Positions 1-64,000 of a DNA stretch of 64,000 nucleotides are shown one piece after another. Position numbers and translations under genes: made by a program. Positions within the stretch are counted from its first letter, which is position 1. Every line of letters begins with the position of its first letter. Source of the DNA: Forficula auricularia. Taxonomy: Eukaryota; Arthropoda; Insecta; Dermaptera; Forficulidae. The DNA is taken from positions 245,182 through 309,181 of the forward strand of contig JALMQS010000133.1 of NCBI GenBank assembly GCA_024734495.1, read 5' to 3'. The notes beneath the pieces are model-generated. The model did not search any database. It saw only the letters and a list, made by a program, of their open reading frames with translations, and was not told the DNA's origin.

Positions 1-281
1 ATGCTTAACGTTAAAAAATCTAAGTAGACCAATCCAAAAACGACTTTATCTTGGTTGTCTAGTTGTTGATTTTCAACTTTAAGGTCTTATTTTGTTCATT
101 ATAAAATGCTGAATATTTTGCAAAATTAAATGCAATTTGTTAAGAAAATTAACCGAGTTATGAGCAGTGAAGAGCCATTTTTTTTCTTTTCCTTTGGCCT
201 TGGTGGACACCGTTTTGGGGCCATCATTTGATACTTAATATAGGAGTCACTCATAAAATTTATTCATTCAAAATGTTCAAT
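1..281. other. no gene seen
   Basis: AT-rich stretch with no open frame or splice-flanked exon that I recognise. On the minus strand it lies just after the stop of the RNase H reading frame that begins at 815, so it may hold the 3' tail of that LINE, but no clear A-tail is visible. Confidence 0.4.
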
Positions 282-1531
282 TTATATAAATAATTTAAGT
301 GAAATTATGAATTTTACTATTTCTTTAGTCATTTCATTTTCATTGAATAAGTGATATAAAATTGTTTCTACGCTCATTGGAAATGAAATACATCGCGAAA
401 TCTCAGAATAAAATTTATCAATTTTATGCTTTGTGTTTATACAATTTAGTACCAGGTGGTTAATATCGCCAATTTCGCCACAGTTACATAAAGGATTGTC
501 CTTTATTTTCATTTGGAATAGGTGTTTAGGAGTTGTTGTATGTCCCAATCTTAATCGTATTAGAAGAGATATAATTTTTCTATTAAGTGTTATATCATTA
601 TACCACGGTTTTTTGGGTATTGTTGGCATAATTTTGTATAAATGTGAGCCTTTGATTTTGCTCGATTCTCTCCATTCTTGTTGAAATGTTGACAATATGT
701 TTCCTTTAATTCTAGAAACAACATCTGGTTTGGGGATTTCTATTTCCAATATTTCTCCTATTTGTATCGCATCCTTTGCTAGTTTATCGACTGCTTCATT
801 TCCCTTGATTCCCACATGACTTGGAATCCATAAAAATCTTATATCCTTTTTAGTTTCTATTAGTTTGTTTATTATTTGATATATTAAATAATTCTCTGAT
901 TTTTTTTTCCAAAATTTTCCATATCTAAAAGTACACTTTTGGAATCGGAAATAATCAGGAATTTTTCATTCTTTTTACAAGAATTGATATAATCCAAAGT
1001 CTTGAGAATAGCCATCGCTTCGACTGTAAATATAGATACATCTTTCCTCAATTTGAACTGTTTGTAAAAACCTGTGTTTTCGTGATAAAATGCACCCCCT
1101 GTGTGGGATTCGAGTTCTTTCTTTGATCCATCCGTATAAATATATTCAAAATCTTGGTAGTTCTCTCTTAGTATACTACAAAGTTCTATTTTTATAAAAT
1201 TATTAGTATTGTTATTATTCCAGTTCTTAATATTAATATTAGGTTCATATAAAATTAACCTGTATGGAAAGTTATATATTAGTGGCTTATTACTTTTATA
1301 AATAGGTAGGTCATTATCAGTTATATTTTCAAAATTTTTAACAATAAATAATTGATTATATAAAATGCTATTCTGCATTTTGTTTTGAAGGTCACTTATA
1401 GAAACTAAAACCTGATTATCTTTAGTACATATTTTAGTGATTAGGTATTTTCTCGCTAGCTTAGTTCTTCTAAGGTTAAGTGACATTTCTCCAGCTTCTG
1501 CTAATAGTGCATTTGTAGGAGATGTTTTCAT
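282..1531 (-). pseudogene. non-LTR retrotransposon 3' part with RNase H domain (I/LOA-like), broken
   Basis: Two minus-strand frames, 1531-884 and 815-282, together encode the end of an RT plus a ribonuclease H domain, which removes the RNA strand during retrotransposition in I-type LINEs. The first frame begins with the RT-to-RNase H linker pattern AEAGEMSLNLRRTKLA. RNase H acidic residues are visible in YTDGSKK, FTVEAMAIL and ISDSKS; the last part of the domain is GIKGNEAVDKLAKDA in the second frame. After RNase H comes a Cys/His stretch (CNCGEIGDINHLVLNC), as in I and R1 clade proteins. A frame break near 816-884 and a missing 5' half show it is dead. It ends abruptly at about 1531, where a plus-strand LINE begins. 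The clade is inferred from the RNase H domain only. Confidence 0.8.
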
Positions 1532-1678
1532 ATTCGAACGTTGGTCGAGGTCAGACGTGTTTTTGTCCTTCTCTCTTTCTTGAGATCTGCCTAGTGAAAT
1601 AGCCTGGTGAGTTTTGCTTTTTTCGCTTCTTTACTGAGTTTTTCGTCGCTTATTTACTCGTTAATTACATCAATCGAT

Positions 1679-2446
1679 ATGGATAAAGAAGAACTAATCG
1701 AAATTTTAGCAAATTGGAAGAAGGAAATGATGGATGAATTTGATAGGAGAATCAACGTTTTGGCGGAGAACATTGGAGTGATGATGGAGGAGAGACTATC
1801 TAGGGCTGAAAGCAGGATTTGCTACATGGAAAGAGAAAGTAAGGCGAAAAATATATTGATACATGGAATAGAGGAGAGGGAAACAAACTTATTCGAATTA
1901 GAAAATGGTATCATTGAATTTATAAAAGAAAAAATATACAACGAATTTAATATAAACCAAATAAATTTTGTAAAGAGAGTGGGTCGACCCCAAAAAGGGA
2001 AAAAAAGACCCATTCTAATATCTCTCCTCTCTCTAAGAATTAAAAATATCCTAATGAGAAATAAAAATAAATTAAAGGAAGATCACCAGTATATAACGGA
2101 GGACTTCCCCAAAGACGTTTTGGAGGCGAGGAAGAAACTAGTTCCTGAATTGGTGAAGGCTAGAGGCGAGGGAAAGTTCGCTATCATCAAATACGACAAA
2201 CTTATCATAAAGGATTCCCCAAAACAAGACAACAACAACATTAAAAAGAGACCCTTAACAACATCACCGATAGGAGATGTTGAGGGCGAAGAGGGGAATG
2301 GATGTGTGATACAGAGTGCGGAAAAGAGGGGGAAGACCGATGTTATTTACAAACAAAAGCAAAAATTGAACCAATTTACTTTTCTTAAGGGAAGTGGATC
2401 ACAAAGAGATTCAAACTCTGATTCTAATCCCGGAACTATAGTATAG
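1679..2446 (+). CDS. LINE ORF1, coiled-coil RNA-binding-like protein
   Basis: 255 residues from the ATG at 1679. An upstream in-frame ATG at 1607 would add only a hydrophobic, Phe/Ser-rich stretch, so I prefer the later start. The N-terminal 60 residues (KKEMMDEFDRRINVLAEN onward) are heptad-like and probably coiled-coil. The middle, NILIHGIEERETN to IKYDKLIIKD, resembles the RRM/CTD part of L1-type ORF1 proteins, which bind element RNA as trimers (family knowledge). A lysine/arginine-rich tail follows. The frame is open, unlike the RT part of the same element. No zinc knuckle is seen. Confidence 0.65.
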   Translation: MDKEELIEILANWKKEMMDEFDRRINVLAENIGVMMEERLSRAESRICYMERESKAKNILIHGIEERETNLFELENGIIEFIKEKIYNEFNINQINFVKRVGRPQKGKKRPILISLLSLRIKNILMRNKNKLKEDHQYITEDFPKDVLEARKKLVPELVKARGEGKFAIIKYDKLIIKDSPKQDNNNIKKRPLTTSPIGDVEGEEGNGCVIQSAEKRGKTDVIYKQKQKLNQFTFLKGSGSQRDSNSDSNPGTIV

Positions 2447-2662
2447 AATTATTGGCGTGGGCCCTCGAATACACCGGCTAAGAGCTCCATCCACCACCCA
2501 GTAGGTCTGGTCAACCCGGGTGATTTAGACCAAAACCTCCCAAATAGGTATAATAATCCCGAAAATACAAAACATTTTAACTATACATCACCGAATAATT
2601 CTAATAATAAATCAATTAATCCCGATTGCAATACTATTTTTGGCTCTATTAAAAATGATAAT

Positions 2663-3715
2663 ATGAATTATAAAATTAAACAGAAAAATATAAGTATTAA
2701 ATATAAAAGCGACATTTCCTGCAAAAATAATAATAATAATAACAGTAACGATATTAATCCAAATAAAGATAAAAACAAAATAAAGATAAACAAGAGAATG
2801 GAAAATGTTACCAAAATTGGCACATTAAATGTTCGAAGTCTAAAAGGTGAGGAAAAATTGTTAGAATTGGAAAATGCTATGAGCGATTCAAAAATAGATA
2901 TCCTTGGACTGGCAGAAATAAGACGTCTTGATGAGAAAATTATTAAAAGAAAAAGTGGATACACTTTATATCATAAAGGAACAATTGCAGGTCAGAGAGG
3001 AGTGGGATTCTTGATAAGTCCGGACCTGGCAGATAGGATTGAAGAATTTAAGGGTATCTCCGACAGAATCGCAACTTTAAAAATAAAATATAAAAATGAA
3101 CATTTCTTAAATCTAATTCAAGTCTATGCACCTACGTCAGAGTCAAATGAAGAAGCATGCGAAGAATTTTACCAATTACTTAACGAAACAATAAAAAACA
3201 ACACACCTAAGTACAACAACCAATTAATTATCATGGGTGATTTTAATTCTAAAATTGGACAAAGAGAAATTAATGAAGAAAGAGTTATGGGACCTTACAA
3301 CTATGGAAGTAGAAACGAAAGAGGATACAAATTAATAAATTTCTGCCAAGAAAATAATTTGAAAATAGTTAATAGCTATTTCAAAAATAGAGCAGGAATG
3401 AAATGGACCTGGCTCCACCCAAATGGATATAATAAATCGGAAATTGATTATATAATTACACCATATCTCAATATAATAATCAAGTTTAAAATTCTAAACA
3501 AGTTTTCTTTTTACACAGTCCATAGACTCTTATATACAGAAATATCTACACACTCAATAAGAAAAAGACCTCGGCCTGAATGGAATGGTAAACCTATCAC
3601 AAACTTGTCAAAACTAGATAATGAAACAATTAATAATATGGAAGAACAACTAAAAATTATGAATTTCCCTTTATATACTGATACTCAAAAGCAAAATATA
3701 ATGATTTTGAATTAA
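2663..3715 (+). CDS. LINE apurinic-type endonuclease domain (ORF2 N-terminal part)
   Basis: Exonuclease-endonuclease-phosphatase fold that nicks target DNA to prime reverse transcription. Visible motifs in order: IGTLNVRSLKG (Asn of motif I), DILGLAEIRR (catalytic Glu), QVYAPTSE, IIMGDFNSKIG (Asp/Asn pair), TWLHPNGYNKSEIDYII (late Asp). The ATG at 2798 (MENVTKIG) is a reasonable start because the residues before it are a low-complexity Asn/Lys run. The frame stops at 3715 where a functional ORF2 would continue into RT, so a frameshift or stop separates the domains. The SDH motif expected near 3520 reads TVHRLLYTE and is degraded. Confidence 0.8.
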   Translation: MNYKIKQKNISIKYKSDISCKNNNNNNSNDINPNKDKNKIKINKRMENVTKIGTLNVRSLKGEEKLLELENAMSDSKIDILGLAEIRRLDEKIIKRKSGYTLYHKGTIAGQRGVGFLISPDLADRIEEFKGISDRIATLKIKYKNEHFLNLIQVYAPTSESNEEACEEFYQLLNETIKNNTPKYNNQLIIMGDFNSKIGQREINEERVMGPYNYGSRNERGYKLINFCQENNLKIVNSYFKNRAGMKWTWLHPNGYNKSEIDYIITPYLNIIIKFKILNKFSFYTVHRLLYTEISTHSIRKRPRPEWNGKPITNLSKLDNETINNMEEQLKIMNFPLYTDTQKQNIMILN

Positions 3716-3917
3716 TTTTGAAAACAATACAAAACAAACAAATCTTTAGAAACAATTAAAAATGAGCCATACTATCAAACGACACAAAAAATCTTATTAA
3801 AATAAGAAATAAATTAAAACAAAAGAGAAACACAGCTATTGGTCGAATCGAACATAATCAAATGTGCAAATATGTAAAATACAAAATTAAGACACATTTA
3901 AAAAACTATTATGATAA

Positions 3918-4343
3918 TTTTTTTGCAACGAAATTTTCTCTGGAGAGAGACGGACTGGTAGAAATTTTAATTGAAAGCAATGGAAGGCAGCCCAGAGGTA
4001 GTGAGGAAAGAAAAAATTAACACATATGAAATAAGGTGTAATTTATTGGAATCCTTCCTCCTTTCCTTTCAAACCGACGTTTCGGAGGATTTTTCCCTCC
4101 TTCTTCAGGGTTTCAAAGGGTCAATGAATGAAACAAATAAAATGTTTCCTTCTTCTCTCCACAGTAGTGTTCAAAAACTTTCTTCATTTGTAACAAAAGG
4201 CATAGAAAGACAATTTTTTTTTTATCCTTCTTTTCTTAATTAGATAGCCATCGATTCCAATAAATTACACCTTATTTCATATGTGTTAATTCTTTCTTTC
4301 CTCACTACCTCTGGGCTGCCTTCCATTACTTTCAATTAAAATT
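3918..4343. mobile_element. foldback element with hammerhead-like core, 13-bp target duplication
   Basis: Two inverted arms of about 90 bp (3964-4053 and 4253-4342) enclose a 200-bp middle. The element is flanked by the direct repeat ACTATTATGATAA at 3905-3917 and 4344-4356, a 13-bp target-site duplication. The left side carries about 46 bp (3918-3963) outside the arm that is absent on the right, so the element is asymmetric. Insertion splits the LINE ORF2. A hammerhead-like core lies at 4065-4119. It encodes no protein of note. The longer-than-transposon TSD points to a retroelement-type insertion. Confidence 0.75.
4065..4119 (-). ncRNA. hammerhead-ribozyme-like motif, best paired copy
   Basis: Read on the minus strand: an 11-nt helix I strand, CUGAAGA (consensus CUGANGA), one A, a five-pair helix II (GGAGG with CCUCC), then GAAAC, the palindrome ACGU, C at the position before cleavage, and an 11-nt partner strand for helix I. 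Helix I pairs 10 of 11, with one G-G mismatch. Helix III would be only the ACGU palindrome, so activity would need a dimer. The extra A between the core and helix II departs from the canonical consensus. Activity is not shown by sequence alone. Confidence 0.6.
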
Positions 4344-4356
4344 ACTATTATGATAA

Positions 4357-5760
4357 CATTATTAAAAAGCTTATTGAACCACATTCATCTGTTAAAAAAA
4401 ATGAAAAAAGATATGTTTCCACATAAATATATAATTCCAAGTATGAAAGATAAAAATAACACTATTCAATACAGTCAATCAAATATCTTAAAAATAATAA
4501 CAGAATTTTACAGAAATTTATATACATCTAATACAATTAATGACCAAATTGACATATCAAAATATATACCTGAAAATATCTCAGGTATTCTGGAATCTGA
4601 AGTATCAAATATAATTAGCAAGTTAAAAACAAATAAATCACCTGGAAGTGACGGTATTAAAATCGAAACTTTAAAATATGCCCAAGAAATAATTACAAAA
4701 CCACTCACTTTAATATTTAATAATATAATAAAATCTAGAATAATTCCTATCCAATGGAAACAATCAAATATTATCATTATGTTTAAAAAAGGTGATCGAA
4801 ACGATATTAACAATTATAGACCAATTACACTATCTTCTAACATAGGAAAAATATTTATGAAAATTTTGGAGAATAGATTAAAAAATATAATAAATTTTAA
4901 CCAACCGATCGAACAAGCTGGTTTTAGATCTGGATTTTCTACATGTGATCATTTACAAGTCATCAATCAATTGATAGAAAAAACTCGTGAATATCAAATA
5001 GATATATATTTAGCATTTCTTGATTACAGAAAGGCATTTGATACCATTGAACAAAGCTATATATTTAAGTCCATGCTCTCTCAGGGAATAAATCCAAATT
5101 ACGTTTCATTAATTCAAGAAATTTACTCAAATTCAGAAGCAAGAATAATTCTAGAAGAAAACGGGCCTTATTTTCCAATTAATAGAGGTGTTAAGCAAGG
5201 CGATCCGCTGTCACCGGCACTATTCAACTGTGCTCTTGAAGATATGTTCAAAAAATTAAATTGGACTAACAAAGGTATAAAAATAAACGGAGCATATCTA
5301 AATAATCTCTGGTTCGCCGACGATCTTGTTCTAATAGCAACTTCAAAAGACGAACTAAAAGAAATGATTAATGAAATTAATATAAAAAGCAAAGCACTTG
5401 GCTTAGAAATTAATTGTAAAAAGTCTGCATTTGTCTCAAACAGGGTAGAATCGGATATCGGTTTAGAAAACAACAAATCACATTTAGAATATAAATCTGA
5501 AATAATTTATTTGGGACAGATAATTAGCTTTGAAGGCAGAACAAGTAAAGAAGTTGCAAGAAGAGTTAACCTGGGTTGTAATAAATTTTGGTCATTAAAA
5601 TTCATCTTAAAAAACAAAAACATCGACCTAATCTCCAAAATAAAATTTTTTAAAGCATGTGTAATACCGGTCTTGATCTATGGAGCTCAAACATGGCCTA
5701 TTACGGAAAAGATAGCTAATAAACTAGAAGTAACACAAAGAGCCATGGTAAGGAGCATCC
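4357..5760 (+). pseudogene. LINE reverse transcriptase domain
   Basis: RNA-dependent DNA polymerase of the same LINE. Visible blocks in order: NKSPGSDGIKIETLKY (block 1), FKKGDRNDINNYRPITL (block 2), QAGFRSGFSTCDHL (block 3), FLDYRKAFDTIEQ (block 4, first Asp), GVKQGDPLSPALFNCALE (block 5), WFADDLVLIATS (block 6, FADD catalytic box), YLGQIISFEGRTSKEV (block 7). The open frame runs from 4350 into a MITE at 5764, and after it the reading continues at 6158. Catalytic residues are all present, but the element as a whole is broken, so I call it a pseudogene. Confidence 0.85.
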
Positions 5761-5763
5761 TTA

Positions 5764-6154
5764 GGCCCGGTTGTATGTCGCAAAGTAAATGCTTTTTACC
5801 ACTAACCAAGGTAGATGGTAAATGGAGCCACTGGAATGGACAATCAGATGACAGGCACATTCAGGGTCGGTTGTATGTCGCAAAGTAAATGCTTTTACCA
5901 CTAACAAACGGTAGATGGTAAATGGAGACACTGGGTTGGCCAATCAGATGACAGGCAATTTCAGTGCCTGTCATCTGATTGGCCATCCCAGTCTTTCCAT
6001 TTACCATCTACCGTTTGTTAGTGGTAAAAGCATTTACTTGCGACATACAACCGGCCCTCAGTGGCTGTCATCTGATTGGCCATCCCAGTGGCTCATTTAC
6101 CATCTACCTTGGTTAGTGGTAAAAAGCATTTACCTTGCGACATACAACCGGGCC
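5764..6154. mobile_element. Harbinger-type MITE with a second related MITE nested inside
   Basis: Terminal inverted repeats begin GGCCCGGTTGTATGTCG and end with the complement, and the flanks are TTA at 5761-5763 and 6155-6157. A 3-bp TWA target duplication is the signature of PIF/Harbinger elements. Inside, a second palindromic unit (about 5865-6058) starts GGTCGGTTGTATG and ends CATACAACCGGCC, flanked by TCAG on both sides, so one family member jumped into another. No transposase. The host is the LINE RT: SIL before and LNVRRKDK after rejoin in frame. Confidence 0.85.
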
Positions 6155-6157
6155 TTA

Positions 6158-6390
6158 ATGTCAGAAGAAAGGATAAAATAAAAAATGAATATATATACAA
6201 AAAAACAAAATTAAAAAATATAACATATTTAATAAAAAAATTAAAATGGAATTGGGCAGGTCACATAGCCAGACTTAGCGACGAAAGATGGACCAAGATC
6301 GTAACAGAATGGTGGCCTATCGAAGAAAAAAGAAGACGGGGAAGACAACACAAGAGATGGTGTGACGGGAAGGAAGATAGCGGGAAATGA
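6158..6390 (+). pseudogene. LINE ORF2 C-terminal segment after the MITE
   Basis: Continues the LINE protein after the nested MITE. WNWAGHIARLSDERWT followed by RRRGRQHKRWCDGKED is the conserved C-terminal signature of RTE-type ORF2 proteins (W-x-GHIAR, then an Arg-rich RGR-x-x-RW-x-D). A stop at about 6388 precedes the short 3' untranslated part and the TAAA-repeat tail. Confidence 0.75.
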
Positions 6391-6616
6391 ATGGAGCAGA
6401 ACTGCCATAAGAAGACCGATATGGAAAGAAAAGGGAGAGGCCTACGCCCAAACGGGCCTGGTGCAAAACGAATGAACAATACTTAAATAATATATTATAC
6501 TATACATATAATACTAAAATCTTTTTTGTAACTTGTTAGTTCTCTTTTATTTTCTAAATACTGTATAAATATACAAAATGTACCAAAAAAAGGCTTAAAT
6601 AAATAAATAAATAAAT

Positions 6617-7022
6617 ATTAAATAATTCTCTGATTTTTTTTTCCAAAATTTTCCATATCTAAAAGTACACTTTTTGAATCGGAAATAATCAGGAATTTTT
6701 CATTATTTTTACAAGAATTGATATAATCCAAAGTTTTGAGAATAGCCATCGCTTCGACTGTAAATATAAGCTTTATTCGTTTTGGATGCCTTGGGCGCCC
6801 TTATGTCAGCCTCAAGTCACTAACCCATATTCGTTTAGGAATACCAACCGACTTGGTGTGCCCCATCCTATTCGTTTCCTATTCTCCCCCCTTCGTTTTC
6901 CTAAACGAATATGGGTTAGTGACTTGAGGCTGACATAAGGGCGCCCAAGGCATCCAAAACGAATAAAGCTATAGATTCATCTTTCCTCAATTTAAACTGT
7001 TTGTAAAAACCTGTGTTTTCGA
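6617..7022 (-). pseudogene. second fragment of the RNase H LINE, split by a palindromic MITE
   Basis: Bases 6617-6768 and 6971-7022 repeat 877-1080 with only a few differences, so this is another copy of the same RNase H region. The fragment begins directly after the TAAA tail of the plus-strand LINE. Its end diverges after GTTTTCG. It is interrupted by the perfect palindrome at 6769-6970. Confidence 0.8.
6769..6970. mobile_element. palindromic MITE, about 72-bp near-perfect arms
   Basis: Starts AGCTTTATTCGTTTTGGATG and ends with the complement. The arms are 6769-6841 and 6899-6970; the central 57 bp hold extra ATTCGTTT repeats. The uninterrupted sister sequence near 1040 gives the empty site: the flanks share ATA, so a 3-bp target duplication is likely. 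GC content is higher than the surroundings. No coding capacity. The superfamily is unknown. Confidence 0.8.
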
Positions 7023-7157
7023 GAAAAAATATTTAAATTTCTAATAAATTACAAAGAAACATAGAAAGTATCATTGGATTAATGAAAAGAGAGTGATTCC
7101 ATTTCTTGACTGTATATTCTTAATATTTAAAAATAGAGATTTTTAATAATTCTTTAC

Positions 7158-7617
7158 CTTGTCCGTCTTCTTTAAAGACCAATTCTCTTTTTTCCGTTTC
7201 ATTTTCATTCTTACCCCTCCTACGGTTTTTACCTCCCTTTCCTAGAAATCAAATATCAAGTTTAATATAGTGATTATGTACAAATTAATTAACACCATGA
7301 GTTTAAATAGAATTGAATAGAATATGTGAATTGTCAAACAATATGGAATCCATGATGGCATGGATTTTAACCCAAGAATATTTTTTTTAAAAATCAAATA
7401 GATTAAAAGAAAATTAAATTAGAAAAAAAATATATATTTATGATTTTATTTTATTTAAAATTAATTTGAACTTATATTTTGCAAGGTTAATATTTTAATA
7501 AGAATAAATTAAACATATTTGCCATGTGAGATTGTCTTTAATAAGATGGAATGGTGGTTTAAAATAAATTATAAATATATATTGTGCAAAAAAATAATAA
7601 CCTTTATTCTTCGGCAT
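7158..7617 (-). CDS. eIF1A: translation initiation factor eIF1A, first two coding exons (partial)
   Basis: eIF1A binds the 40S A-site and promotes scanning. Coding exon 1 is 7617-7602 (ATG then PKNK and one base), followed by a GT donor. Exon 2 is 7241-7158 between a TTTCTAG acceptor and a GTAAAG donor. The joined product reads [15 protein letters not shown], then [18 protein letters not shown], which matches the invariant basic N-terminus of eIF1A. Phases agree (1 and 1). The OB-fold part (EYAQV onward in the family) is not found between 1 and 7157, so the next intron extends past the left edge and holds at least 7 kb, mostly LINEs. Divergent from the ankyrin gene at 8088. Identification is very strong; the gene is partial in the window. 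Confidence 0.92.
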
Positions 7618-8076
7618 ATAAAGTCTGTTTTAAAAACGATTTAAATAGAAAATATTCAATTTGATATTGATTAAGATTGCAACTTTGCAGAAATTTTGAA
7701 AAGGTTTAACTTTTAATGCCTATAATCACATATGTAAAAAACCGCAAACAGGAACTTTAACTAACTCTCTAGTCAAATCAAGTATTTTTACTTATAAAAT
7801 TAAATAACTTTTATCGTTTATATACAAATTAAATTATGTTAATTAAAAAATGTTAATAAAAATAAATTTCATTTGTTTTATTTAATACATAATAACTTTT
7901 ATAATAATTATTTTTGATTTTTTTTTTCAAATTTCTATATGTGTAAAATTTCAAATATTCAATCAAACTGATTCGAACAACGAACTCTCATATCATATCT
8001 TAATATTATGATTTTATTATTAAATGTTTGATGTCATTTAAATCAATTTTATCTTTTTCATTGTTTTTTTATATAG
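7618..8076. promoter_or_regulatory. intergenic space between divergent eIF1A and ankyrin gene
   Basis: About 460 bp separate the eIF1A start codon (7617, minus) from the acceptor of the first coding exon of the ankyrin gene (8076, plus). Promoters of both genes probably lie here or in eIF1A 5' sequence. No TATA box, initiator or factor site is convincing in this AT-rich stretch. Confidence 0.35.
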
Positions 8077-8087
8077 AATTATAAAAA

Positions 8088-11000
8088 ATGTCAGAAAATT
8101 CACTTGCTACGAGATTGTGTAATAATTTAGTATTACGATTAAAAGCAGAACGGGATCTTGAAATTTATCGAAATAAATTTAAAATCACTTTTAATGAATT
8201 AAATGTATTTATTAAACAAATTTTCTTTGTATTAATTGTACAATTTTTAACTAAACACCGTTTTTTTTATTCTAGAAAGTGAAAACTCAATTTGCTGAAC
8301 ACTTTTTGGAAAATAAAGTAAACCTCGAAATTTTAGAGAAAATTAATTTACTAATTAATCAAAATGAATCTGAGGTAAAATAATTTTACTAATTTTTTGA
8401 ATATTTTATTTTTAAAACGCAAATGCCATTAGATATTTTAAATGATATAATAACCAATCCTATTTTGGATTTTGTGATATAATTAACATTTAAATTAAAA
8501 TAATTATTTCTTGAATTTCATCTTGAGCTTTCTCTATTTCTCTTCCTATTCTTCTGCTTCTCCCTTTTTCTTTCTCTGTTCTAAATCTTCCTTATTAAGC
8601 TTAAAAGTGTATTTTTGAGACTTAAGACTAATAACAATAAGTAAAAACTTTGTCTTGAGATACGGTTATCAGCGAATTTAATGTATTTCCAAGACCTAGT
8701 TAAGTATTTCCACCAATTCTTCCTTTCACTGTCTGTTTTGTTCCTCTAATAAAGTACTATTCCCTCTGAAAATACGGTATAATACAAGTATAGGTACCTA
8801 CATGTGTATATGTACATGATTTTTACATGCTTTATTATATTAGCTTCACCTATATGTATCTATTAATGTGACTTTTGTTCTGTTAAATTCCGCAAACATT
8901 TCTCTATAAAAATAATTGTTTACCTACTCAATTTAAATGAAATTATATAAAAATAAAAGGTCATGGGTGATTGAAAATACCAAAGGTGAAGAGGAAAGCG
9001 AAATTCAGGAGATGCTTAATGTTTGGAAGAGATACTGTGAGAATTTGTATTCGAACTCATCTCCCTCCCAATCCAAGATATGGGTGTACAGCCGATTGTG
9101 GTTGAACCTGACATTCTGCGGGATGAAGTTGTGATGGCTATAAATAAACTTAAAAGAACAAGGCGTGCTGATCGGATGGCATCCCATCAGAGCTGATTGA
9201 GGCTTCTGGGGAGCTCGGTATTGAGATGTTCCTTGGGATTTGCAGCAAGAAATGGATTACTCTACGTTGGCCGAGAGAATGGACAGACTCAGTCTTTATT
9301 CCGCTTCAAAAGAAGGGATCCAAAAAGAAATGTGACAATTATAGGCTTATTGCTTTAGTGTCACATGCTAGTAAGATTATGTTGCACATTCTACATTCAA
9401 GAATAAGGTCCTTCCTTGATGGCCAAATTCCTGAAGAACAAGCATGTTAAAGGGAAAGGAACACGTGAAGAAATCTTAAATCTAAGACAAATGATTGAAA
9501 AGTCACATGAATTTAATACACCGGTATTCCTCTGGTTCGTGGATTACCGAAAGGCTTTCGATACCTTCAAGTGGCCCCATCTATGGAAGATATTAGATGA
9601 AATGGGCTCCCGCAACAACTTGGGTCCCTCATCGAATCACTCTATGTCTCAAACACTGCGAAGGTTCAGTGTTAAAGCCGGTGTCCGTCAAGGATGTATA
9701 CTTTCTCCCATCCTTTTCAATATATATGGCGAATATGCCATGAGAAATGCTCTTGATGAATGGAACGGCGGATTTTCTGTTGGAGGACATAAAATTAACA
9801 ACTTGAGATATGCAGACGATACCACTTTGATTGCCAGCTCTATGGATGAACTAATGGAAATAGTAGAGAGGGTAGAAACTGCCAGCCAGGAGATAGGGCT
9901 TAAAATCAACCAAACAAAAACGAAGGTAATGATTATAGATCGCCAAAATAACAACCAACCGAATGTGACACACATTGCGGGGTGTGAGGTGGTCCCTAAA
10001 TTCGTTTATCTGGGTGCCGTCCTCTCAAATGATGGCCGTTGCAGTGATGAAATAAGAAGACGAATCCAACTATCCAAAAGTGCAATGTCCCGATTCACAA
10101 AAATATGGAAGGACAGACAAATCTCCAACAACACCAAGATGAGATTAGTCCAATCCCTAATTTTTCTATCTTTCTGTATGGAGCGGAGACTTGGACTATG
10201 CTGCAAAGGGACCGGGACCGGGTGCGCGCCTTCGAGATGTGGTGTTGGCGAAGGCTTCTTAGAATTCCTTGGACGGCCCGTCGTACGAATATTTCGATCC
10301 TTCGGGCACAAGGTGAATTCTAAGGATTTACCCTTTGACAACGTTTAAAAAGAGTTTACCAACCGACATACAACTGGCCCTAAGTGAGCTGGGAGTACAG
10401 GTGCGTCTGGATGATATTGTCTCTCACGAAATCCTCCGATACTTCGGGCATATAATGCGTCGAGAGAATACGCTAGAGAAGACCATTATAGAAGGAAAAG
10501 TCTCGAGGGTGTTTTCCATCAAGATGGATCGACCAGGTGACCAAACTAACTGGCAGTCCTCTGCGCGGCGTCGTCCCGGGGGCGCGTGACAGAAATAAGT
10601 GGCGCCTTACTGTGAACAGGGCCATATTACCACACACTGATCACGACGCCTCATTTATGAGGCATACGACTTAGAAGAATATAAGAATAATAAAAATAAA
10701 TACATTTCATTCTGTTAAATTCCGCAAACTTTTCTCTATAAAAATAATTAAAACTAAAAAGTAAAAAAATAAATTATATTTTAAAAAACTAAATTACATG
10801 CTTCTAAAAAGTATAAAATAATGTAATACTTAATCAAAAAGCGTGGGGCACTTTGTCGAAATTAATTAAAAGTTTCTGCACTCCACACTTTTTGATATAG
10901 GGCTATTACACACTGTCGACTAATCGCCGGCGACTGTGAATTTCTATAGTTTAAATAAGCGTTTGCGCACTTGGTTGCCGGTCTCGTCCTAAGGCCCATT

Positions 11001-14000
11001 ACGCACGCCGGCGACTTGGTCGACGGCGACTGTTACTTTCTATAGTTTAAATGCGTTATTTAACGGATTATAGTGGTGTTTCACAAAGTGGAAATAAAAT
11101 TAAAAAATTAAAAAATCCTTTAAATTATTTTGGAGATTTTTTTTTTATTTATCTCTATACATATTTCTGGCTATGAACCCTTCAAGAGATAAATAAAAAA
11201 GTAAATAAAATAAAAGTTGTAAGAGATAAATAAAAAAAAAATCTCCAAAATAATTTAAAAGATTTTTTAATTTTATTTCCACTTTGTGAAACACCACTAT
11301 AATCCGTTAAATAATTCCTGTGTTTAATATGTTTCACTATAAACAAACACCGCTTTCCTTAAACTTTGTTTAAATGAGTGTTTACGTACTTGGTTCCCGG
11401 TTGCGTCGTGCGTAAACACTCATTTAAACTATAGAAAGTCACAGTCGCCGGCGACCAGTCGACAGTGCGTAATAGGCCTAAGTATTAACATTATTTTGTA
11501 TTTTTTAGAAGCATGTTTTTTATTTTTTTTATTTTGTTTGTGGTCTGGATTCAGATACCCACGATAACTTAAGAACGAAAAGTCGTAGCAAGCTCCTTTT
11601 TGTGCCAAAACATTTATATTTCCAATGCGGAAAATTGATCCTATTTTGGACTTTCTAGCTTTAGAACTTCTGGTTTAAAAACTCAGTAAATATTTTTTGA
11701 ATGATTTTGTTGAGATTGTAAGACTCTGTTATTATATAGACATAAATATACAATTTATTTCATATTTAAGTTTATTGTTAATTACTTATAAGGCCGTCTC
11801 TAGAGTATATAAGTTTTCGCTTTTTTTATGATTTTAAAAATGTGTGGGGTTGAGCGATTCTTTCATTAGAATCTGATCAAGAAAAATTACTAAAAAGGGC
11901 GCGGATAGGATTATCTGTCTTCTTTTAGAGCTAAGTATTGCAAGAAAGCCAAATACAAGTCCAGACCTGTTTGACACTGAGATTAATGTCCTAGTTTACA
12001 CGGAGCGGAATTTCCACCTCGGTAAAAACACGATGAAATCATTCGCTTTCCGCCCATCCGGGCACACTGGGCAGAATAATAGGGTCCACTACTCCAGTCT
12101 GTCGCTCAGTGGAATTTTCCGCCCTATATGGGCAGCTTCATTTAAAAGCATTGCTTGCATACAAAGCCAAAAATTCTGCCCCGTATGAACTTAAAGACTT
12201 AATTTCTATTATTCTAGGAACGGCCTTTAACGCTAAGTAATATCAAATCGAAATGAATATCAGATTTAGATATTTTTCATTTAAAATGATTTATTTAAAG
12301 AAAATGTAAACAGCGTTCCGAGTCTTGAAAAAAGTTTCCCCTTTTCCTTCAATTTATTATATATCAATATTATTTTATTTTAATTTATTTTTTTGTTTTA
12401 GAAAACTGATTTTGTCGAAATATTATCAGAAATTAGACAAGAAAATAGGATTCTAAAGAATGAAATTACAGCCACTAAAGAAAAAGTATGAACTCAAATA
12501 AAATTATTTATTAAAATATAAAATTGACCATTTGTAAAGCATCTTTTTTTCCCTTTAGACCGAATTATTATATAATGAAATTCAACACTTAAGAAGAGAA
12601 TCAAAATATCCCATTGATCCAACGAACACATCATTAAACATCACAAAAGAGGTAGTTATTTTTGAGATTCTTTATAAAATAATCTTAATATTTTCTACTT
12701 TAAAATTTTTTATAGTTAAATTTTAATCTTGTTTTTCCTTTTCTCTTCTGCAACTCTTACATATTTCCCACCCCTCTCTTCAGAATCATCATCATATTGA
12801 GTATACTGTCCTAAGACTGGTTTGATGCAACAATCCGTCTCCACTCGACTCTGTCCCCCGCCAGCTGATTGACCTCTCTAAATGTCTTGCATCCCATATC
12901 CCCAATTATTTGGTTGAAATATTCTAATCTGGGTCTTCCCCTTCCCTTTTCTTTCCCACCTCCCCCTCCAAGATATCCCTAAGCAGTCCCCCATGTCTCA
13001 GTGTGTGCCCCATCATCTGACCTCTTCTCTTCTTCAGACTCTTCCACAGGGTTCTTCTTTCTCCGATTCTTCCAAGAACTTCTTCATTTGTAATTTTATC
13101 CATCCATTTGATATTCATCATTCTTCTGTAGCACCACATTTCGAAAGCCTCTAATCTCTTTCTCTCCGCTTCTCTAATTGTCCAGGTTTCACACCCGTAC
13201 ATGGCTATGCTCCATACATATGTCTTCAATAGCAACTTCCTGTTTTCTAAGCTGATTGAGGAGGAGCATAGTAGTTTTTGCTTTGAATTAAACCCCATTT
13301 TTGCTTGGGCAATTCTTGATTTAATTTCGTTTTCGCTCCTCCCATCCCATGTTATTTTACTTCCTAGGTAGCGGAATTCCTTAACTCCTTCTAGGTTTTC
13401 TTGGTTAATTTTGATGCATTCCTGTCTCGTTTGTTCTTTTTTGTACATACTAGGACCTTGGTTTTATTCTTGTTTATTTTCATTTTGATTTCTTCTATTA
13501 GGATTTGGTTAATTCCATTCAAGGCGTCCTCTAATTCTTTTTTATTGCTTCCTAGAAGGGCAATGTCATCGGCAAATCTTAACATCTTTTGACCTTGGAT
13601 TTCGATACCTTCAGAATAAATCTTTATTATACAGGGTGATTCATCGGTCTGTCCTCTCTTTATAACTCTTATAACTCTTTAATTTTAAGTCAGAGATAAA
13701 AACTCTTCACATATAATTTATATGATATGTTATTGTCTATCTACGTACTATATGCATTTGTATATAGGTGCTCCGTTTAAGTGCAACATATAGCTTTATA
13801 TTTCTTAATGGAACACCCTATATATATTTATTTATTTTGATAATAAATAGATTCCCTTTAAAAAAGTATAGAGTAATAAGGCGTCTAAAAAAAAAACTTC
13901 TTAATTTATCATTTTAGACCCCTTATTACTTTATACTTTTTTAAAGGAATCTAATTTACTATCAAAATAAATAAATAGATATAGGGTGTTCCATTAAGAA

Positions 14001-17000
14001 ATATAAAGTTACATATTGTTGCGCTTAAACGAGCACCCTATATACAAATGCATATGGTACGTAGTTCATATAAATTATATTTGAAGAGTTTTTCCTCTTC
14101 GACTTAAAATAAAACTTATAAGGATTATAAAGAGAACATAGACCGATGAATCATCCTGTATACATGTATATAATCAAAATTAAAAATTTAATCATTCTAT
14201 ATGTTACAATTTCACTATTTTATAACAAAATAATGCTAATTTAGCAAAACAGAGCAGGCACAGGCAGAACACGATACACTTGTTGTTATCTTCGATATTT
14301 TGTTGTCAAGCTCGAGGCCCGGCGAGCAATAGAAATGCACAGAAGAAGTTTATTATTAAAATGAAATTATTATTATTATTGAGTACCTTCCATGTCGTCT
14401 AAAATGAGTAGAACATAAGAAAAAAAAAATCCCGTCTCCCCGGAATTCTCACTAAAAAAATGTTCACCTTATTTTAGATTCTTATTATTAAAAATATTTC
14501 CAGTATATTTTTGTAAATATGATTACATCTGCAACAAAAACTTAATAGATTTCTATAATGTAGAATTCCCCTGAGTATAAATATACTAAAATTAAATAAA
14601 TATTGGTAAATTATTTTTTAATCTTTTTCAGACTACTGCTAAAAATAATGAATTGATATGTAAAATAGATAACAACATACTTCATTTACAAAAAGAACTT
14701 GATAATATTAAAAATATAGTAAGTAACATTTTATATATTATGTTATTTAAAAAAAAATGTTTCATATATTTAGGATCTAAAGTAAACTGTTCGCAAGTTT
14801 TAAATCAATATATAAATTATGTATTAGTTTACAGTGGCGGATTAAGAGGTAAGTGGACTAATCGGCCGCGTAGGGCCCCAAGGTCTTAAATGGGCTATGA
14901 TTTAATGCGAAAGATGGTCAACTCGCACAAAACCAAAGAAAAAATGTTTTTTAATGAAAACAAAGCAGTCTGACATGAATTTTCAATAAGAAAAAATTTC
15001 ATAGTTAATTCATTTTATAGCAAATTATGTGATTGATAACATCTAGGCAGAACTATCACAAAGAACTCAGACTGCTGTAGCAGTAGTCTCGCGATATAAT
15101 CTTGCGCGATCAAAACAATTCTCATTAATGTATTAATTATTCTTTAATATATTAATGAGAAAATTATAAATTTATTTAACTTCATTATTTCAAGTTAGAA
15201 ATATATAAGTTCAGATATTATTTTCACTTAATATTTGACAAAAATCACCTGCATTCGATTCGCGATTGAATCAAATGTAGGAAACATAAGATTAATTAAT
15301 GGCAAGCACCTAACATACGTGCTAACAGATCGGGCGCTCTGGACTGTGAGATTGAATAGGTATATAACATCTCAGATTTCAAATTTATTTGGTGATCCAT
15401 CCAAGTGTCATGCCGGCTAAACGCAATAATGACGTTGGATTATAGCTAAATGGATCATATCTTTTTTCATTCTCTCTTGGTCCAGACTTAAGACTCAGCA
15501 GACTCCAATAGCTTCAACCAGCAGTAGTCTCGCGAATATATCTTGTTCAAAAACCGCAATCAAAACAATTCTCATTAATGTATTAATTATTCTTTAATAT
15601 ATTAATGAGAAAATTATAAGTTTATCAGACTTATAAAGTTGTAGATCCTATTCGAATATTTTTAGATTGGAATTTATCAATAGAAGAAAAAAGAATGTGA
15701 TAAAAAAGTTTAAGGATATTTACATAAATAATTTTGATGAAATTGACCATTTTTTAATATTTCTAAAAGTAAATTAGGACATCATAAAAGCCACACCAGA
15801 CATCTATCGAGCCGCCAAAGAAATTATTTGACCATTTCCTACTGTTGAAGTATTGAACATTTTTTTAACGATTCCCTTATCTAATCCTAAAGATCGTTTT
15901 CTGTTTTAAAGCGTGTAAAAAATTAGTTAACGAGTACAATGGGAGAAGAAAGATTAAATTCTGTATCCTATTCTGTTAATAGAGCAGGAAATTTTAAACC
16001 GAATTGACACAACCAAAATAATAATTGACGAATTTGCAAGAAATAAAACAAGCCCGAAAAAGATGTTTTTTTTTTAATAAATTTATTTTATGCTATGAAA
16101 TTTTTATTACTTTTCTTTTCTAACTTTATTTTTGACGGGCCCGAAATTTTTACCGCTTGACTTGATCCGCCACTGCTGATTGAGCAAAACTTTAGAATAA
16201 CGAGAAAATTAGAAAGCGTTAAGGCAGGTTAACACGGAGTCGTGAACCGGGCGAGAGCACTACTTGATTTGCGCATGCGCTACGACTTGCTTATTCAACA
16301 CAGTAACCCACGACCTTTCCTAGTTCACACGGATCTAGTGTCCTCGTTGTTAGTTTTTCGCCCGTTGTTCAATCATGGCAGAACGTTCTTTCTTAGAAAT
16401 GAATGAACTATTGAAAACCATGGAACCCTAGGCTTATATATGTCATCAGTCCGAGGCTCGATTTCTTAGTTCGCAATTTTTTTACTTCCTGATAATAGGA
16501 AAATCGAATGTTTTTAATTTTCTTCACGAATACCAAAGCCGTCAATTTCTTGTAATGCTTCGTTGATTGCATCTCGGTTTTTTGTAATGTTCTGAATTTA
16601 TTTTCCACAAACATTCCTTTTCGTTCCTTTACTTAACCGGATCCTGAGTGGGAGGATCGGAGGTTTATAAGGGGAGATGTGGAGGCCCTATAATTACGAT
16701 CTTCATCACCTGCACATTATTCATTTTATATACCGACATGTTGTCAGCTCTTTCGGTATGAATACGAATTAACGGTCGTGGTCTTTCCAACCAATCGGAA
16801 AGATTACGACTCGCCTATTCGACCTCCACTCTCACTACCGATAGCTCAGACGAGGTAGTGAACACGACCGGCTGGCCTATGAGTAGTGCTCTCGCCCGTT
16901 TCACTACTCCGTGTGAACCCCGCTTTATATTATTTATTTTTATTTTAATATTAATGAAACAAATTAACCAATACAAAACGCTTTCTAATTTTATCGTTAT

Positions 17001-18100
17001 TCTTTAGATTTTCTATACTTGTTTCAGTTTCTCACCAGTTTAACTTATAAAATATATCGATTCAATACTTGTGAACATATTATGTAGAAATAGGACATGT
17101 ATTGTCTATTTTTGTAATATTTTAAAAATTTACTTTACATAATGCTTGATGATATTTATATTTTTTATTTTAATAGATAACTAATGATATTGATATATCT
17201 GAAAATGAACTTAGCTACAAGGAAGAAAACAACGTTCATTCACCTTTTGAAGATGTGATAATTAATACTGCTGAGTCTGGAAATATTTGGGATGCAATAC
17301 TGAAACGTTCTTTACCTTCAGTTAAATATTGGATTGAAAATGAACCTGAATGCATAAATAAAGTGGGATCTTATAAATATGATTTTGACACACCTTTACA
17401 GTTAGCTGCTTATGAAGGCCATTCTGAAATCACTAGTATTTTATTAGCCAAAGGAGCGGAAATTCATGCCAGACATAAATATGTATTTAACACGCCTTTA
17501 CATTTTGCAGTATTAATGGGACATTTCGATGTTGTAAAATGTTTAATCTCTAATGGTGCCAATATTAATATTCCTAATAAAATCAATTGGCTGCCCATCC
17601 ATTTTGCTTGTAAAAAAGGTCATTTTGAAATAGCTAAATTTTTAATTTCTAAAGGAGCAAATATTAATGTGACTTGTAAATTCGAAAATTTATCTCCTAT
17701 ACATTTAGCCGCATCAATGGGCCATTTAAATATTGTTCAACATTTGGGTGACCTCGGTCTTAATCTTGATATTAAAGATAAAAACTTAAATACCCCTTTG
17801 CATTTAGCATCTTTTAAGGGCCGAATTGATGTTGTTAAATATTTAATTTCCAAAGGTGTAAATCTAGAAGCCATACGAAGTCATGACTTGGATACACCTT
17901 TGCATTTAGCTTGTATCAAAGGATTTTTAGATATTGCACAATTTTTATTAGAAAACGGGGCTAATATTTCGCCCAAAAACAAAAATAAAAATACTCCTTT
18001 ACATTTAGCTGCGTTTAATGGTCGGTTAGATGTTGTAAAATTTTTAGTAAATAAAGGAGCGAATTTTAGAGAGAAAATGCTTATAACGAATCCTCATTAA
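8088..18100 (+). CDS. coiled-coil and ankyrin-repeat protein, six coding exons
   Basis: Exons (all phase 0): 8088-8204, 8276-8374, 12402-12485, 12559-12651, 14632-14718, 17177-18100, each with AG acceptor and GT donor, giving 467 residues. The start ATG at 8088 follows an in-frame TAA at 8082 and a good acceptor at 8076, so a 5' untranslated exon probably lies upstream. Exons 1-5 (160 residues) are charged and helical (EILEKINLLINQ, EILSEIRQENRILKNEI, ILHLQKELDNIKNI), likely a coiled coil. Exon 6 holds seven ankyrin repeats of about 34 residues, for example NTPLHLASFKGRIDVVKYLI. Ankyrin repeats bind proteins; the partner is unknown. The stop at 18100 cuts repeat eight; shifting one base near 18076 (A-run) continues ESSLKMAQYGNYTSIIRFL to a stop at 18159. 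That is a recent frameshift or a sequencing error. I do not recognise a named orthologue. Confidence 0.85.
8918..10710 (+). mobile_element. 5'-truncated RTE-like LINE with 39-bp target duplication
   Basis: Flanked by an almost identical 39-bp direct repeat (8879-8917 and 10711-10749, one mismatch, starting TCTGTTAAATTCCGCAAAC). Frames inside, shifted several times, encode the middle and end of an RT: KKGSKKKCDNYRLIALVSH, FVDYRKAFDTFKWPHLW, GVRQGCILSPILFN, LRYADDTTLIASS, YLGAVLSNDGRC, YGAETWTM, FEMWCWRRLLRIPWTARRT and LRYFGHIMRRE. It lacks the endonuclease. It lies in intron 2 of the ankyrin gene, same strand. Frameshifts at about 9130, 9440, 10170 and 10320 make it dead. Confidence 0.85.
10316..10383. 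mobile_element. short remnant of the Harbinger-type MITE inside the LINE
   Basis: The LINE frame breaks after NISILRAQGEF and resumes at ALSELGVQVRLDDI. Between them lies a TAA-flanked insert whose right end, CGACATACAACTGGCCC, equals the terminal inverted repeat of the MITE at 29629. The left terminus is degraded. About 60 bp remain. Confidence 0.6.
10797..11514. repeat. three-level nested inverted repeat
   Basis: Outer arms about 10797-10832 and 11481-11514. Inside, a MITE-like element 10898-11480 has arms starting TAGGGCTATTACACACTGTC with GTCGCCGGCGACTGTGA-type sequence and the inner phrase TTTCTATAGTTTAAAT, repeated several times. Innermost arms about 11050-11155 and 11222-11322. No coding potential. 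It lies in intron 2 of the ankyrin gene. The sequence TCAAAAAGCGTGG near 10833 recurs at 50816. Confidence 0.7.
11515..11991. other. intronic sequence, nothing recognised
   Basis: AT-rich intron of the ankyrin gene. No open frame, repeat partner in the window, or splice-flanked exon seen. Confidence 0.4.
11992..12193. mobile_element. small MITE-like element
   Basis: Imperfect terminal inverted repeats: left TAGTTTACACGGAGCGGAA, right complement TAAGTTCATACGGGGCAGAA. About 200 bp, higher GC than the neighbourhood, no frame. Target duplication not clear. Confidence 0.5.
12784..13615 (-). pseudogene. 3' fragment of the 19-22 kb LINE family
   Basis: Almost identical to 19014-19860, 5'-truncated after LRFADDIALLGS and ending in the same ATC-repeat tail. 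Encodes RT end motifs FRYLGSKITWDGRSENEI, SIAMYGCETWTIREAERK, FEMWCYRRMMNIKWMDK. Frameshifts are present (near 13440 and 12945). It lies in intron 4 of the ankyrin gene, antisense. Confidence 0.9.
13630..14161. mobile_element. foldback MITE with TACAGGGTG ends
   Basis: Arms of about 250 bp (13630-13890, 13912-14161) around a 20-bp loop. Ends read TACAGGGTGATTCATCGG and its complement with one change. The arms contain a second internal ACACCCTATAT block. Ends of the TACAGGGTG type occur on many insect MITEs (family knowledge). It follows directly on the truncated LINE at 12784-13615, so it may have joined its broken end. Confidence 0.8.
14832..16175. mobile_element. non-autonomous hAT-like element
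   Basis: Ends CAGTGGCGGATTAAG and complement of CAGTGGCGGATCAAG, the classical hAT terminus. No convincing 8-bp target duplication, so it is old. Inside, a block of about 90 bp starting CAGTAGTCTCGCG is present twice in direct orientation (about 15080-15170 and 15525-15620), and a phrase near 15450 (GGATCATATCTTTTTTC) resembles the long foldback at 53.6-54.2 kb. No transposase frame. In intron 5 of the ankyrin gene. Confidence 0.7.
16195..17008. mobile_element. MITE with 38-bp inverted ends inside an outer inverted repeat
   Basis: Inner element about 16224-16925: left end GGTTAACACGGAGTCGTGAA, right complement GGTTCACACGGAGTAGTGAA, continuing to GGGCGAGAGCACTACT. Flanking it, GAATAACGAGAAAATTAG (16195) is inverted at 16976-17008. 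A 68-residue minus frame at 16614-16408 may be an eroded transposon gene piece, not recognised. Confidence 0.65.
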
Positions 18101-19013
18101 AAATGGCTCAGTATGGAAATTATACTTCTATAATTAGATTTTTATCTCAACTTTCATAATCTCAATTTAAGTAAATACTCTTAGAAAAATTTAAAATTAC
18201 TTAATATTTTTATATTTTATACAATTTTATATTTTTATCTTATATTGAATAGATAAGACTGGAAAATATACAATTACTTAATTTTTGTAAAATAATCACA
18301 TAATTTTATTTTTTTGTGATGAGGGACTATCCAATAATTACGTCATTGAGGTTTTTTGACCTCACCTACCCTAGTTATGCCAAAGATTGTCACACACTCC
18401 TACTGCCCTCTTGTGATGTCACATTCATTTGCAATTTTTAATTAATTAAACAACATATATTGTTTATAACAGTAATATTTTTCAATTGTGTTATAAATTA
18501 AAATGAATCGGAAAAAAATTATATACCGGGTGAGTTTTTTATCTTGAGACAGTCTTACAACTCAAAAACAGTTCATTATATGAAAAAAGTTTCAAATAAA
18601 AGTTTATTTATATCAGGGGAGAAACTAAACTATGCTATTGTTTGTCGACCTAGAACAAGCTTTCAAGGGTATTTCGAGGTCGAGTTCTGTTTTTTAAATG
18701 GAAAGCTATATGTTTCTGTACATATTCTGAATCTGCAAAAAAAAAACTGAACAACTTTTATATGAAGTATTTTTTTATACGACATCAAATAAAAAAAGAT
18801 ATTAAACCAATTAGATCTCAAAAAAATTATAATAATTATTTAACTTAATTATCAAATAATAATGATTGAATATTTAATTATTAAATAAATATTTATTAAT
18901 TGAAAAGTTTTTGTTTTGCCGAGAGAAGCAGAGTTGTTGATTCACAAAGAGAAACAAAGAGGTTGTCCTCTGCTTGATACAAATAAACATACACACATAT
19001 ATATCGAGATGAT
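18101..19013. other. intergenic region after the ankyrin gene
   Basis: No gene seen. A phrase at 18918-18948 (GAGAGAAGCAGAGTTGTTG) recurs at 48878-48908, so part of it belongs to a dispersed repeat. The stretch 18990-19019 is inverted at 22868-22897, on the far side of the LINE between them. Confidence 0.4.
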
Positions 19014-19042
19014 ATATCATCATCATCATTGAGTATACAGTC

Positions 19043-20340
19043 CTAAGACTGGTTTGATGCAACAATCCGTCTCCACTCGACTCTGTCCTCCGCCAGCTGT
19101 TTAACCTCTCTAAATGTCTGGCATCCCATATCCCCAATTATTTGGTTGAAATATTCTAATCTGGGTCTTCCCCTTCCCCTTTTCTTTCCCACCTCCCCCT
19201 CCAAGATATCCCTAAGCAGTCCCCCATGTCTCAGTGTGTGCCCCATCATCTGACCTCTTCTCTTCTTCAGACTCTTCCACAAGGTTCTTCTTTCTCCGAT
19301 TTTTCCAAGAACTTCTTCATTTGTGATTTTATCCATCCATTTGATATTCATCATTCTTCTGTAGCACCACATTTCGAAAGCCTCCAATCTCTTTCTCTCC
19401 GCTTTTCCAATTGTCCAGGTTTCACACCCGTACATGGCTATGCTCCATACATATGTCTTCAATAGCAACTTCCTGTTTGCTAAGCTGATTGAGGAGGAGC
19501 ATAGTAGTTTTTGTTTTGAATTAAACCCCATTTTTGCTTGGGCAATTCTTGATTTAATTTCGTTTTTGCTCCTCCCATCCCATGTTATTTTACTTCCTAG
19601 GTAGCGGAATTCCTTAACTCCTTCTAGGTTTTCTTGGTTAATTTTGATGCATTCCTGTCTCGTTTGTTCTTTTTTTGTACATACTAGGACCTTGGTTTTA
19701 TTCTTGTTTATTTTCATTTTGATTTCTTCTATTAGGATTTGGTTAATTCCATTCAAGGCGTCCTCTAATTCTTTTTTATTGCTTCCTAGAAGGGCAATGT
19801 CATCGGCAAATCTTAACATAGCGATCTTTTGACCTTGGATTTCTATACCTGTATCAATTTTGTCTTTGAATTCTTTAATCGCTTCTTCTATGTATAAGTT
19901 GAAAATCATGGGTGACAGCACACATCCTTGTCTTACACCTTTTTTTATTTTGGCTTCTCTTTGTTCATCACCAATATTTATAATTGCCGTCTGGTTTTGA
20001 TATAGATTGTAGATTAGTCTTCTCTCTCTGAATTTTATTCCCGCCTGTTTTAATATTTTAAACATAATTTCCCAATTGACGTTATCGAATGCTTTTTCTA
20101 GGTCTATGAATCCGATGTAGACAGATTCTTCCCTGATAAAAGCCCTTTCTATTATTAGTCTAAGAGAGAGAATTGCTTCTCGGGTGCCTCTGTTTCTTCT
20201 AAAGCCGAACTGGTCTTCCCCCAGATTTTCTTCAACTCTTTGTTCTATTCTTCTTTGGATTATTTTGGTTAGGATTTTGGAGGCATGTGAGGTTAGGCTA
20301 ATGGTCCTGAAATTTTCACATTTATCCGCGCCTGTCTTTT
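19043..20340 (-). CDS. LINE ORF2 C-terminal half: reverse transcriptase
   Basis: The frame is open from the frameshift at about 20340 to a stop at 19043. Blocks: FGFRRNRGTREAILSLRLI, YIGFIDLEKAFDNVNWEIM (first Asp), GVRQGCVLSPMIFNLYIEE, MLRFADDIALLGSN (FADD), FRYLGSKITWDGRS, YGCETWTIGKAERKRLEAF, MGHTLRHGGLLRDILEGEV, then KKRGRGRPRLEYFNQIIGDM. Terminal residues VEWRRIVASNQS are typical of this LINE group. No internal stop. Together with the previous entry this is one ORF2 with one frameshift. Confidence 0.9.
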
Positions 20341-22023
20341 GGGAAGTGTGACTATTTTGTTTTTTTCGAAATCTTTTGGGATGATTCCCAATTTATAGAT
20401 TTTGCTAATTAGTTCAAAAAGTTTGTCACGTGCCTTTTCTCCAGAGTTCTTTAGGATTTCAGCTTGTATATTGTCTATTCCGGGTGCTCTATTATTTTTT
20501 AGTTCCTTCAAAGCTGTCTCGAATTCTGACCTGAGTATGGGGTCTCCTAATTCGTTTTCGTCCACAGATTCTTCTTCTTCTATTGGGTTCATTGTTTTTT
20601 CTTCTCCATAGAGTTCTTCTAGGTGTTCCTTCCATCTATTTGCCTGTTCGTTTTCGTTTAGAATAATGTGGCCTCCTTTATCTCTTATGTTCTTGCTTTT
20701 TGGCTTGTCTTCTTGAAAATTTCTTTTTATTGTCCTATAGGCTACATCAACTTTTCCCAATACTAGATTTTCGTTGACTTCTTTACATTTTTCTTGAATC
20801 ATTTTTTCTTTTGCTTTTCTACATTCTCTTATAACTTTCCATCTTAATTTTTTATATGTTTCTTTCCCTTCTTCGTCTTTTCTGTTCTTAAATTGTCTTC
20901 GTTCGTCAATCAGTTGCCGTATTTCGTCTGTTACCCATGGCTTTTTAATTTCGTTTTTCTTTGATTGAAGGACTTCGTTAGCTGTTTCGGTCAGGCTTGA
21001 TTTCATGTCATTCCATTCTTGTTCGATTTCATCTTCTTTATTATTTGTGTGTGTTTTTTCTTCCAGTTTCTTATTCATTACGTTTTCGAAGAGTTTTTGG
21101 GTTTCCTTATTTTTTAATTTAGATATATCCCAGTTTTTTCGCGACCGCCCGTTTTTTATTAGTTTTTTAAATTTTAGTTGGCATTTCATCGCAATTAGAT
21201 TGTGATCACTAGCTATATCAGCCCCAGGATAACTTTTGCAGTCCTTTAATTGATTTCTGAATCTTTGTCTGACTAATATGTAATCTATTTGAAATCTCCC
21301 CTTGTCTAACGGCATTTTCCACGTGTAGATCCTTCTTGGATGGTGTTGGAAGAGTGTGTTTGCTACTACTAGACTGTGCTTACTGCAAAATTCAATTAAT
21401 CTTTCGCCCCTTTCATTCCTATTTCCTAGACCGTGTTCGCCCACCACTTTTCCTTCTTTGCCTTTTCCTACTCTTGCATTCCAATCCCCCATAATTATTA
21501 AATTTTCATCCCCTTTAACGCGCTTCATCAGGTTTTCAATTTGTTCGTACATTTCTTCTATATCTTGGTCCTCATATGATGTAGTAGGCATGTATACCTG
21601 GATTATCACAGTATCTTTCGGTTTCGAATCCACTGTAATCATAACAATCCTTTCGCTTACCTGTAGATAATTCTTTACCCTTTGCCCTATTTTTTTATTC
21701 ATAATAATGCCCACTCCTGCCCTCCCATTCTGCCCCCCCGTGTGAATGATTCTATGGCTGTTTTCGAACCAAAAATCTCCCTCTTCTGGATATCTCATTT
21801 CACTAATCCCAATAATGTCCAATTTGTGTCTATCCATTTCCCGCTTTAAATTCACTAGTTTATCGTCTCCCCTTAGCGTCTTAACATTCCACGCTCCGAC
21901 TCGTAGAAAGTCATTATTTATTTTTCCCTTTATGATGGTCTCTCCTCGGGTAGCCCCTTCCCGGAGATCCGAACGAGGGGCTAGTTTACCTCCGGAATTC
22001 TTTACTCGAAGAGAAATCGTCAT
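20293..22023 (-). CDS. LINE ORF2 N-terminal half: endonuclease and RT start
   Basis: 576 residues. AP endonuclease motifs in order: VGAWNVKTLRGDDKLV, DIIGISEMRYPEEG (Glu), IQVYMPTTSYED, LIIMGDWNARVGKGKEG (Asp-x-Asn), YTWKMPLDKGRFQIDYIL (Asp), DIASDHNLIAMKCQ (SDH, catalytic His). A helical Lys/Glu-rich linker follows, then the first RT block NNRAPGIDNIQAEILKN. The last 12 residues after TLPK are out of frame: one base is missing in an A-run near 20340, and the correct frame continues TGADKCENFRTISLTSH. Endonuclease catalytic residues are intact. Confidence 0.9.
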   Translation of the reverse strand: MTISLRVKNSGGKLAPRSDLREGATRGETIIKGKINNDFLRVGAWNVKTLRGDDKLVNLKREMDRHKLDIIGISEMRYPEEGDFWFENSHRIIHTGGQNGRAGVGIIMNKKIGQRVKNYLQVSERIVMITVDSKPKDTVIIQVYMPTTSYEDQDIEEMYEQIENLMKRVKGDENLIIMGDWNARVGKGKEGKVVGEHGLGNRNERGERLIEFCSKHSLVVANTLFQHHPRRIYTWKMPLDKGRFQIDYILVRQRFRNQLKDCKSYPGADIASDHNLIAMKCQLKFKKLIKNGRSRKNWDISKLKNKETQKLFENVMNKKLEEKTHTNNKEDEIEQEWNDMKSSLTETANEVLQSKKNEIKKPWVTDEIRQLIDERRQFKNRKDEEGKETYKKLRWKVIRECRKAKEKMIQEKCKEVNENLVLGKVDVAYRTIKRNFQEDKPKSKNIRDKGGHIILNENEQANRWKEHLEELYGEEKTMNPIEEEESVDENELGDPILRSEFETALKELKNNRAPGIDNIQAEILKNSGEKARDKLFELISKIYKLGIIPKDFEKNKIVTLPKRQARINVKISGPLA

Positions 22024-22659
22024 GTTGCATATTCTCGGGATTTGTAATGTGGTGGTTTCCCGTTGCCTTCCACATGTTGAAGAGAAGAAAAATGAAAAAG
22101 GAAATCAACTCCTAGCCCTCGAAAACCTAATAGCGTCGGAGTCGGTAAAAAAAAAAAACAAGAGTTGGCCAAGGGAGGCCGTATAGGAGAGAGAAAAAGA
22201 GAAGCCTGACACAAGTAAGTGGAAGCAATGTCAGACTTAGCTCGGATAACCCCGTGGTCGCAATCCACGTACTCATCAGAAATGAGTTCCTGAGGTTACT
22301 TTAATTAAGAAAAAGATCAATTAAGATGAAATTTGTCGAGGTCCAGACCTAGCCAAATCGTTTTCTCATCCTCAAAACTTGTTAATAGAGTTGGTTTCAT
22401 CAAAATCGGTAGAGCCGTTTTCAAAATAGAACTAAGATACAAATATATATATAAATATTAGGGTGGGTCAAAAAAATCCACTATTTTTTTTTTACAAGTG
22501 ACACGGAAAAATGGGTTGCTAGACACCTCAAAAAACTCTTTCTAAATATGAGCTCCCAATTTTAATAAGAAGATCCCTCGCATCGCAGTTTTCCACTCCT
22601 TTCTCAGTCCAACAGAAAAAAATTCATACCTCATCACTAACTGATTGTACAGAAAATGA

Positions 22660-22895
22660 TATATCTATATATATATATATATATATATTATTTATTTGTT
22701 TGAGACTATAGTTTCGAAGACTTGGTCTTCATCATCAGTCTTTTTAATTATAAATGTTGTTTTTCATGGAGTCAATATCGTATGGATATTGAAAATTTGA
22801 TGTTCCTTCTTCACTGGTGGTCAGCTTAGAACTACTAGTCTCAAACAAATAAATAATATATATATACAGATATATCATCTCGATATATATGTGTG
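22660..22895. mobile_element. foldback element with CUGAUGA-type core
   Basis: Arms start TATTATTTATTTGTTTGAGAC and are inverted at 22840-22862. The left arm carries an intact hammerhead-like core on the minus strand; the right arm carries an eroded version (CTGGTGGTCAGC...). Long TA microsatellites form the outer ends. Confidence 0.65.
22697..22738 (-). ncRNA. hammerhead-like core with canonical CUGAUGA
   Basis: Minus strand: CUGAUGA, one U, a perfect six-pair helix II (GAAGAC, loop CAA, GUCUUC), GAAAC, then UAUAGUC. ACUAUAGU is a palindrome ending in GU followed by C, so helix III would again be short or dimeric and C the residue before cleavage. Helix I pairing is weak (two pairs). As in the other copies, one extra base separates the core from helix II. 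Confidence 0.55.
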
Positions 22896-23186
22896 TATTA
22901 GGGTGGGTCAAAAAATCCATTATTTTTTTTTTACAAGTGACACGGAAAAATGGGTTGCTAGACACCTTAAAAAAATTATTTCTAAATATGAGCTATTAAT
23001 TTTAATAAGAAGATCCTCCGCATCGCAGTTTTTTATTTTCTTTCTCAGTCCAATAGAAAAAAATTCATACCTCATCATTAATTGATTGTACAGAAAAATG
23101 TTCTTGAAGAATTTGGTAGGAAATTTAATGCTCTACAAAAAAGGTATCTTATATTTTTTCCGTAAACCTCACCATTTGAAAGATAT

Positions 23187-23771
23187 TGAAGATTTAATTT
23201 TGATTATTTTGAGACAGGTTTCATTTTTGTTTATGAATTTTATAACTCGACAATAAATGGCTATTGAAAAATTCGCAATACAAATTTTTGTAGGAAATTA
23301 ACTGTTCTATAAAAAAGGTGTCTTATGTTTTGGCGATTAAATTAAGCGTTCAAAAGATATTCATCATCAAACTTTCATGTGTAAAGATTTTAAGAGTTTT
23401 TGATTAGATATTCGAAAAATTTCAATTTAATTTATGAATTTCATACAAATTTTGAAAATAAAAGTATATTACTATAATACTTATATTAATGACAAAAAAC
23501 AAAAAATTTATATGAAATTCATAAATTAAATTGAAATTTTTCGAATATTTAATCAAAAACTCTTAAAATCTTTACACATGAAAGTTTGATGACGAATATC
23601 TTTTGAACGCTTAATTTAATCGTCAAAACATAAGACACCCTTTTTATAGAGCAGTTAATTTCCTACAAAAATTTGTATTGCGAATTTTATAATGGCCATT
23701 TATTGCTGAGTTATAAAATTCATAAACAAAAATGAAATTTGTCTTAAAATAATCAAACTTAAATCTTCATA
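23187..23771. repeat. long foldback, about 265-bp arms
   Basis: Arms 23187-23457 and 23503-23771 are complementary with few differences around a 45-bp loop. AT-rich, no frame. Outer ends read TGAAGATTTAATTTTGATTA. No target duplication visible. A transcript would form a long hairpin. Confidence 0.8.
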
Positions 23772-24573
23772 CAAAAATATTTTCACTGCGTCGTTTCTCG
23801 GATCTGGCAACATTGAATTCTTACGAACGCTAAAAGACAAAGAATAAAAAAAACACTTCATGAAACAGCTCAATGCGAAATTCCAGATGAGAACAGTATA
23901 GTTAGGTTGAGAGAATTAGCTAAAAATCTCAAATGCACCAGCTGCAGAAGTTTTTTAGATATGGAAAAATTGAGTGATTTTAGTGCGACGTTGCCAAGTC
24001 GCCATCTTTCATTTGCCATGCCATGAGAGAAAAAATGAAAACCATCAAAAGTACCTAACTTTTAACATTTTTCAGACAAAACGAATACCGCTTGATACAA
24101 TTATTTTAACAGAAAAATATTTGTTATATCTTCAGTTAATGATTCTCAGTTTTTCAAAATAATTTCAAGAAAATTACGATTGTTATTTAATGAAACAGTC
24201 GCTTTAACATCAATCGGGGTAGGGTTCGCCTGTTAAATATGCAAATTTCAATCGTCAATATTTACAAATTTAGTCCAGCAAGGATAATTGAAAAAGATTT
24301 CTACGTATAAAGGACCCTGATAAATATGTGTATTCAAAGTTTTAAAAGGATTTCAAGAAAATCGATTAATTAGGCAACGTCCTTAAGTAAAATTATAAAC
24401 TTTTTAATCATCTATATTTCTAGACAGTACAGATCATGGTGGGTTTTTTTTTCTACAAGATATTTAATACTCAATTATCCAATAAATAATCTGCCAGGGA
24501 AAACAAAACAATCAACAACTATGATGCTCTCGACAAGAAAAAAATATTTTCAATTTATCCCTATATAAGTATA
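23772..24573. other. intergenic, nothing recognised
   Basis: AT-rich, no convincing exon or repeat pair on either strand. Confidence 0.35.
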
Positions 24574-24770
24574 TACCATGGCTTGATGAGTGGTTTGCCT
24601 CAAAAGAGAAGGGATTTTTTTGGCGTGGTATCCACAAATTGCCCGAGAGATAGGAGAAATGTGTAGCTAGCGAGGGCAAGTACTTTGAATAAATTTGATT
24701 TTGCTTTCTATGGAAAAACCATGTGTTTTTTGACTAAAAAACAGCGGATTTATGGTTATACACCTAGTAA
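24574..24770 (+). pseudogene. mariner transposase 3' end fragment
   Basis: Encodes LDEWFASKEKGFFWRGIHKL and, after a stop, EGKYFE, the C-terminal end of a mariner transposase. Followed by a probable terminal repeat ending near TATACACCTAG. It belongs to a different subfamily from the copy at 46.4-47.2 kb (clear sequence differences). Confidence 0.75.
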
Positions 24771-25783
24771 TCAATAATTGGTGTGGGGACCCCAGGACTT
24801 TCACATTAGTTTTTCCTTTATTTGAAATCATACCATTCTTTCAAATTACATAAATTTGGGTTTCCTCCAAGGCGTTTTGAGAGAACCAAAAAAAATGCCA
24901 AAACAAGCTTAGACTAAATAAGTACTCCTGGTTCTATAATTTCAATCAAAAGCAAATCTAGCCATAGATATCTTAATTTTCAAACACCAAAGCTCTGCGA
25001 CTTACTGTATCTGAGATATAGGCGTTCAAATTTTTTTTACTAATATATTTCCCTCCCTTGATTCCAATAAGAATTTTTACTATTTGAAGAAGTTAAGATA
25101 TTTGATAAGCTTACCGATTATCAATAAAGAGCTACATCAGACTGTTCGATTTTAACCAAAATCTTGGAGTACGTCTTCTTGCCTCTAGATAGCTTAAGTT
25201 TCCGAATCCCGAAGTTCTGCGATTAAAATATTTATTTTGCGACATGTCTAATAATTCACTCGCCTTCTTTGATTCCAATCGGTGTGATGAAATAGAGTGG
25301 CTGAAGAATGGGAAGTATCCCTGTGGGCCTGTTGTAATGTTATGAGTATCTACCATATTTTTTTGGGCGAGAGTAATCTCCACTAATAAAAAAATTATTG
25401 GGACCAGTCCATTTAGATTTTCCAGACCCGGCTAAATCCGTCAGTTCTCTACTGGAATCAAATTAGGTGAAATCACATTGTAAATGTGTATTTGTTAAAA
25501 TATGTAAAAATATATATAAATCTCAAAAAAAAAAAAAAAAAACAATTGTGAATAAATTATCAGACCAGTCTAGCACTCAGGCGACAAAATTTTAAAATCA
25601 CTGGACCCCCTCCCCCCAAAGAAACACATTTTTTAAATTAAGATGGGGTTGCAAGTGTGTTTCAGCTTTTTTTTTATTCTAAATAAACATTTTTATACAT
25701 CAGTCAAATGAATTTTGAGATGTTTATCAAAATGTTACATTATATTTTTTGATTATAACTTACTATGGGGGGGGGGCTGTATT
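24771..25783. other. intergenic, nothing recognised
   Basis: No gene seen. Contains an A-run at 25526-25542 and a G-run at 25767-25776 next to the hAT end. Confidence 0.35.
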
Positions 25784-25884
25784 CAGTGCCGGCTTAAGAC
25801 ATTTTGCCGCCCGGGGCTAACTTTTAAAAACCGCCATTCTTGACAAAGAAAAAATCATTTTTTCCAACATAATAGTTATTTATG

Positions 25885-25998
25885 ATATGTGTTAAAAGTA
25901 ATATTTTATTTTGTGAGAAGGAAGTTTTGAACACGACACAAAGCGGAGTGCTCCAAACCTTCGAACAAAATAAAATCACTTTTAACACGTATATCGTA
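25885..25998. repeat. small inverted repeat
   Basis: GTGTTAAAAGTAATATTTTA is inverted as TAAAATCACTTTTAACAC, arms about 45 bp. TGTTAAAAGTAATATT recurs at 26124. Confidence 0.6.
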
Positions 25999-26177
25999 CA
26001 CTATTATTTCTACAAACTATTTTCAATTTGTATTTCTAATAGTTTTTTGGCATATGACAAAAATGTCAATTTGTTGTTCCATTGGTCATTATACCAAGGT
26101 AACTAAATCGCTTTTAACACTAGTGTTAAAAGTAATATTGGTCTGTCACTTTGTAACACTGGTGTCATAGTGATTTG

Positions 26178-26325
26178 TAAAAAATAGTACATTAAAATAC
26201 AAGTTTCATAAGACATGATTTTAGCGCATACGTCTTTCTTAGAAACGAGCGGCTAGCCGCAAGTTTTCTAAGGTGACAAGTGCGCTGAAATGTCTTATGA
26301 AACGTGTATTTTATACTATTTTTTC
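26178..26325. repeat. inverted repeat, about 50-bp arms
   Basis: AAAAAATAGTACATTAAAAT at 26178 pairs with its complement near 26325, and TTTCATAAGACATGATTTTA with CTGAAATGTCTTATGAAA. The centre holds the small palindrome CGGCTAGCCG. Confidence 0.7.
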
Positions 26326-26755
26326 TATTTTGTTCCATTTGTCAAAAAATATTTACGTTATTTCATAAAGTACATATTAAAGAACCAAATAGAAAAAACT
26401 GTTTTAAATTTTATTATAAAGGGTCCATTGAGAAAAAAGGGAATAAAATTTTTATTAAAATCATAACGACCAAGAAAATATTAGAGCTGTCGTTCTAAAT
26501 AGTATTGGAAATTTTATTGAATTAAAAAGGTATAATTAGTAATGAAGGGTAAATATCTTTTGGGCAGTTTATACAAGAATTTTATCCTTTGAGAAAGGCT
26601 TTGAAACTCCATTGTCTATGGGCCGATGCTCTATAAGTCTATGATATTCTACCTACAATAAGGAAAGCATTTATTTCAAAAATATTATCAAATCAAAAAC
26701 ATTTGACAAAACGTTGATAAATCTATTCAAGAGAAAAAAATTCAATAGTATATCA

Positions 26756-27512
26756 CATAGGTGGGGAACCTGTGGCCTTTTTGAATCTCTTATGTGGCCT
26801 CGACGATTATTCTAGTTTTTTATCTTGATATTTAAATACATACAAATAAAAATATATCATAAATTTAAAATAACATTTATAAACACTTTGTCATCTCTTT
26901 ATTGTCAATATTTTCCATATATAAATCCTTTTTTGACGCTAAAAAGGATCCAGAAATCTGGACAAATCCTGTTGAATACCCATGACTACGAGATAATGCA
27001 CTTTCTTACTTTCCTGTTTTGGAAGTACATACAATTGCGAGTAAACATTTTCTTTAATGGCAAAAATTAAAACTAATTTAAGAACCCAAATTACAGATAC
27101 CTACTCATTGAGAAGATCAATTAAGACTTCTCGTTACGTAGCTTCATCCAAATATTGAACTACTTTCAAGCAAGAAACAAATGCAAATATCTCACTAATA
27201 CTTGAATTACATATTAAATAATGAATAAATAATTTAAAGTTTTTTATTTTTTGTTATTTATATACTTTGTTTAATTATTTACTTTTCATTGAATTAAATT
27301 TTTGTTTTGTTTTATTAATTTAATTTTATTAATTTTTGTGTTTATTGAAAATATGTATAAAAAAATATTGAATTTGAAATAAAAAAAAAATTGAATTTGA
27401 ACAGCAATAACTTTACAAAAGTTACATTTATTGGTATTGAAACTTATGTGGCCTCCTTTGTTACTGCTATTTTAAATGTGGCCTCTCAGGGTAAAAAGGT
27501 TCCCCACCTCTG
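26756..27512. mobile_element. non-autonomous hAT with perfect 8-bp target duplication
   Basis: Ends CATAGGTGGGGAACCTGTGG and complement of CAGAGGTGGGGAACC. GTATATCA at 26748-26755 and 27513-27520 is an exact 8-bp target duplication. No transposase frame. Confidence 0.9.
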
Positions 27513-27989
27513 GTATATCAAATATATATAGGTACTTCATTCTTCATATAAAATTTTTATTCAAAAAATAAAATAAAAATTGTTGTTTACCGCCTTTGCG
27601 CCCTTTACGTATTTACCGCCGGGGGCTATAGACCCCAATAGCCCCCCGGTTAAGCCGACACTGGTTGGATTTAAAAAATTTTGTTTGAGGACGGTACATT
27701 CTATAGAGACGGGCCTGAATACCTGTTATAGTACAATTTGAAAATTTAGCGCTGAGAATATTTTAGTACCAAAGTTCTCCACCAGAGACTTGACAAAAAC
27801 TGTCAGAAAACACGTGTTTCGTTTATTTTGTAAACGATAATTCTTGTTTTCTTTCATTTTTCAATTGTTTTTCGTAAATTTCCAGCCCGATATTTTATAA
27901 ACGATCAACATCAAACTATAAATATATATATGGTATTTTTGTGCATTTTGATATCACATTTGGATTTTAATAATAATTAACTAATAAAA

Positions 27990-30900
27990 ATGTCTGATAA
28001 AAAAGTAGAAGGTATGTCTAAATTAAGATACAAATTTCTTAAGAATTATTTTGATTATTTATGTCTATCGATTAAATTAATAAGTTGTTGTAGGAAATAA
28101 GAACAATAGCTTATGCAAATAATTTTTATTTTTTGCCAACGTTTCGTCAACTTTGTTGACTTCCTCAGGGCTCAAACAAATTAACTTCTTTCCATATTTG
28201 TCATTTTATCAATATCAATAATATAATATGAATTTGTCATTTTATCAATATCAATAATATAATATGAATTTGTCATTTTATCAATATCAATAACAATGTG
28301 AATATTGATAAGATGACAAATATGCAAAGAAGTTTGTTTGAGCCCTGAGGAAGTCAACAAAGTTAAAGAAACGTTGGTAAAAAATAAAAATTATTTGCTT
28401 AAGCTATTGTCCTTATTTCCCTACAACACTTTATTATTTTACTTAAGAATGTTTTCTTAATACAATTTCTTCTTTTTTTTAGAAACCTCAACTGAATCTG
28501 ACAAGAATAAAAAACAACCCTCGGCCTCGACAAGTAAACTTGAGAATTATGTTAAAAATATTTTACCAAAACAACAGTTCTCAACATACCAAGAAGAAAT
28601 AAAAAAAGTGATTAAATGTATATTTTTTAACAAGTGGGCTCTGAATCATAGTCGTTTCCGGGAAACATGTCGTTAATCTGTTTTTATGTGATATTTAGAT
28701 GACTTATCAAAACACTATGTAAATTGCTCACAAATTAAAATGAACCACTTACAAAAAGTCAGATTTTTTATTTGTAATTAATTGTTCGACTTGTCAGTGG
28801 CGTAGTGAACATAACAATCTTATATTTATACTCATAAAACTATCTATAAACTATGTATGTATTGTAACTATGTATTTTTGGCCAATTTGAATTACGCATG
28901 TTCTGTCTTACACTTTCGGTTAAAATTGTTGCATTGCTCACAAACGCTCGCCGAATTGTTGTGTAAATATATATATTGTCTTTCTTATGATATACTAGTA
29001 TAGCATTAAATTAAACTTTAATTCGCATCTAAATATCTAAAATAAAACAAATTCGCTCCTAAAAAGACTATGATATTCTCAGATACCTCAAATGCCCAGA
29101 AATTGTAACTTAAGTTTCGAAATTTATGGGAGGGGTTCCGCACTCTTACCTTTTTTGCTAAATTAAAGGCTTTTATCTTTGTTGATGAAAAAATTGCCAT
29201 TTTATTCAAACTTTTTTTGAAGTAGGTAGTAAGTGGTTTCGGTTAATCATCTAATTTACAGAAACAGCTTACTTCTATTTATTAGTTTAGTCATTATATT
29301 TGTGTAAAATTATTTCTAAAAAATAACATTTTTATATTTATTGTATTTAAAAATACTATTTCTAAAATCTAGACAAGGATAGAAGGCCAATTTTAGTAGA
29401 TATACTATATCGTCGCCTTAGAGTGTAAACCTGCTAAATCCATTTTATATCATATATGACATATTAATACCGTTCGAAAGAAAAGAGATGCAGTATCGAC
29501 CAAGTAAACTTCTACTTAAAATTACGATCATACCTAAGTTGTAGAAAAAAAAAATGGGAAAAATTGTTTCTTTCCATAACAACATTGTAAAATTTCCTTG
29601 TTGTGAGTTAGCTGGGTTTACAGTCTAAGGGCCAGTTGTATGTCGCAAAGTAAATGCTTTTACCACTAACACAGGGTAGATAGTAAATGGAGAGATTGGG
29701 ATGCCCAATCAGATGTCAGGCACTGTCATTTACTTTGCGGCATACAACCGGACCTAAGGCGACGAAATGTTTGTTTATATGTGACTCACAAAGGGCGGAA
29801 CCCTTCTGACATAAAAACAAACATATTTATATATCTATTAAAATAAAATCGGCCTTCTTTCCTTCCTTGTCTAGATTTTAAAATCAATAATGTGGCGATA
29901 TAATATATTGATTACTTCAGTGAGATGTTTTACAATTTTGAAAATTTTTATCTATTATCATAAAATTTAAACCATTATTAAAAATACTACTTTTTTTTTA
30001 CAGCGATTTCCATTACATAAAAATGTTATGCTGAAAATAAATAGAGAAAAGCCTCCACGAGAAATACGCAATTTCTTAACAGCACGTGAACGACGTTCAC
30101 TGGGATTTTATAAATTGCCTAAAAGTGGAATGACTTTTCGAGATTTCCTTCCAATGAATCAGCTTTGGAATGATTATGCGACAAAATTTCTACAAGTTAA
30201 TACTTGGGAAGAAACAGGGTAATTATAAATTGTATAAGAATTCTTAAAATATATACAAAATGCTATTTGTTATTATAAAAAATTAGTACCATTAAAGTAA
30301 TAACCTTTATTTAGTTTGCTTATTTTTAATTAAAAAGGGTTTGATTGGTTGTCTATTAGTTTGACTTAATTATATATTATATTCTATATTCATGTTAGTT
30401 GTTCAAATATGGATCATATACTATCGAAATTTACAATGTTTTTGGGGAAAAGTATATTTTAATTAACCAAATCCTAATAGAAGAAATCAAAATGAAAATA
30501 AACAAGAATAAAACCAAGGTCCTAGTATGTACAAAAAAGAACAAACGAGACAGGAATGCATCAAAATTAACCAAGAAAACCTAGAAGGAGTTAAGGAATT
30601 CCGCTACCTAGGAAGTAAAATAACATGGGATGGGAGAAGCGAAAACGAAATTAAATCAAGAATTGCCCAAGCAAAAATGGGGTTTAATTCAAAACAAAAA
30701 CTACTATGCTCCTCCTCAATCAGCTTAGAAAACAGGAAGTTGCTATTGAAGACAAATGTATGGAGCATAGCCATGTACGGGTGTGAAACCTGGACAATTA
30801 GAAAAGCGGAGAGAAGAGGCTTTCGAAATGTGGTGCTACAGAAGAATGATGAATATCAAATGGATGGATAAAATTACAAATGAAGTTCTTGGAAGAATCG

Positions 30901-33900
30901 GAGAAAAAAGAACCTTGTGGAAGAGTCTGAAGAAAAGAAATATTTCAACCAAATAATTGGGGATATGGGATGCCAGACATTTAGAGAGGTCCAAACAGCT
31001 GGCGGGGGACAGAGTCGAGTGGAGACGGATTGTTGTATCAAACCAGTCTTAGGACTGTATACTCAATGATGATGATGATGATGATATTTTTAAAACAGTA
31101 AAAAATAACGTAATTGCCCTGACCACTAAAAAGTGGAGAAATTCAATTACATTCTTAAGGACTTGTTTTCAAGATGTTCCTTTTAACCCCTTCACCTTCG
31201 AAAGATGACCCTCCAAAATAGAAAGGCTGTTCTTCCGTTTCTCAAAATTAAATAAATTGAAATTTCACAGGGAGATAGGTCTCTGCTTAAAGGTCTATTT
31301 ACATCAACAGTGTCGCGACCGTGAGGTGACCGGCCCGTGATCTCACAGTGATTTCGATTCACACAAACCAGTGGCGTGACCGGCGCCAGTCACTATTTTC
31401 TCTCAATGTTTATACTAGTTGGTTGCTAAATATGAGGAAATTCTCAGAAAATCTTCTTCTTCTTCATCCAACGCCCGTCCGTGGCTGGTCGGCCATTAGA
31501 CGCCGTGTTGCCCAATAAAGCCTTGCCCGTCCCTCTTAAGTTGTCGTCGACCACCTCTAGGGCACCTCATCTCTCTGGGGTCTAATGTAACTCGCCTCCT
31601 CGCGGTGCACCCTGGTTAATGCAAAATGACTTACACCTCTACGCCTCCAACTGTGCAACAGAAATTGCATCCGGAATTTATAATAGGCACAGTTATTGAC
31701 ATAGCCTCGAACGTCAAAACTTTACATGAAATGGAGGCATAGGACAAACTAGAGGCTGTTCAGATTGATGCGTGGCTCAATGAAAACCATTTTTGAGTAG
31801 CCACGGCATACAATCCACCCATGAACACGTTTGAACACCTGATCTTGGAGCAGGCCATTACGGACAAGACAATTCTCAGAAAATGATTTCCTAATGATTG
31901 TTCTTGTTCTGGATGAAGAGGAGAACTCACAAGTTATAAAACGTTTCATCAGGCGTGGAAAAAAAGAAAAACGATGAAGGAGAATTCGCTACTCTTTACA
32001 AGGAATTGATGAACGACGGAGCGAAATTCATTTAAATTCAGTGTCCTTTGTTTTGCCAGATCGTATAGTAGCATAGGATATAAGCGCACCAATTCGATGT
32101 TTTTTTCGTCATTTATAATATTTTACACAGAAAAGAAAAGTACGATAGGAACACGGCCGTGAAATAATAAAAATATCGGCGAGGACTAACCTGACTTTCA
32201 CTGTGGGGCCACGGTGGGAGCACTGACTGCACTATCATCACGGTACGGCACCTGTAGAGTGGAAACAGCCCTATCTAAAATGCCTGGAAGATTTTTTTTT
32301 TAATTCGGCTGTTGGAGCACGTGCCTGTCACGTCACTGTTGAGTGTAAATAGACCTTATAAGGGTTTGTGATTTTCTGAAGACTTGAACTTTTTATGACT
32401 GGCCCGCTAAAAAGAGCCTCTAATTTTTTATTTAACCAAAAGCTCAATAAAATAAATTTTTTAAGAAAGCCCTCACTTAAAAGGGTATGTGAATTAATGG
32501 TGACTTGAAAAAGGGGGAACTTTTTTGAAAAATAATAATTTCAACTTCTTAAATACTCAGAAAATTAAAATATTTTTTTTTATTATTATGTTAAGACTAA
32601 CTTGATAATTGTACTAGATGAAAGTGAGAAGTATCAGCCAAAAGATGGAATCACTGGGCTCAATAAAACACCTTTAATAAGACGTTTTCGGCCTCGAATT
32701 TTATTTGACCATCTTCAGTCAGTTAGGAGTTATACACAAAATGCGATACACATATGGAACGAACCAAGCCTTGTCAAAAATAAAAAATTTTTTAGCTTCA
32801 AATTTTATTTTTAACAAGGCTTGGTTCGATCACATATGTGCACCGCATTTTGTGTATAACTCCTAATTGACTGAAGATTGCCAAATAAAATTCAGGCCGA
32901 AACGTCTTATTAAAGGTGTTTTATTGAACCCAGTGATTCCATCTTTGGCTGATACCTCCTCCTTCATCTAGTACAGTTTCATCACAGCCACGAACTCTAA
33001 CAATAACTTGATAATTAATTATAAATTTTTCATTTTTTCATACATAGGTTTAAAGGTGACCGAGCGACAGACGTTTGAACCAAATTGCTACAAATGTTTT
33101 CAAAACCGATTTACATGGATCTAGAGTAAGCAAACAAAATAACAAAAATTATCATCAATCGTTTTAAATAAAATTATCAAGATTTTGATTTACATTTTTT
33201 CAAAAATCATTCCTAATATTCAAAATGCCACAATATATCAAGTTTGTTTCTATTTTACTTTTTATTTCTAACGATCTTTCTCACTCTCCCAAATATTTTG
33301 AAAAATTTTAAAAATATTTAAGAAGTAAAAATTGTATAAACCAACTTGATATGATATATTATTTGCATGGTATTATGAATGATCTTTTAAAAAATTAATT
33401 TGGCCTTTTTGATTTTCTGGATATTTGTGTGAAGACGTTTCGTCGAAGACAATTTGTATTAAAATAAACCGGCCACATGCGAGTTGGACCTCATTCTGAA
33501 GACCCCATACCTACCTTATAACTTCCAAAATAATTGAGATATCAAATTTGTTTTTTATTTATTGTTGATAACGAGACAATGATGGAATTTGTGGATTTTT
33601 TAAAGCTAATTCTAAACGCTGACATATACATTAATTACCTTAAACGTTGAGACTTTTTCACATCATTTCAAAGCGAAATAAATTTAAAAAAAATTAAAAC
33701 TACTTCTACTTAAACAGGGATTCTTCACACACCAAAAATATTTTTTATTTTTGACCTTATCTAAAATAAGCATTCGATTAAAATTTTAATACGAATACAA
33801 CGGGGAAAATGAATACATATACGTTGTAAATTTCAAGTTTGTATATTTACTTTACAATACACTGTCAGACGGATAGATAAAAAGACATTGTAGCGACACT

Positions 33901-35953
33901 ATAATACAGGGCTTTTTAAACTTTTTTCATTCGCGACCCCATTTTGATTTAAAAATTTTTCGCGACCCCAATCATCATTTTTAATGGCAAATCATAAATA
34001 AATTTATAGTGAAGCAAATTTTTATAAACATACCTATAATATATAATAATTGAGTTAAATCTAAATAATAATGAAATGGATCTGCTTGTTTCTTATAAAA
34101 TAAAAAGAGTCAAAATTAATTAATTAAGTTCATCATTTTCAACATTTGTCAAATTTTTATCTGTATATAATCGCGGCCAATGCTGAGAACGTAGCTTCAC
34201 ATAAATAAATAAATATATCTATACAAAATAGCAATTTCAAAATTATTGGAAATTCAGTGACCTATATATATACCTCGAATTCACCAAACATTAATTTTTG
34301 GCCGTTGCGCATTATAATTTTTTCCGGGGGTCAGGTTAGGCTAGGTGGTACCTTGTCAGCCTGCTAACCATGTGGACTCTGGGTTCGAATCCGGCTCGAG
34401 GCATCCGTTTAAAATCTGACCCCGGGGTAGAAACACATTTTAAAAATAAATAGTATCGTAAATTGACTTATGGCTAGAAAGGACGAAAAGCCAAAAAAAA
34501 AAAAAAAATTCATTGTTTCATTGTCATTGTTGCCCTATGTATCGCGACCCCGAAATTCATTGTCACGACCCCAAATGGGGTCGCGACCCATAGTTTAAGA
34601 AACACCTGCTATAATAGAATCCTCTTTTACTTTTAAACCAAACCCTAATAAATAAAAAAATTAGAAGTCTCCTTCATTGCCTTATTTAAATAATAATTCA
34701 ATCCTCATTAACTCATTATTATCTTAGTCATTATTTATTTTAATCGAATCATTAATTTTTCAGGTCCGCATAGTCAGATCAAAATGCCCATCTTTGGTTG
34801 GCATTGAAGGTATTGTAATTTTGGAAACGAAACACACTCTTCGAGTACTCGGAACCGACAATCGGTTGAGAAGTACGATATTTGTTAAATTTATTTGAAA
34901 ATGTTATTACTTTTAACGAAATATGAAAATTATTTTTAAAAAATAAAAATAATATAATATTTTGACATCTTTATTAAAACTATCTTTATATACATATTGG
35001 GAAAAACAGGGATAATAATAATATTGTAGAGATCTAATTAATATATATTATTATTATTAATCTTTATATCCAAAATTTTTTTATCTAAGCTAAAATGGAT
35101 TCGTGTCCATGGAAAATTTTCACAACGATGTGGAGAAAAATTAAAAAAGATAATCAATTGTAGTAAGACGTTTCGTTTCATTATTTCGACTGCTTCAACA
35201 ACAACAACTCCAATTTGAATATCTATTCACCATAAAAGTAAATCAATTTGATGGATACATTTTGGAGGGCGAACTGGAAAGAAAAGGGGAAGACCTAGAT
35301 TAAAGTAATTAAAAGATAAGGGATCTGGGACTTTTAGAAAAGTGAAGGGATTGAGTTGATTGGAGTCGGGTAGTTGCGTCAAACCAGTTTTAGGACTCGA
35401 TGATGATGATGAAAATTCGAAATATATCCTTAAATTTATTAGTTCCAATTAGTAGTAAGTGAGAATCCATATTTATTTTACTCTTCCCTGAGAATATTCT
35501 TGATCCGTTTAAAACCAAAAATAGATATTCTTAAGATTTATTTTTTAATATTAAATTGAAATGATCATTGGTTATCAAATGACTTAAATAAATGTATCTC
35601 TATCAAATTAATTTACTTTTATACTGATTGGACTTTGAAGGGAGTTGCTAAATAAGTCGCAATAAATTAACGAAACATCCTACTTCACTTGAGTGTAATT
35701 TAATTCTTTGTCCACATCCTATGAAAAGCTATAGCTTATGTTTAACCAATCATTTTATATTTACTTATAAATCTTTATTTGTAAATTAAAATTTATTTAA
35801 TTATTTTTATTTCAGGTGTACCAAAATCTACTTAGTGTTATTGCCTTAAAAATTGGAAATTATGAATTGACACTTTTTGGTCCGAATTTTGAATACAGAC
35901 CTGCTGAACGAAGTGTACGAAAAATAAAAACACCTCTAAATATTTGGCTATGA
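27990..35953 (+). CDS. Pop4: RNase P/MRP protein subunit Pop4 (Rpp29), six exons, last exon frameshifted
   Basis: Rpp29 is the OB/Sm-fold protein of RNase P and MRP that helps bind and cleave pre-tRNA. Exons: 27990-28011, 28483-28607, 30004-30218, about 33065-33125, 34764-34872, 35816-35953. Key segments: LTARERRSLGFYKLPKSGM and FRDFLPMNQLWNDYATKFL (exon 3), VFKTDLHGSR (exon 4), IVRSKCPSLVGIEGIVIL then ETKHTLRVLGTDNRL (exon 5), LTLFGPNFEYRPAERSVRK (exon 6). Phases match (1, 0, 2, 0, 1). The exon 4 acceptor is uncertain: the best pyrimidine tract (33047) gives a stop, so 33064 or 33070 must be used. In exon 6 the frame gives VPKST then TAG at 35833; skipping one T restores SVIALKIG. That means an inactivating insertion or a sequence error. 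About 200 residues. Confidence 0.9.
28133..28178 (-). ncRNA. hammerhead-like core, left arm
   Basis: Minus strand: CUGAGGA, one A, helix II of six pairs (GUCAAC, loop AAA, GUUGAC), GAAAC, the palindrome AACGUU, then GGC, which pairs with GCC just before the core. Three further U-A pairs are possible beyond an AG/AA internal loop. Confidence 0.55.
28341..28380 (+). ncRNA. hammerhead-like core, right arm, decayed
   Basis: Plus strand counterpart: CUGAGGA intact and GAAACGUUGG intact, but the 3' strand of helix II reads GUUAAA instead of GUUGAC, so helix II is weakened. Confidence 0.5.
29364..29882. repeat. foldback element with a MITE inside its right arm
   Basis: CTAGACAAGGATAGAAGGCC at about 29370 is inverted near 29860-29880, and TCGTCGCCTTAGAGTGTAAA at about 29411 is inverted at 29610-29768, interrupted by the MITE at 29629-29754. 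In Pop4 intron 2. Confidence 0.75.
29629..29754. mobile_element. Harbinger-type MITE, 126 bp
   Basis: Ends GGGCCAGTTGTATGTCGC and complement of GGTCCGGTTGTATGCCGC, flanked by TAA at 29626-29628 and 29755-29757. Same family as the nested pair at 5764-6154. The uninterrupted arm of the surrounding foldback confirms the target. Confidence 0.9.
30465..31085 (+). pseudogene. 3' fragment of the 19-22 kb LINE family
   Basis: Plus-strand copy starting at QILIEEIKMKINKNKTKVL and ending in a GAT-repeat tail at 31064-31085. An internal deletion near 30935 removes the segment coding for the Arg-rich GRGRPR region. In Pop4 intron 3, sense orientation. Confidence 0.9.
31290..32357. mobile_element. about 1.07-kb DNA element with inverted ends
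   Basis: Left end AAGGTCTATTTACATCAACA, right complement AAGGTCTATTTACACTCAAC; TTA/TAT flanks suggest a 3-bp target duplication. Subterminal sequence is GC-rich (GTCGCGACC, GTGACCGGC). A 66-residue minus frame at 31949-31749 has no recognisable domain. Probably a deleted transposon; superfamily uncertain. Confidence 0.55.
32676..32726 (-). ncRNA. hammerhead-like core, left arm
   Basis: Minus strand: CUGAAGA, U, helix II GGUC with GGCC (four pairs, 13-nt loop), then GAAAAC with one A too many, and ACGUC. The GAAA box is altered. Confidence 0.45.
32862..32912 (+). ncRNA. hammerhead-like core, right arm
   Basis: Plus strand: CUGAAGA at 32871-32877, UU, GCC paired with GGC, then GAAACGUC at 32899-32906 (ACGU palindrome, C next). 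Partial helix I pairing between CUAAUUGA and UUAUUAAAG. Confidence 0.45.
33907..34608. mobile_element. hAT element with perfect 8-bp target duplication, present only in copy A
   Basis: CAGGGCTTTTTAAAC at the left and complement of CAGGTGTTTCTTAAAC at the right; CTATAATA at 33899-33906 and 34609-34616. Subterminal TCGCGACCCC repeats. A SINE (34326-34508) has inserted into it. In Pop4 intron 4. Confidence 0.9.
34326..34508 (+). mobile_element. tRNA-derived SINE, copy 1
   Basis: Pol III B box GGGTTCGAATCC at 34381-34392, A-box-like TTAGGCTAGGTGG upstream, shared 3' body with AAATAGTATCGTAAAT and TTATGGCTAGAAAGG, then AAAGCC and a poly-A of 16. Same family as 37858-38033. Confidence 0.85.
35166..35199 (-). 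ncRNA. decayed hammerhead-like core in copy A
   Basis: Minus strand: UUGAAGC in place of CUGANGA, then GUCGAAAUAAUGAAAC and GAAACGUC. The same remnant is at 52401-52432 (UUGAAGA, better kept). It predates the segmental duplication. Not expected to be active. Confidence 0.3.
35290..35415 (+). mobile_element. LINE 3'-terminal fragment with GAT tail
   Basis: Ends GTTGCGTCAAACCAGTTTTAG then GATGATGATGAT, the 3' end of the 19-22 kb LINE family. The duplicate copy is at 52490-52668. Confidence 0.75.
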
Positions 35954-36308
35954 TTTATTTTTCTTTGTAACCAATTTTAAAGGCGGTTAATCTTGTATAT
36001 ATTCATTTAATTAAAAAATTATTTATTTTTCTTATTATTAATTTTTATACAGATTAAATATTGTTAATTATTATGTTTATCCAAGTCATTTTGTTCTAAT
36101 AAAAAAAAATTAGTTAACATTTTTATTGAATTACCCAATTCTTTAAAACCTACTACTAGTAGTAGAGGATGACACAGAAACACGGGAACTTTTAGCAAAC
36201 AAATAAAAATAGAATACAGAACAACAAAATTTATTGACAATTTTGTCTTCAATTCTTGTTTTAATTCATCCGGTGTCCTTGGTCGAGTCGTCGGGATTTA
36301 AGTCGCCT

Positions 36309-36788
36309 CAAGGCCGGATTTAAGTAGTATGCCGCCTATAGGCTAAAGTCCATTTGCCTCCCCTCTATATTTCATATTTGCTTAATACATTTGTTTTATA
36401 CAACAAAAGGATAGAGTTCATTGGTGTTTTCATTTTTTTAAACATAAAGTTCATTTAGTTTAAATAAAACTAAAGTTTTAATGATTTATATAATAAATTA
36501 TGTAATCAAATTAGTTATCTATTTGTTTTTTTAGATTGCACTACAAGAAAGTTATAATATATGATTATGTGCTGTGAATTTGTATTATGTTATAGTTTTA
36601 GAAAGTAGGCTATGTAGAAGGACTAAAACATATTTTTAAGTAACATGTATTCTTAAATTCGTACGGAAAATATTATTAACGTCTGAAATACTTCATTTTA
36701 ACTTTTGAATAAATTGCCAAACTGCCGCCCCTGAAAATTTGCCGCTCTAGGCTGCAGCCTACTTAGCCTATTTAGAAATACGGCCCTG
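36309..36788. mobile_element. old hAT element, copy A
   Basis: Ends CAAGGCCGGATTTAAG and complement of CAGGGCCGTATTTCTAA. Present in both duplication copies, so older than the duplication. The target duplication is eroded here but visible in copy B. Confidence 0.8.
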
Positions 36789-36960
36789 GCAGACTTGACT
36801 CTTGAGGGAGCCCCATAAGAAAAATCACAAACTGATCCAAAAGTTCCCGTTTTTCTGTCTCACCCTGTATTAGTAACGTTTACTTCACACCCTATTCTAC
36901 GATATTCCTACAAAGAGTTGAGAGCTTTATTTCTTGTTATTTATCCAAGAGTGTATAGAT

Positions 36961-37225
36961 ATAGTGGCGACCGTGGGTCGGGCCTCTGACCTGAAGTAAG
37001 CTGATTCGAGACCGAGTCTACGGCAGATATTTGCAGTCGCCTCTTGGAAAGCAATGCCAATCTACCAAGAGTATAATAGCCTATAAAACCTCTCCAAACT
37101 AGCCGTTCGGAACCGGCGTTAAAAAGTAGGTCCCGTATATCTGTAAAACAACTAAACACACTCAGCACAGGTATGTGTGAAGAGGCGCCTCGCCCGTTTC
37201 GGGTATAGCACTCTAAGAAGAAGAA
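36961..37225 (+). mobile_element. SINE-like insertion with AAG tail
   Basis: GTATAGAT flanks it at 36953-36960 and 37226-37233; copy B (59475-59485) has the empty site. About 265 bp ending in AAGAAGAAGAA. B-box-like GATTCGAGACC at about 37010 and A-box-like TGGCGACCGTGGG at about 36966 suggest Pol III origin, with an imperfect B box. Confidence 0.65.
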
Positions 37226-37539
37226 GTATAGATCTATTTAGATTTGATCTTTTCATTCGAAGGCGTCTCAACAGTCTTTTGCCACCTGACTATCCCTTCC
37301 ACAACTTTTATTATTGCCTTTCGTTTTAATATTCCTTTACACATATTAAAATCTATAGCTAGGTGCAGACTGATTATATATATCTATTCTTATTGCCACT
37401 CTCAGCACATGGCGGGTAGAAGTAATAAATATAATTGTAAAGAAAAAAATGTTATTGATTGTTTAATAAATTACAAAAATACAAATCTTTTATAAAAAAA
37501 ACACTCTAGAACACGTTTATTTAAAAAACAAAAAAAAAC

Positions 37540-37573
37540 AATCGTTTCGGGAGAATATCTCCCTTTTTCAATG
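37540..37573 (-). ncRNA. hammerhead-like core, decayed, left arm
   Basis: Minus strand: UUGAAAA replaces CUGANGA; helix II GGGAG with CUCCC is perfect; GAAACGAUUG follows. The core is probably dead. Confidence 0.35.
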
Positions 37574-37857
37574 GATAAAATGTGCGAAAAAAGAAAAAAA
37601 TGTTACTTTCTAAAATTTGAAAGTAATACTAAGATATTAAATATTTTTATAAATAGACAATTGTACATGTTGTCTTGGTGACCAGATTACATTTAATTAA
37701 AATATAAATATTTATGAAAAAAGTTATTTTTCTCTAAAAATTTTTTATAAACATTCGAAAACAATCCATATCTGACCTTTTAATTAATCGAATTTTTGTT
37801 ATATAAAATTTCGATCATTGCTAAGATTTTTTTTAAAGAAAAATAACTTTTCATAAA

Positions 37858-38033
37858 GCGGGGTCGGATAGGCTAGTGTGCGGGCGTATCATCCCGTTAC
37901 ATTCAGTAGACCCGGGTTCGAATCCGACTGAAGCATTCGGATAAAATCTGACCCCCGGCAGGAATAAATTTAAATAAAATAAATAGTATCGTAAATGGGC
38001 TTATGGCTAGAAAGGCCGTAAAGCCAAAAAAAA
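37858..38033 (+). mobile_element. tRNA-derived SINE, copy 2
   Basis: B box GGTTCGAATCC at about 37915, A-box-like ATAGGCTAGTGTG at about 37868, the same 3' body as copy 1 and a poly-A end. Target duplication about CTTCATAAA/CTTTTCATAAA on both sides. Confidence 0.85.
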
Positions 38034-38184
38034 CTTCATAAATATTTATATTTTAATTATAGGTAATCTAGTCCCCAAGATAATATCTACAATTGTCTAT
38101 TTATAAAAATATTTATATATCTTAGTGTTGCTCTCAAATCTCAGAGAAAAGCAAATTTTTTTTCTTTTTTCGCAAATTTTATCC

Positions 38185-38220
38185 ATTGAAAAAGGGAGAA
38201 ATTCTTCCGAAACGTTTGGT
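38185..38220 (+). ncRNA. hammerhead-like core, decayed, right arm
   Basis: Plus strand: UUGAAAA, helix II GGGAG/CUUCC with A and U loop, GAAACGUUUGG. Partner of the left-arm core. Confidence 0.35.
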
Positions 38221-38396
38221 TTTTTAAATAAACGTGTTCCGGATTGTTTCTTTATAAAAGATTCGTATTCTTATAGAGTTAAGAATGATTATTTTCAACC
38301 ATTTATTTCTTTCTCTCTTACCTGCGTTGATTATAATACTCGCTTAACTCCTACTACTCCAATTATATTATCGAAACAAAGAATCTAATACCTTTT

Positions 38397-38610
38397 TTAA
38401 CCGACTTTCAAAAAAAGAGGAGGTTCTCTATTCGACTGATTTTTTTTTTTTTTATATAGGTATAGTTTGTTTGGCACCGACTTCAACAAGTAATTTCATG
38501 TTAATATTTCGTAGTTTAGTTGTAACTAAATAAGATAATAATTATTTTATACCTTTTAGTGTATTTTATTTGTTGCATTTAATTTTTTGAAGTCAGTTTT
38601 ATTTTTTTCT
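38397..38610. repeat. dispersed CCGACTTCAAAAA repeat, copy A
   Basis: AACCGACTTTCAAAAAAAGAG, then TTTGGCACCGACTTCAAC, and an end GTTGCATTTAATTTTTTGAA. A larger inverted version lies at 61855-62565. Confidence 0.65.
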
Positions 38611-38689
38611 TAAAAATTATTATCTTTACCACTTGCGGAATATCAGAAAAAAATAGAATTGTAACCCAATGTAATTATGTTAAGGGAGA

Positions 38690-38880
38690 ATGGTGTATCT
38701 TATTGGTGAAACATATTTAAGTAAAGGAAAGAAAATTTTAAAAATATAAAATTCTAAGTAGGTTTCACAAAAATAAAAGACAATGTGAACTTCTTGAGAT
38801 GGGCTTGCATACCCCGAAATATATATAGAGTAATGTAACAATCTTGTCTTTAATTTTTGTGAAACCACTGTAATTAGTCC
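38690..38880 (+). mobile_element. Penelope-terminus-like inverted element with core, copy A
   Basis: GGTTTCACAAAAATAAAAGA at 38761 is inverted at 38847-38866. Between them: CUUGAGA (mutated core), GGGC...ACCC, C, GAAAUAUAUAUA. The equivalent in copy B at 60538-60645 keeps CUGAAGA. Confidence 0.6.
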
Positions 38881-38994
38881 ACTTCTTAAATTCTTATCCC
38901 AACAAATTATGTTTATTCTTTTTGCTACAAAATGTTTTATTCCTTACTTGGTTTTCCTCATTAGGGACTACTTTTTATTTACTATAGAAAATCA

Positions 38995-39160
38995 AGAGAG
39001 ATGGTCAACTACTAGATCCCAGAAGTATTCGATTATTTTCAATATGCTCACTCTATGAACTCCTGAAGATGCGTTCGTACCCCGAAATACCAAATACCAA
39101 ATATAGAGTCATGCTAACAAGCAACATATGTATTCTCATAAGGATTTTAGAGATTATTAT
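38995..39160 (+). ncRNA. hammerhead-like core before the GST 3' end, copy A
   Basis: CUGAAGA at 39063-39069, UGCGUUCGUACCCC as helix II region, GAAA at 39084-39087. The ACUC before the core pairs with GAGU after the AU-rich stretch, which is interrupted here by duplicated CAAATAC. Confidence 0.45.
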
Positions 39161-39397
39161 TGTAACAGGTTGACAGGATTTAATTAGTTTTGGTATGTCA
39201 TATTAATAATAAAATATAATTTGTTTAGAAAAAATTTTATTTGTAATTTTAGCATTATAAAAGTTAAAATATATAGCAACAATCAATTTAAAATGAAACA
39301 GTATTTTTTAGTTGAAACATTTGTAGTAATATTAAAGTATAGAAATATATATCAGTTCTTAAATCTTTAATATCTATAAAGATAAATTCATAATAAT

Positions 39398-42300
39398 TTA
39401 CAAATCTGATTTGGGACGTTTTGCAATCCATTCTTTGATTCCGGGAAGATTTTCAACCTTCTCAATGAATCCTAGAATATTTGTATATGGCTTAAGGAGA
39501 TCCTGATCTTCCAAAACGAAAAGTAATGTTGGTATTACAGCAACTACATAAAGATCCACCCAAGACAACTGGAAAAAAAAGAAAAATGAAAATTGATTAT
39601 ACAACATCTTGAAAGCAAAAAAATAAAAATAAATCAATGGTTGTTTATTTTTATCTAGACATTCATTTACCTTTTTATTTGCAAGATATCCATTATTCTC
39701 TTTAATTTGCTTATCCAAATCTTTTAAAAATTTTGGTGTCAATTCTGCAACTCTTTCTTTTTTAATAGCTTTAGCCTCAGGAACCTTTTCTTTAAAAATA
39801 GAAATGACCTCTAAAAAAATAAATAAATAAGTTCAAGACTGGCTATAAGATTTTTTGGGAACTGGAGTTTTTAGAGAAAGATATTTAAATGATATCCAAG
39901 GAACCTAATAGATTTTGTGATTAAAAAAAACAAAACGTTATTATAATTTGTATTTTAATATTTAATTAAGAAATTTTATTAAGTCAATAAAATTAAATAT
40001 TTTTCAAAATTTCACTAGAGGATGATGGATTTGAATACGTGTTTATTTTTATATCTCAGATAACGTATTTTTCTTCATATCTTTGAACATTTTAAGATTT
40101 GAGTACCAATGTATTCAATCATGAGCTTATGTGTGTGGGTGTAGTGAGCGAATTTTTTTTACTTTACAATACGGGATATTGTAATCATATATGAAAGTTT
40201 ATTTTATTTTTATTGTCGAAATACTAGTAAGTATAACAAAAACGGATGAAACTATTTTGATAAAAAAATTGTGTGTATTCTCAGCGTTTCCGACAACAAA
40301 ACGTTTTATAATTGAACATAGAAAAATTTATATTTTAAATTTTAAGGGATATTAGATATTTTGTCAAAATGTCTATTAGTGAGCGCATGAGTGCGTGTGT
40401 TACCAATTGTTATTAAATTTAGATATTTTATATTGCGATTAAGAGTTGATTAGATTTTGGCAGAAATCGGACTAATTAGGTGGAAGGGTGGTTAAAATTT
40501 AAACTCTTTGTCTGATTTGAACCAAATTTGCACAGTTAGCCTTTAAGTCCCATGGGGAACAATCACTTCAAAAATCAGTTTTCTAAAATGGAATGAATGA
40601 AAAAGATACTTGCCAATGCGCAAATCATTAAAGGTGTCGAAAGCCATATTAATTTGTAAATTTTCCCATTTGTCTTTTCCTCCTAAATTCAAGTCTTCTG
40701 CAAGAAATTTGCAAATAGCAGAGGATTGGGTAAGCCTTTTTCCATCAAATTCCAGAAATGGAAGAAATCCTAGTCCAGGTAATTCTGAAAAATAGCAAGT
40801 AATAACAATAAAAAATATTACATGTTCAATTAAAAAATAATATAATATTCAAATAATTTTTAATTCAATTTAGAGATCCTTCGTTTGGGCAATCTTAATT
40901 CAAAAGTATTCCATATTTTTTAGAACCAAAGTCTGAATTAAAGAAATTAAAATGTAGATTTTATTTAATATTTCGAGTGAAGTCAACCTTTAATTACTTA
41001 TCACTAGTAATAATGAAACTAAATTGACTATAGTCTCGTTATAAATAAATTAAAAATTTATAATTCCAGCAGAAGACACGTGTCTTATTGTCTTCTTCAA
41101 TAGTGGAAAACAGTACTTATATATGTGTATATTTATCTTTTAATACACACACAAAAATGGGTCACGTACTTTATTTTGCGTTTTGCTAGGAGAAATTATT
41201 CATCCAATCAAGAAAAAAAATATTAAATAAAAACCTTAAACTAATGATAATAAATAATCATATATTGTGGCCGCCTACTTTTATATCCATTAAATGGAAG
41301 GTGGTCAATTTCTGACATTCACTATATATTTAAAGGATTCTTCAGTTCTCCATCTTAGATTGAATTTTTTTAATGTAAATGATGAGAGAAGGAGTTAAAC
41401 CAAAAAGGTGCAGGGTTGGCCCCTCCATCGTGAAAAGAAGACGAAGAAGGGTTTTTATGCGCTGGGTAGAGGTCGAACGTATCTGTGGATACGGGTCTTA
41501 AATAGCTGAAGGTTATAAGTCGCGGGAAAGATGGTGGCAGGGAGCGAGTTCCAGTCTCTGGAGGTCATAGAGATAAAAGAGTTGGCGAAAGCGCTTGTTC
41601 GACTTGTATCCAATTAGACAGCGAAGGGGTGCTGAGCGTTTGAAGACCGCGTGTTTCTCGTAAAGAGGGCATTAGGGGGGATAATTGATTTCAGCTCGAC
41701 TGAACGGACACCGTGATAGAATCTGTAGTACAGGGAAAGGGCAGAAACGGTTCTTCGGTGAGCCAGGGTCTCCTATAACAGCGTCTAGACCTAAATAGGA
41801 GACCAAGCTTGCGCGCTGCAGCTTTAGCAGTGGTTGAGATATGGTCATTCCATGAAAGGTCAGACCCTTTTTTTTTTGGAGGGGAACTGTCATGGACACC
41901 TCTTCATGGGTAGTGCTCGACTTCTACCGACTAAAACCCCTCCATTCCCCCGATTCACCCTACCCCGGAACCTCTATTTGCATTACTTCAGGTAGGCAGG
42001 TAGACCTCCTTATCACCCGGTATCCTTGGCGGTTAATATCTCCCTGCAGAGGTCCGATATCGCTTTCCAGCTTCCATCATCCCTCGTCATTGTTATAAAA
42101 ATTCTCAACCGAGAGCTTCGAGTCGAGTCGCTCCTCTGTACGAATTCTAATATCATTCCATTGGGCACACTCGAATATTGTGTGCTTCGGAGAGTCTGGA
42201 GTTACACAGACACTACATTTCTCATCTTCTTGATTCCCATTTTTTTCAAATAGGTACCAAATTTACCATGGCCGCTTAGGACCTGAGTTATAAAAGTCTA

Positions 42301-45300
42301 AGTTTTTATTTTTATGTTGATACCACACCTTCACATTCGGTATTAGTTGGTGGGTCCATCTACCCTCTAGGCGTTATCCCACCTATTTTGCCACCTTTGG
42401 AATAGCCATTCTCTATTCATTGGTCGCGATGCTGTTCAGCCCCAAAATTGTAGGATCTTTTCCGACACTAATAGATCAATTGGGCACCGAAGCAAGAACT
42501 TGGATTGCGACTGTCGACACAGTTCTGTATGCACAGCATACTCTAATAAGGGAGCTCCTTGAGTTCTCATCAAGAGGCAATTGTACTTTTTGATCTTGAG
42601 TACGTCTACCCACACTGGAGCTGCATATAGAATCACTGAAGTAACCAACAGTTGAGGACTCTCCTTGCTCGTGCTAGGGCTGCTTTTACATTTGGCATTA
42701 TTCTTTGTAGTGCCATTGCGCTCCTACTCGCTTTACTAGCTGTCTTGACTATATGTTGACCCCATGTTAGACTTCCGTCAATTATGACGCCCAGATATTT
42801 GATGCTGTTTTTTGGCTGCATTGGTATTCTTACATTTACCGTCATGTCAGAAGCTCCTTCTCTCTCTCTCTCTCTCTCTTTTCCTTCCAATCAGAGCGAT
42901 TATTTCTGTCTTTTCAGGGCCAGCTCCAGTTGCCTCTCCAAGAGCCACTCACATATGTTCCGGATCATCTCCTGCCTTCAGGACTATTTCCTCTTCTTTT
43001 TTTATCAATAACCAGCAACATGAGGTCATCGGCATAGGCTATTGTTCTACAATCTCTTGGGATGCTTAGCTTTAATACCCCGTCATACAGAATGTTCCAT
43101 TGCAAGGGCCCCAACACCGATCCCTGGGGGATACCGCATGAGATACCAAATGGATCTGTCGTCAACAGTTATGCATCTATCAGTAAAATAGTTACATATA
43201 ACTCTTATTAGGTACTGGGACACTCCTCTGTTCATTAGATCAGCCGATGATGTGCCTCCATGAGGCCGTGTTGAAGGCATTCCTTATGTCAAGGGCTATG
43301 CCTAAGCATAGCTCCCTGTGCCTCCTCTCCTTCGATTGCACTACGCAATTCTAGTCACTTCCTGGATCGCGTCTACTGTGGATCTGCCCTCCCTAAAGCC
43401 ATATTGATCGTCAGACAGTCCACCTCGAGAATCAATTTCAGCTAGTAGCCTGTCGCAGATTATTCTCTCCAGTATTTTAGTTTGTCGTATCGATGAGGCA
43501 TAGGTCTATATGATTGTATTTTTCCGCTTGGGAATCAGGATCAGCTTTGCCGATTTCCATTCAGTGGGTATTTTCCCCTGTTTAATAATTTTATTAAAAA
43601 TAGTGGCTTACAAGGGATGGGTCTACCTCGCCGCCAGTTTTGCCACCCTCCGAGGAATGCCATCTGGTCCCGGAGCCCTTTTATCTTTAAGTCTGTTTGA
43701 TGCTTGCATGAGCTCTTTATTTGTATCAGGTATATCGCCTATATTACCATTTATCTGCCACGGCACTAGGGGTCTACTTGGAAAAAGTTTGGTTGCAATT
43801 TCTATCTTTTTTCTGCAGTACTGAGCTTTGGCATTGATTGCAGCCCGGTTTTTTTGTGACAATTTTATAGCCGTTTCCCCATACATCATCTTCAACACTG
43901 TTCACGAGGTCTTGCCAGCACTGAGCTTTTGCAGTTTTAATTTCTCTTCGCAGGGCGGCTCTTGCCATGTTATATTCTTCGTAGATAGCATTAATGGTCT
44001 CAGTATTAGCATTTCTTCTAGCCCTGACACGTAGTCCACGTCCCTTCTCTTAGTTATACAGATTGTCGAAGATTTTTTATGGTATCATTCCACCAGTATA
44101 ACGGATTTCTCCTCTCATGTCCCTGCACTAAGAGTGTCTCTCTGCATGCCTCCTGCAGGGAACCAATAAATGAGTTCACTTCTTGGGCATCTAATTTGCT
44201 TAGCCTTGTCAGGTCAGACCCTAGAGTTACGCCTAGCATTGAAATTTTATCCCTGAATTCTAGTGAGTTTGAGTCGAATGATATGTTTGGGAGGTTTCTG
44301 TCGACGCCCCTAGAAATAAAGCAACACTGAGTTTTCACTGCATTGAAGTTACTTATGTTTTGGGATCCCCAGTTTTTAAGTCTGCCTAAGTCTAAATTTA
44401 TTGAGGAGGCAATAACTGCACGGTTTTTATGCGATGCAGGGGCGTTATGTAGGGTGCTGTCATCTGCGTAACAATGTACCTTGGAGGGCAAGTTTAGAAG
44501 GTCGTTGATATAGATAAGAAAAAGCGTAGGGGAGATAACCGATCCCTGAGGAACTCCAGCGTTGGTGTGGAAGGGGAAAGATGATATTCCATTGATGACA
44601 ACCTTAATACTACGGTCTGAAAGAAAACGTTCGAACAACTTGCAGAGTTTCGGCGCAAGGCCGACGGAGGTCAATTTGGCAAGAAGATTTTTGTGCCAGA
44701 TGCCAGACCATATCGAAGGATTTTGAGATGTCTAAAGCTACCGGGAGGGTCTCATTCCCGGCCTCCAGGGTTTTATTCCAGATATGAGTTACATATACTA
44801 GGATGTCACCGGTCGACCGGGACTACCTGAAACCGTGTGAATCCATCGTGAATTAATTTATTCGACTCTAAGTGTCGTAGAACTTGCTAGTTGATGGCCT
44901 TTTCCATGATTTTGGATAAGACAGAAGTGATTGCAATGGGTCGATAGTTTTTTAATTTGGAAGAATCGCCTTTTTTATTAATTGGTTGGATTCTGGCTAG
45001 TTTCCAGGCCTCCGAAAATATTCCGGAGTTATAGGAGAGCTTATATAATTTAGATAGTATAGGAGCAAGTTCAGGGGCGAATATATCCTGGAGAGCCAAG
45101 CATACAATTATAGTTTAAGCAGACATTTTCAAGTCTATCTGTATTATTGTAAGGGCGAGATAAAGATATAAATGACGCTATGCTCGACCTCCCATTGTTT
45201 TCAATATTAACGTTATAGACAGGGATGTAGTGCTAAAAAAAAGTGCCGGAACGCTGAATTTGTACCCACCTAAACAATTGTTTTTTTTTCCTGAAACTTA

Positions 45301-45800
45301 TTAAATTAGTTTAAGTAAATGTATTTTATTAAGATTTTACTTTTTGATTTTTGACATATATTCTCCCAGCTTCAAAAAAAAGAAGATAATCTTTGCAAGA
45401 TTTAGAAAAGTAATCAATCATGGAACACATCTAGGTTTGGAAAAAAGTGCTGGAACCCCACTACATCCCTGGTGATAGACAAATTCTTTTAAAATGAACC
45501 TGGTTAGACTTGAATGTAACTTTTTTAACACCCTGTATAAAGTATTTGTGAGTAAATTTTCACATTCTCACCTGTTATCCACAATTTTATTGGGGATGCC
45601 AGAACTAAAAAAGTACTTATAGCGGAAATCGAAACATATGCATTATTAAAATTATTTTACTTACTTTCTTTGAGAGCAGGGTATTCCTCAAATTTAACTC
45701 TAACGTCTTCAAAATCAATTTTTGCATAATGGAAAATAAATCGAATAGGCTCTCCCAATCCTCGGAGGTCAAAGTAGGTGAGCTTATACTGAGGAGCCAT
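39398..45800 (-). CDS. GstS: sigma-class glutathione S-transferase, four coding exons
   Basis: Conjugates glutathione to electrophiles and lipid peroxides; cytosolic dimer. Minus-strand exons: 45800-45665, 40784-40614, 39810-39671, 39568-39398, total 615 coding bases, 205 residues, the usual sigma length. N-terminal thioredoxin fold: [20 protein letters not shown] with the catalytic Tyr at position 9, then [17 protein letters not shown] (cis-Pro and the Gln-Ser glutathione site). C-terminal helical domain: [50 protein letters not shown], ending IAKRPKSDL. Phases 1, 1, 0. The exon 2 donor is GC (G|GCAAGT), the only choice that keeps frame. An acceptor just before the ATG implies a 5' untranslated exon. 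Intron 1 (4.9 kb) holds nested LINEs. Convergent with Pop4. Confidence 0.93.
40121..40590. other. GST intron 2, nothing recognised
   Basis: AT-rich intron. The homology with copy B stops at about 40120, so this intron contains the edge of the duplication. Confidence 0.4.
41868..44210 (-). mobile_element. R1-like LINE nested in the CR1-like LINE
   Basis: AGGTCAGACCC at 41857-41867 and 44211-44221 is an 11-bp target duplication, and the T-run at 41868-41878 is its poly-A tail. Coding pieces: [16 protein letters not shown] (44110), [19 protein letters not shown] (43898), [17 protein letters not shown] (43660), [15 protein letters not shown] and [14 protein letters not shown] (43150-43000), [18 protein letters not shown] (42800), [17 protein letters not shown] (42620). 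The WWN motif and RT blocks fit R1-type elements. Endonuclease absent; frames broken. Confidence 0.85.
45220..45471. mobile_element. small hAT-type MITE
   Basis: CAGGGATGTAGTG and its exact complement at the ends; GTTATAGA (45212) and GTGATAGA (45472) are a 7/8 target duplication. About 250 bp, no gene. Confidence 0.85.
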
Positions 45801-46044
45801 TATTCAAAGAATCTAAAACAAAATATCCTTTAGCTAGAAACTTTCATGTTACTCTTATACAAACAGAATTAATACAATAAAAGCATTTATTCTAAAAAAT
45901 GTAGTTGAATGGTATAACTAGCAAGACACTACAAGAAAATTAGACTTTTGTTTGATTAATTGATAATATTTTTTCTAAAATTTAGAATTACAATTTCATA
46001 AATTCATCATGCATAGTAAAGAAGTATTGATTCTTTATATAGTC

Positions 46045-46270
46045 AGTGGCTTAGCCATAAAATTTTCATGAGAAGGGGGGGGGGGGGGGGGCAAGCAAAA
46101 TATTTATGGGAATTTTTTTTTATTAAAATAAATAGTCCAAATTGTGTTTTTACCCAGAAAGTTTTGGAGTAGTTGTAATTCTTTGATCCTTTGTTTTTTG
46201 GTGTGCTGAATCCGAATCTTGCTAACAAAATTTCGTGACGAAACATTTTCAAAAATGCAAAAATAGGTAA
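46045..46270. mobile_element. possible one-ended hAT fragment
   Basis: CAGTGGCTTAGCCATAAAA followed by TTTTCATGAG and a run of about 16 G matches the left end of the hAT at 53019 (CAGTGGCGTAGCCAGAAAA, TTTTCATGGGGG). No right end seen. Confidence 0.5.
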
Positions 46271-46370
46271 AAAATCTCATTTTTGACGGTTTTTGCTTAT
46301 AACTCGAAAACTATCAATTTTTCGCAAATAACCTTTCTTTTCAAAATGAAAGTTCATAAAATTTCGTGTA

Positions 46371-47253
46371 CCGGAAAATCATTACTGGTTTTTCTAACAG
46401 ATGTCCCTAGGCTTAAGTATGAAATGTTATGATTTGACACATATGCATTTTATTCTACTGACATCAAGCTTCAAAGTTATATTTTGCGAAAGTAACACCT
46501 TCATGAAAATGTCAAGTTTCATGCCTGAAAACGTGCATTTGCGGCACGCATTACTTTTCTTATTTAATCAAAAGGAAAAAGCCGCTGAAAGTCATCGTTT
46601 GCTGGTAGAAACTTACGGTGAGCATGCTTTAACCTTAAAAACATGTGAGGTGTGGTTTCGAAAATTCAAAAGTGGTGATTTCGATGTGCAATATAAAGAA
46701 CGTTCTGGTAGACCAAAAAAGTTTGAAGATGCGAAACTACAGGAGTTATTGGATGAAGACCCAACCCAAACTCAAAAACAATTGAAAAAACAATACACCG
46801 ACAACAAATGATCAATTTGAACCACGCATTGATCGAAAAACGTCCAGAATGGGCCCGAAGACACGGTAAAGTGATTTTACAACACGATAACGCGCCGTCT
46901 CATAAAGCAAAACCGGTCAAGGAAGCGTTGAAAGCACTTGGGTGGGACATCATTATCGCACCCGCCGTACTCTCCAGACCTTGCCCAGTCCGACTATCAA
47001 CTTTTCGCATCGATGGGACACGCGTTTGCAGAGCAGCACTTCGACAATTTCGAAGAAGTTAGAAAATGGCTCGATGAATGGTTTTGCTCAAAGGACAAAC
47101 AGTTTTTTTGGGATGGCATCCATAAATTGCCAGAAAGATGGGCAAGATGTATAGAATCAAATGGCCAATACTTTGAATAAATAAATTTTCCATTTTCTTA
47201 AAAATTACGTAGTTTTTTTTTCCTCGAAAAAACCGGTAATGGCTTTCCGGTAT
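46371..47253 (+). mobile_element. mariner transposon with internal deletion
   Basis: Ends TACCGGAAAATCATTACTGG and complement of TATACCGGAAAGCCATTACC. Transposase parts: N-terminal HTH region LRHALLFLFNQKEKAAESHR and CEVWFRKFKSGDFDVQYKER, RSGRPKKFEDAKL, then a deletion, then VILQHDNAPSHKAKPV (second catalytic Asp), a frameshift, PPYSPDLAQSDYQLFASM (third Asp, D34D type) and the end KLPERWARCIESNGQYFE. The first catalytic Asp lies in the deleted part. Not functional. Confidence 0.9.
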
Positions 47254-49100
47254 ACCTAGTAAATTTCACCATTTAGGTTTTTTCTCCGAGCAACAGTTCG
47301 GATTCAAGCGCTAATTGAAAATTGGCGTATTTTTTCTATTTCCGCAAATCCCAAAAACTTTTTTCGATTTTTTCCCATTTTGGTCATGAAGAGGACGTTT
47401 TCGACAAAGCCAACTCTTTATATTTTTAAACTATTAGATTAAATTTTCTACAATGTAATTTTCTAGCTTATCGTGTAAAGTTATGTACCTACCTATATAG
47501 GTTTTATTTTATTTTCCTTTATTTTTTATTGTTTTAATTTTGCATATACATTATAATATAAATTTCACCAGTGCACATATTTATTTACATATTTTTTACT
47601 TTCTTAAATAAAAAAAAAATAAAAAAATTGGGTTGAGATGAGTTTCAACCTTTTCCTAGGGCCCATATATCCCTAATCCGCAATTGCATTTTTGAGATAA
47701 TTCGAAAACATTTATATTTTTCAGCATGATTAAATATGCTGGCTAAAAATACTAGTATATAGAAAAACAATTACAACGACGTTTCGCTCGCTACATCTGT
47801 GATCGTGTTTTCAAGGGTGAGCTACTATGGCAATAAAAAAGATTATGTTCGGAAACAATATTTCAGCCTGTACTAGTATTTCTTGAGTCGTTTTAAAGAA
47901 TACATAGTATTCAATCTCTATCTAATTGAACAGTGAGAATTATTTAAGGCAGCCAGCCAGCATCGCTCAGCAAGAATTGAAAGGCGACTGGAAAGAAGGC
48001 TTGTATGTAATCCATGCATCCACAATTTATTAACAGTTAAAATGTACACTAGAAATATGCCATGTAGTTAAAATTAATCCCCCACCAGCACCAATGAATG
48101 GTTAAAAAAGTACTAAATTTAATCTTATAGTGTTAATAGAAATATTTTTATCTTAAAGCAGACTATAAATTATTACCAGATCATTTTTTTTAATGAAAAA
48201 GGTCAAAGATTGTTTTGTTATTTAAGACATTTTTTTTAACTCTAGTTAATAAGAAAAAATGCTGCGCTTAAGATTAGAACCGTGAACCTTTCAGTTTCTA
48301 AATCTTTTCAAACAAGCATACATCTTTTCTCACAAACAAATGATTTTTATTAAATTCATAGAGAATAAACAAAATGTAATTCTGGATAACTAAACTGATA
48401 ATTAAAAAAAAATCGGTATATTAATTTTTGAGAAAATGATGAAAAACTTTTTAAAAAAAGGTACATTCTATGAGATGATTTTAATTAAAACATTGCTGCG
48501 ATATCTCGAGATGATACCTTATTCTTGTTTTAAAATAAATTTTAAAAAGTTTTACAGTTTTTGAGCTACCGTACTAACAGATAATTGACTTTTGAGCTCC
48601 GGTAACGTGTAACTCACACTCTAATCATCATATAAAAGTATAATTTGTATTCAAAAATTAAAATTGTTGTTATTGGAATTAGATGAGCTGAAAAAGTGAA
48701 TTTCATGAAAATATTTCACTTATTCTATAAAGTGAAAATAAAAAAAAACTTGGCTGGTCAAATTCTACTTAAAAGTTCAGACATGATTGAATTTCAGTCA
48801 TAATAAAAAGAATTTAATGCCAGTGAAATTGAAAACAACTCCAGAATTAATAATTAAAATTGAAAAGATTTTATTTTACTGAGAGAAGCAGAGTTGTTGA
48901 TTCATAAAGTTTTCTTTAGAAATCAAAATGTTGCTAGCGTGAGATAAAAATCATTTAAATTTCACTTCCATCATATTTAAAGGAAAGTAAAAATGGGCTA
49001 TAATCTGAAATAAATTTTGCATTCGAAATATGAATTTCAAAAATAATAAATAAATGCTTTCATCCCAAACAGAAAAATTAATAAAACATTTTCCCAGAAT
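47254..49100. other. intergenic, decayed repeats
   Basis: No gene. At 47772-47812 GACGTTTCGCTCGC followed by CATCTGTGATC looks like a very decayed version of the hammerhead-like cores on the minus strand. 48878-48908 repeats 18918-18948. Confidence 0.35.
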
Positions 49101-49159
49101 AAACTATTTAAAATTTTAATTCAAAATTAAATTCAAATGAATATCCTGAGTGGCAGAGG

Positions 49160-49360
49160 TTAACCTTGAAAAACAAAAGGTGGATTAATAAATACCTGGA
49201 CTGTTTGGAGTAGCTGTGAATGGTAGGAGAGATCGAAGGCAAATGCAGAAGGCGGATCCCCTTGCCGGGATGAGAGGAGAACTGGCCGGCGTCCCCCATT
49301 AGATTCAATTGAATGGGTTGTTCCACCCAGCAGAGAGAGAGGGGGCACAAGTGGTAATCA
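49160..49360 (-). other. GstS: possible 5' untranslated exon of the GST gene
   Basis: A stretch with higher GC than its surroundings, with a clear donor on the minus strand (AACAGTCCAG then GTATTT at about 49195). It lies upstream of the GST first coding exon, which has its own acceptor before the ATG. Short frames here lack homology. The assignment is inference only. Confidence 0.25.
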
Positions 49361-49649
49361 ACATTAGTCATACAGTATTTGATAACAATTATCCAACAGG
49401 CATTTATTTTCAACGAACTAAAAAAATATGTAGCTATCGTATCGTAAATTCGTAATAAAGAAATTAATCAAAAATAATATTTTAATACAATACATTCTGG
49501 ATTTCTGAAAACTTTAAAAATTACTAAGAGTTACCTTCTTTTCGCAAGAGAACAATCAATTGTAAATCTGGGAATGGTAATATAAGAAACCATGAATGAA
49601 ATTAAATTAATAAGATTCTGGAACTTAAAATTTATCATAAAATTATATT

Positions 49650-50590
49650 AATAGATATGTTTATATTGCATGTCTTCTCCCTCGGGAGTCGAACCCAAGC
49701 ACTAGTACGCTTTTCAACTAGTTGCCCGGAAAGCGTACTAGTGCTTGTAGTCCAAGAGCTGGTGACACATTTTGACTACGGATTTGACCCAACTAGAAAT
49801 AATGCGTAATAGTACCGTCTATGATAGTTGTACAGGGAATGGCCAGTTTGGCTGGCTGTAGCAGGTGGACCAGGTAGGTGTGAGTGCGGTAAAAAATACA
49901 TATGTGTTAAAAAATATTTTTGACCCACAATGAAATTATAAAAATTATAATTTATAGTCAATTATAAACATAATATATTCACTCCAGACCATTTGAGTGG
50001 TGGAACGTGGAACCAGACCACCCAAAGTGTATTTTTACAACATGAAAAAAAACATTTGATGCTATTTTTTCATGTTGTAAAAATACACTTTGGGGCGGTC
50101 TGGTTCCACGTTCCACCACTCAAATGGTCTGCAGTGAATATATTATGTTTATAATTGACTATAAATTATAATTTTTATAATTTCATTGTGGGCCAAAATA
50201 TTTTTTAACACATATGTATTTTTTACCGCACTCACACCATGCGCAGTACCTGGTCCACCTGCTACAGCCAGCCAGACTGGCCATTCCCTGTACAACTATC
50301 ATAGACGGTACGATTACGCATTATTTCTAGTTGGGTCAAATCCGTAGTTAAAATGTGTCACTAGCTCTTGGACTATTGGGTTCGACTCCCGAGGGGACAA
50401 GACCCTCCTACATGCAATATAAACATATCTATTGACTAGTTGCCTGGACAACATAGTAGTGCTTGGGTTAGACTCCCGAGGGGACAAGGCCCTCTTACAT
50501 GCAATATAAACAAATCTATCGACTAGTTGCCCGGAAAGCGTACTAGTGCTTGGGTTCGACCCTCTACATGCAATATAAACATATCTATTA
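49650..50590. repeat. long foldback built from tRNA-like units
   Basis: Arms about 49650-50050 and 50070-50440 with few differences. Both outer parts contain a Pol III B-box-like GGGTTCGACTCCC (minus-strand on the left). On the right the unit GACTAGTTGCC ... GTGCTTGGGTTCGACTCCC ... ATGCAATATAAAC is repeated about three times (50388-50590, about 80 bp each). I read it as two SINE-like bodies in inverted orientation. Confidence 0.75.
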
Positions 50591-51342
50591 AAATCTTTGA
50601 TAAATGACCTAAATTCATATTCGTAAAATTAATTAATTATATAGGTATCACAAGTTGATTTTGAGATAAAATTCAATCTTGATTTCTCAAATAGATACTC
50701 TTTTCATTATAAAAATTTTAGTTTAAAACAAACTAATAAAACACGTTTTTGTCAGTAATTCACTAAAAGTATGAAATAATGTACTTGAAAACTTTTTAAT
50801 GTCCAATAACTAAGTCAAAAAGCGTGGTAATGATCTTTGAAAAAATAAAATTTGTCCTCTGGATTTTCTGGAAGACGGTTCGTCGAAGACAATTTGTATT
50901 AAAATAAACCGTCCACATGCGAGTTGGACCTCATTCTGAAGACCCCCCGTACTTACCTTATAACTTCCAAAATAATTGAGATATCAAATTTGTTTTTTAT
51001 TTGTTGTTGATAACGAGACAATGATGGAATTTGTGAATTTTTTAAAGCTAATTCTAAAGGCTACCTACATTAATTACCTTAAACTTTGAGAGTTTTTCAC
51101 ATCATTTTAAATCGAAATAAATTAAAAATACTTCTACTTAAACAGGGATTCTTCACACACCAAAAATATTTTTTATTTTTTACCTTCTCTAAAATAAACA
51201 TTCGATTAAAATTTTAATACGAATACAACGGGGAAAATGAATACACATACGATGTAAATTTCAAGTTTGTATCTTATTTACTTCACAATACACTGTCAGG
51301 CGGATAGACAAAAAGACATTGTAGCGACACTATATAATAGAA

Positions 51343-52023
51343 CAGGGGTGGCCAAGCTACTTGATAGTCCGAGCCATTTTTCAAAATTTGAAATGTTTCG
51401 CGAGCCGCAATTAAATACGTATTTAAAATGTATGCAAAAAAGATATTAAAAAATTTTTTTTTACAGAAATTATATTTATTGAAAACATAAATAAAAGTAC
51501 AAAATATGTGTATTAAAAATTAAACACATTTATTTCACTTCTCTTGATAATTCTTTAAAATTTGGTGAATAATTGGTGACAGCACTTCTCAGTAATTCTT
51601 TGAGATGCTGGTTAGTTAATACTGATCGGTGTTTGGATTTCCCGAATTTTAAAGTGGAATAAAATGATTCACATAAATAAGTACGTTGTTCCGAATATTG
51701 AAATAATTTGACAAGCACCCTTTTTTAATTCAGGATACTTCGATTCTGGTACAAATTTCCAAAATTCGGTAATCGACGTCGACTTATATTTTAATTGTAG
51801 AGCTTGATCTTCTTCTATTAATTATAATTCTCCAGATGCTTCTTGGGTCATAATTATACTGGAAATGGAAAACTCACCTTGAAGTATGTTAATTTCAAAT
51901 GGATTCAGAAAAAAATCTAGAGACGATTTAAAATATTTCAACTCTTGAAATCTATATCGAGAGCCACAAATAATCCTTCAAAGAGCCGCATGTGGCTCGC
52001 GAGCCGCAGGTTGGCCACTTCTG
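51343..52023. mobile_element. hAT element with perfect 8-bp target duplication, only in copy B
   Basis: CAGGGGTGGCCAAGCTAC at the left and complement of CAGAAGTGGCCAACCTGC at the right; TAATAGAA at 51335-51342 and 52024-52031. A minus frame 51718-51530 (YLCESFYSTLKFGKSKHR, SVLTNQHLKELLRSAVTNY) is the C-terminal hAT dimerisation region of a ZBED5/GTF2IRD2-like transposase, so this is a deletion derivative of an autonomous element. Confidence 0.9.
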
Positions 52024-52400
52024 TAATAGAATCTTCTTTTACTTTTAAACCAAACCCTAATAAATAAAAAAATTAGAAGTCTCCTTCATTACCTTATTTA
52101 AATAATAATTTCATCCTTATTAACTCATTATTATCTTTTCTAGACACTTTTTACGAAATATGAAAATTATTTAAAAAAAAAAATAATAATAATATTTTGA
52201 CATCATTATTAAAACTATCTTTATACGTATTGGGAAAAATACAGATAATATTAATATTTGTAGAAATCTAATTAATATATATTATTATTATTAATCTTTA
52301 TATCCAAAATTGTTTTATTTAAGCTAAAGTGGTTTCGTGTCCACGGAAAATTTTCACAGCAATGTGGACAAAAATTAAAAAAGATAATCAATTGTAGTAA

Positions 52401-52432
52401 GACGTTTCGTTTCTTTATTTCGACTTCTTCAA
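52401..52432 (-). ncRNA. decayed hammerhead-like core in copy B
   Basis: Minus strand: UUGAAGA, A, GUCGAAAUAAAGAAAC, GAAACGUC. One base (C to U) from the CUGANGA box; helix II poor. Sister of 35166-35199. Confidence 0.35.
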
Positions 52433-53018
52433 CAACAACAACTCCAATTTGAATATCTATTCACTATAAAAGTAAATCAATTTGATGGATACATTTTGGA
52501 GGGCGAACTGGAAAGAAAACGAGAAGACCTAGATTAAAGTATTTTTCCTAGTAAATGAAAGCTAAAGGAAGTGGACTTTTAGAAAAGTGAAAGCGTTGGC
52601 AAGGGATTGAGTTAATTGGAGGCGGGTGGTTGCGTCAAACCAGTCTTAGGACTCGATGATGATGAAAATTCGAAATATATCCTTAAATTTATTAGTTCCA
52701 ATTTGTAGTAAGTGAGAACCCATATTTATTTTACTTTTCCCTGAGAATATTCTTGATCCGTTTAAGACCAAAAATAGATATTCTTAAGATTTATTTTTTA
52801 ATATTAAATTGAAATGATTATTGGTTATCAAATGACATAAATAAATGTATCTCTATCAAATTAATTTACTTTTTATACTGATTGGAAATTGAATGGAGTT
52901 GCTATAAATAAGTCGCAATAAATTAACGAAACATCCTACTTCACTTGAGTGTCTAATTTAACTTTTGTCCACATCACCACATCTCTATGAAAAGCTAGAG
53001 CTTATATTTAAGTTTAAC

Positions 53019-53567
53019 CAGTGGCGTAGCCAGAAAATTTTCATGGGGGGGGGGGGGGGTCAATCCACAAAGCAAAATATTTAGTAGGAATTTTTTTTAT
53101 TAAAACAAATAGGTACTTGAAGAAATTAAAAAAGAACATAATTATTAATTAAACATATGAAATATATTTAATTACAGATACCATAGTTTGCAATAAGAAA
53201 AGGTTTGTCGTTGCCGTTACTCATCCAATGGGCCCTTCCAGGCGCGGGTCCAGACCTCTGATTTGTGGGGGCGGTCGCCGGTATATAAGATCTACTTTTG
53301 ATCTCGGAAGTGTGTCGCGATCGAATTGTCCAAGCGGGGGGGGGGGGTCAGAGACTCCGCCCCCCCCCTCTACATAGAACTTTATTTTCTTCAATTTTAA
53401 AATTTAATGTTATAAAAAAATAAAGTAAAAAAAGAATTAAATAAACATATAAAAAATGTTGAACTCCAATGCTTGGGGGGGGGGGGCGGTCGCCCCCGTC
53501 GACCCCCTGGATCCGCGCATGGGCCCTTCCCTTGTGGGGGTCCCACCCCCCGTTGCTCCGCCCCCTG
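53019..53567. mobile_element. hAT element with 8-bp target duplication, containing another hAT
   Basis: AGTTTAAC at 53011-53018 and 53568-53575; copy A has the empty site (TTTAACCAATCATTTTATA near 35743). Left end CAGTGGCGTAGCCAG with a following G-run of about 15; right end GTTGCTCCGCCCCCTG. No transposase. Confidence 0.9.
53239..53521. mobile_element. nested hAT with 8-bp target duplication
   Basis: CAGGCGCGGGTCCAGACC and complement of CATGCGCGGATCCAGGG; GGCCCTTC at 53231-53238 and 53522-53529 exactly. Poly-G and poly-C runs lie inside both ends. GC-rich relative to the region. Confidence 0.9.
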
Positions 53568-53589
53568 AGTTTAACCAATCATTTTATAT

Positions 53590-54340
53590 TTAGATCTTTA
53601 TTTGTAATTTAATTTAATTAATCTTAAGAAATTCAAAGAGAAATTCAAAGATGTTTTTTATAAAGCGAAATTTAGAGAATACTTAGCGAGACTACCGTTT
53701 TATAAGAACCATTGAGGTCCAGCTGATTCTCCATCCTGAACCAAGAGAGCGAAAAAAGATATGGTCCATCTAGATGTTACCCGGTATCAATCCGCGTATA
53801 GCCCGCATGATACCCCACCCCGGACCACCCAGAGGGACATGGCATCTCAAGTTCTTATATATTACTCTCTCGATTCAGACGCCTTTTACAAGTCTATTCT
53901 TACATAGAGAGATGATACAAATTAATTTAGAATTCCGCGGAGTAAAAGGCGTCTGAATCGAGAGAGTAATATATAAGAACTTGAGATGCCATGTCCCTCT
54001 GGGTGGTCCGGGGTGGGGTATCATGCGGGCTATACCGGGTAACATCTAGATGGACCATATCTTTTTTCGCTCTCTTGGTTCAGGATGGAGAATCAGCTGG
54101 ACCTCAATGGTTCTTATAAAACGGTAGTCTCGCTAAGTATTCTCTAAATTTCGCTTTATAAAAAACATCTTTGAATTTCTCTTTGAATTTCTTAAGATTA
54201 ATTTAATTAATTTGATAATTTTCTATATTTGTATAAATATACTAGAAAAACAAATTTACTTATAATTTGTTAAAAATTCCGTTGAGTGGATTTGCTCGCG
54301 AGTTTACTCCGCGGAATTCTAAATTAATCTTTATTTGTAA
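53590..54340. repeat. long nearly identical foldback insertion
   Basis: Arms 53606-53890 and 53942-54215 are identical by eye apart from a deletion of about 12 bp in the right arm. AATTCCGCGGAGTAAA in the loop is inverted near 54308, and ATCTTTATTTGTAA flanks the whole at 53594 and 54327, a likely target duplication. Absent from copy A. No gene. Confidence 0.85.
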
Positions 54341-54378
54341 ATTAAAATTTAATTATTTTTATTTCTACTATCTATTTC

Positions 54379-54482
54379 TAAAATCTACTTTTGAAATTAT
54401 GAATTGACACTTTTTGGTCCGAATTTTGAATACAGACCCGCTGAACGAAAGTGTACGAAAAATAAAAAATATTTGGCGATGA
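54379..54482 (+). pseudogene. Pop4 last exon, decayed duplicate
   Basis: Matches 35824-35953 with deletions: GAATTGACACTTTTTGGTCC and GAATTTTGAATACAGACC are kept, but the splice acceptor is lost and indels shift the frame. With exon 5 deleted upstream, this Pop4 copy cannot make a protein. Confidence 0.9.
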
Positions 54483-54653
54483 TTTTTTTTTTAACCAATT
54501 TTAAAGGCGGTTATCTTGTATATATTCATTTAATTAAAAAATTATTTATTTTTCTTATTTTTAATTTTTATACAAATTGAATATTATCAATTATAATTTG
54601 AAAGTTTATATTAGGAAAATAAGGACAAGTTTTATGTGTGACTTTTTATTTAT

Positions 54654-54692
54654 ACCAACGTTTCGTCGACTTTGCCGACTTCTTCAGGGCTT
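54654..54692 (-). ncRNA. hammerhead-like core, left arm
   Basis: Minus strand: GCC, CUGAAGA, A, GUCGGC loop AAA GUCGAC (six pairs with one G-U), GAAACGUUGGU. GCC pairs with GGU as helix I. ACGU is palindromic. Confidence 0.55.
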
Positions 54693-55065
54693 CTATAATT
54701 ATAAGAACATTCTTGATATTAATTTACAAAAGTACAGTCAGAATCCAAAAACAAACATGTATCAATAGTTTACCTACCAAATAGTCATGTCACACATTCG
54801 TTTAAATTTTCTTCTCACCTTCGTTACCATTGAAGGCCATCAGAATACAATTTTCAAAGATATTTGGCGCATTCACAAAAAATACAAATGCGCCAAATAT
54901 CTTTTTGAAAATTGTATTCTGATGGCCTTCAATGGTAACGAAGGTGAGAAGAAAATTTAAACGAATGTGTGATATGACTATTTGCAGGTAAACTATTGAT
55001 ACATGTTTGTTTTTGATTCTGACTGTACTTTTGTAAATTAATATCAAGAATGTTCTTATAATTAT

Positions 55066-55108
55066 AGAAGCCCTGAAGAAGTCGGCAAAGTCGACGAAAC
55101 GTTGGTGG
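55066..55108 (+). ncRNA. hammerhead-like core, right arm
   Basis: Plus strand, same core: CUGAAGA at 55073-55079, helix II 55081-55095, GAAAC at 55096-55100, then GUUGGU. All conserved boxes intact. Confidence 0.55.
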
Positions 55109-55329
55109 ATAAATAAAAAAGTCACACATAAAAACTTGTCCTTATTTTCCCAATATTATCAATTATGTTTATCCAAGTCATTTTGTTCTAATAAAAAAAA
55201 AAAATAGTTACCAGTCATTTTTATTGAATTACCCAATTCTTACTACTAGTACAGGCCGACACAGAAAAACGTGAACTTTTGGCAAACAAATAAAAATAGA
55301 ATACAAGCAACAACAAAAAATTCAATTGC

Positions 55330-56475
55330 CAGTGCCCCAGCCAAATTTAATTCGAGCGGGGGTGTGTGTGCACTGCCAGACTACCCTTCACAAGAAATAA
55401 CTCTGGTTCTATTTTGACGCCTCTGTAACTTCGTGCTGGAAACCTCTACATGACTGAAATTTTTTCTACAATACTGGTCCACAAGCTTAACTAAATTAAA
55501 AAATTTCATATTTATATTTTTTATACCGTCCAAGTTACAAGAAGCCAAAGATAGGCTTTTTCGTCACTCACTCACTCATCAAAATTCTAAACTACTTCCG
55601 CTGATCCCAGAATGCTGAAATTTGCCATGCTGGTAGAGTTTGGGGTACAAATCGAAATCGAAAAACTGAAACTTTCCCTTCTTTAGCATCTAAAATGAAG
55701 GAGTGAAACTTATAAGCTAAATTAAATAATAATGAAAATTCAATGACACTATAAAATGCTAAAATTTGTAATAACTTAAATCACTAATAAAGTGAGAAAT
55801 CGAAAAAGATCTTCATCATCCCTTTAAAATAAAGGGGTGAATCTTGCAGGATAGATTCCCATCCAAATTACAAAAAGAAGTGAAATCTCAACAAAAACAC
55901 TTGTGTAAAAAAAGGCCAAGTTCGATTAATAGAAATCGTTTGTCAAAAATAGTAGTGAGATCTAATGTGCTGCCAAGTTCAACATCATCACTTTATTAAA
56001 TGGGTCAAGAATATAGTAATTTCAATTAAAACGCATGTTTTTCATTTCACATGTCCATCTATATTTATTTATTTCACATTTTTAGTAGAAATTATTTTCC
56101 TAAAACTTGGCTTTTACGCAATGTTATGTATGTCATAAATTATCTTACTATGGTAACATAATTCGTGAGATCATAATAAGAGAGGATGGAATGGCTAAAA
56201 CGGAGAGGTGGACACCCTATCAAACAATAATAATAATAATAATAATTTAATGCGTAAAAGCCAAGTTTTAGGAAAATAATTTCAACTAAAAATGTGAAAC
56301 CAATAAATATAGATGGACATGTAAAATGAAAAACAAAATTGAAATTACTATATTCTTGACCCATTTAATAAAGTGATGAAGTTGAACTTGGTAACACATT
56401 ATAGATCTCACTACCTCATTTGGCAAACGATTTTTATTAATCGAACTTGGCCTTTTTTACCCATGTGTTTTGCTT
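55330..56475. mobile_element. insertion in copy B with inverted arms
   Basis: Copy A passes directly from the equivalent of 55325 to 56475. Inside, arms about 55895-56120 and 56250-56470 are complementary (TTCGATTAATAGAAATCG, CTAAAACTTGGCTTTTACGC), with an AAT microsatellite at 56228-56247. CACTCACTCACTCATC at about 55565 recurs at 58396. Origin unknown. Confidence 0.7.
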
Positions 56476-56544
56476 GAGATTGAATTTTGTCTTCAATTCT
56501 ATGTTTCTATTCATCCAGTGTCCTTGGGCGAGTCTTGTGGACCT

Positions 56545-57040
56545 CAGGGCTGGATTTAAGAGTACCTATGCCGCCTATAGGCTAAAGTCCATTTGCCGCC
56601 CTTCTATAGTTCATATTTGCTTAATACATTTGTTTTATAGAACTAAAGGATAGAGTTCATTGGTGTTTTCATCTTTTTTAAACATATAGTTCATTTAGTT
56701 TAGATAAAACTACAATTTTAATTTTTTATATAATAAATTATGTAATCAAATAAATTAGCTAAGTATATATTTGTTTATTTAGATTGCACTACAAGAAAGT
56801 TATAATACAAGATTACGTGCTGTGAATTTGTATTATGTTATAGTTTTAGAAAGTAGGCTATGTAGAAGGACTAAAACATATTTTTAAGTAACATGTAACA
56901 TGTCTTAAATTCGTAGGGAAAATATTTTTAACGTCTGAAATACTTCATTTTAACTTTTGAATAAATTGCTAAACTGTCGCCCCTGAAAATTTGCCTCTCT
57001 ATGCTGGAGCCTACTTAGCCTATTTAGAAATACGGCCCTG
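56545..57040. mobile_element. old hAT element, copy B
   Basis: Ends CAGGGCTGGATTTAAG and complement of CAGGGCCGTATTTCTAA; GTGGACCT (56537) and GTAGACCT (57041), 7/8 target duplication. Sister of 36309-36788. Confidence 0.85.
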
Positions 57041-57120
57041 GTAGACCTGACTCTTGAGGTAGCCCCACAAGAAAAAATCACAAACTGATCCAAAAGTTCC
57101 CGTTTTTCTGTCTCACCATG

Positions 57121-59390
57121 TTAAAATGGTATCGGTCCATTTTGTACATTGTTGAGCAAAGACTCAAATTTAGAAGCATGTTTTTTTCATATAATAGATT
57201 CAGTAAAGTATAAATTTCAAATTTTCATTTTTTTTATTATTTTAATATATTCAAATAGGAAAGAAATTAATTATACGAGCCAAATATAGCATTAAATTCA
57301 TAAAATTAGTTTATTTTTTTTATTTTACAAGAAATAATTGAAAATCGGGATTATTTGAGTCAAATTCATAGTATATAATATCCAATGTTCATTTTTGAAC
57401 AAGAGCAGAAGAGAGATAGCAGGGCGGTCACACAAGCTAGACGTCAATGCTAAAATAATGCCCTGATTGGCAGTTCACCCAGGAAAGGGTAGAATTCAGC
57501 GAATATTAGCCCCATGGAGCATTGAAAAACGCCGTAGAAAGAGGACCAGAGGAGAACCATAAAAATCCTTTAAAAGGCCGAGCAAGAGGCAAAAAGGCGA
57601 GATCGACTTATTTTCAGAAACGATTGCCGCCCAAAGTTACGGGCAAGAGTTAATAGAGAGATCTCCACTCCTGCACTGGTGACGTCAGGCGGATCGACCC
57701 ACGATACAGCTAAAAGATCCTTTGCAGCTCAAAGGCCCTATCCTTTATATAGGCCCGTGTGGTCAGTAGGTGATATCAATACAGGCTCTCTGCTGTCCAC
57801 ACGTTAAAAAAAAGCCTCAAACACGCTGTGGTACACCATCGTCGAGAAACTCCAAGGAACCCATCATAGAAGATACGGAACCTCCGCCGCCACACCGGGT
57901 CATCGGGAGCCATTCAGCGCACACCAAGATTAAAACGGAAATCTTCCTTCTACACATTTTCGTTCGCATACTCTCTCCTATACAAACCCGTCAGCCAAAC
58001 ATAAATTTCTTTTTTCAATTGCAATATCAACAAACTCTCATTAAAGCTGTTAAATTCAAAAGTGACGTTAATAAATTATATACTATTAATTCTATTTCTT
58101 CTTTGAATATTATTTTGTTGTAAAGTCCCCCTTTCATTTTTCAGCTAGCTTAAATTCTTCTTATTATTTTTATTTGCAAATTTTTAATTATTTTTTATTA
58201 TTTTTTTTTTTGTAAAATCATTGAATAAGATTAAATTCAGTAGAGTAAATTTAGAAAACATAAGAGTAGATTCAGTAAATTAGAAATTTAGTACAACGAG
58301 ATTCATTGAGTTCACACCACCCGAAAAACACGAAAAACAGGCTTGCATTTTCACGGTCAGAATCATCTATTTAAATAAAATTCTTTGCCCGATACACTCA
58401 CTCACTCACTCACCATCAAAAAAGCCAGAACCACTGTACATAGAAACATGAAATTTGGAGAGGATATTACATCTATGACATAGGGGCTCACTAAGAAATG
58501 ATTTTTCGAAATCCGTCCCCTAAGGGGGTCAAAGGGGGCAAAATGTGCTTTCACTGATTATGCGATATCTCTTAAGGACGATAAAATATCTACTTGCTTT
58601 TTACTTATAAAAAATACTAAATTAAAATATCTAAAAAGTAATTTCAGGATTTTTTGAAATTCTACCCCTAAAGGGGTCAAAAGCGGCAAAATATCTTTGC
58701 AATGTGATTACACTAATTATGCATTTTCAATTAAGAACGATAAGATATCTACTTGATTTTTACTTAATAAAATTTCAAATACAAATATCTAAAAAGTAAT
58801 TTCAGGATTTTTTAAAATTCGACTCCCAACTAACCAAAATGTGGGTGGGGGCAGAAATTAAAACTCTCTCCTATCTTGATCAAATTTTGTAAAGTTATTC
58901 TTTATTACTTTAAGAAACTATTCCTGTAAAAAACAACTATCAAAATTGACTGTATGGGTGCGAGGTGGGGGGGGGGGGGATCAAATTATAGAAATTTTTA
59001 GCTTTTTAGTACATTTACTCTTTAGAAAACTGTGGATTATTTATTTGCAAATATCTAAAAAATAATTTCAACCTCCCAAAATGTAAGTGGGGGCAAAAAA
59101 TTAATACTCTCTCTGATATAGATCAAATTTTGTAATGTTAGTTTTTAAGACTATTTAAAATGTATGCTGTAAAAATCAATAGCCAAAATGAGTGCGTGGG
59201 GGCGAAAGAGGGGGCAAAATATTACAAATATATATGACAGACCTAATAATCACATGCCGAGACGCTGCCCGCCAGGGCCACCTGCCCGGAGGGCCGAGCT
59301 ATAGAGGGCGTGCCGAAGGCACGCCTGGAGCAGCTCGTCCCTCAATAAGATCCCAACTTCCTGCTCCCAAAGAAGGGACATGCCATTGAA
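57121..59390. mobile_element. 2.27-kb insertion of unknown class in copy B
   Basis: Copy A lacks it; ATG flanks both sides (57118-57120, 59391-59393). The ends are weakly inverted (TTAAAATGGTATCGGTCC against TTCAATGGCATGTCCC). Contents: a moderately GC-rich part 57400-57980, repeated CACTCA at about 58396, parts with G-runs, and a GC-rich 3' part with a perfect hairpin GGCGTGCC GAA GGCACGCC at about 59307. The longest frame (57770-58123) has no recognisable domain. Confidence 0.6.
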
Positions 59391-60469
59391 ATGTATTAGT
59401 AACATTTAATTCACACCCTATTCTACGATATTCCTACAAAGAGTTGAGAGCTTTATTTCTTGTTATTTATCCAAGAGTGTATAGATCTATTTAGATTTGA
59501 TCTTTTCATTCGAAGCCGTCTCAACAGTCTTTTGCCACCTGACTATTCCTTCCACACTTTTATTATTGCCTTTCGTTTTAATATTCCTTTACACATATTA
59601 AAATCTATAGCTAGGTGCAGACTGATTATATCTATTCTTACTGCCACTCTCAGCACATGGCGGGCAGAAGTAATAAATATAATTGTAAAGTTAAGAATAA
59701 TTATTTCAAGAATTTCGTTCTTTCTCTCTAACCTGCTTGGATTATAATACTTGCTTAACTCCTACTGCTCCAATTATATCATCGAAGCAAAGAACTAATT
59801 CGTTTTTACTTTACCATACAGGGTATGGTCATGTATTGTAATCGTGCATGAAAAAAGTGTTTTTTTCGAAATATTTCAAAAACGGCTGAAACTATTTCGA
59901 TTAAAAAAATTGAGCGATACCATGGCATTTCGCTCTACAAAAAAACTCTAATAAAAGAACATCGAAAAAATTATATTTTTCGAGATAATAATTTTTTTGT
60001 CAAAATGTCTGTTAGTCAGTTAGTTAGTCTGTGCGTTACCAAATTTTGTGGACGAGCTAGCTCAAAAACCAGTGTGAATATCGAAACCAAATTTCACACG
60101 TAGTTTTGTTCCATTGAGATTAAGAGCTGATTAGATTTTGATGCATATCGACCCAAAATTAAGGGGGATGGAGGGGGTTAAAAATTAAAAATCTTGGCCA
60201 TTTGACCAAACTCAACCAAATTTTGTATACATAATCAGTGGGATCCCAGAAGTCTAAAAAGCAAAAACTAACCCCCCCTCCCCTACATGATTATAAATAA
60301 TTTTATTAAATATTAGATATAAGTGAGGGGCCAGGTTGTATGGTAAAGTCAAGTGGATGGCCACATCAGAACACCTCAGCTTATTTATCTTAGCCACTTG
60401 CGGAATATCAGAAAAAATCGAATTGTTATATGAGCTGATCAGAACCCAATCTAATTATGTTAAGGGAGA

Positions 60470-60650
60470 ATAGTGTAGTTATTGGTGAAACATATTGAAA
60501 TAAAGTAAAGAAAAGTTAAAAATATAAAATTCTAAGTAGGTTTCACAAAAATTAAAGAAAATGTGAACATCTGAAGATGGGTTTGTACCCCGAAATATAT
60601 ATAGAGTAATGCTAACAATCATCTTATCTTTAATTTTTGTGAAACCAATA
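60470..60650 (+). mobile_element. Penelope-terminus-like inverted element with core, copy B
   Basis: GGTTTCACAAAAATTAAAGA at 60539 is inverted at 60626-60645. The loop carries CUGAAGA at 60571-60577, U, GGGU loop UUGU ACCC, C, GAAA at 60592-60595 and the palindromic AUAUAUAU. Better kept than its copy A partner at 38690-38880. Confidence 0.6.
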
Positions 60651-60720
60651 TAATTTGTCTACAGAGATGGTCAACTACTAGATCCCAGATGTTGTCGATT
60701 ATTTTCAATATGCTCACTCT

Positions 60721-60767
60721 ATGAACTCCTGAAGATGCGCTCGTACCCCGAAATATATATAGAGTCA
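60721..60767 (+). ncRNA. hammerhead-like core before the GST 3' end, copy B
   Basis: ACUC (60725-60728), CUGAAGA (60729-60735), helix II region with CGC and GUACCCC, GAAA (60750-60753), palindrome AUAUAUAU, A, then GAGU (60762-60765) pairing with ACUC. Helix II is imperfect. Sister of the core at 39063. Confidence 0.5.
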
Positions 60768-61049
60768 TGATAACAAGCAACATATATTCTCATAAGGATT
60801 AGAGATTATTATTATAACAGCTTGCCAGAATTTAATTAGTTTTGGTATGTCATATTAATAATAAAATATAATTTGTTTAGAAATAATTTTATTTGTAGTT
60901 TTAGCATTATAAAAGTTATAATATATAGCAACAATCAATTTAAAATGAAACAGTATTTTTTAGTTGAAACATTTGTAGTAATATTAAAGTATAGAAATAT
61001 ATATCAGTTCTTAAATCATTAATATCTATAAAGATAAATTCATAATAAT

Positions 61050-61455
61050 TTACAAATCTGATTTGGGACGTTTTGCAATCCATTCTTTGATTCCGGGAAG
61101 ATTTTCAACCTTCTCAATTAATCCTTGAATATTTGTATATGGCTTAAGGAGATTCTGATCTTCCAAAATTAAATGTACTGATGGTATTACAGAAACTACA
61201 TAAAGATCCACCCAAGAGAACTAGAAAAAAAAGAAAATTGATTATACAACATCTTGAAAGCAAAAAAATAAAAATAAATCAATGATTGTTTATTTTTATC
61301 TAGACATTCATTTACCTTTTTATTTGCAATATATCCATTATTCTCCTTAATTTGCTTATCCAATTCTTTTAAAAATTTTGGTGTCAATTCTGCAACTCTT
61401 TCTTTTTGAATAGCTTTAGCCTCAGGAACCTTTTCTTTAAAAATATTGAGGACCT
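61050..61455 (-). pseudogene. second GST copy, last two exons only
   Basis: Exon 3 copy 61455-61316 (140 bp) and exon 4 copy 61220-61050 (171 bp) have the same sizes and splice sites as the complete gene. Both are open: [67 protein letters not shown]. Differences such as [10 protein letters not shown] to VHLILEDQN fall in the substrate-site helix. Homology ends at about 61785 and no exons 1-2 follow up to 64000, so the copy is truncated unless new upstream exons lie beyond the window. Confidence 0.85.
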
Positions 61456-61854
61456 CTAAAAAATATATATAAATGAATCAAATCAATAAGTTCAAGATTG
61501 GCTATTAGATTTTTGGGAGGTGGAGGTACAGTTTTTAGAGAAAGATATTTAAATGATATTCAAGGAATCTAATAGATTTTGTGATTAAAAAAAAACAAAA
61601 CATTATTCTAATTTGTATTTTAATATTTAGTTAAGAAATTTTATTAAGTCAATAAAATTGTATATTTTTCAAAATTTCATGATGAATTTGAATACGCGTT
61701 TATTTTTATATCTCAGATAACGAATTTTTCTTCTTATCTTTAAAACATTTTAATGATTTGAGTACCAAAATGTATTCAATAGTTTTTAAGGAATTTGGTG
61801 TTGGTACTTGGTGAAACATTTTTAAAAATTATTGGATAAATAAAAATAATTTTA

Positions 61855-62565
61855 AAGAAAAAAATAAAAACCGACTTCAAAAAATTAAATGCAATAAATA
61901 AAATGCACTAAAAGGTATAAAATAATTATTATCCTATTTAGTTACAACTAAACGACGAAATATTAACATGAAATTACTTTTTGAAGTCGGTACCAAACAA
62001 ACTATACCTATAAACGACCGTACCAACCAAACGTACTAAGTAAGATACGTCGAGTGCGATTCATAAAAGGCATCTGTTTGGCACCGACTTAAAAAAGTAA
62101 TTTCATGTTAATATTTCTTCGTTTAGTTGTAACTAAATAAGATAATAATTATTTTATACCTTTTAGTGTATTTTATTTGTTGCATTTAATTTTTTGAAGT
62201 CGGTTTTTATTTTTTTCTTAAAAATTATTTTTATTTTTCTCTTTTTAGTGATCATATCATCAGAACTTGACCAAATTAATATGACACCATCCCTAAGACA
62301 CCCCTTTCGGATAAAAAAAGAACCATCGAAATCGGTTCATAAACAAAGAGGTTAGGTCTAAACAAACCTAATAAAAAAGGTCTAATACCTATGAAAAAAG
62401 CGAAAAAAATGGGACCAATCGGAAGATAGACTGGACCCAATGCAAAAAAAATTTTCAAAATCGGTTGACAATTGGCGGAGATATGAGGTAACATAGGCAC
62501 AAAAAAAAAAAAATTCACTCGAATAGAGAACTTCCCCCTTTTTTGAAGTCGGTTAAAAATACTTG
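61855..62565. repeat. inverted CCGACTTCAAAAA repeat
   Basis: AACCGACTTCAAAAAATTAA at 61870 is inverted at 62195-62210; arms about 61855-62000 and 62080-62225. A third CCGACTTC complement closes it at 62543-62556. Related to 38397-38610. Confidence 0.7.
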
Positions 62566-62569
62566 GTAG

Positions 62570-63400
62570 GTTTCACATTAAGATATAAAAAATAAAACGA
62601 ATTTTTGGAGAATCTTTAATCTCGATATATTATATTTATTTCGGGTGACTAACGCATGTTCAGGAGAAACAGAAAGTAACTGACCTGGATAAGTCGAATT
62701 TGAATACAAGTCAATGGTAAAATTTATTTTTAAGATAACAAAAGGGTAAATATTTAAAATTAGTGGAGGGAGAAAGGTAGGAAGTCTATTTTGTTTAATT
62801 TTGAATGGCCTTCTGAGAAATGAGGATTAACATCAGGTAGGTGTAGGGGGGGGGGGAAGGAAGAATTAATGAAAACAAATTTGCAAATATTTAAAGAATG
62901 TAATCAATGATTGTACTTTTCTTAACTTCTAATTCATTATTTAGTATATTCGTTTTATTTGAGAGAGCTAATTTTATTTCCGTTGACTCTAAAAAATCTA
63001 AACGCAAGCCCTCTTTCTTTCGAAATGTAACGAAACGAGAGGTGGCTAATAGAAGAGATGTGTTTATTCAAATGTAGATGATTGGCGAAGGTAGAAGTAG
63101 ATTCCATATTAATATCATCTGATCTGCTAAGACTATTAAAGGCTCTTTCATGTTCCGAGTAGCGAGTTCTAAAAGAGCGTCCAGTTTGTCCTATGTAGAT
63201 TGCGTCGCAATTATCACAAGTCAATTTATATACACCTGATTTATCTAATTTGTCAATTTTGTCTAATTTATTATTAATTAGTTGTGAACCTAAAGTGTTT
63301 TTATTATATAAAGCAGGAGTTAAACCAGATGTTCTAAGAGTTGAAGCTATAGGGTTTGTAACGTGGTTCGAAATGAATGGGAGTCTTTAAATATTTTATC
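62570..63400 (-). mobile_element. Penelope-like element, 3' part with GIY-YIG endonuclease
   Basis: Minus-strand frame from about 63390 to a stop near 62952. Upstream of the listed frame it reads LPFISNHVTNPIASTLRTSG, then KSGVYKLTCDNCDAIYIGQT (Cys-x2-Cys plus GVY and YIG, the GIY-YIG nuclease signature) and GRSFRTRYSEHERAF (catalytic-region Arg and a conserved RYSEH). The order, a Cys pair between the two parts of GIY-YIG, is typical of Penelope-like C-termini. The RT domain is absent: the frame is lost before 63400. The 3' untranslated part carries a core-like motif at 62636-62668 and ends near TGTGAAACCTACC. Confidence 0.85.
62636..62668 (-). ncRNA. hammerhead-like motif at the Penelope-like 3' end
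   Basis: Minus strand: CUGAACA (G8 changed to C), UGCGUUAGUCACCC, GAAAUAAAUAUA. Same layout as the motifs at 39063 and 60729. The G8 change should abolish catalysis in this copy. Confidence 0.45.
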
Positions 63401-64000
63401 AGTTCCGGAATTTAGTGAGTGTATGTGAGAGATACTTATTTTTCGATTAATTTTTTTGTAAATTTTATTAATTATCAGTGTGTTCTAGCCATTATTCACA
63501 GCCAGGGGCGTGCTGTCTGGCACGGGGCGGCCCTGGATATGCGACACAATTTCAGCCCACTTATTTTTTTTTTAATTTGTTAATAATGCTTATTTGTCCA
63601 ATTTAACACACTTTTCTGCATTTTCTAGCAAAAGTTTTTTTTTCTTTTCACGTAGCTTTTCGGCACCTCCTTTTCGCTTCCTCTCACTCATATTATTACT
63701 ATTAATTTAGCACAAATAAACTTGTTAATTAAAAAAAATTAGCCAACCGACATATATAAAAGAGACTTAAAATTGGATGAGAACTGTTCGAGAACTTCCG
63801 AAAGAGTGAAATAATTTTTACACTCTTGTATCTAAGTTTCCCTCCCTTTTGAACGCCACTTGAAAACAGACGTGACTTAATGAATAACTTTGGAAACTTC
63901 TTTGTGAGACCAGGCGCCAGAGTCGGTCATAGAATACCCACATGTGTGAAAAACATTGTAAAAGACCTTCCACCCCCTCCTGTTTTTTGCTACTGACAAT
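63401..64000. other. window end, possible hAT terminus
   Basis: CAGGGGCGTGCTGTCTGG at 63503 resembles a hAT end, but no partner lies in the window. Nothing else recognised. Confidence 0.3.

Follow-up and report, generated by a model that had tools for sequence, protein, structure and literature searches.

Penelope-like elements (PLEs) carry minimal hammerhead ribozymes in their pseudo-LTRs, described in the passages that PMC6155905 and PMC6466107 devote to them as type I cores with little or no stem III, for which dimer formation has been proposed. The Poseidon PLE of Anolis carolinensis combines a reverse transcriptase (RT) and a GIY-YIG endonuclease with a hammerhead near the start of its ORF and two RT start sites giving rise to a tail; in vitro, its protein cuts both strands of the target and extends each of them, and insertion there does not depend on the ribozyme (PMC11167929). 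Head-to-head inverted pseudo-LTRs with an optional tail on one of them and short target duplications are reported for Adineta vaga Penelope in the part of PMC3846280 concerned with these structures, and there the authors favour self-priming.

The window analysed here, the whole 64-kb stretch of Forficula auricularia DNA, contains five sites with an exact core and a paired helix II, according to a descriptor scan. With the exact core, one unpaired nucleotide and at least four Watson-Crick pairs ending at GAAA as the descriptor, these five compare with a mean of 0.03 in 60 dinucleotide shuffles of the window (maximum one per shuffle), while the same scan of the window without the unpaired nucleotide gave no hit. 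The looser pattern CTGANGA-N8-30-GAAA has 17 occurrences where 3.6 are expected, and none of 100 shuffles reached 17. The hammerhead-like cores announced in the earlier note are borne out, at a lower count. That note had claimed at least 14 cores with CUGANGA or one base off, in a list of 17 positions; 11 of these have the exact motif and two (52401 and 62636) are one base off, and the other four (35166, 37540, 38185 and 38793) are two bases off. The listed motifs are real, but when helix II was scored as five possible pairs after one unpaired base, all five were found at seven positions, including 37540 and 38185 with their UUGAAAA cores, and just five (4065, 22697, 28133, 54654 and 55066) combine them with an exact core; the remaining positions have two to four pairs.

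A covariance model built from the five exact paired cores recovered six sites in the window at E<1e-8, its own five and 28341, and gave no match at E<=10 to the cores at 32.7-32.9, 38.8-39.1, 60.6-60.7 and 62.6 kb. A paired helix II is kept in genome copies of the 32-kb family (F4; 42 genome matches, with GGCC/GGCC in other copies) and of the 60-kb type (F5). The window cores belong to several families, which do not align with one another as a single element, and damage is seen in several of the 17 (Table 1). Eight loci in viral contigs, picked up by a pattern scan, reached at best 21 bits with the covariance model and were set aside as probable chance matches.

Table 1. Hammerhead cores, foldbacks and PLE coding remains in the window.
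Feature	Position	Strand	Evidence or remark
F2 hammerhead core; fold has stem II and a ~10-pair stem I	4072..4112	-	identical core in L022
F3 hammerhead core, extra U, ACUAUAGU palindrome	22700..22742	-	same core in L024
F1b foldback, 369-bp inverted repeat	28073..28441
F1b hammerhead core, helix II GUCAAC/GUUGAC	28134..28172	-	descriptor, covariation, covariance model
F1b core, 3' strand of helix II damaged	28341..28379	+	covariance model
F4 foldback, two cores (32677-32722 minus, 32867-32910 plus)	32607..32978		inverted repeat
F6 foldback	37472..38275		inverted repeat; cores 37537-37575 minus, 38182-38220 plus
F7 arm, degenerate core at 52401	52351..52496	-	covariance model E 1.4; paralogue 35117-35262 (35166)
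F1 flanking 15-bp duplication AATATTATCAATTAT	54580-54594 and 55152-55166
F1 foldback, an insertion of 557 bp: two PLE 3' ends, both 5'-truncated, head to head	54595..55151		inverted repeat
F1 hammerhead core, extra A, helix II GUCGGC/GUCGAC	54653..54691	-	descriptor, covariance model
F1 hammerhead core, second arm	55069..55107	+	descriptor, covariance model, at least 40 near-identical genome places
F5 direct tandem, cores at 60571 and 60729 (spacing 158 nt)	60567..60765	+
F5-type core, G8 changed to C	62639..62663	-	~290 nt after PLE endonuclease frame
PLE GIY-YIG endonuclease fragment	62955..63386	-	Pfam GIY-YIG E 0.0027, 18.4 bits, cut-off 22.6

Inverted repeats were confirmed at 28.1-28.4, 32.6-33.0, 37.5-38.3 and 54.6-55.2 kb; other long palindromes without a hammerhead are also present in the window. 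The F6 cores have U3 and A8 with a paired helix II and score E 0.57 and 0.01 with the covariance model; a paralogous site near 59690 is empty, and no clear target duplication was found in the F6 flanks. The F1 copy of the window likewise has an empty paralogous site (36057-36071, two mismatches), and a pair like the F5 tandem lies at 38793/39063. A genome search with the F2 stretch found nothing, yet an identical core occurs at another locus; the method skips common words, and a blank result from it carries little weight.

The analysis of helix II demonstrates changes on both sides in four of its five pairs, with a covariation score reached by none of 500 shuffles, in agreement with the earlier statement that these helices differ in sequence and yet stay paired. 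In all five strong window cores a single additional A or U separates A9 from helix II, and the same holds for 20/20 descriptor hits within 194 kb elsewhere in the genome. This feature may distinguish every strong core here from the minimal PLE hammerheads as the citing papers describe them (Cervera and De la Pena 2014; Lunse, Weinberg and Breaker 2017), with which the core type and the reduction of stem III are shared. A single unpaired A between A9 and G10.1 is found in the plus-strand hammerhead of chrysanthemum chlorotic mottle viroid, where U at this position raises the rate and C and G are very harmful (PMC3705267), although that is a viroid ribozyme and not one of a retroelement. Stem I is good in F1, F1b and F2 and weak in F3; in an alignment of 23 distinct rows 76.5% of its cells are paired, and two of its three pairs fail in 7 and 9 rows. 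As anticipated in the earlier note, stem III is reduced: a closed stem is absent and GAA is followed just by a palindrome (ACGU, ACUAUAGU or AUAUAUAU), the short ones being loopless. In three of the 12 sequences tried, the minimum-energy fold had an open core flanked by stems I and II. Rfam hammerhead models gave no match to the cores, and permissive Rfam runs returned only other families, mostly miRNA-type hairpins. Since they lie outside the Rfam models used here, hammerheads with A or U at position 10 may be missed in routine annotation. The core letters, helix II with its covariation and the added A or U are read from the DNA itself. The window cores are probably minimal type I hammerheads that, like those published for PLEs, lack a closed stem III; the palindromes permit a putative cleavage as a dimer. 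How stem III is completed we infer: two RNAs would pair through the short palindrome, or the protein of the element would bind.

Near-identical matches to F1 (54.6-55.2 kb) occur at 40 or more places in the 1.06-Gb genome. One long F1 copy, L018, matches RVT_1 (1.1e-8) and GIY-YIG (1.7e-4, scoring just under the Pfam cut-off) in two frames; the RT frame has no PDB relative at E<=0.01. Judged by these domains, the long F1 copy with RT and GIY-YIG is a PLE, evidence that covers F1 and the 62.9-kb element only, whose endonuclease fragment has 11 relatives, the best of them with 77% identity and one carrying PF01541; the link to Penelope made in the earlier note is confirmed to that extent. In the F1 sequence 458 nt separate the endonuclease frame from the ribozyme downstream of it, and another ~70 or 100 nt separate the ribozyme from the 3' end of the element; the two 3' end positions together with inverted 3' ends correspond to a pseudo-LTR with an optional 3' tail, as in PLEs. 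F1 is like Poseidon in its domains, in a ribozyme near the ORF start and, as proposed below, in two start sites and a reaction on both target strands, whereas the Poseidon cut is 26 bp inside the ORF (PMC11167929) and the F1 core lies ~90 nt before the likely start codon. It is very improbable that the cores represent animal retrozymes, small tandem elements spreading as circular RNAs: F4 copies reach just ~265 nt and the F5 cores stand in tandem, as such elements would, but F1 encodes RT and GIY-YIG, no direct tandem turned up among the 33 distinct F1 loci, 13 of which are just 2-3.6 kb long, and the relevant passage of PMC7229834 assigns canonical type I hammerheads in tandem repeats to retrozymes and minimal variants to PLEs.

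Inverted, and not tandem as in the minimal PLE hammerheads of the citing papers, 16 of the 33 loci are head-to-head pairs of 5'-truncated F1 copies with both 3' tails outward. Direct repeats of at least 11 bp flank the outer ends of 12 of these 16 two-tailed loci (none of 11 bp in the other four) and of 9/14 single copies, compared with 2.2% of 930 mismatched flank pairs. The duplications of 11-17 bp contrast with those of 8-10 bp in the account of A. vaga Penelope, where copies are few and tail pairing is not counted in the part concerned (PMC3846280). F1 arms are cut short 5' at different points and only the 3' tails are common; the left arm of L019 consists of 58 nt, tail only. Single, non-foldback copies with the same ribozyme exist. 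The one dispersed foldback family of the earlier note gives way to at least two families, of which the foldbacks appear to be insertion products and not a separate element family. That they are non-autonomous, MITE-like DNA transposons with the motif by chance is scarcely credible; the palindromes without a hammerhead and the F6 flanks would suit it, but the varied 5' truncation, the shared 3' tails, the single copies and the 11-17 bp duplications speak against it.

One long and one short tail were found in 15/16 two-tailed loci (p 0.0003 at even odds), or in 15/17 with the window copy included (p 0.0012). This bears on self-priming, the proposal of the A. vaga authors in the part of PMC3846280 cited above, in which one cDNA or antisense RNA folds back and is copied. 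Since copying cannot lengthen a tail, self-priming would require the short arm to be the copy in every one of these pairs. Of 14 arm pairs, four show no difference in the region compared (L018, L024, L028 and L049) and seven of 14 share non-majority variants, both of which agree with copying; on the other hand, the arms of L020 differ at 24 sites (8.4% vs 1.5% divergence from the family) and those of L027 at 10, and L018 joins -305 to -1872 and not one point. On balance, we regard self-priming as unlikely. A head start, in which the short-tail arm would be the longer one, fits 10/15 discordant pairs and was dropped.

We propose as the probable explanation that the cores represent minimal type I hammerheads of PLE pseudo-LTRs and that the foldbacks arise from one insertion event primed on both target strands, an origin that we infer. 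Both strands of the target would be opened in that event, reverse transcription would be primed by each target 3' end and start at either of two sites on an RNA tail, and the two 5'-truncated cDNAs would then be joined head to head, the staggered cut leading to the duplication of ~11-17 bp. Start sites in vitro are equal between strands in Anolis (PMC11167929), from which discordant tails are not predicted, and some arm pairs are identical, as copy-back would give. More tentatively, foldback PLEs may record double-sided target-primed reverse transcription, often of one RNA or sister RNAs and with staggered starts, and the hammerhead with A or U at position 10 may act between RNAs or with protein; one long and one short tail would result if the first cDNA covers the nearer start site and so forces two staggered starts. 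In this double-sided reading a hammerhead without a tandem partner would not act by freeing tandem monomers.

In the proposed mechanism the template RNA would be uncut at the ribozyme. All inserted arms that span the ribozyme site come from uncut RNA, and none of 48 truncation points lies within 5 nt of the predicted cut. The hairpin could be a protein-binding signal of the PLE that has lost its ribozyme role, to which the uncut arms and the Anolis ribozyme, inactive without protein and dispensable for insertion in vitro (PMC11167929), lend themselves; however, the cores retain their catalytic letters, helix II covaries and the extra base is A or U in all 20 hits, and we consider such a loss decidedly improbable.

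PLE hammerheads and inverted pseudo-LTRs are already known, and what is added here is the counts and the extra A or U. In the Anolis study the later insertion steps are not yet validated (PMC11167929), and the rotifer study, in its discussion of these structures, left the template unsettled (PMC3846280). The young and abundant F1, with its clean two-tailed insertions, makes it testable how PLEs complete their insertion and why they carry a weak ribozyme.

The window is AT-rich (the source genome comprises 1.06 Gb in 845 contigs), and CTGANGA-N8-30-GAAA occurs in it 17 times against 3.6 expected. Five sites join the exact core and one unpaired base to at least four Watson-Crick pairs abutting GAAA, against a mean of 0.03 in shuffled windows; the same descriptor without the unpaired base found no site in the window. 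The 17 cores listed in the earlier note stood in part: the core is exact in 11, one base off in two and two bases off in four, and five combine the exact core with five helix II pairs. An Rfam search of the window matched no hammerhead model, possibly because stem III is missing and the extra base is present. The claim of helix II covariation was borne out, its score in a five-row alignment being reached by 0/500 shuffles; pairing holds in 95% of cells and both sides change at four of five helix II positions. When 12 stretches were folded alone, stems I and II formed around an open core in three (F1 at 54 kb, F1b and F2) and did not form in nine; two of these nine, the F1 copy at 55 kb and F3, adopt other pairings. 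In the two F6 cores the C3-G8 pair is replaced by U3 and A8, possibly a compensatory exchange, and helix II remains paired.

A covariance model of the five rows gave 53 matches (E<=0.01) in the window and 20 loci, six of them in the window, 27 in F1 copies of the loci and 20 others in locus flanks. Across 23 distinct rows the proportion of paired cells is 95.5% for helix II and 76.5% for stem I, values biased towards the model to which the alignment was fitted. The density of non-F1 matches in the flanks, about one per 10 kb, extrapolates to some 100,000 cores in the genome, which is a guess because the sampled sequence consists of Penelope-like element (PLE) neighbourhoods.

A model-independent descriptor run on 194 kb with F1 masked returned 20 raw matches (17 distinct; 12 of the sites appear twice, the second time shifted one pair inwards), all with one extra base between A9 and helix II, A in 10 and U in 10, and none without it. 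The probability of 17/17 A/U is about 0.002 at 69% A+T assuming independence, which related families do not have; in the minus arm of one F1 copy, L030, the position is occupied by G. A chrysanthemum viroid ribozyme tolerates an additional A10 and works faster with U10; C10 and G10 severely impair it (PMC3705267). According to a 2023 paper (PMC10085705), hammerhead alignments known so far admit insertions next to CUGAnGA of at most one or two nucleotides, so that one extra base lies within known hammerhead variation; it may already have been described in the PLE hammerhead literature.

Features by position (window coordinates unless a locus is named)
Feature	Position	Strand	Remark
Exact core, one unpaired base	4108	minus	
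Exact core, one unpaired base	22738	minus	
Exact core, one unpaired base	28168	minus	
Exact core, one unpaired base	54687	minus	
Exact core, one unpaired base	55073	plus	
F6 core	37537-37575	minus	
F6 core	38182-38220	plus	
Second endonuclease fragment	62955-63386	minus	about 290 nt before F5-type core
First of three stretches that together hold non-LTR-like RT/endonuclease frames and a Mos1-type transposase fragment	4290-5888	plus	
Same group	19043-22104	minus	
Same group	46398-46811	plus	
Palindrome	5763-6155		
Palindrome	10898-11480		
Palindrome	13628-14162		
Palindrome	23187-23769		
Palindrome	49748-50375		
Palindrome	53606-54213		
Palindrome	55884-56481		
Palindrome	61835-62239		
Segmental duplication, diverged	34.4-40.4 kb vs 50.8-62.0 kb		
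Insertion repeated in L037 (C760)	32.6-33.0 kb		same flanks
Changes in L027	4670-4921	minus arm	9 T>C, 2 A>G; other arm none
Changes in L052	629-1320	minus arm	T>C 7/10; clustered in one arm only

F1 occupies at least 40 places in the genome at 99-100% identity (40 scored among 696 candidates); the 39 outside the window fall into 34 loci, all fetched. Locus L018 holds an RT frame (RVT_1, 1.1e-8) and, overlapping it in a different reading frame, a GIY-YIG match (1.7e-4; 22.3 bits, cut-off 22.6), with the hammerhead starting 458 nt downstream of the latter frame. Frames resembling other element types also occur in the window, as do further palindromes lacking any strong match to the hammerhead. 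F1b, at 28 kb, aligns with the F1 reference only from -3 to +47 around the core (82-84% identity; 83 bp at 76% in a looser comparison), and the ribozyme is therefore the main feature common to both families.

After removal of L050, which is the same insertion as L049, 33 F1 loci remained; L049 and L050, like L037 and its window counterpart, share insertion and flanks on two contigs and are duplicated segments or haplotigs. Sixteen are head-to-head with two tails (L018-L021, L024, L027, L028, L030, L035, L049, L051-L055, L061), one (L029) is inverted without a second tail and 16 are single; direct tandem pairs were not seen in the 33, 13 of which are stretches of just 2-3.6 kb. The outer flanks share a direct repeat of 11 bp or longer in 12/16 two-tailed and 9/14 single loci (L057 and L058 run off the end of their stretches); some of these repeats are simple A+T sequence. 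Among 930 mismatched pairs of flanks the frequency is 2.2%. In L019, whose left arm is a 58 nt tail without ribozyme, a single 12-bp duplication flanks the whole insertion. A duplication of 15 bp flanks the window copy, and its paralogous site is empty, with two mismatches; several insertions distinguish the two copies of the segmental duplication and so provide such unfilled sites.

The two tails of a pair are mostly unlike. The short end lies about 70 nt past GAAACG, at TTTCAAATTATA, and the long end about 100 nt past it, inside a likely ORF start, ATGGACGGAAATGATAATAAT. One long and one short end are found in 15/16 F1 pairs (in L035 the long end is partly masked), L027 having two short ends; with the window copy, which has no long end, the count is 15/17 (p 0.0012 at even odds). 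The 16 singles comprise 10 short and six long. For F4 the best 12 of 42 genome matches were fetched, giving 11 distinct loci (L037 and L038 repeat the window insertion), seven two-ended and four single; by eye, six of the seven are long plus short, L044 being ambiguous, and all four singles are long.

Fourteen arm pairs were compared, including the window copy and leaving out L019, L061 and L021, the last because one arm has no core. Four are identical and the others differ at 1 to 24 sites, so that some pairs seem to come from one source and some from different sources; non-majority variants are common to both arms in 7/14. The identical pairs keep alive a copy-back of one cDNA as the origin of foldbacks, but under it the copied arm would not readily gain the longer tail, nor would the two arms readily diverge to different degrees. 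The one-arm T>C clusters of L027 and L052 look like A-to-I editing of cDNA or antisense RNA. All 48 truncation points are more than 5 nt away from the predicted cut, and the inserted copies thus derive from uncut RNA, in agreement with the Anolis Poseidon element, whose insertion in vitro does not need the ribozyme (PMC11167929).

Double-sided target-primed reverse transcription fits the single duplication, the outward tails, the unequal truncation and the unlike tails. We propose that the latter would arise from one RNA with two staggered reverse-transcription starts. The Anolis protein cuts both strands in vitro and extends them, which agrees with the double-sided reading, but its start sites are alike on the two strands, unlike the F1 tails (PMC11167929). 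Hammerheads in PLEs have been published, as have inverted pseudo-LTRs and the presence of a tail on one of these (PMC6155905, PMC3846280, PMC11167929), and unlike tails had therefore been noted in words. In the passages listed by literature searches on PLE insertion and hammerhead dimers no count of them was found; what appears to be new here is that count.
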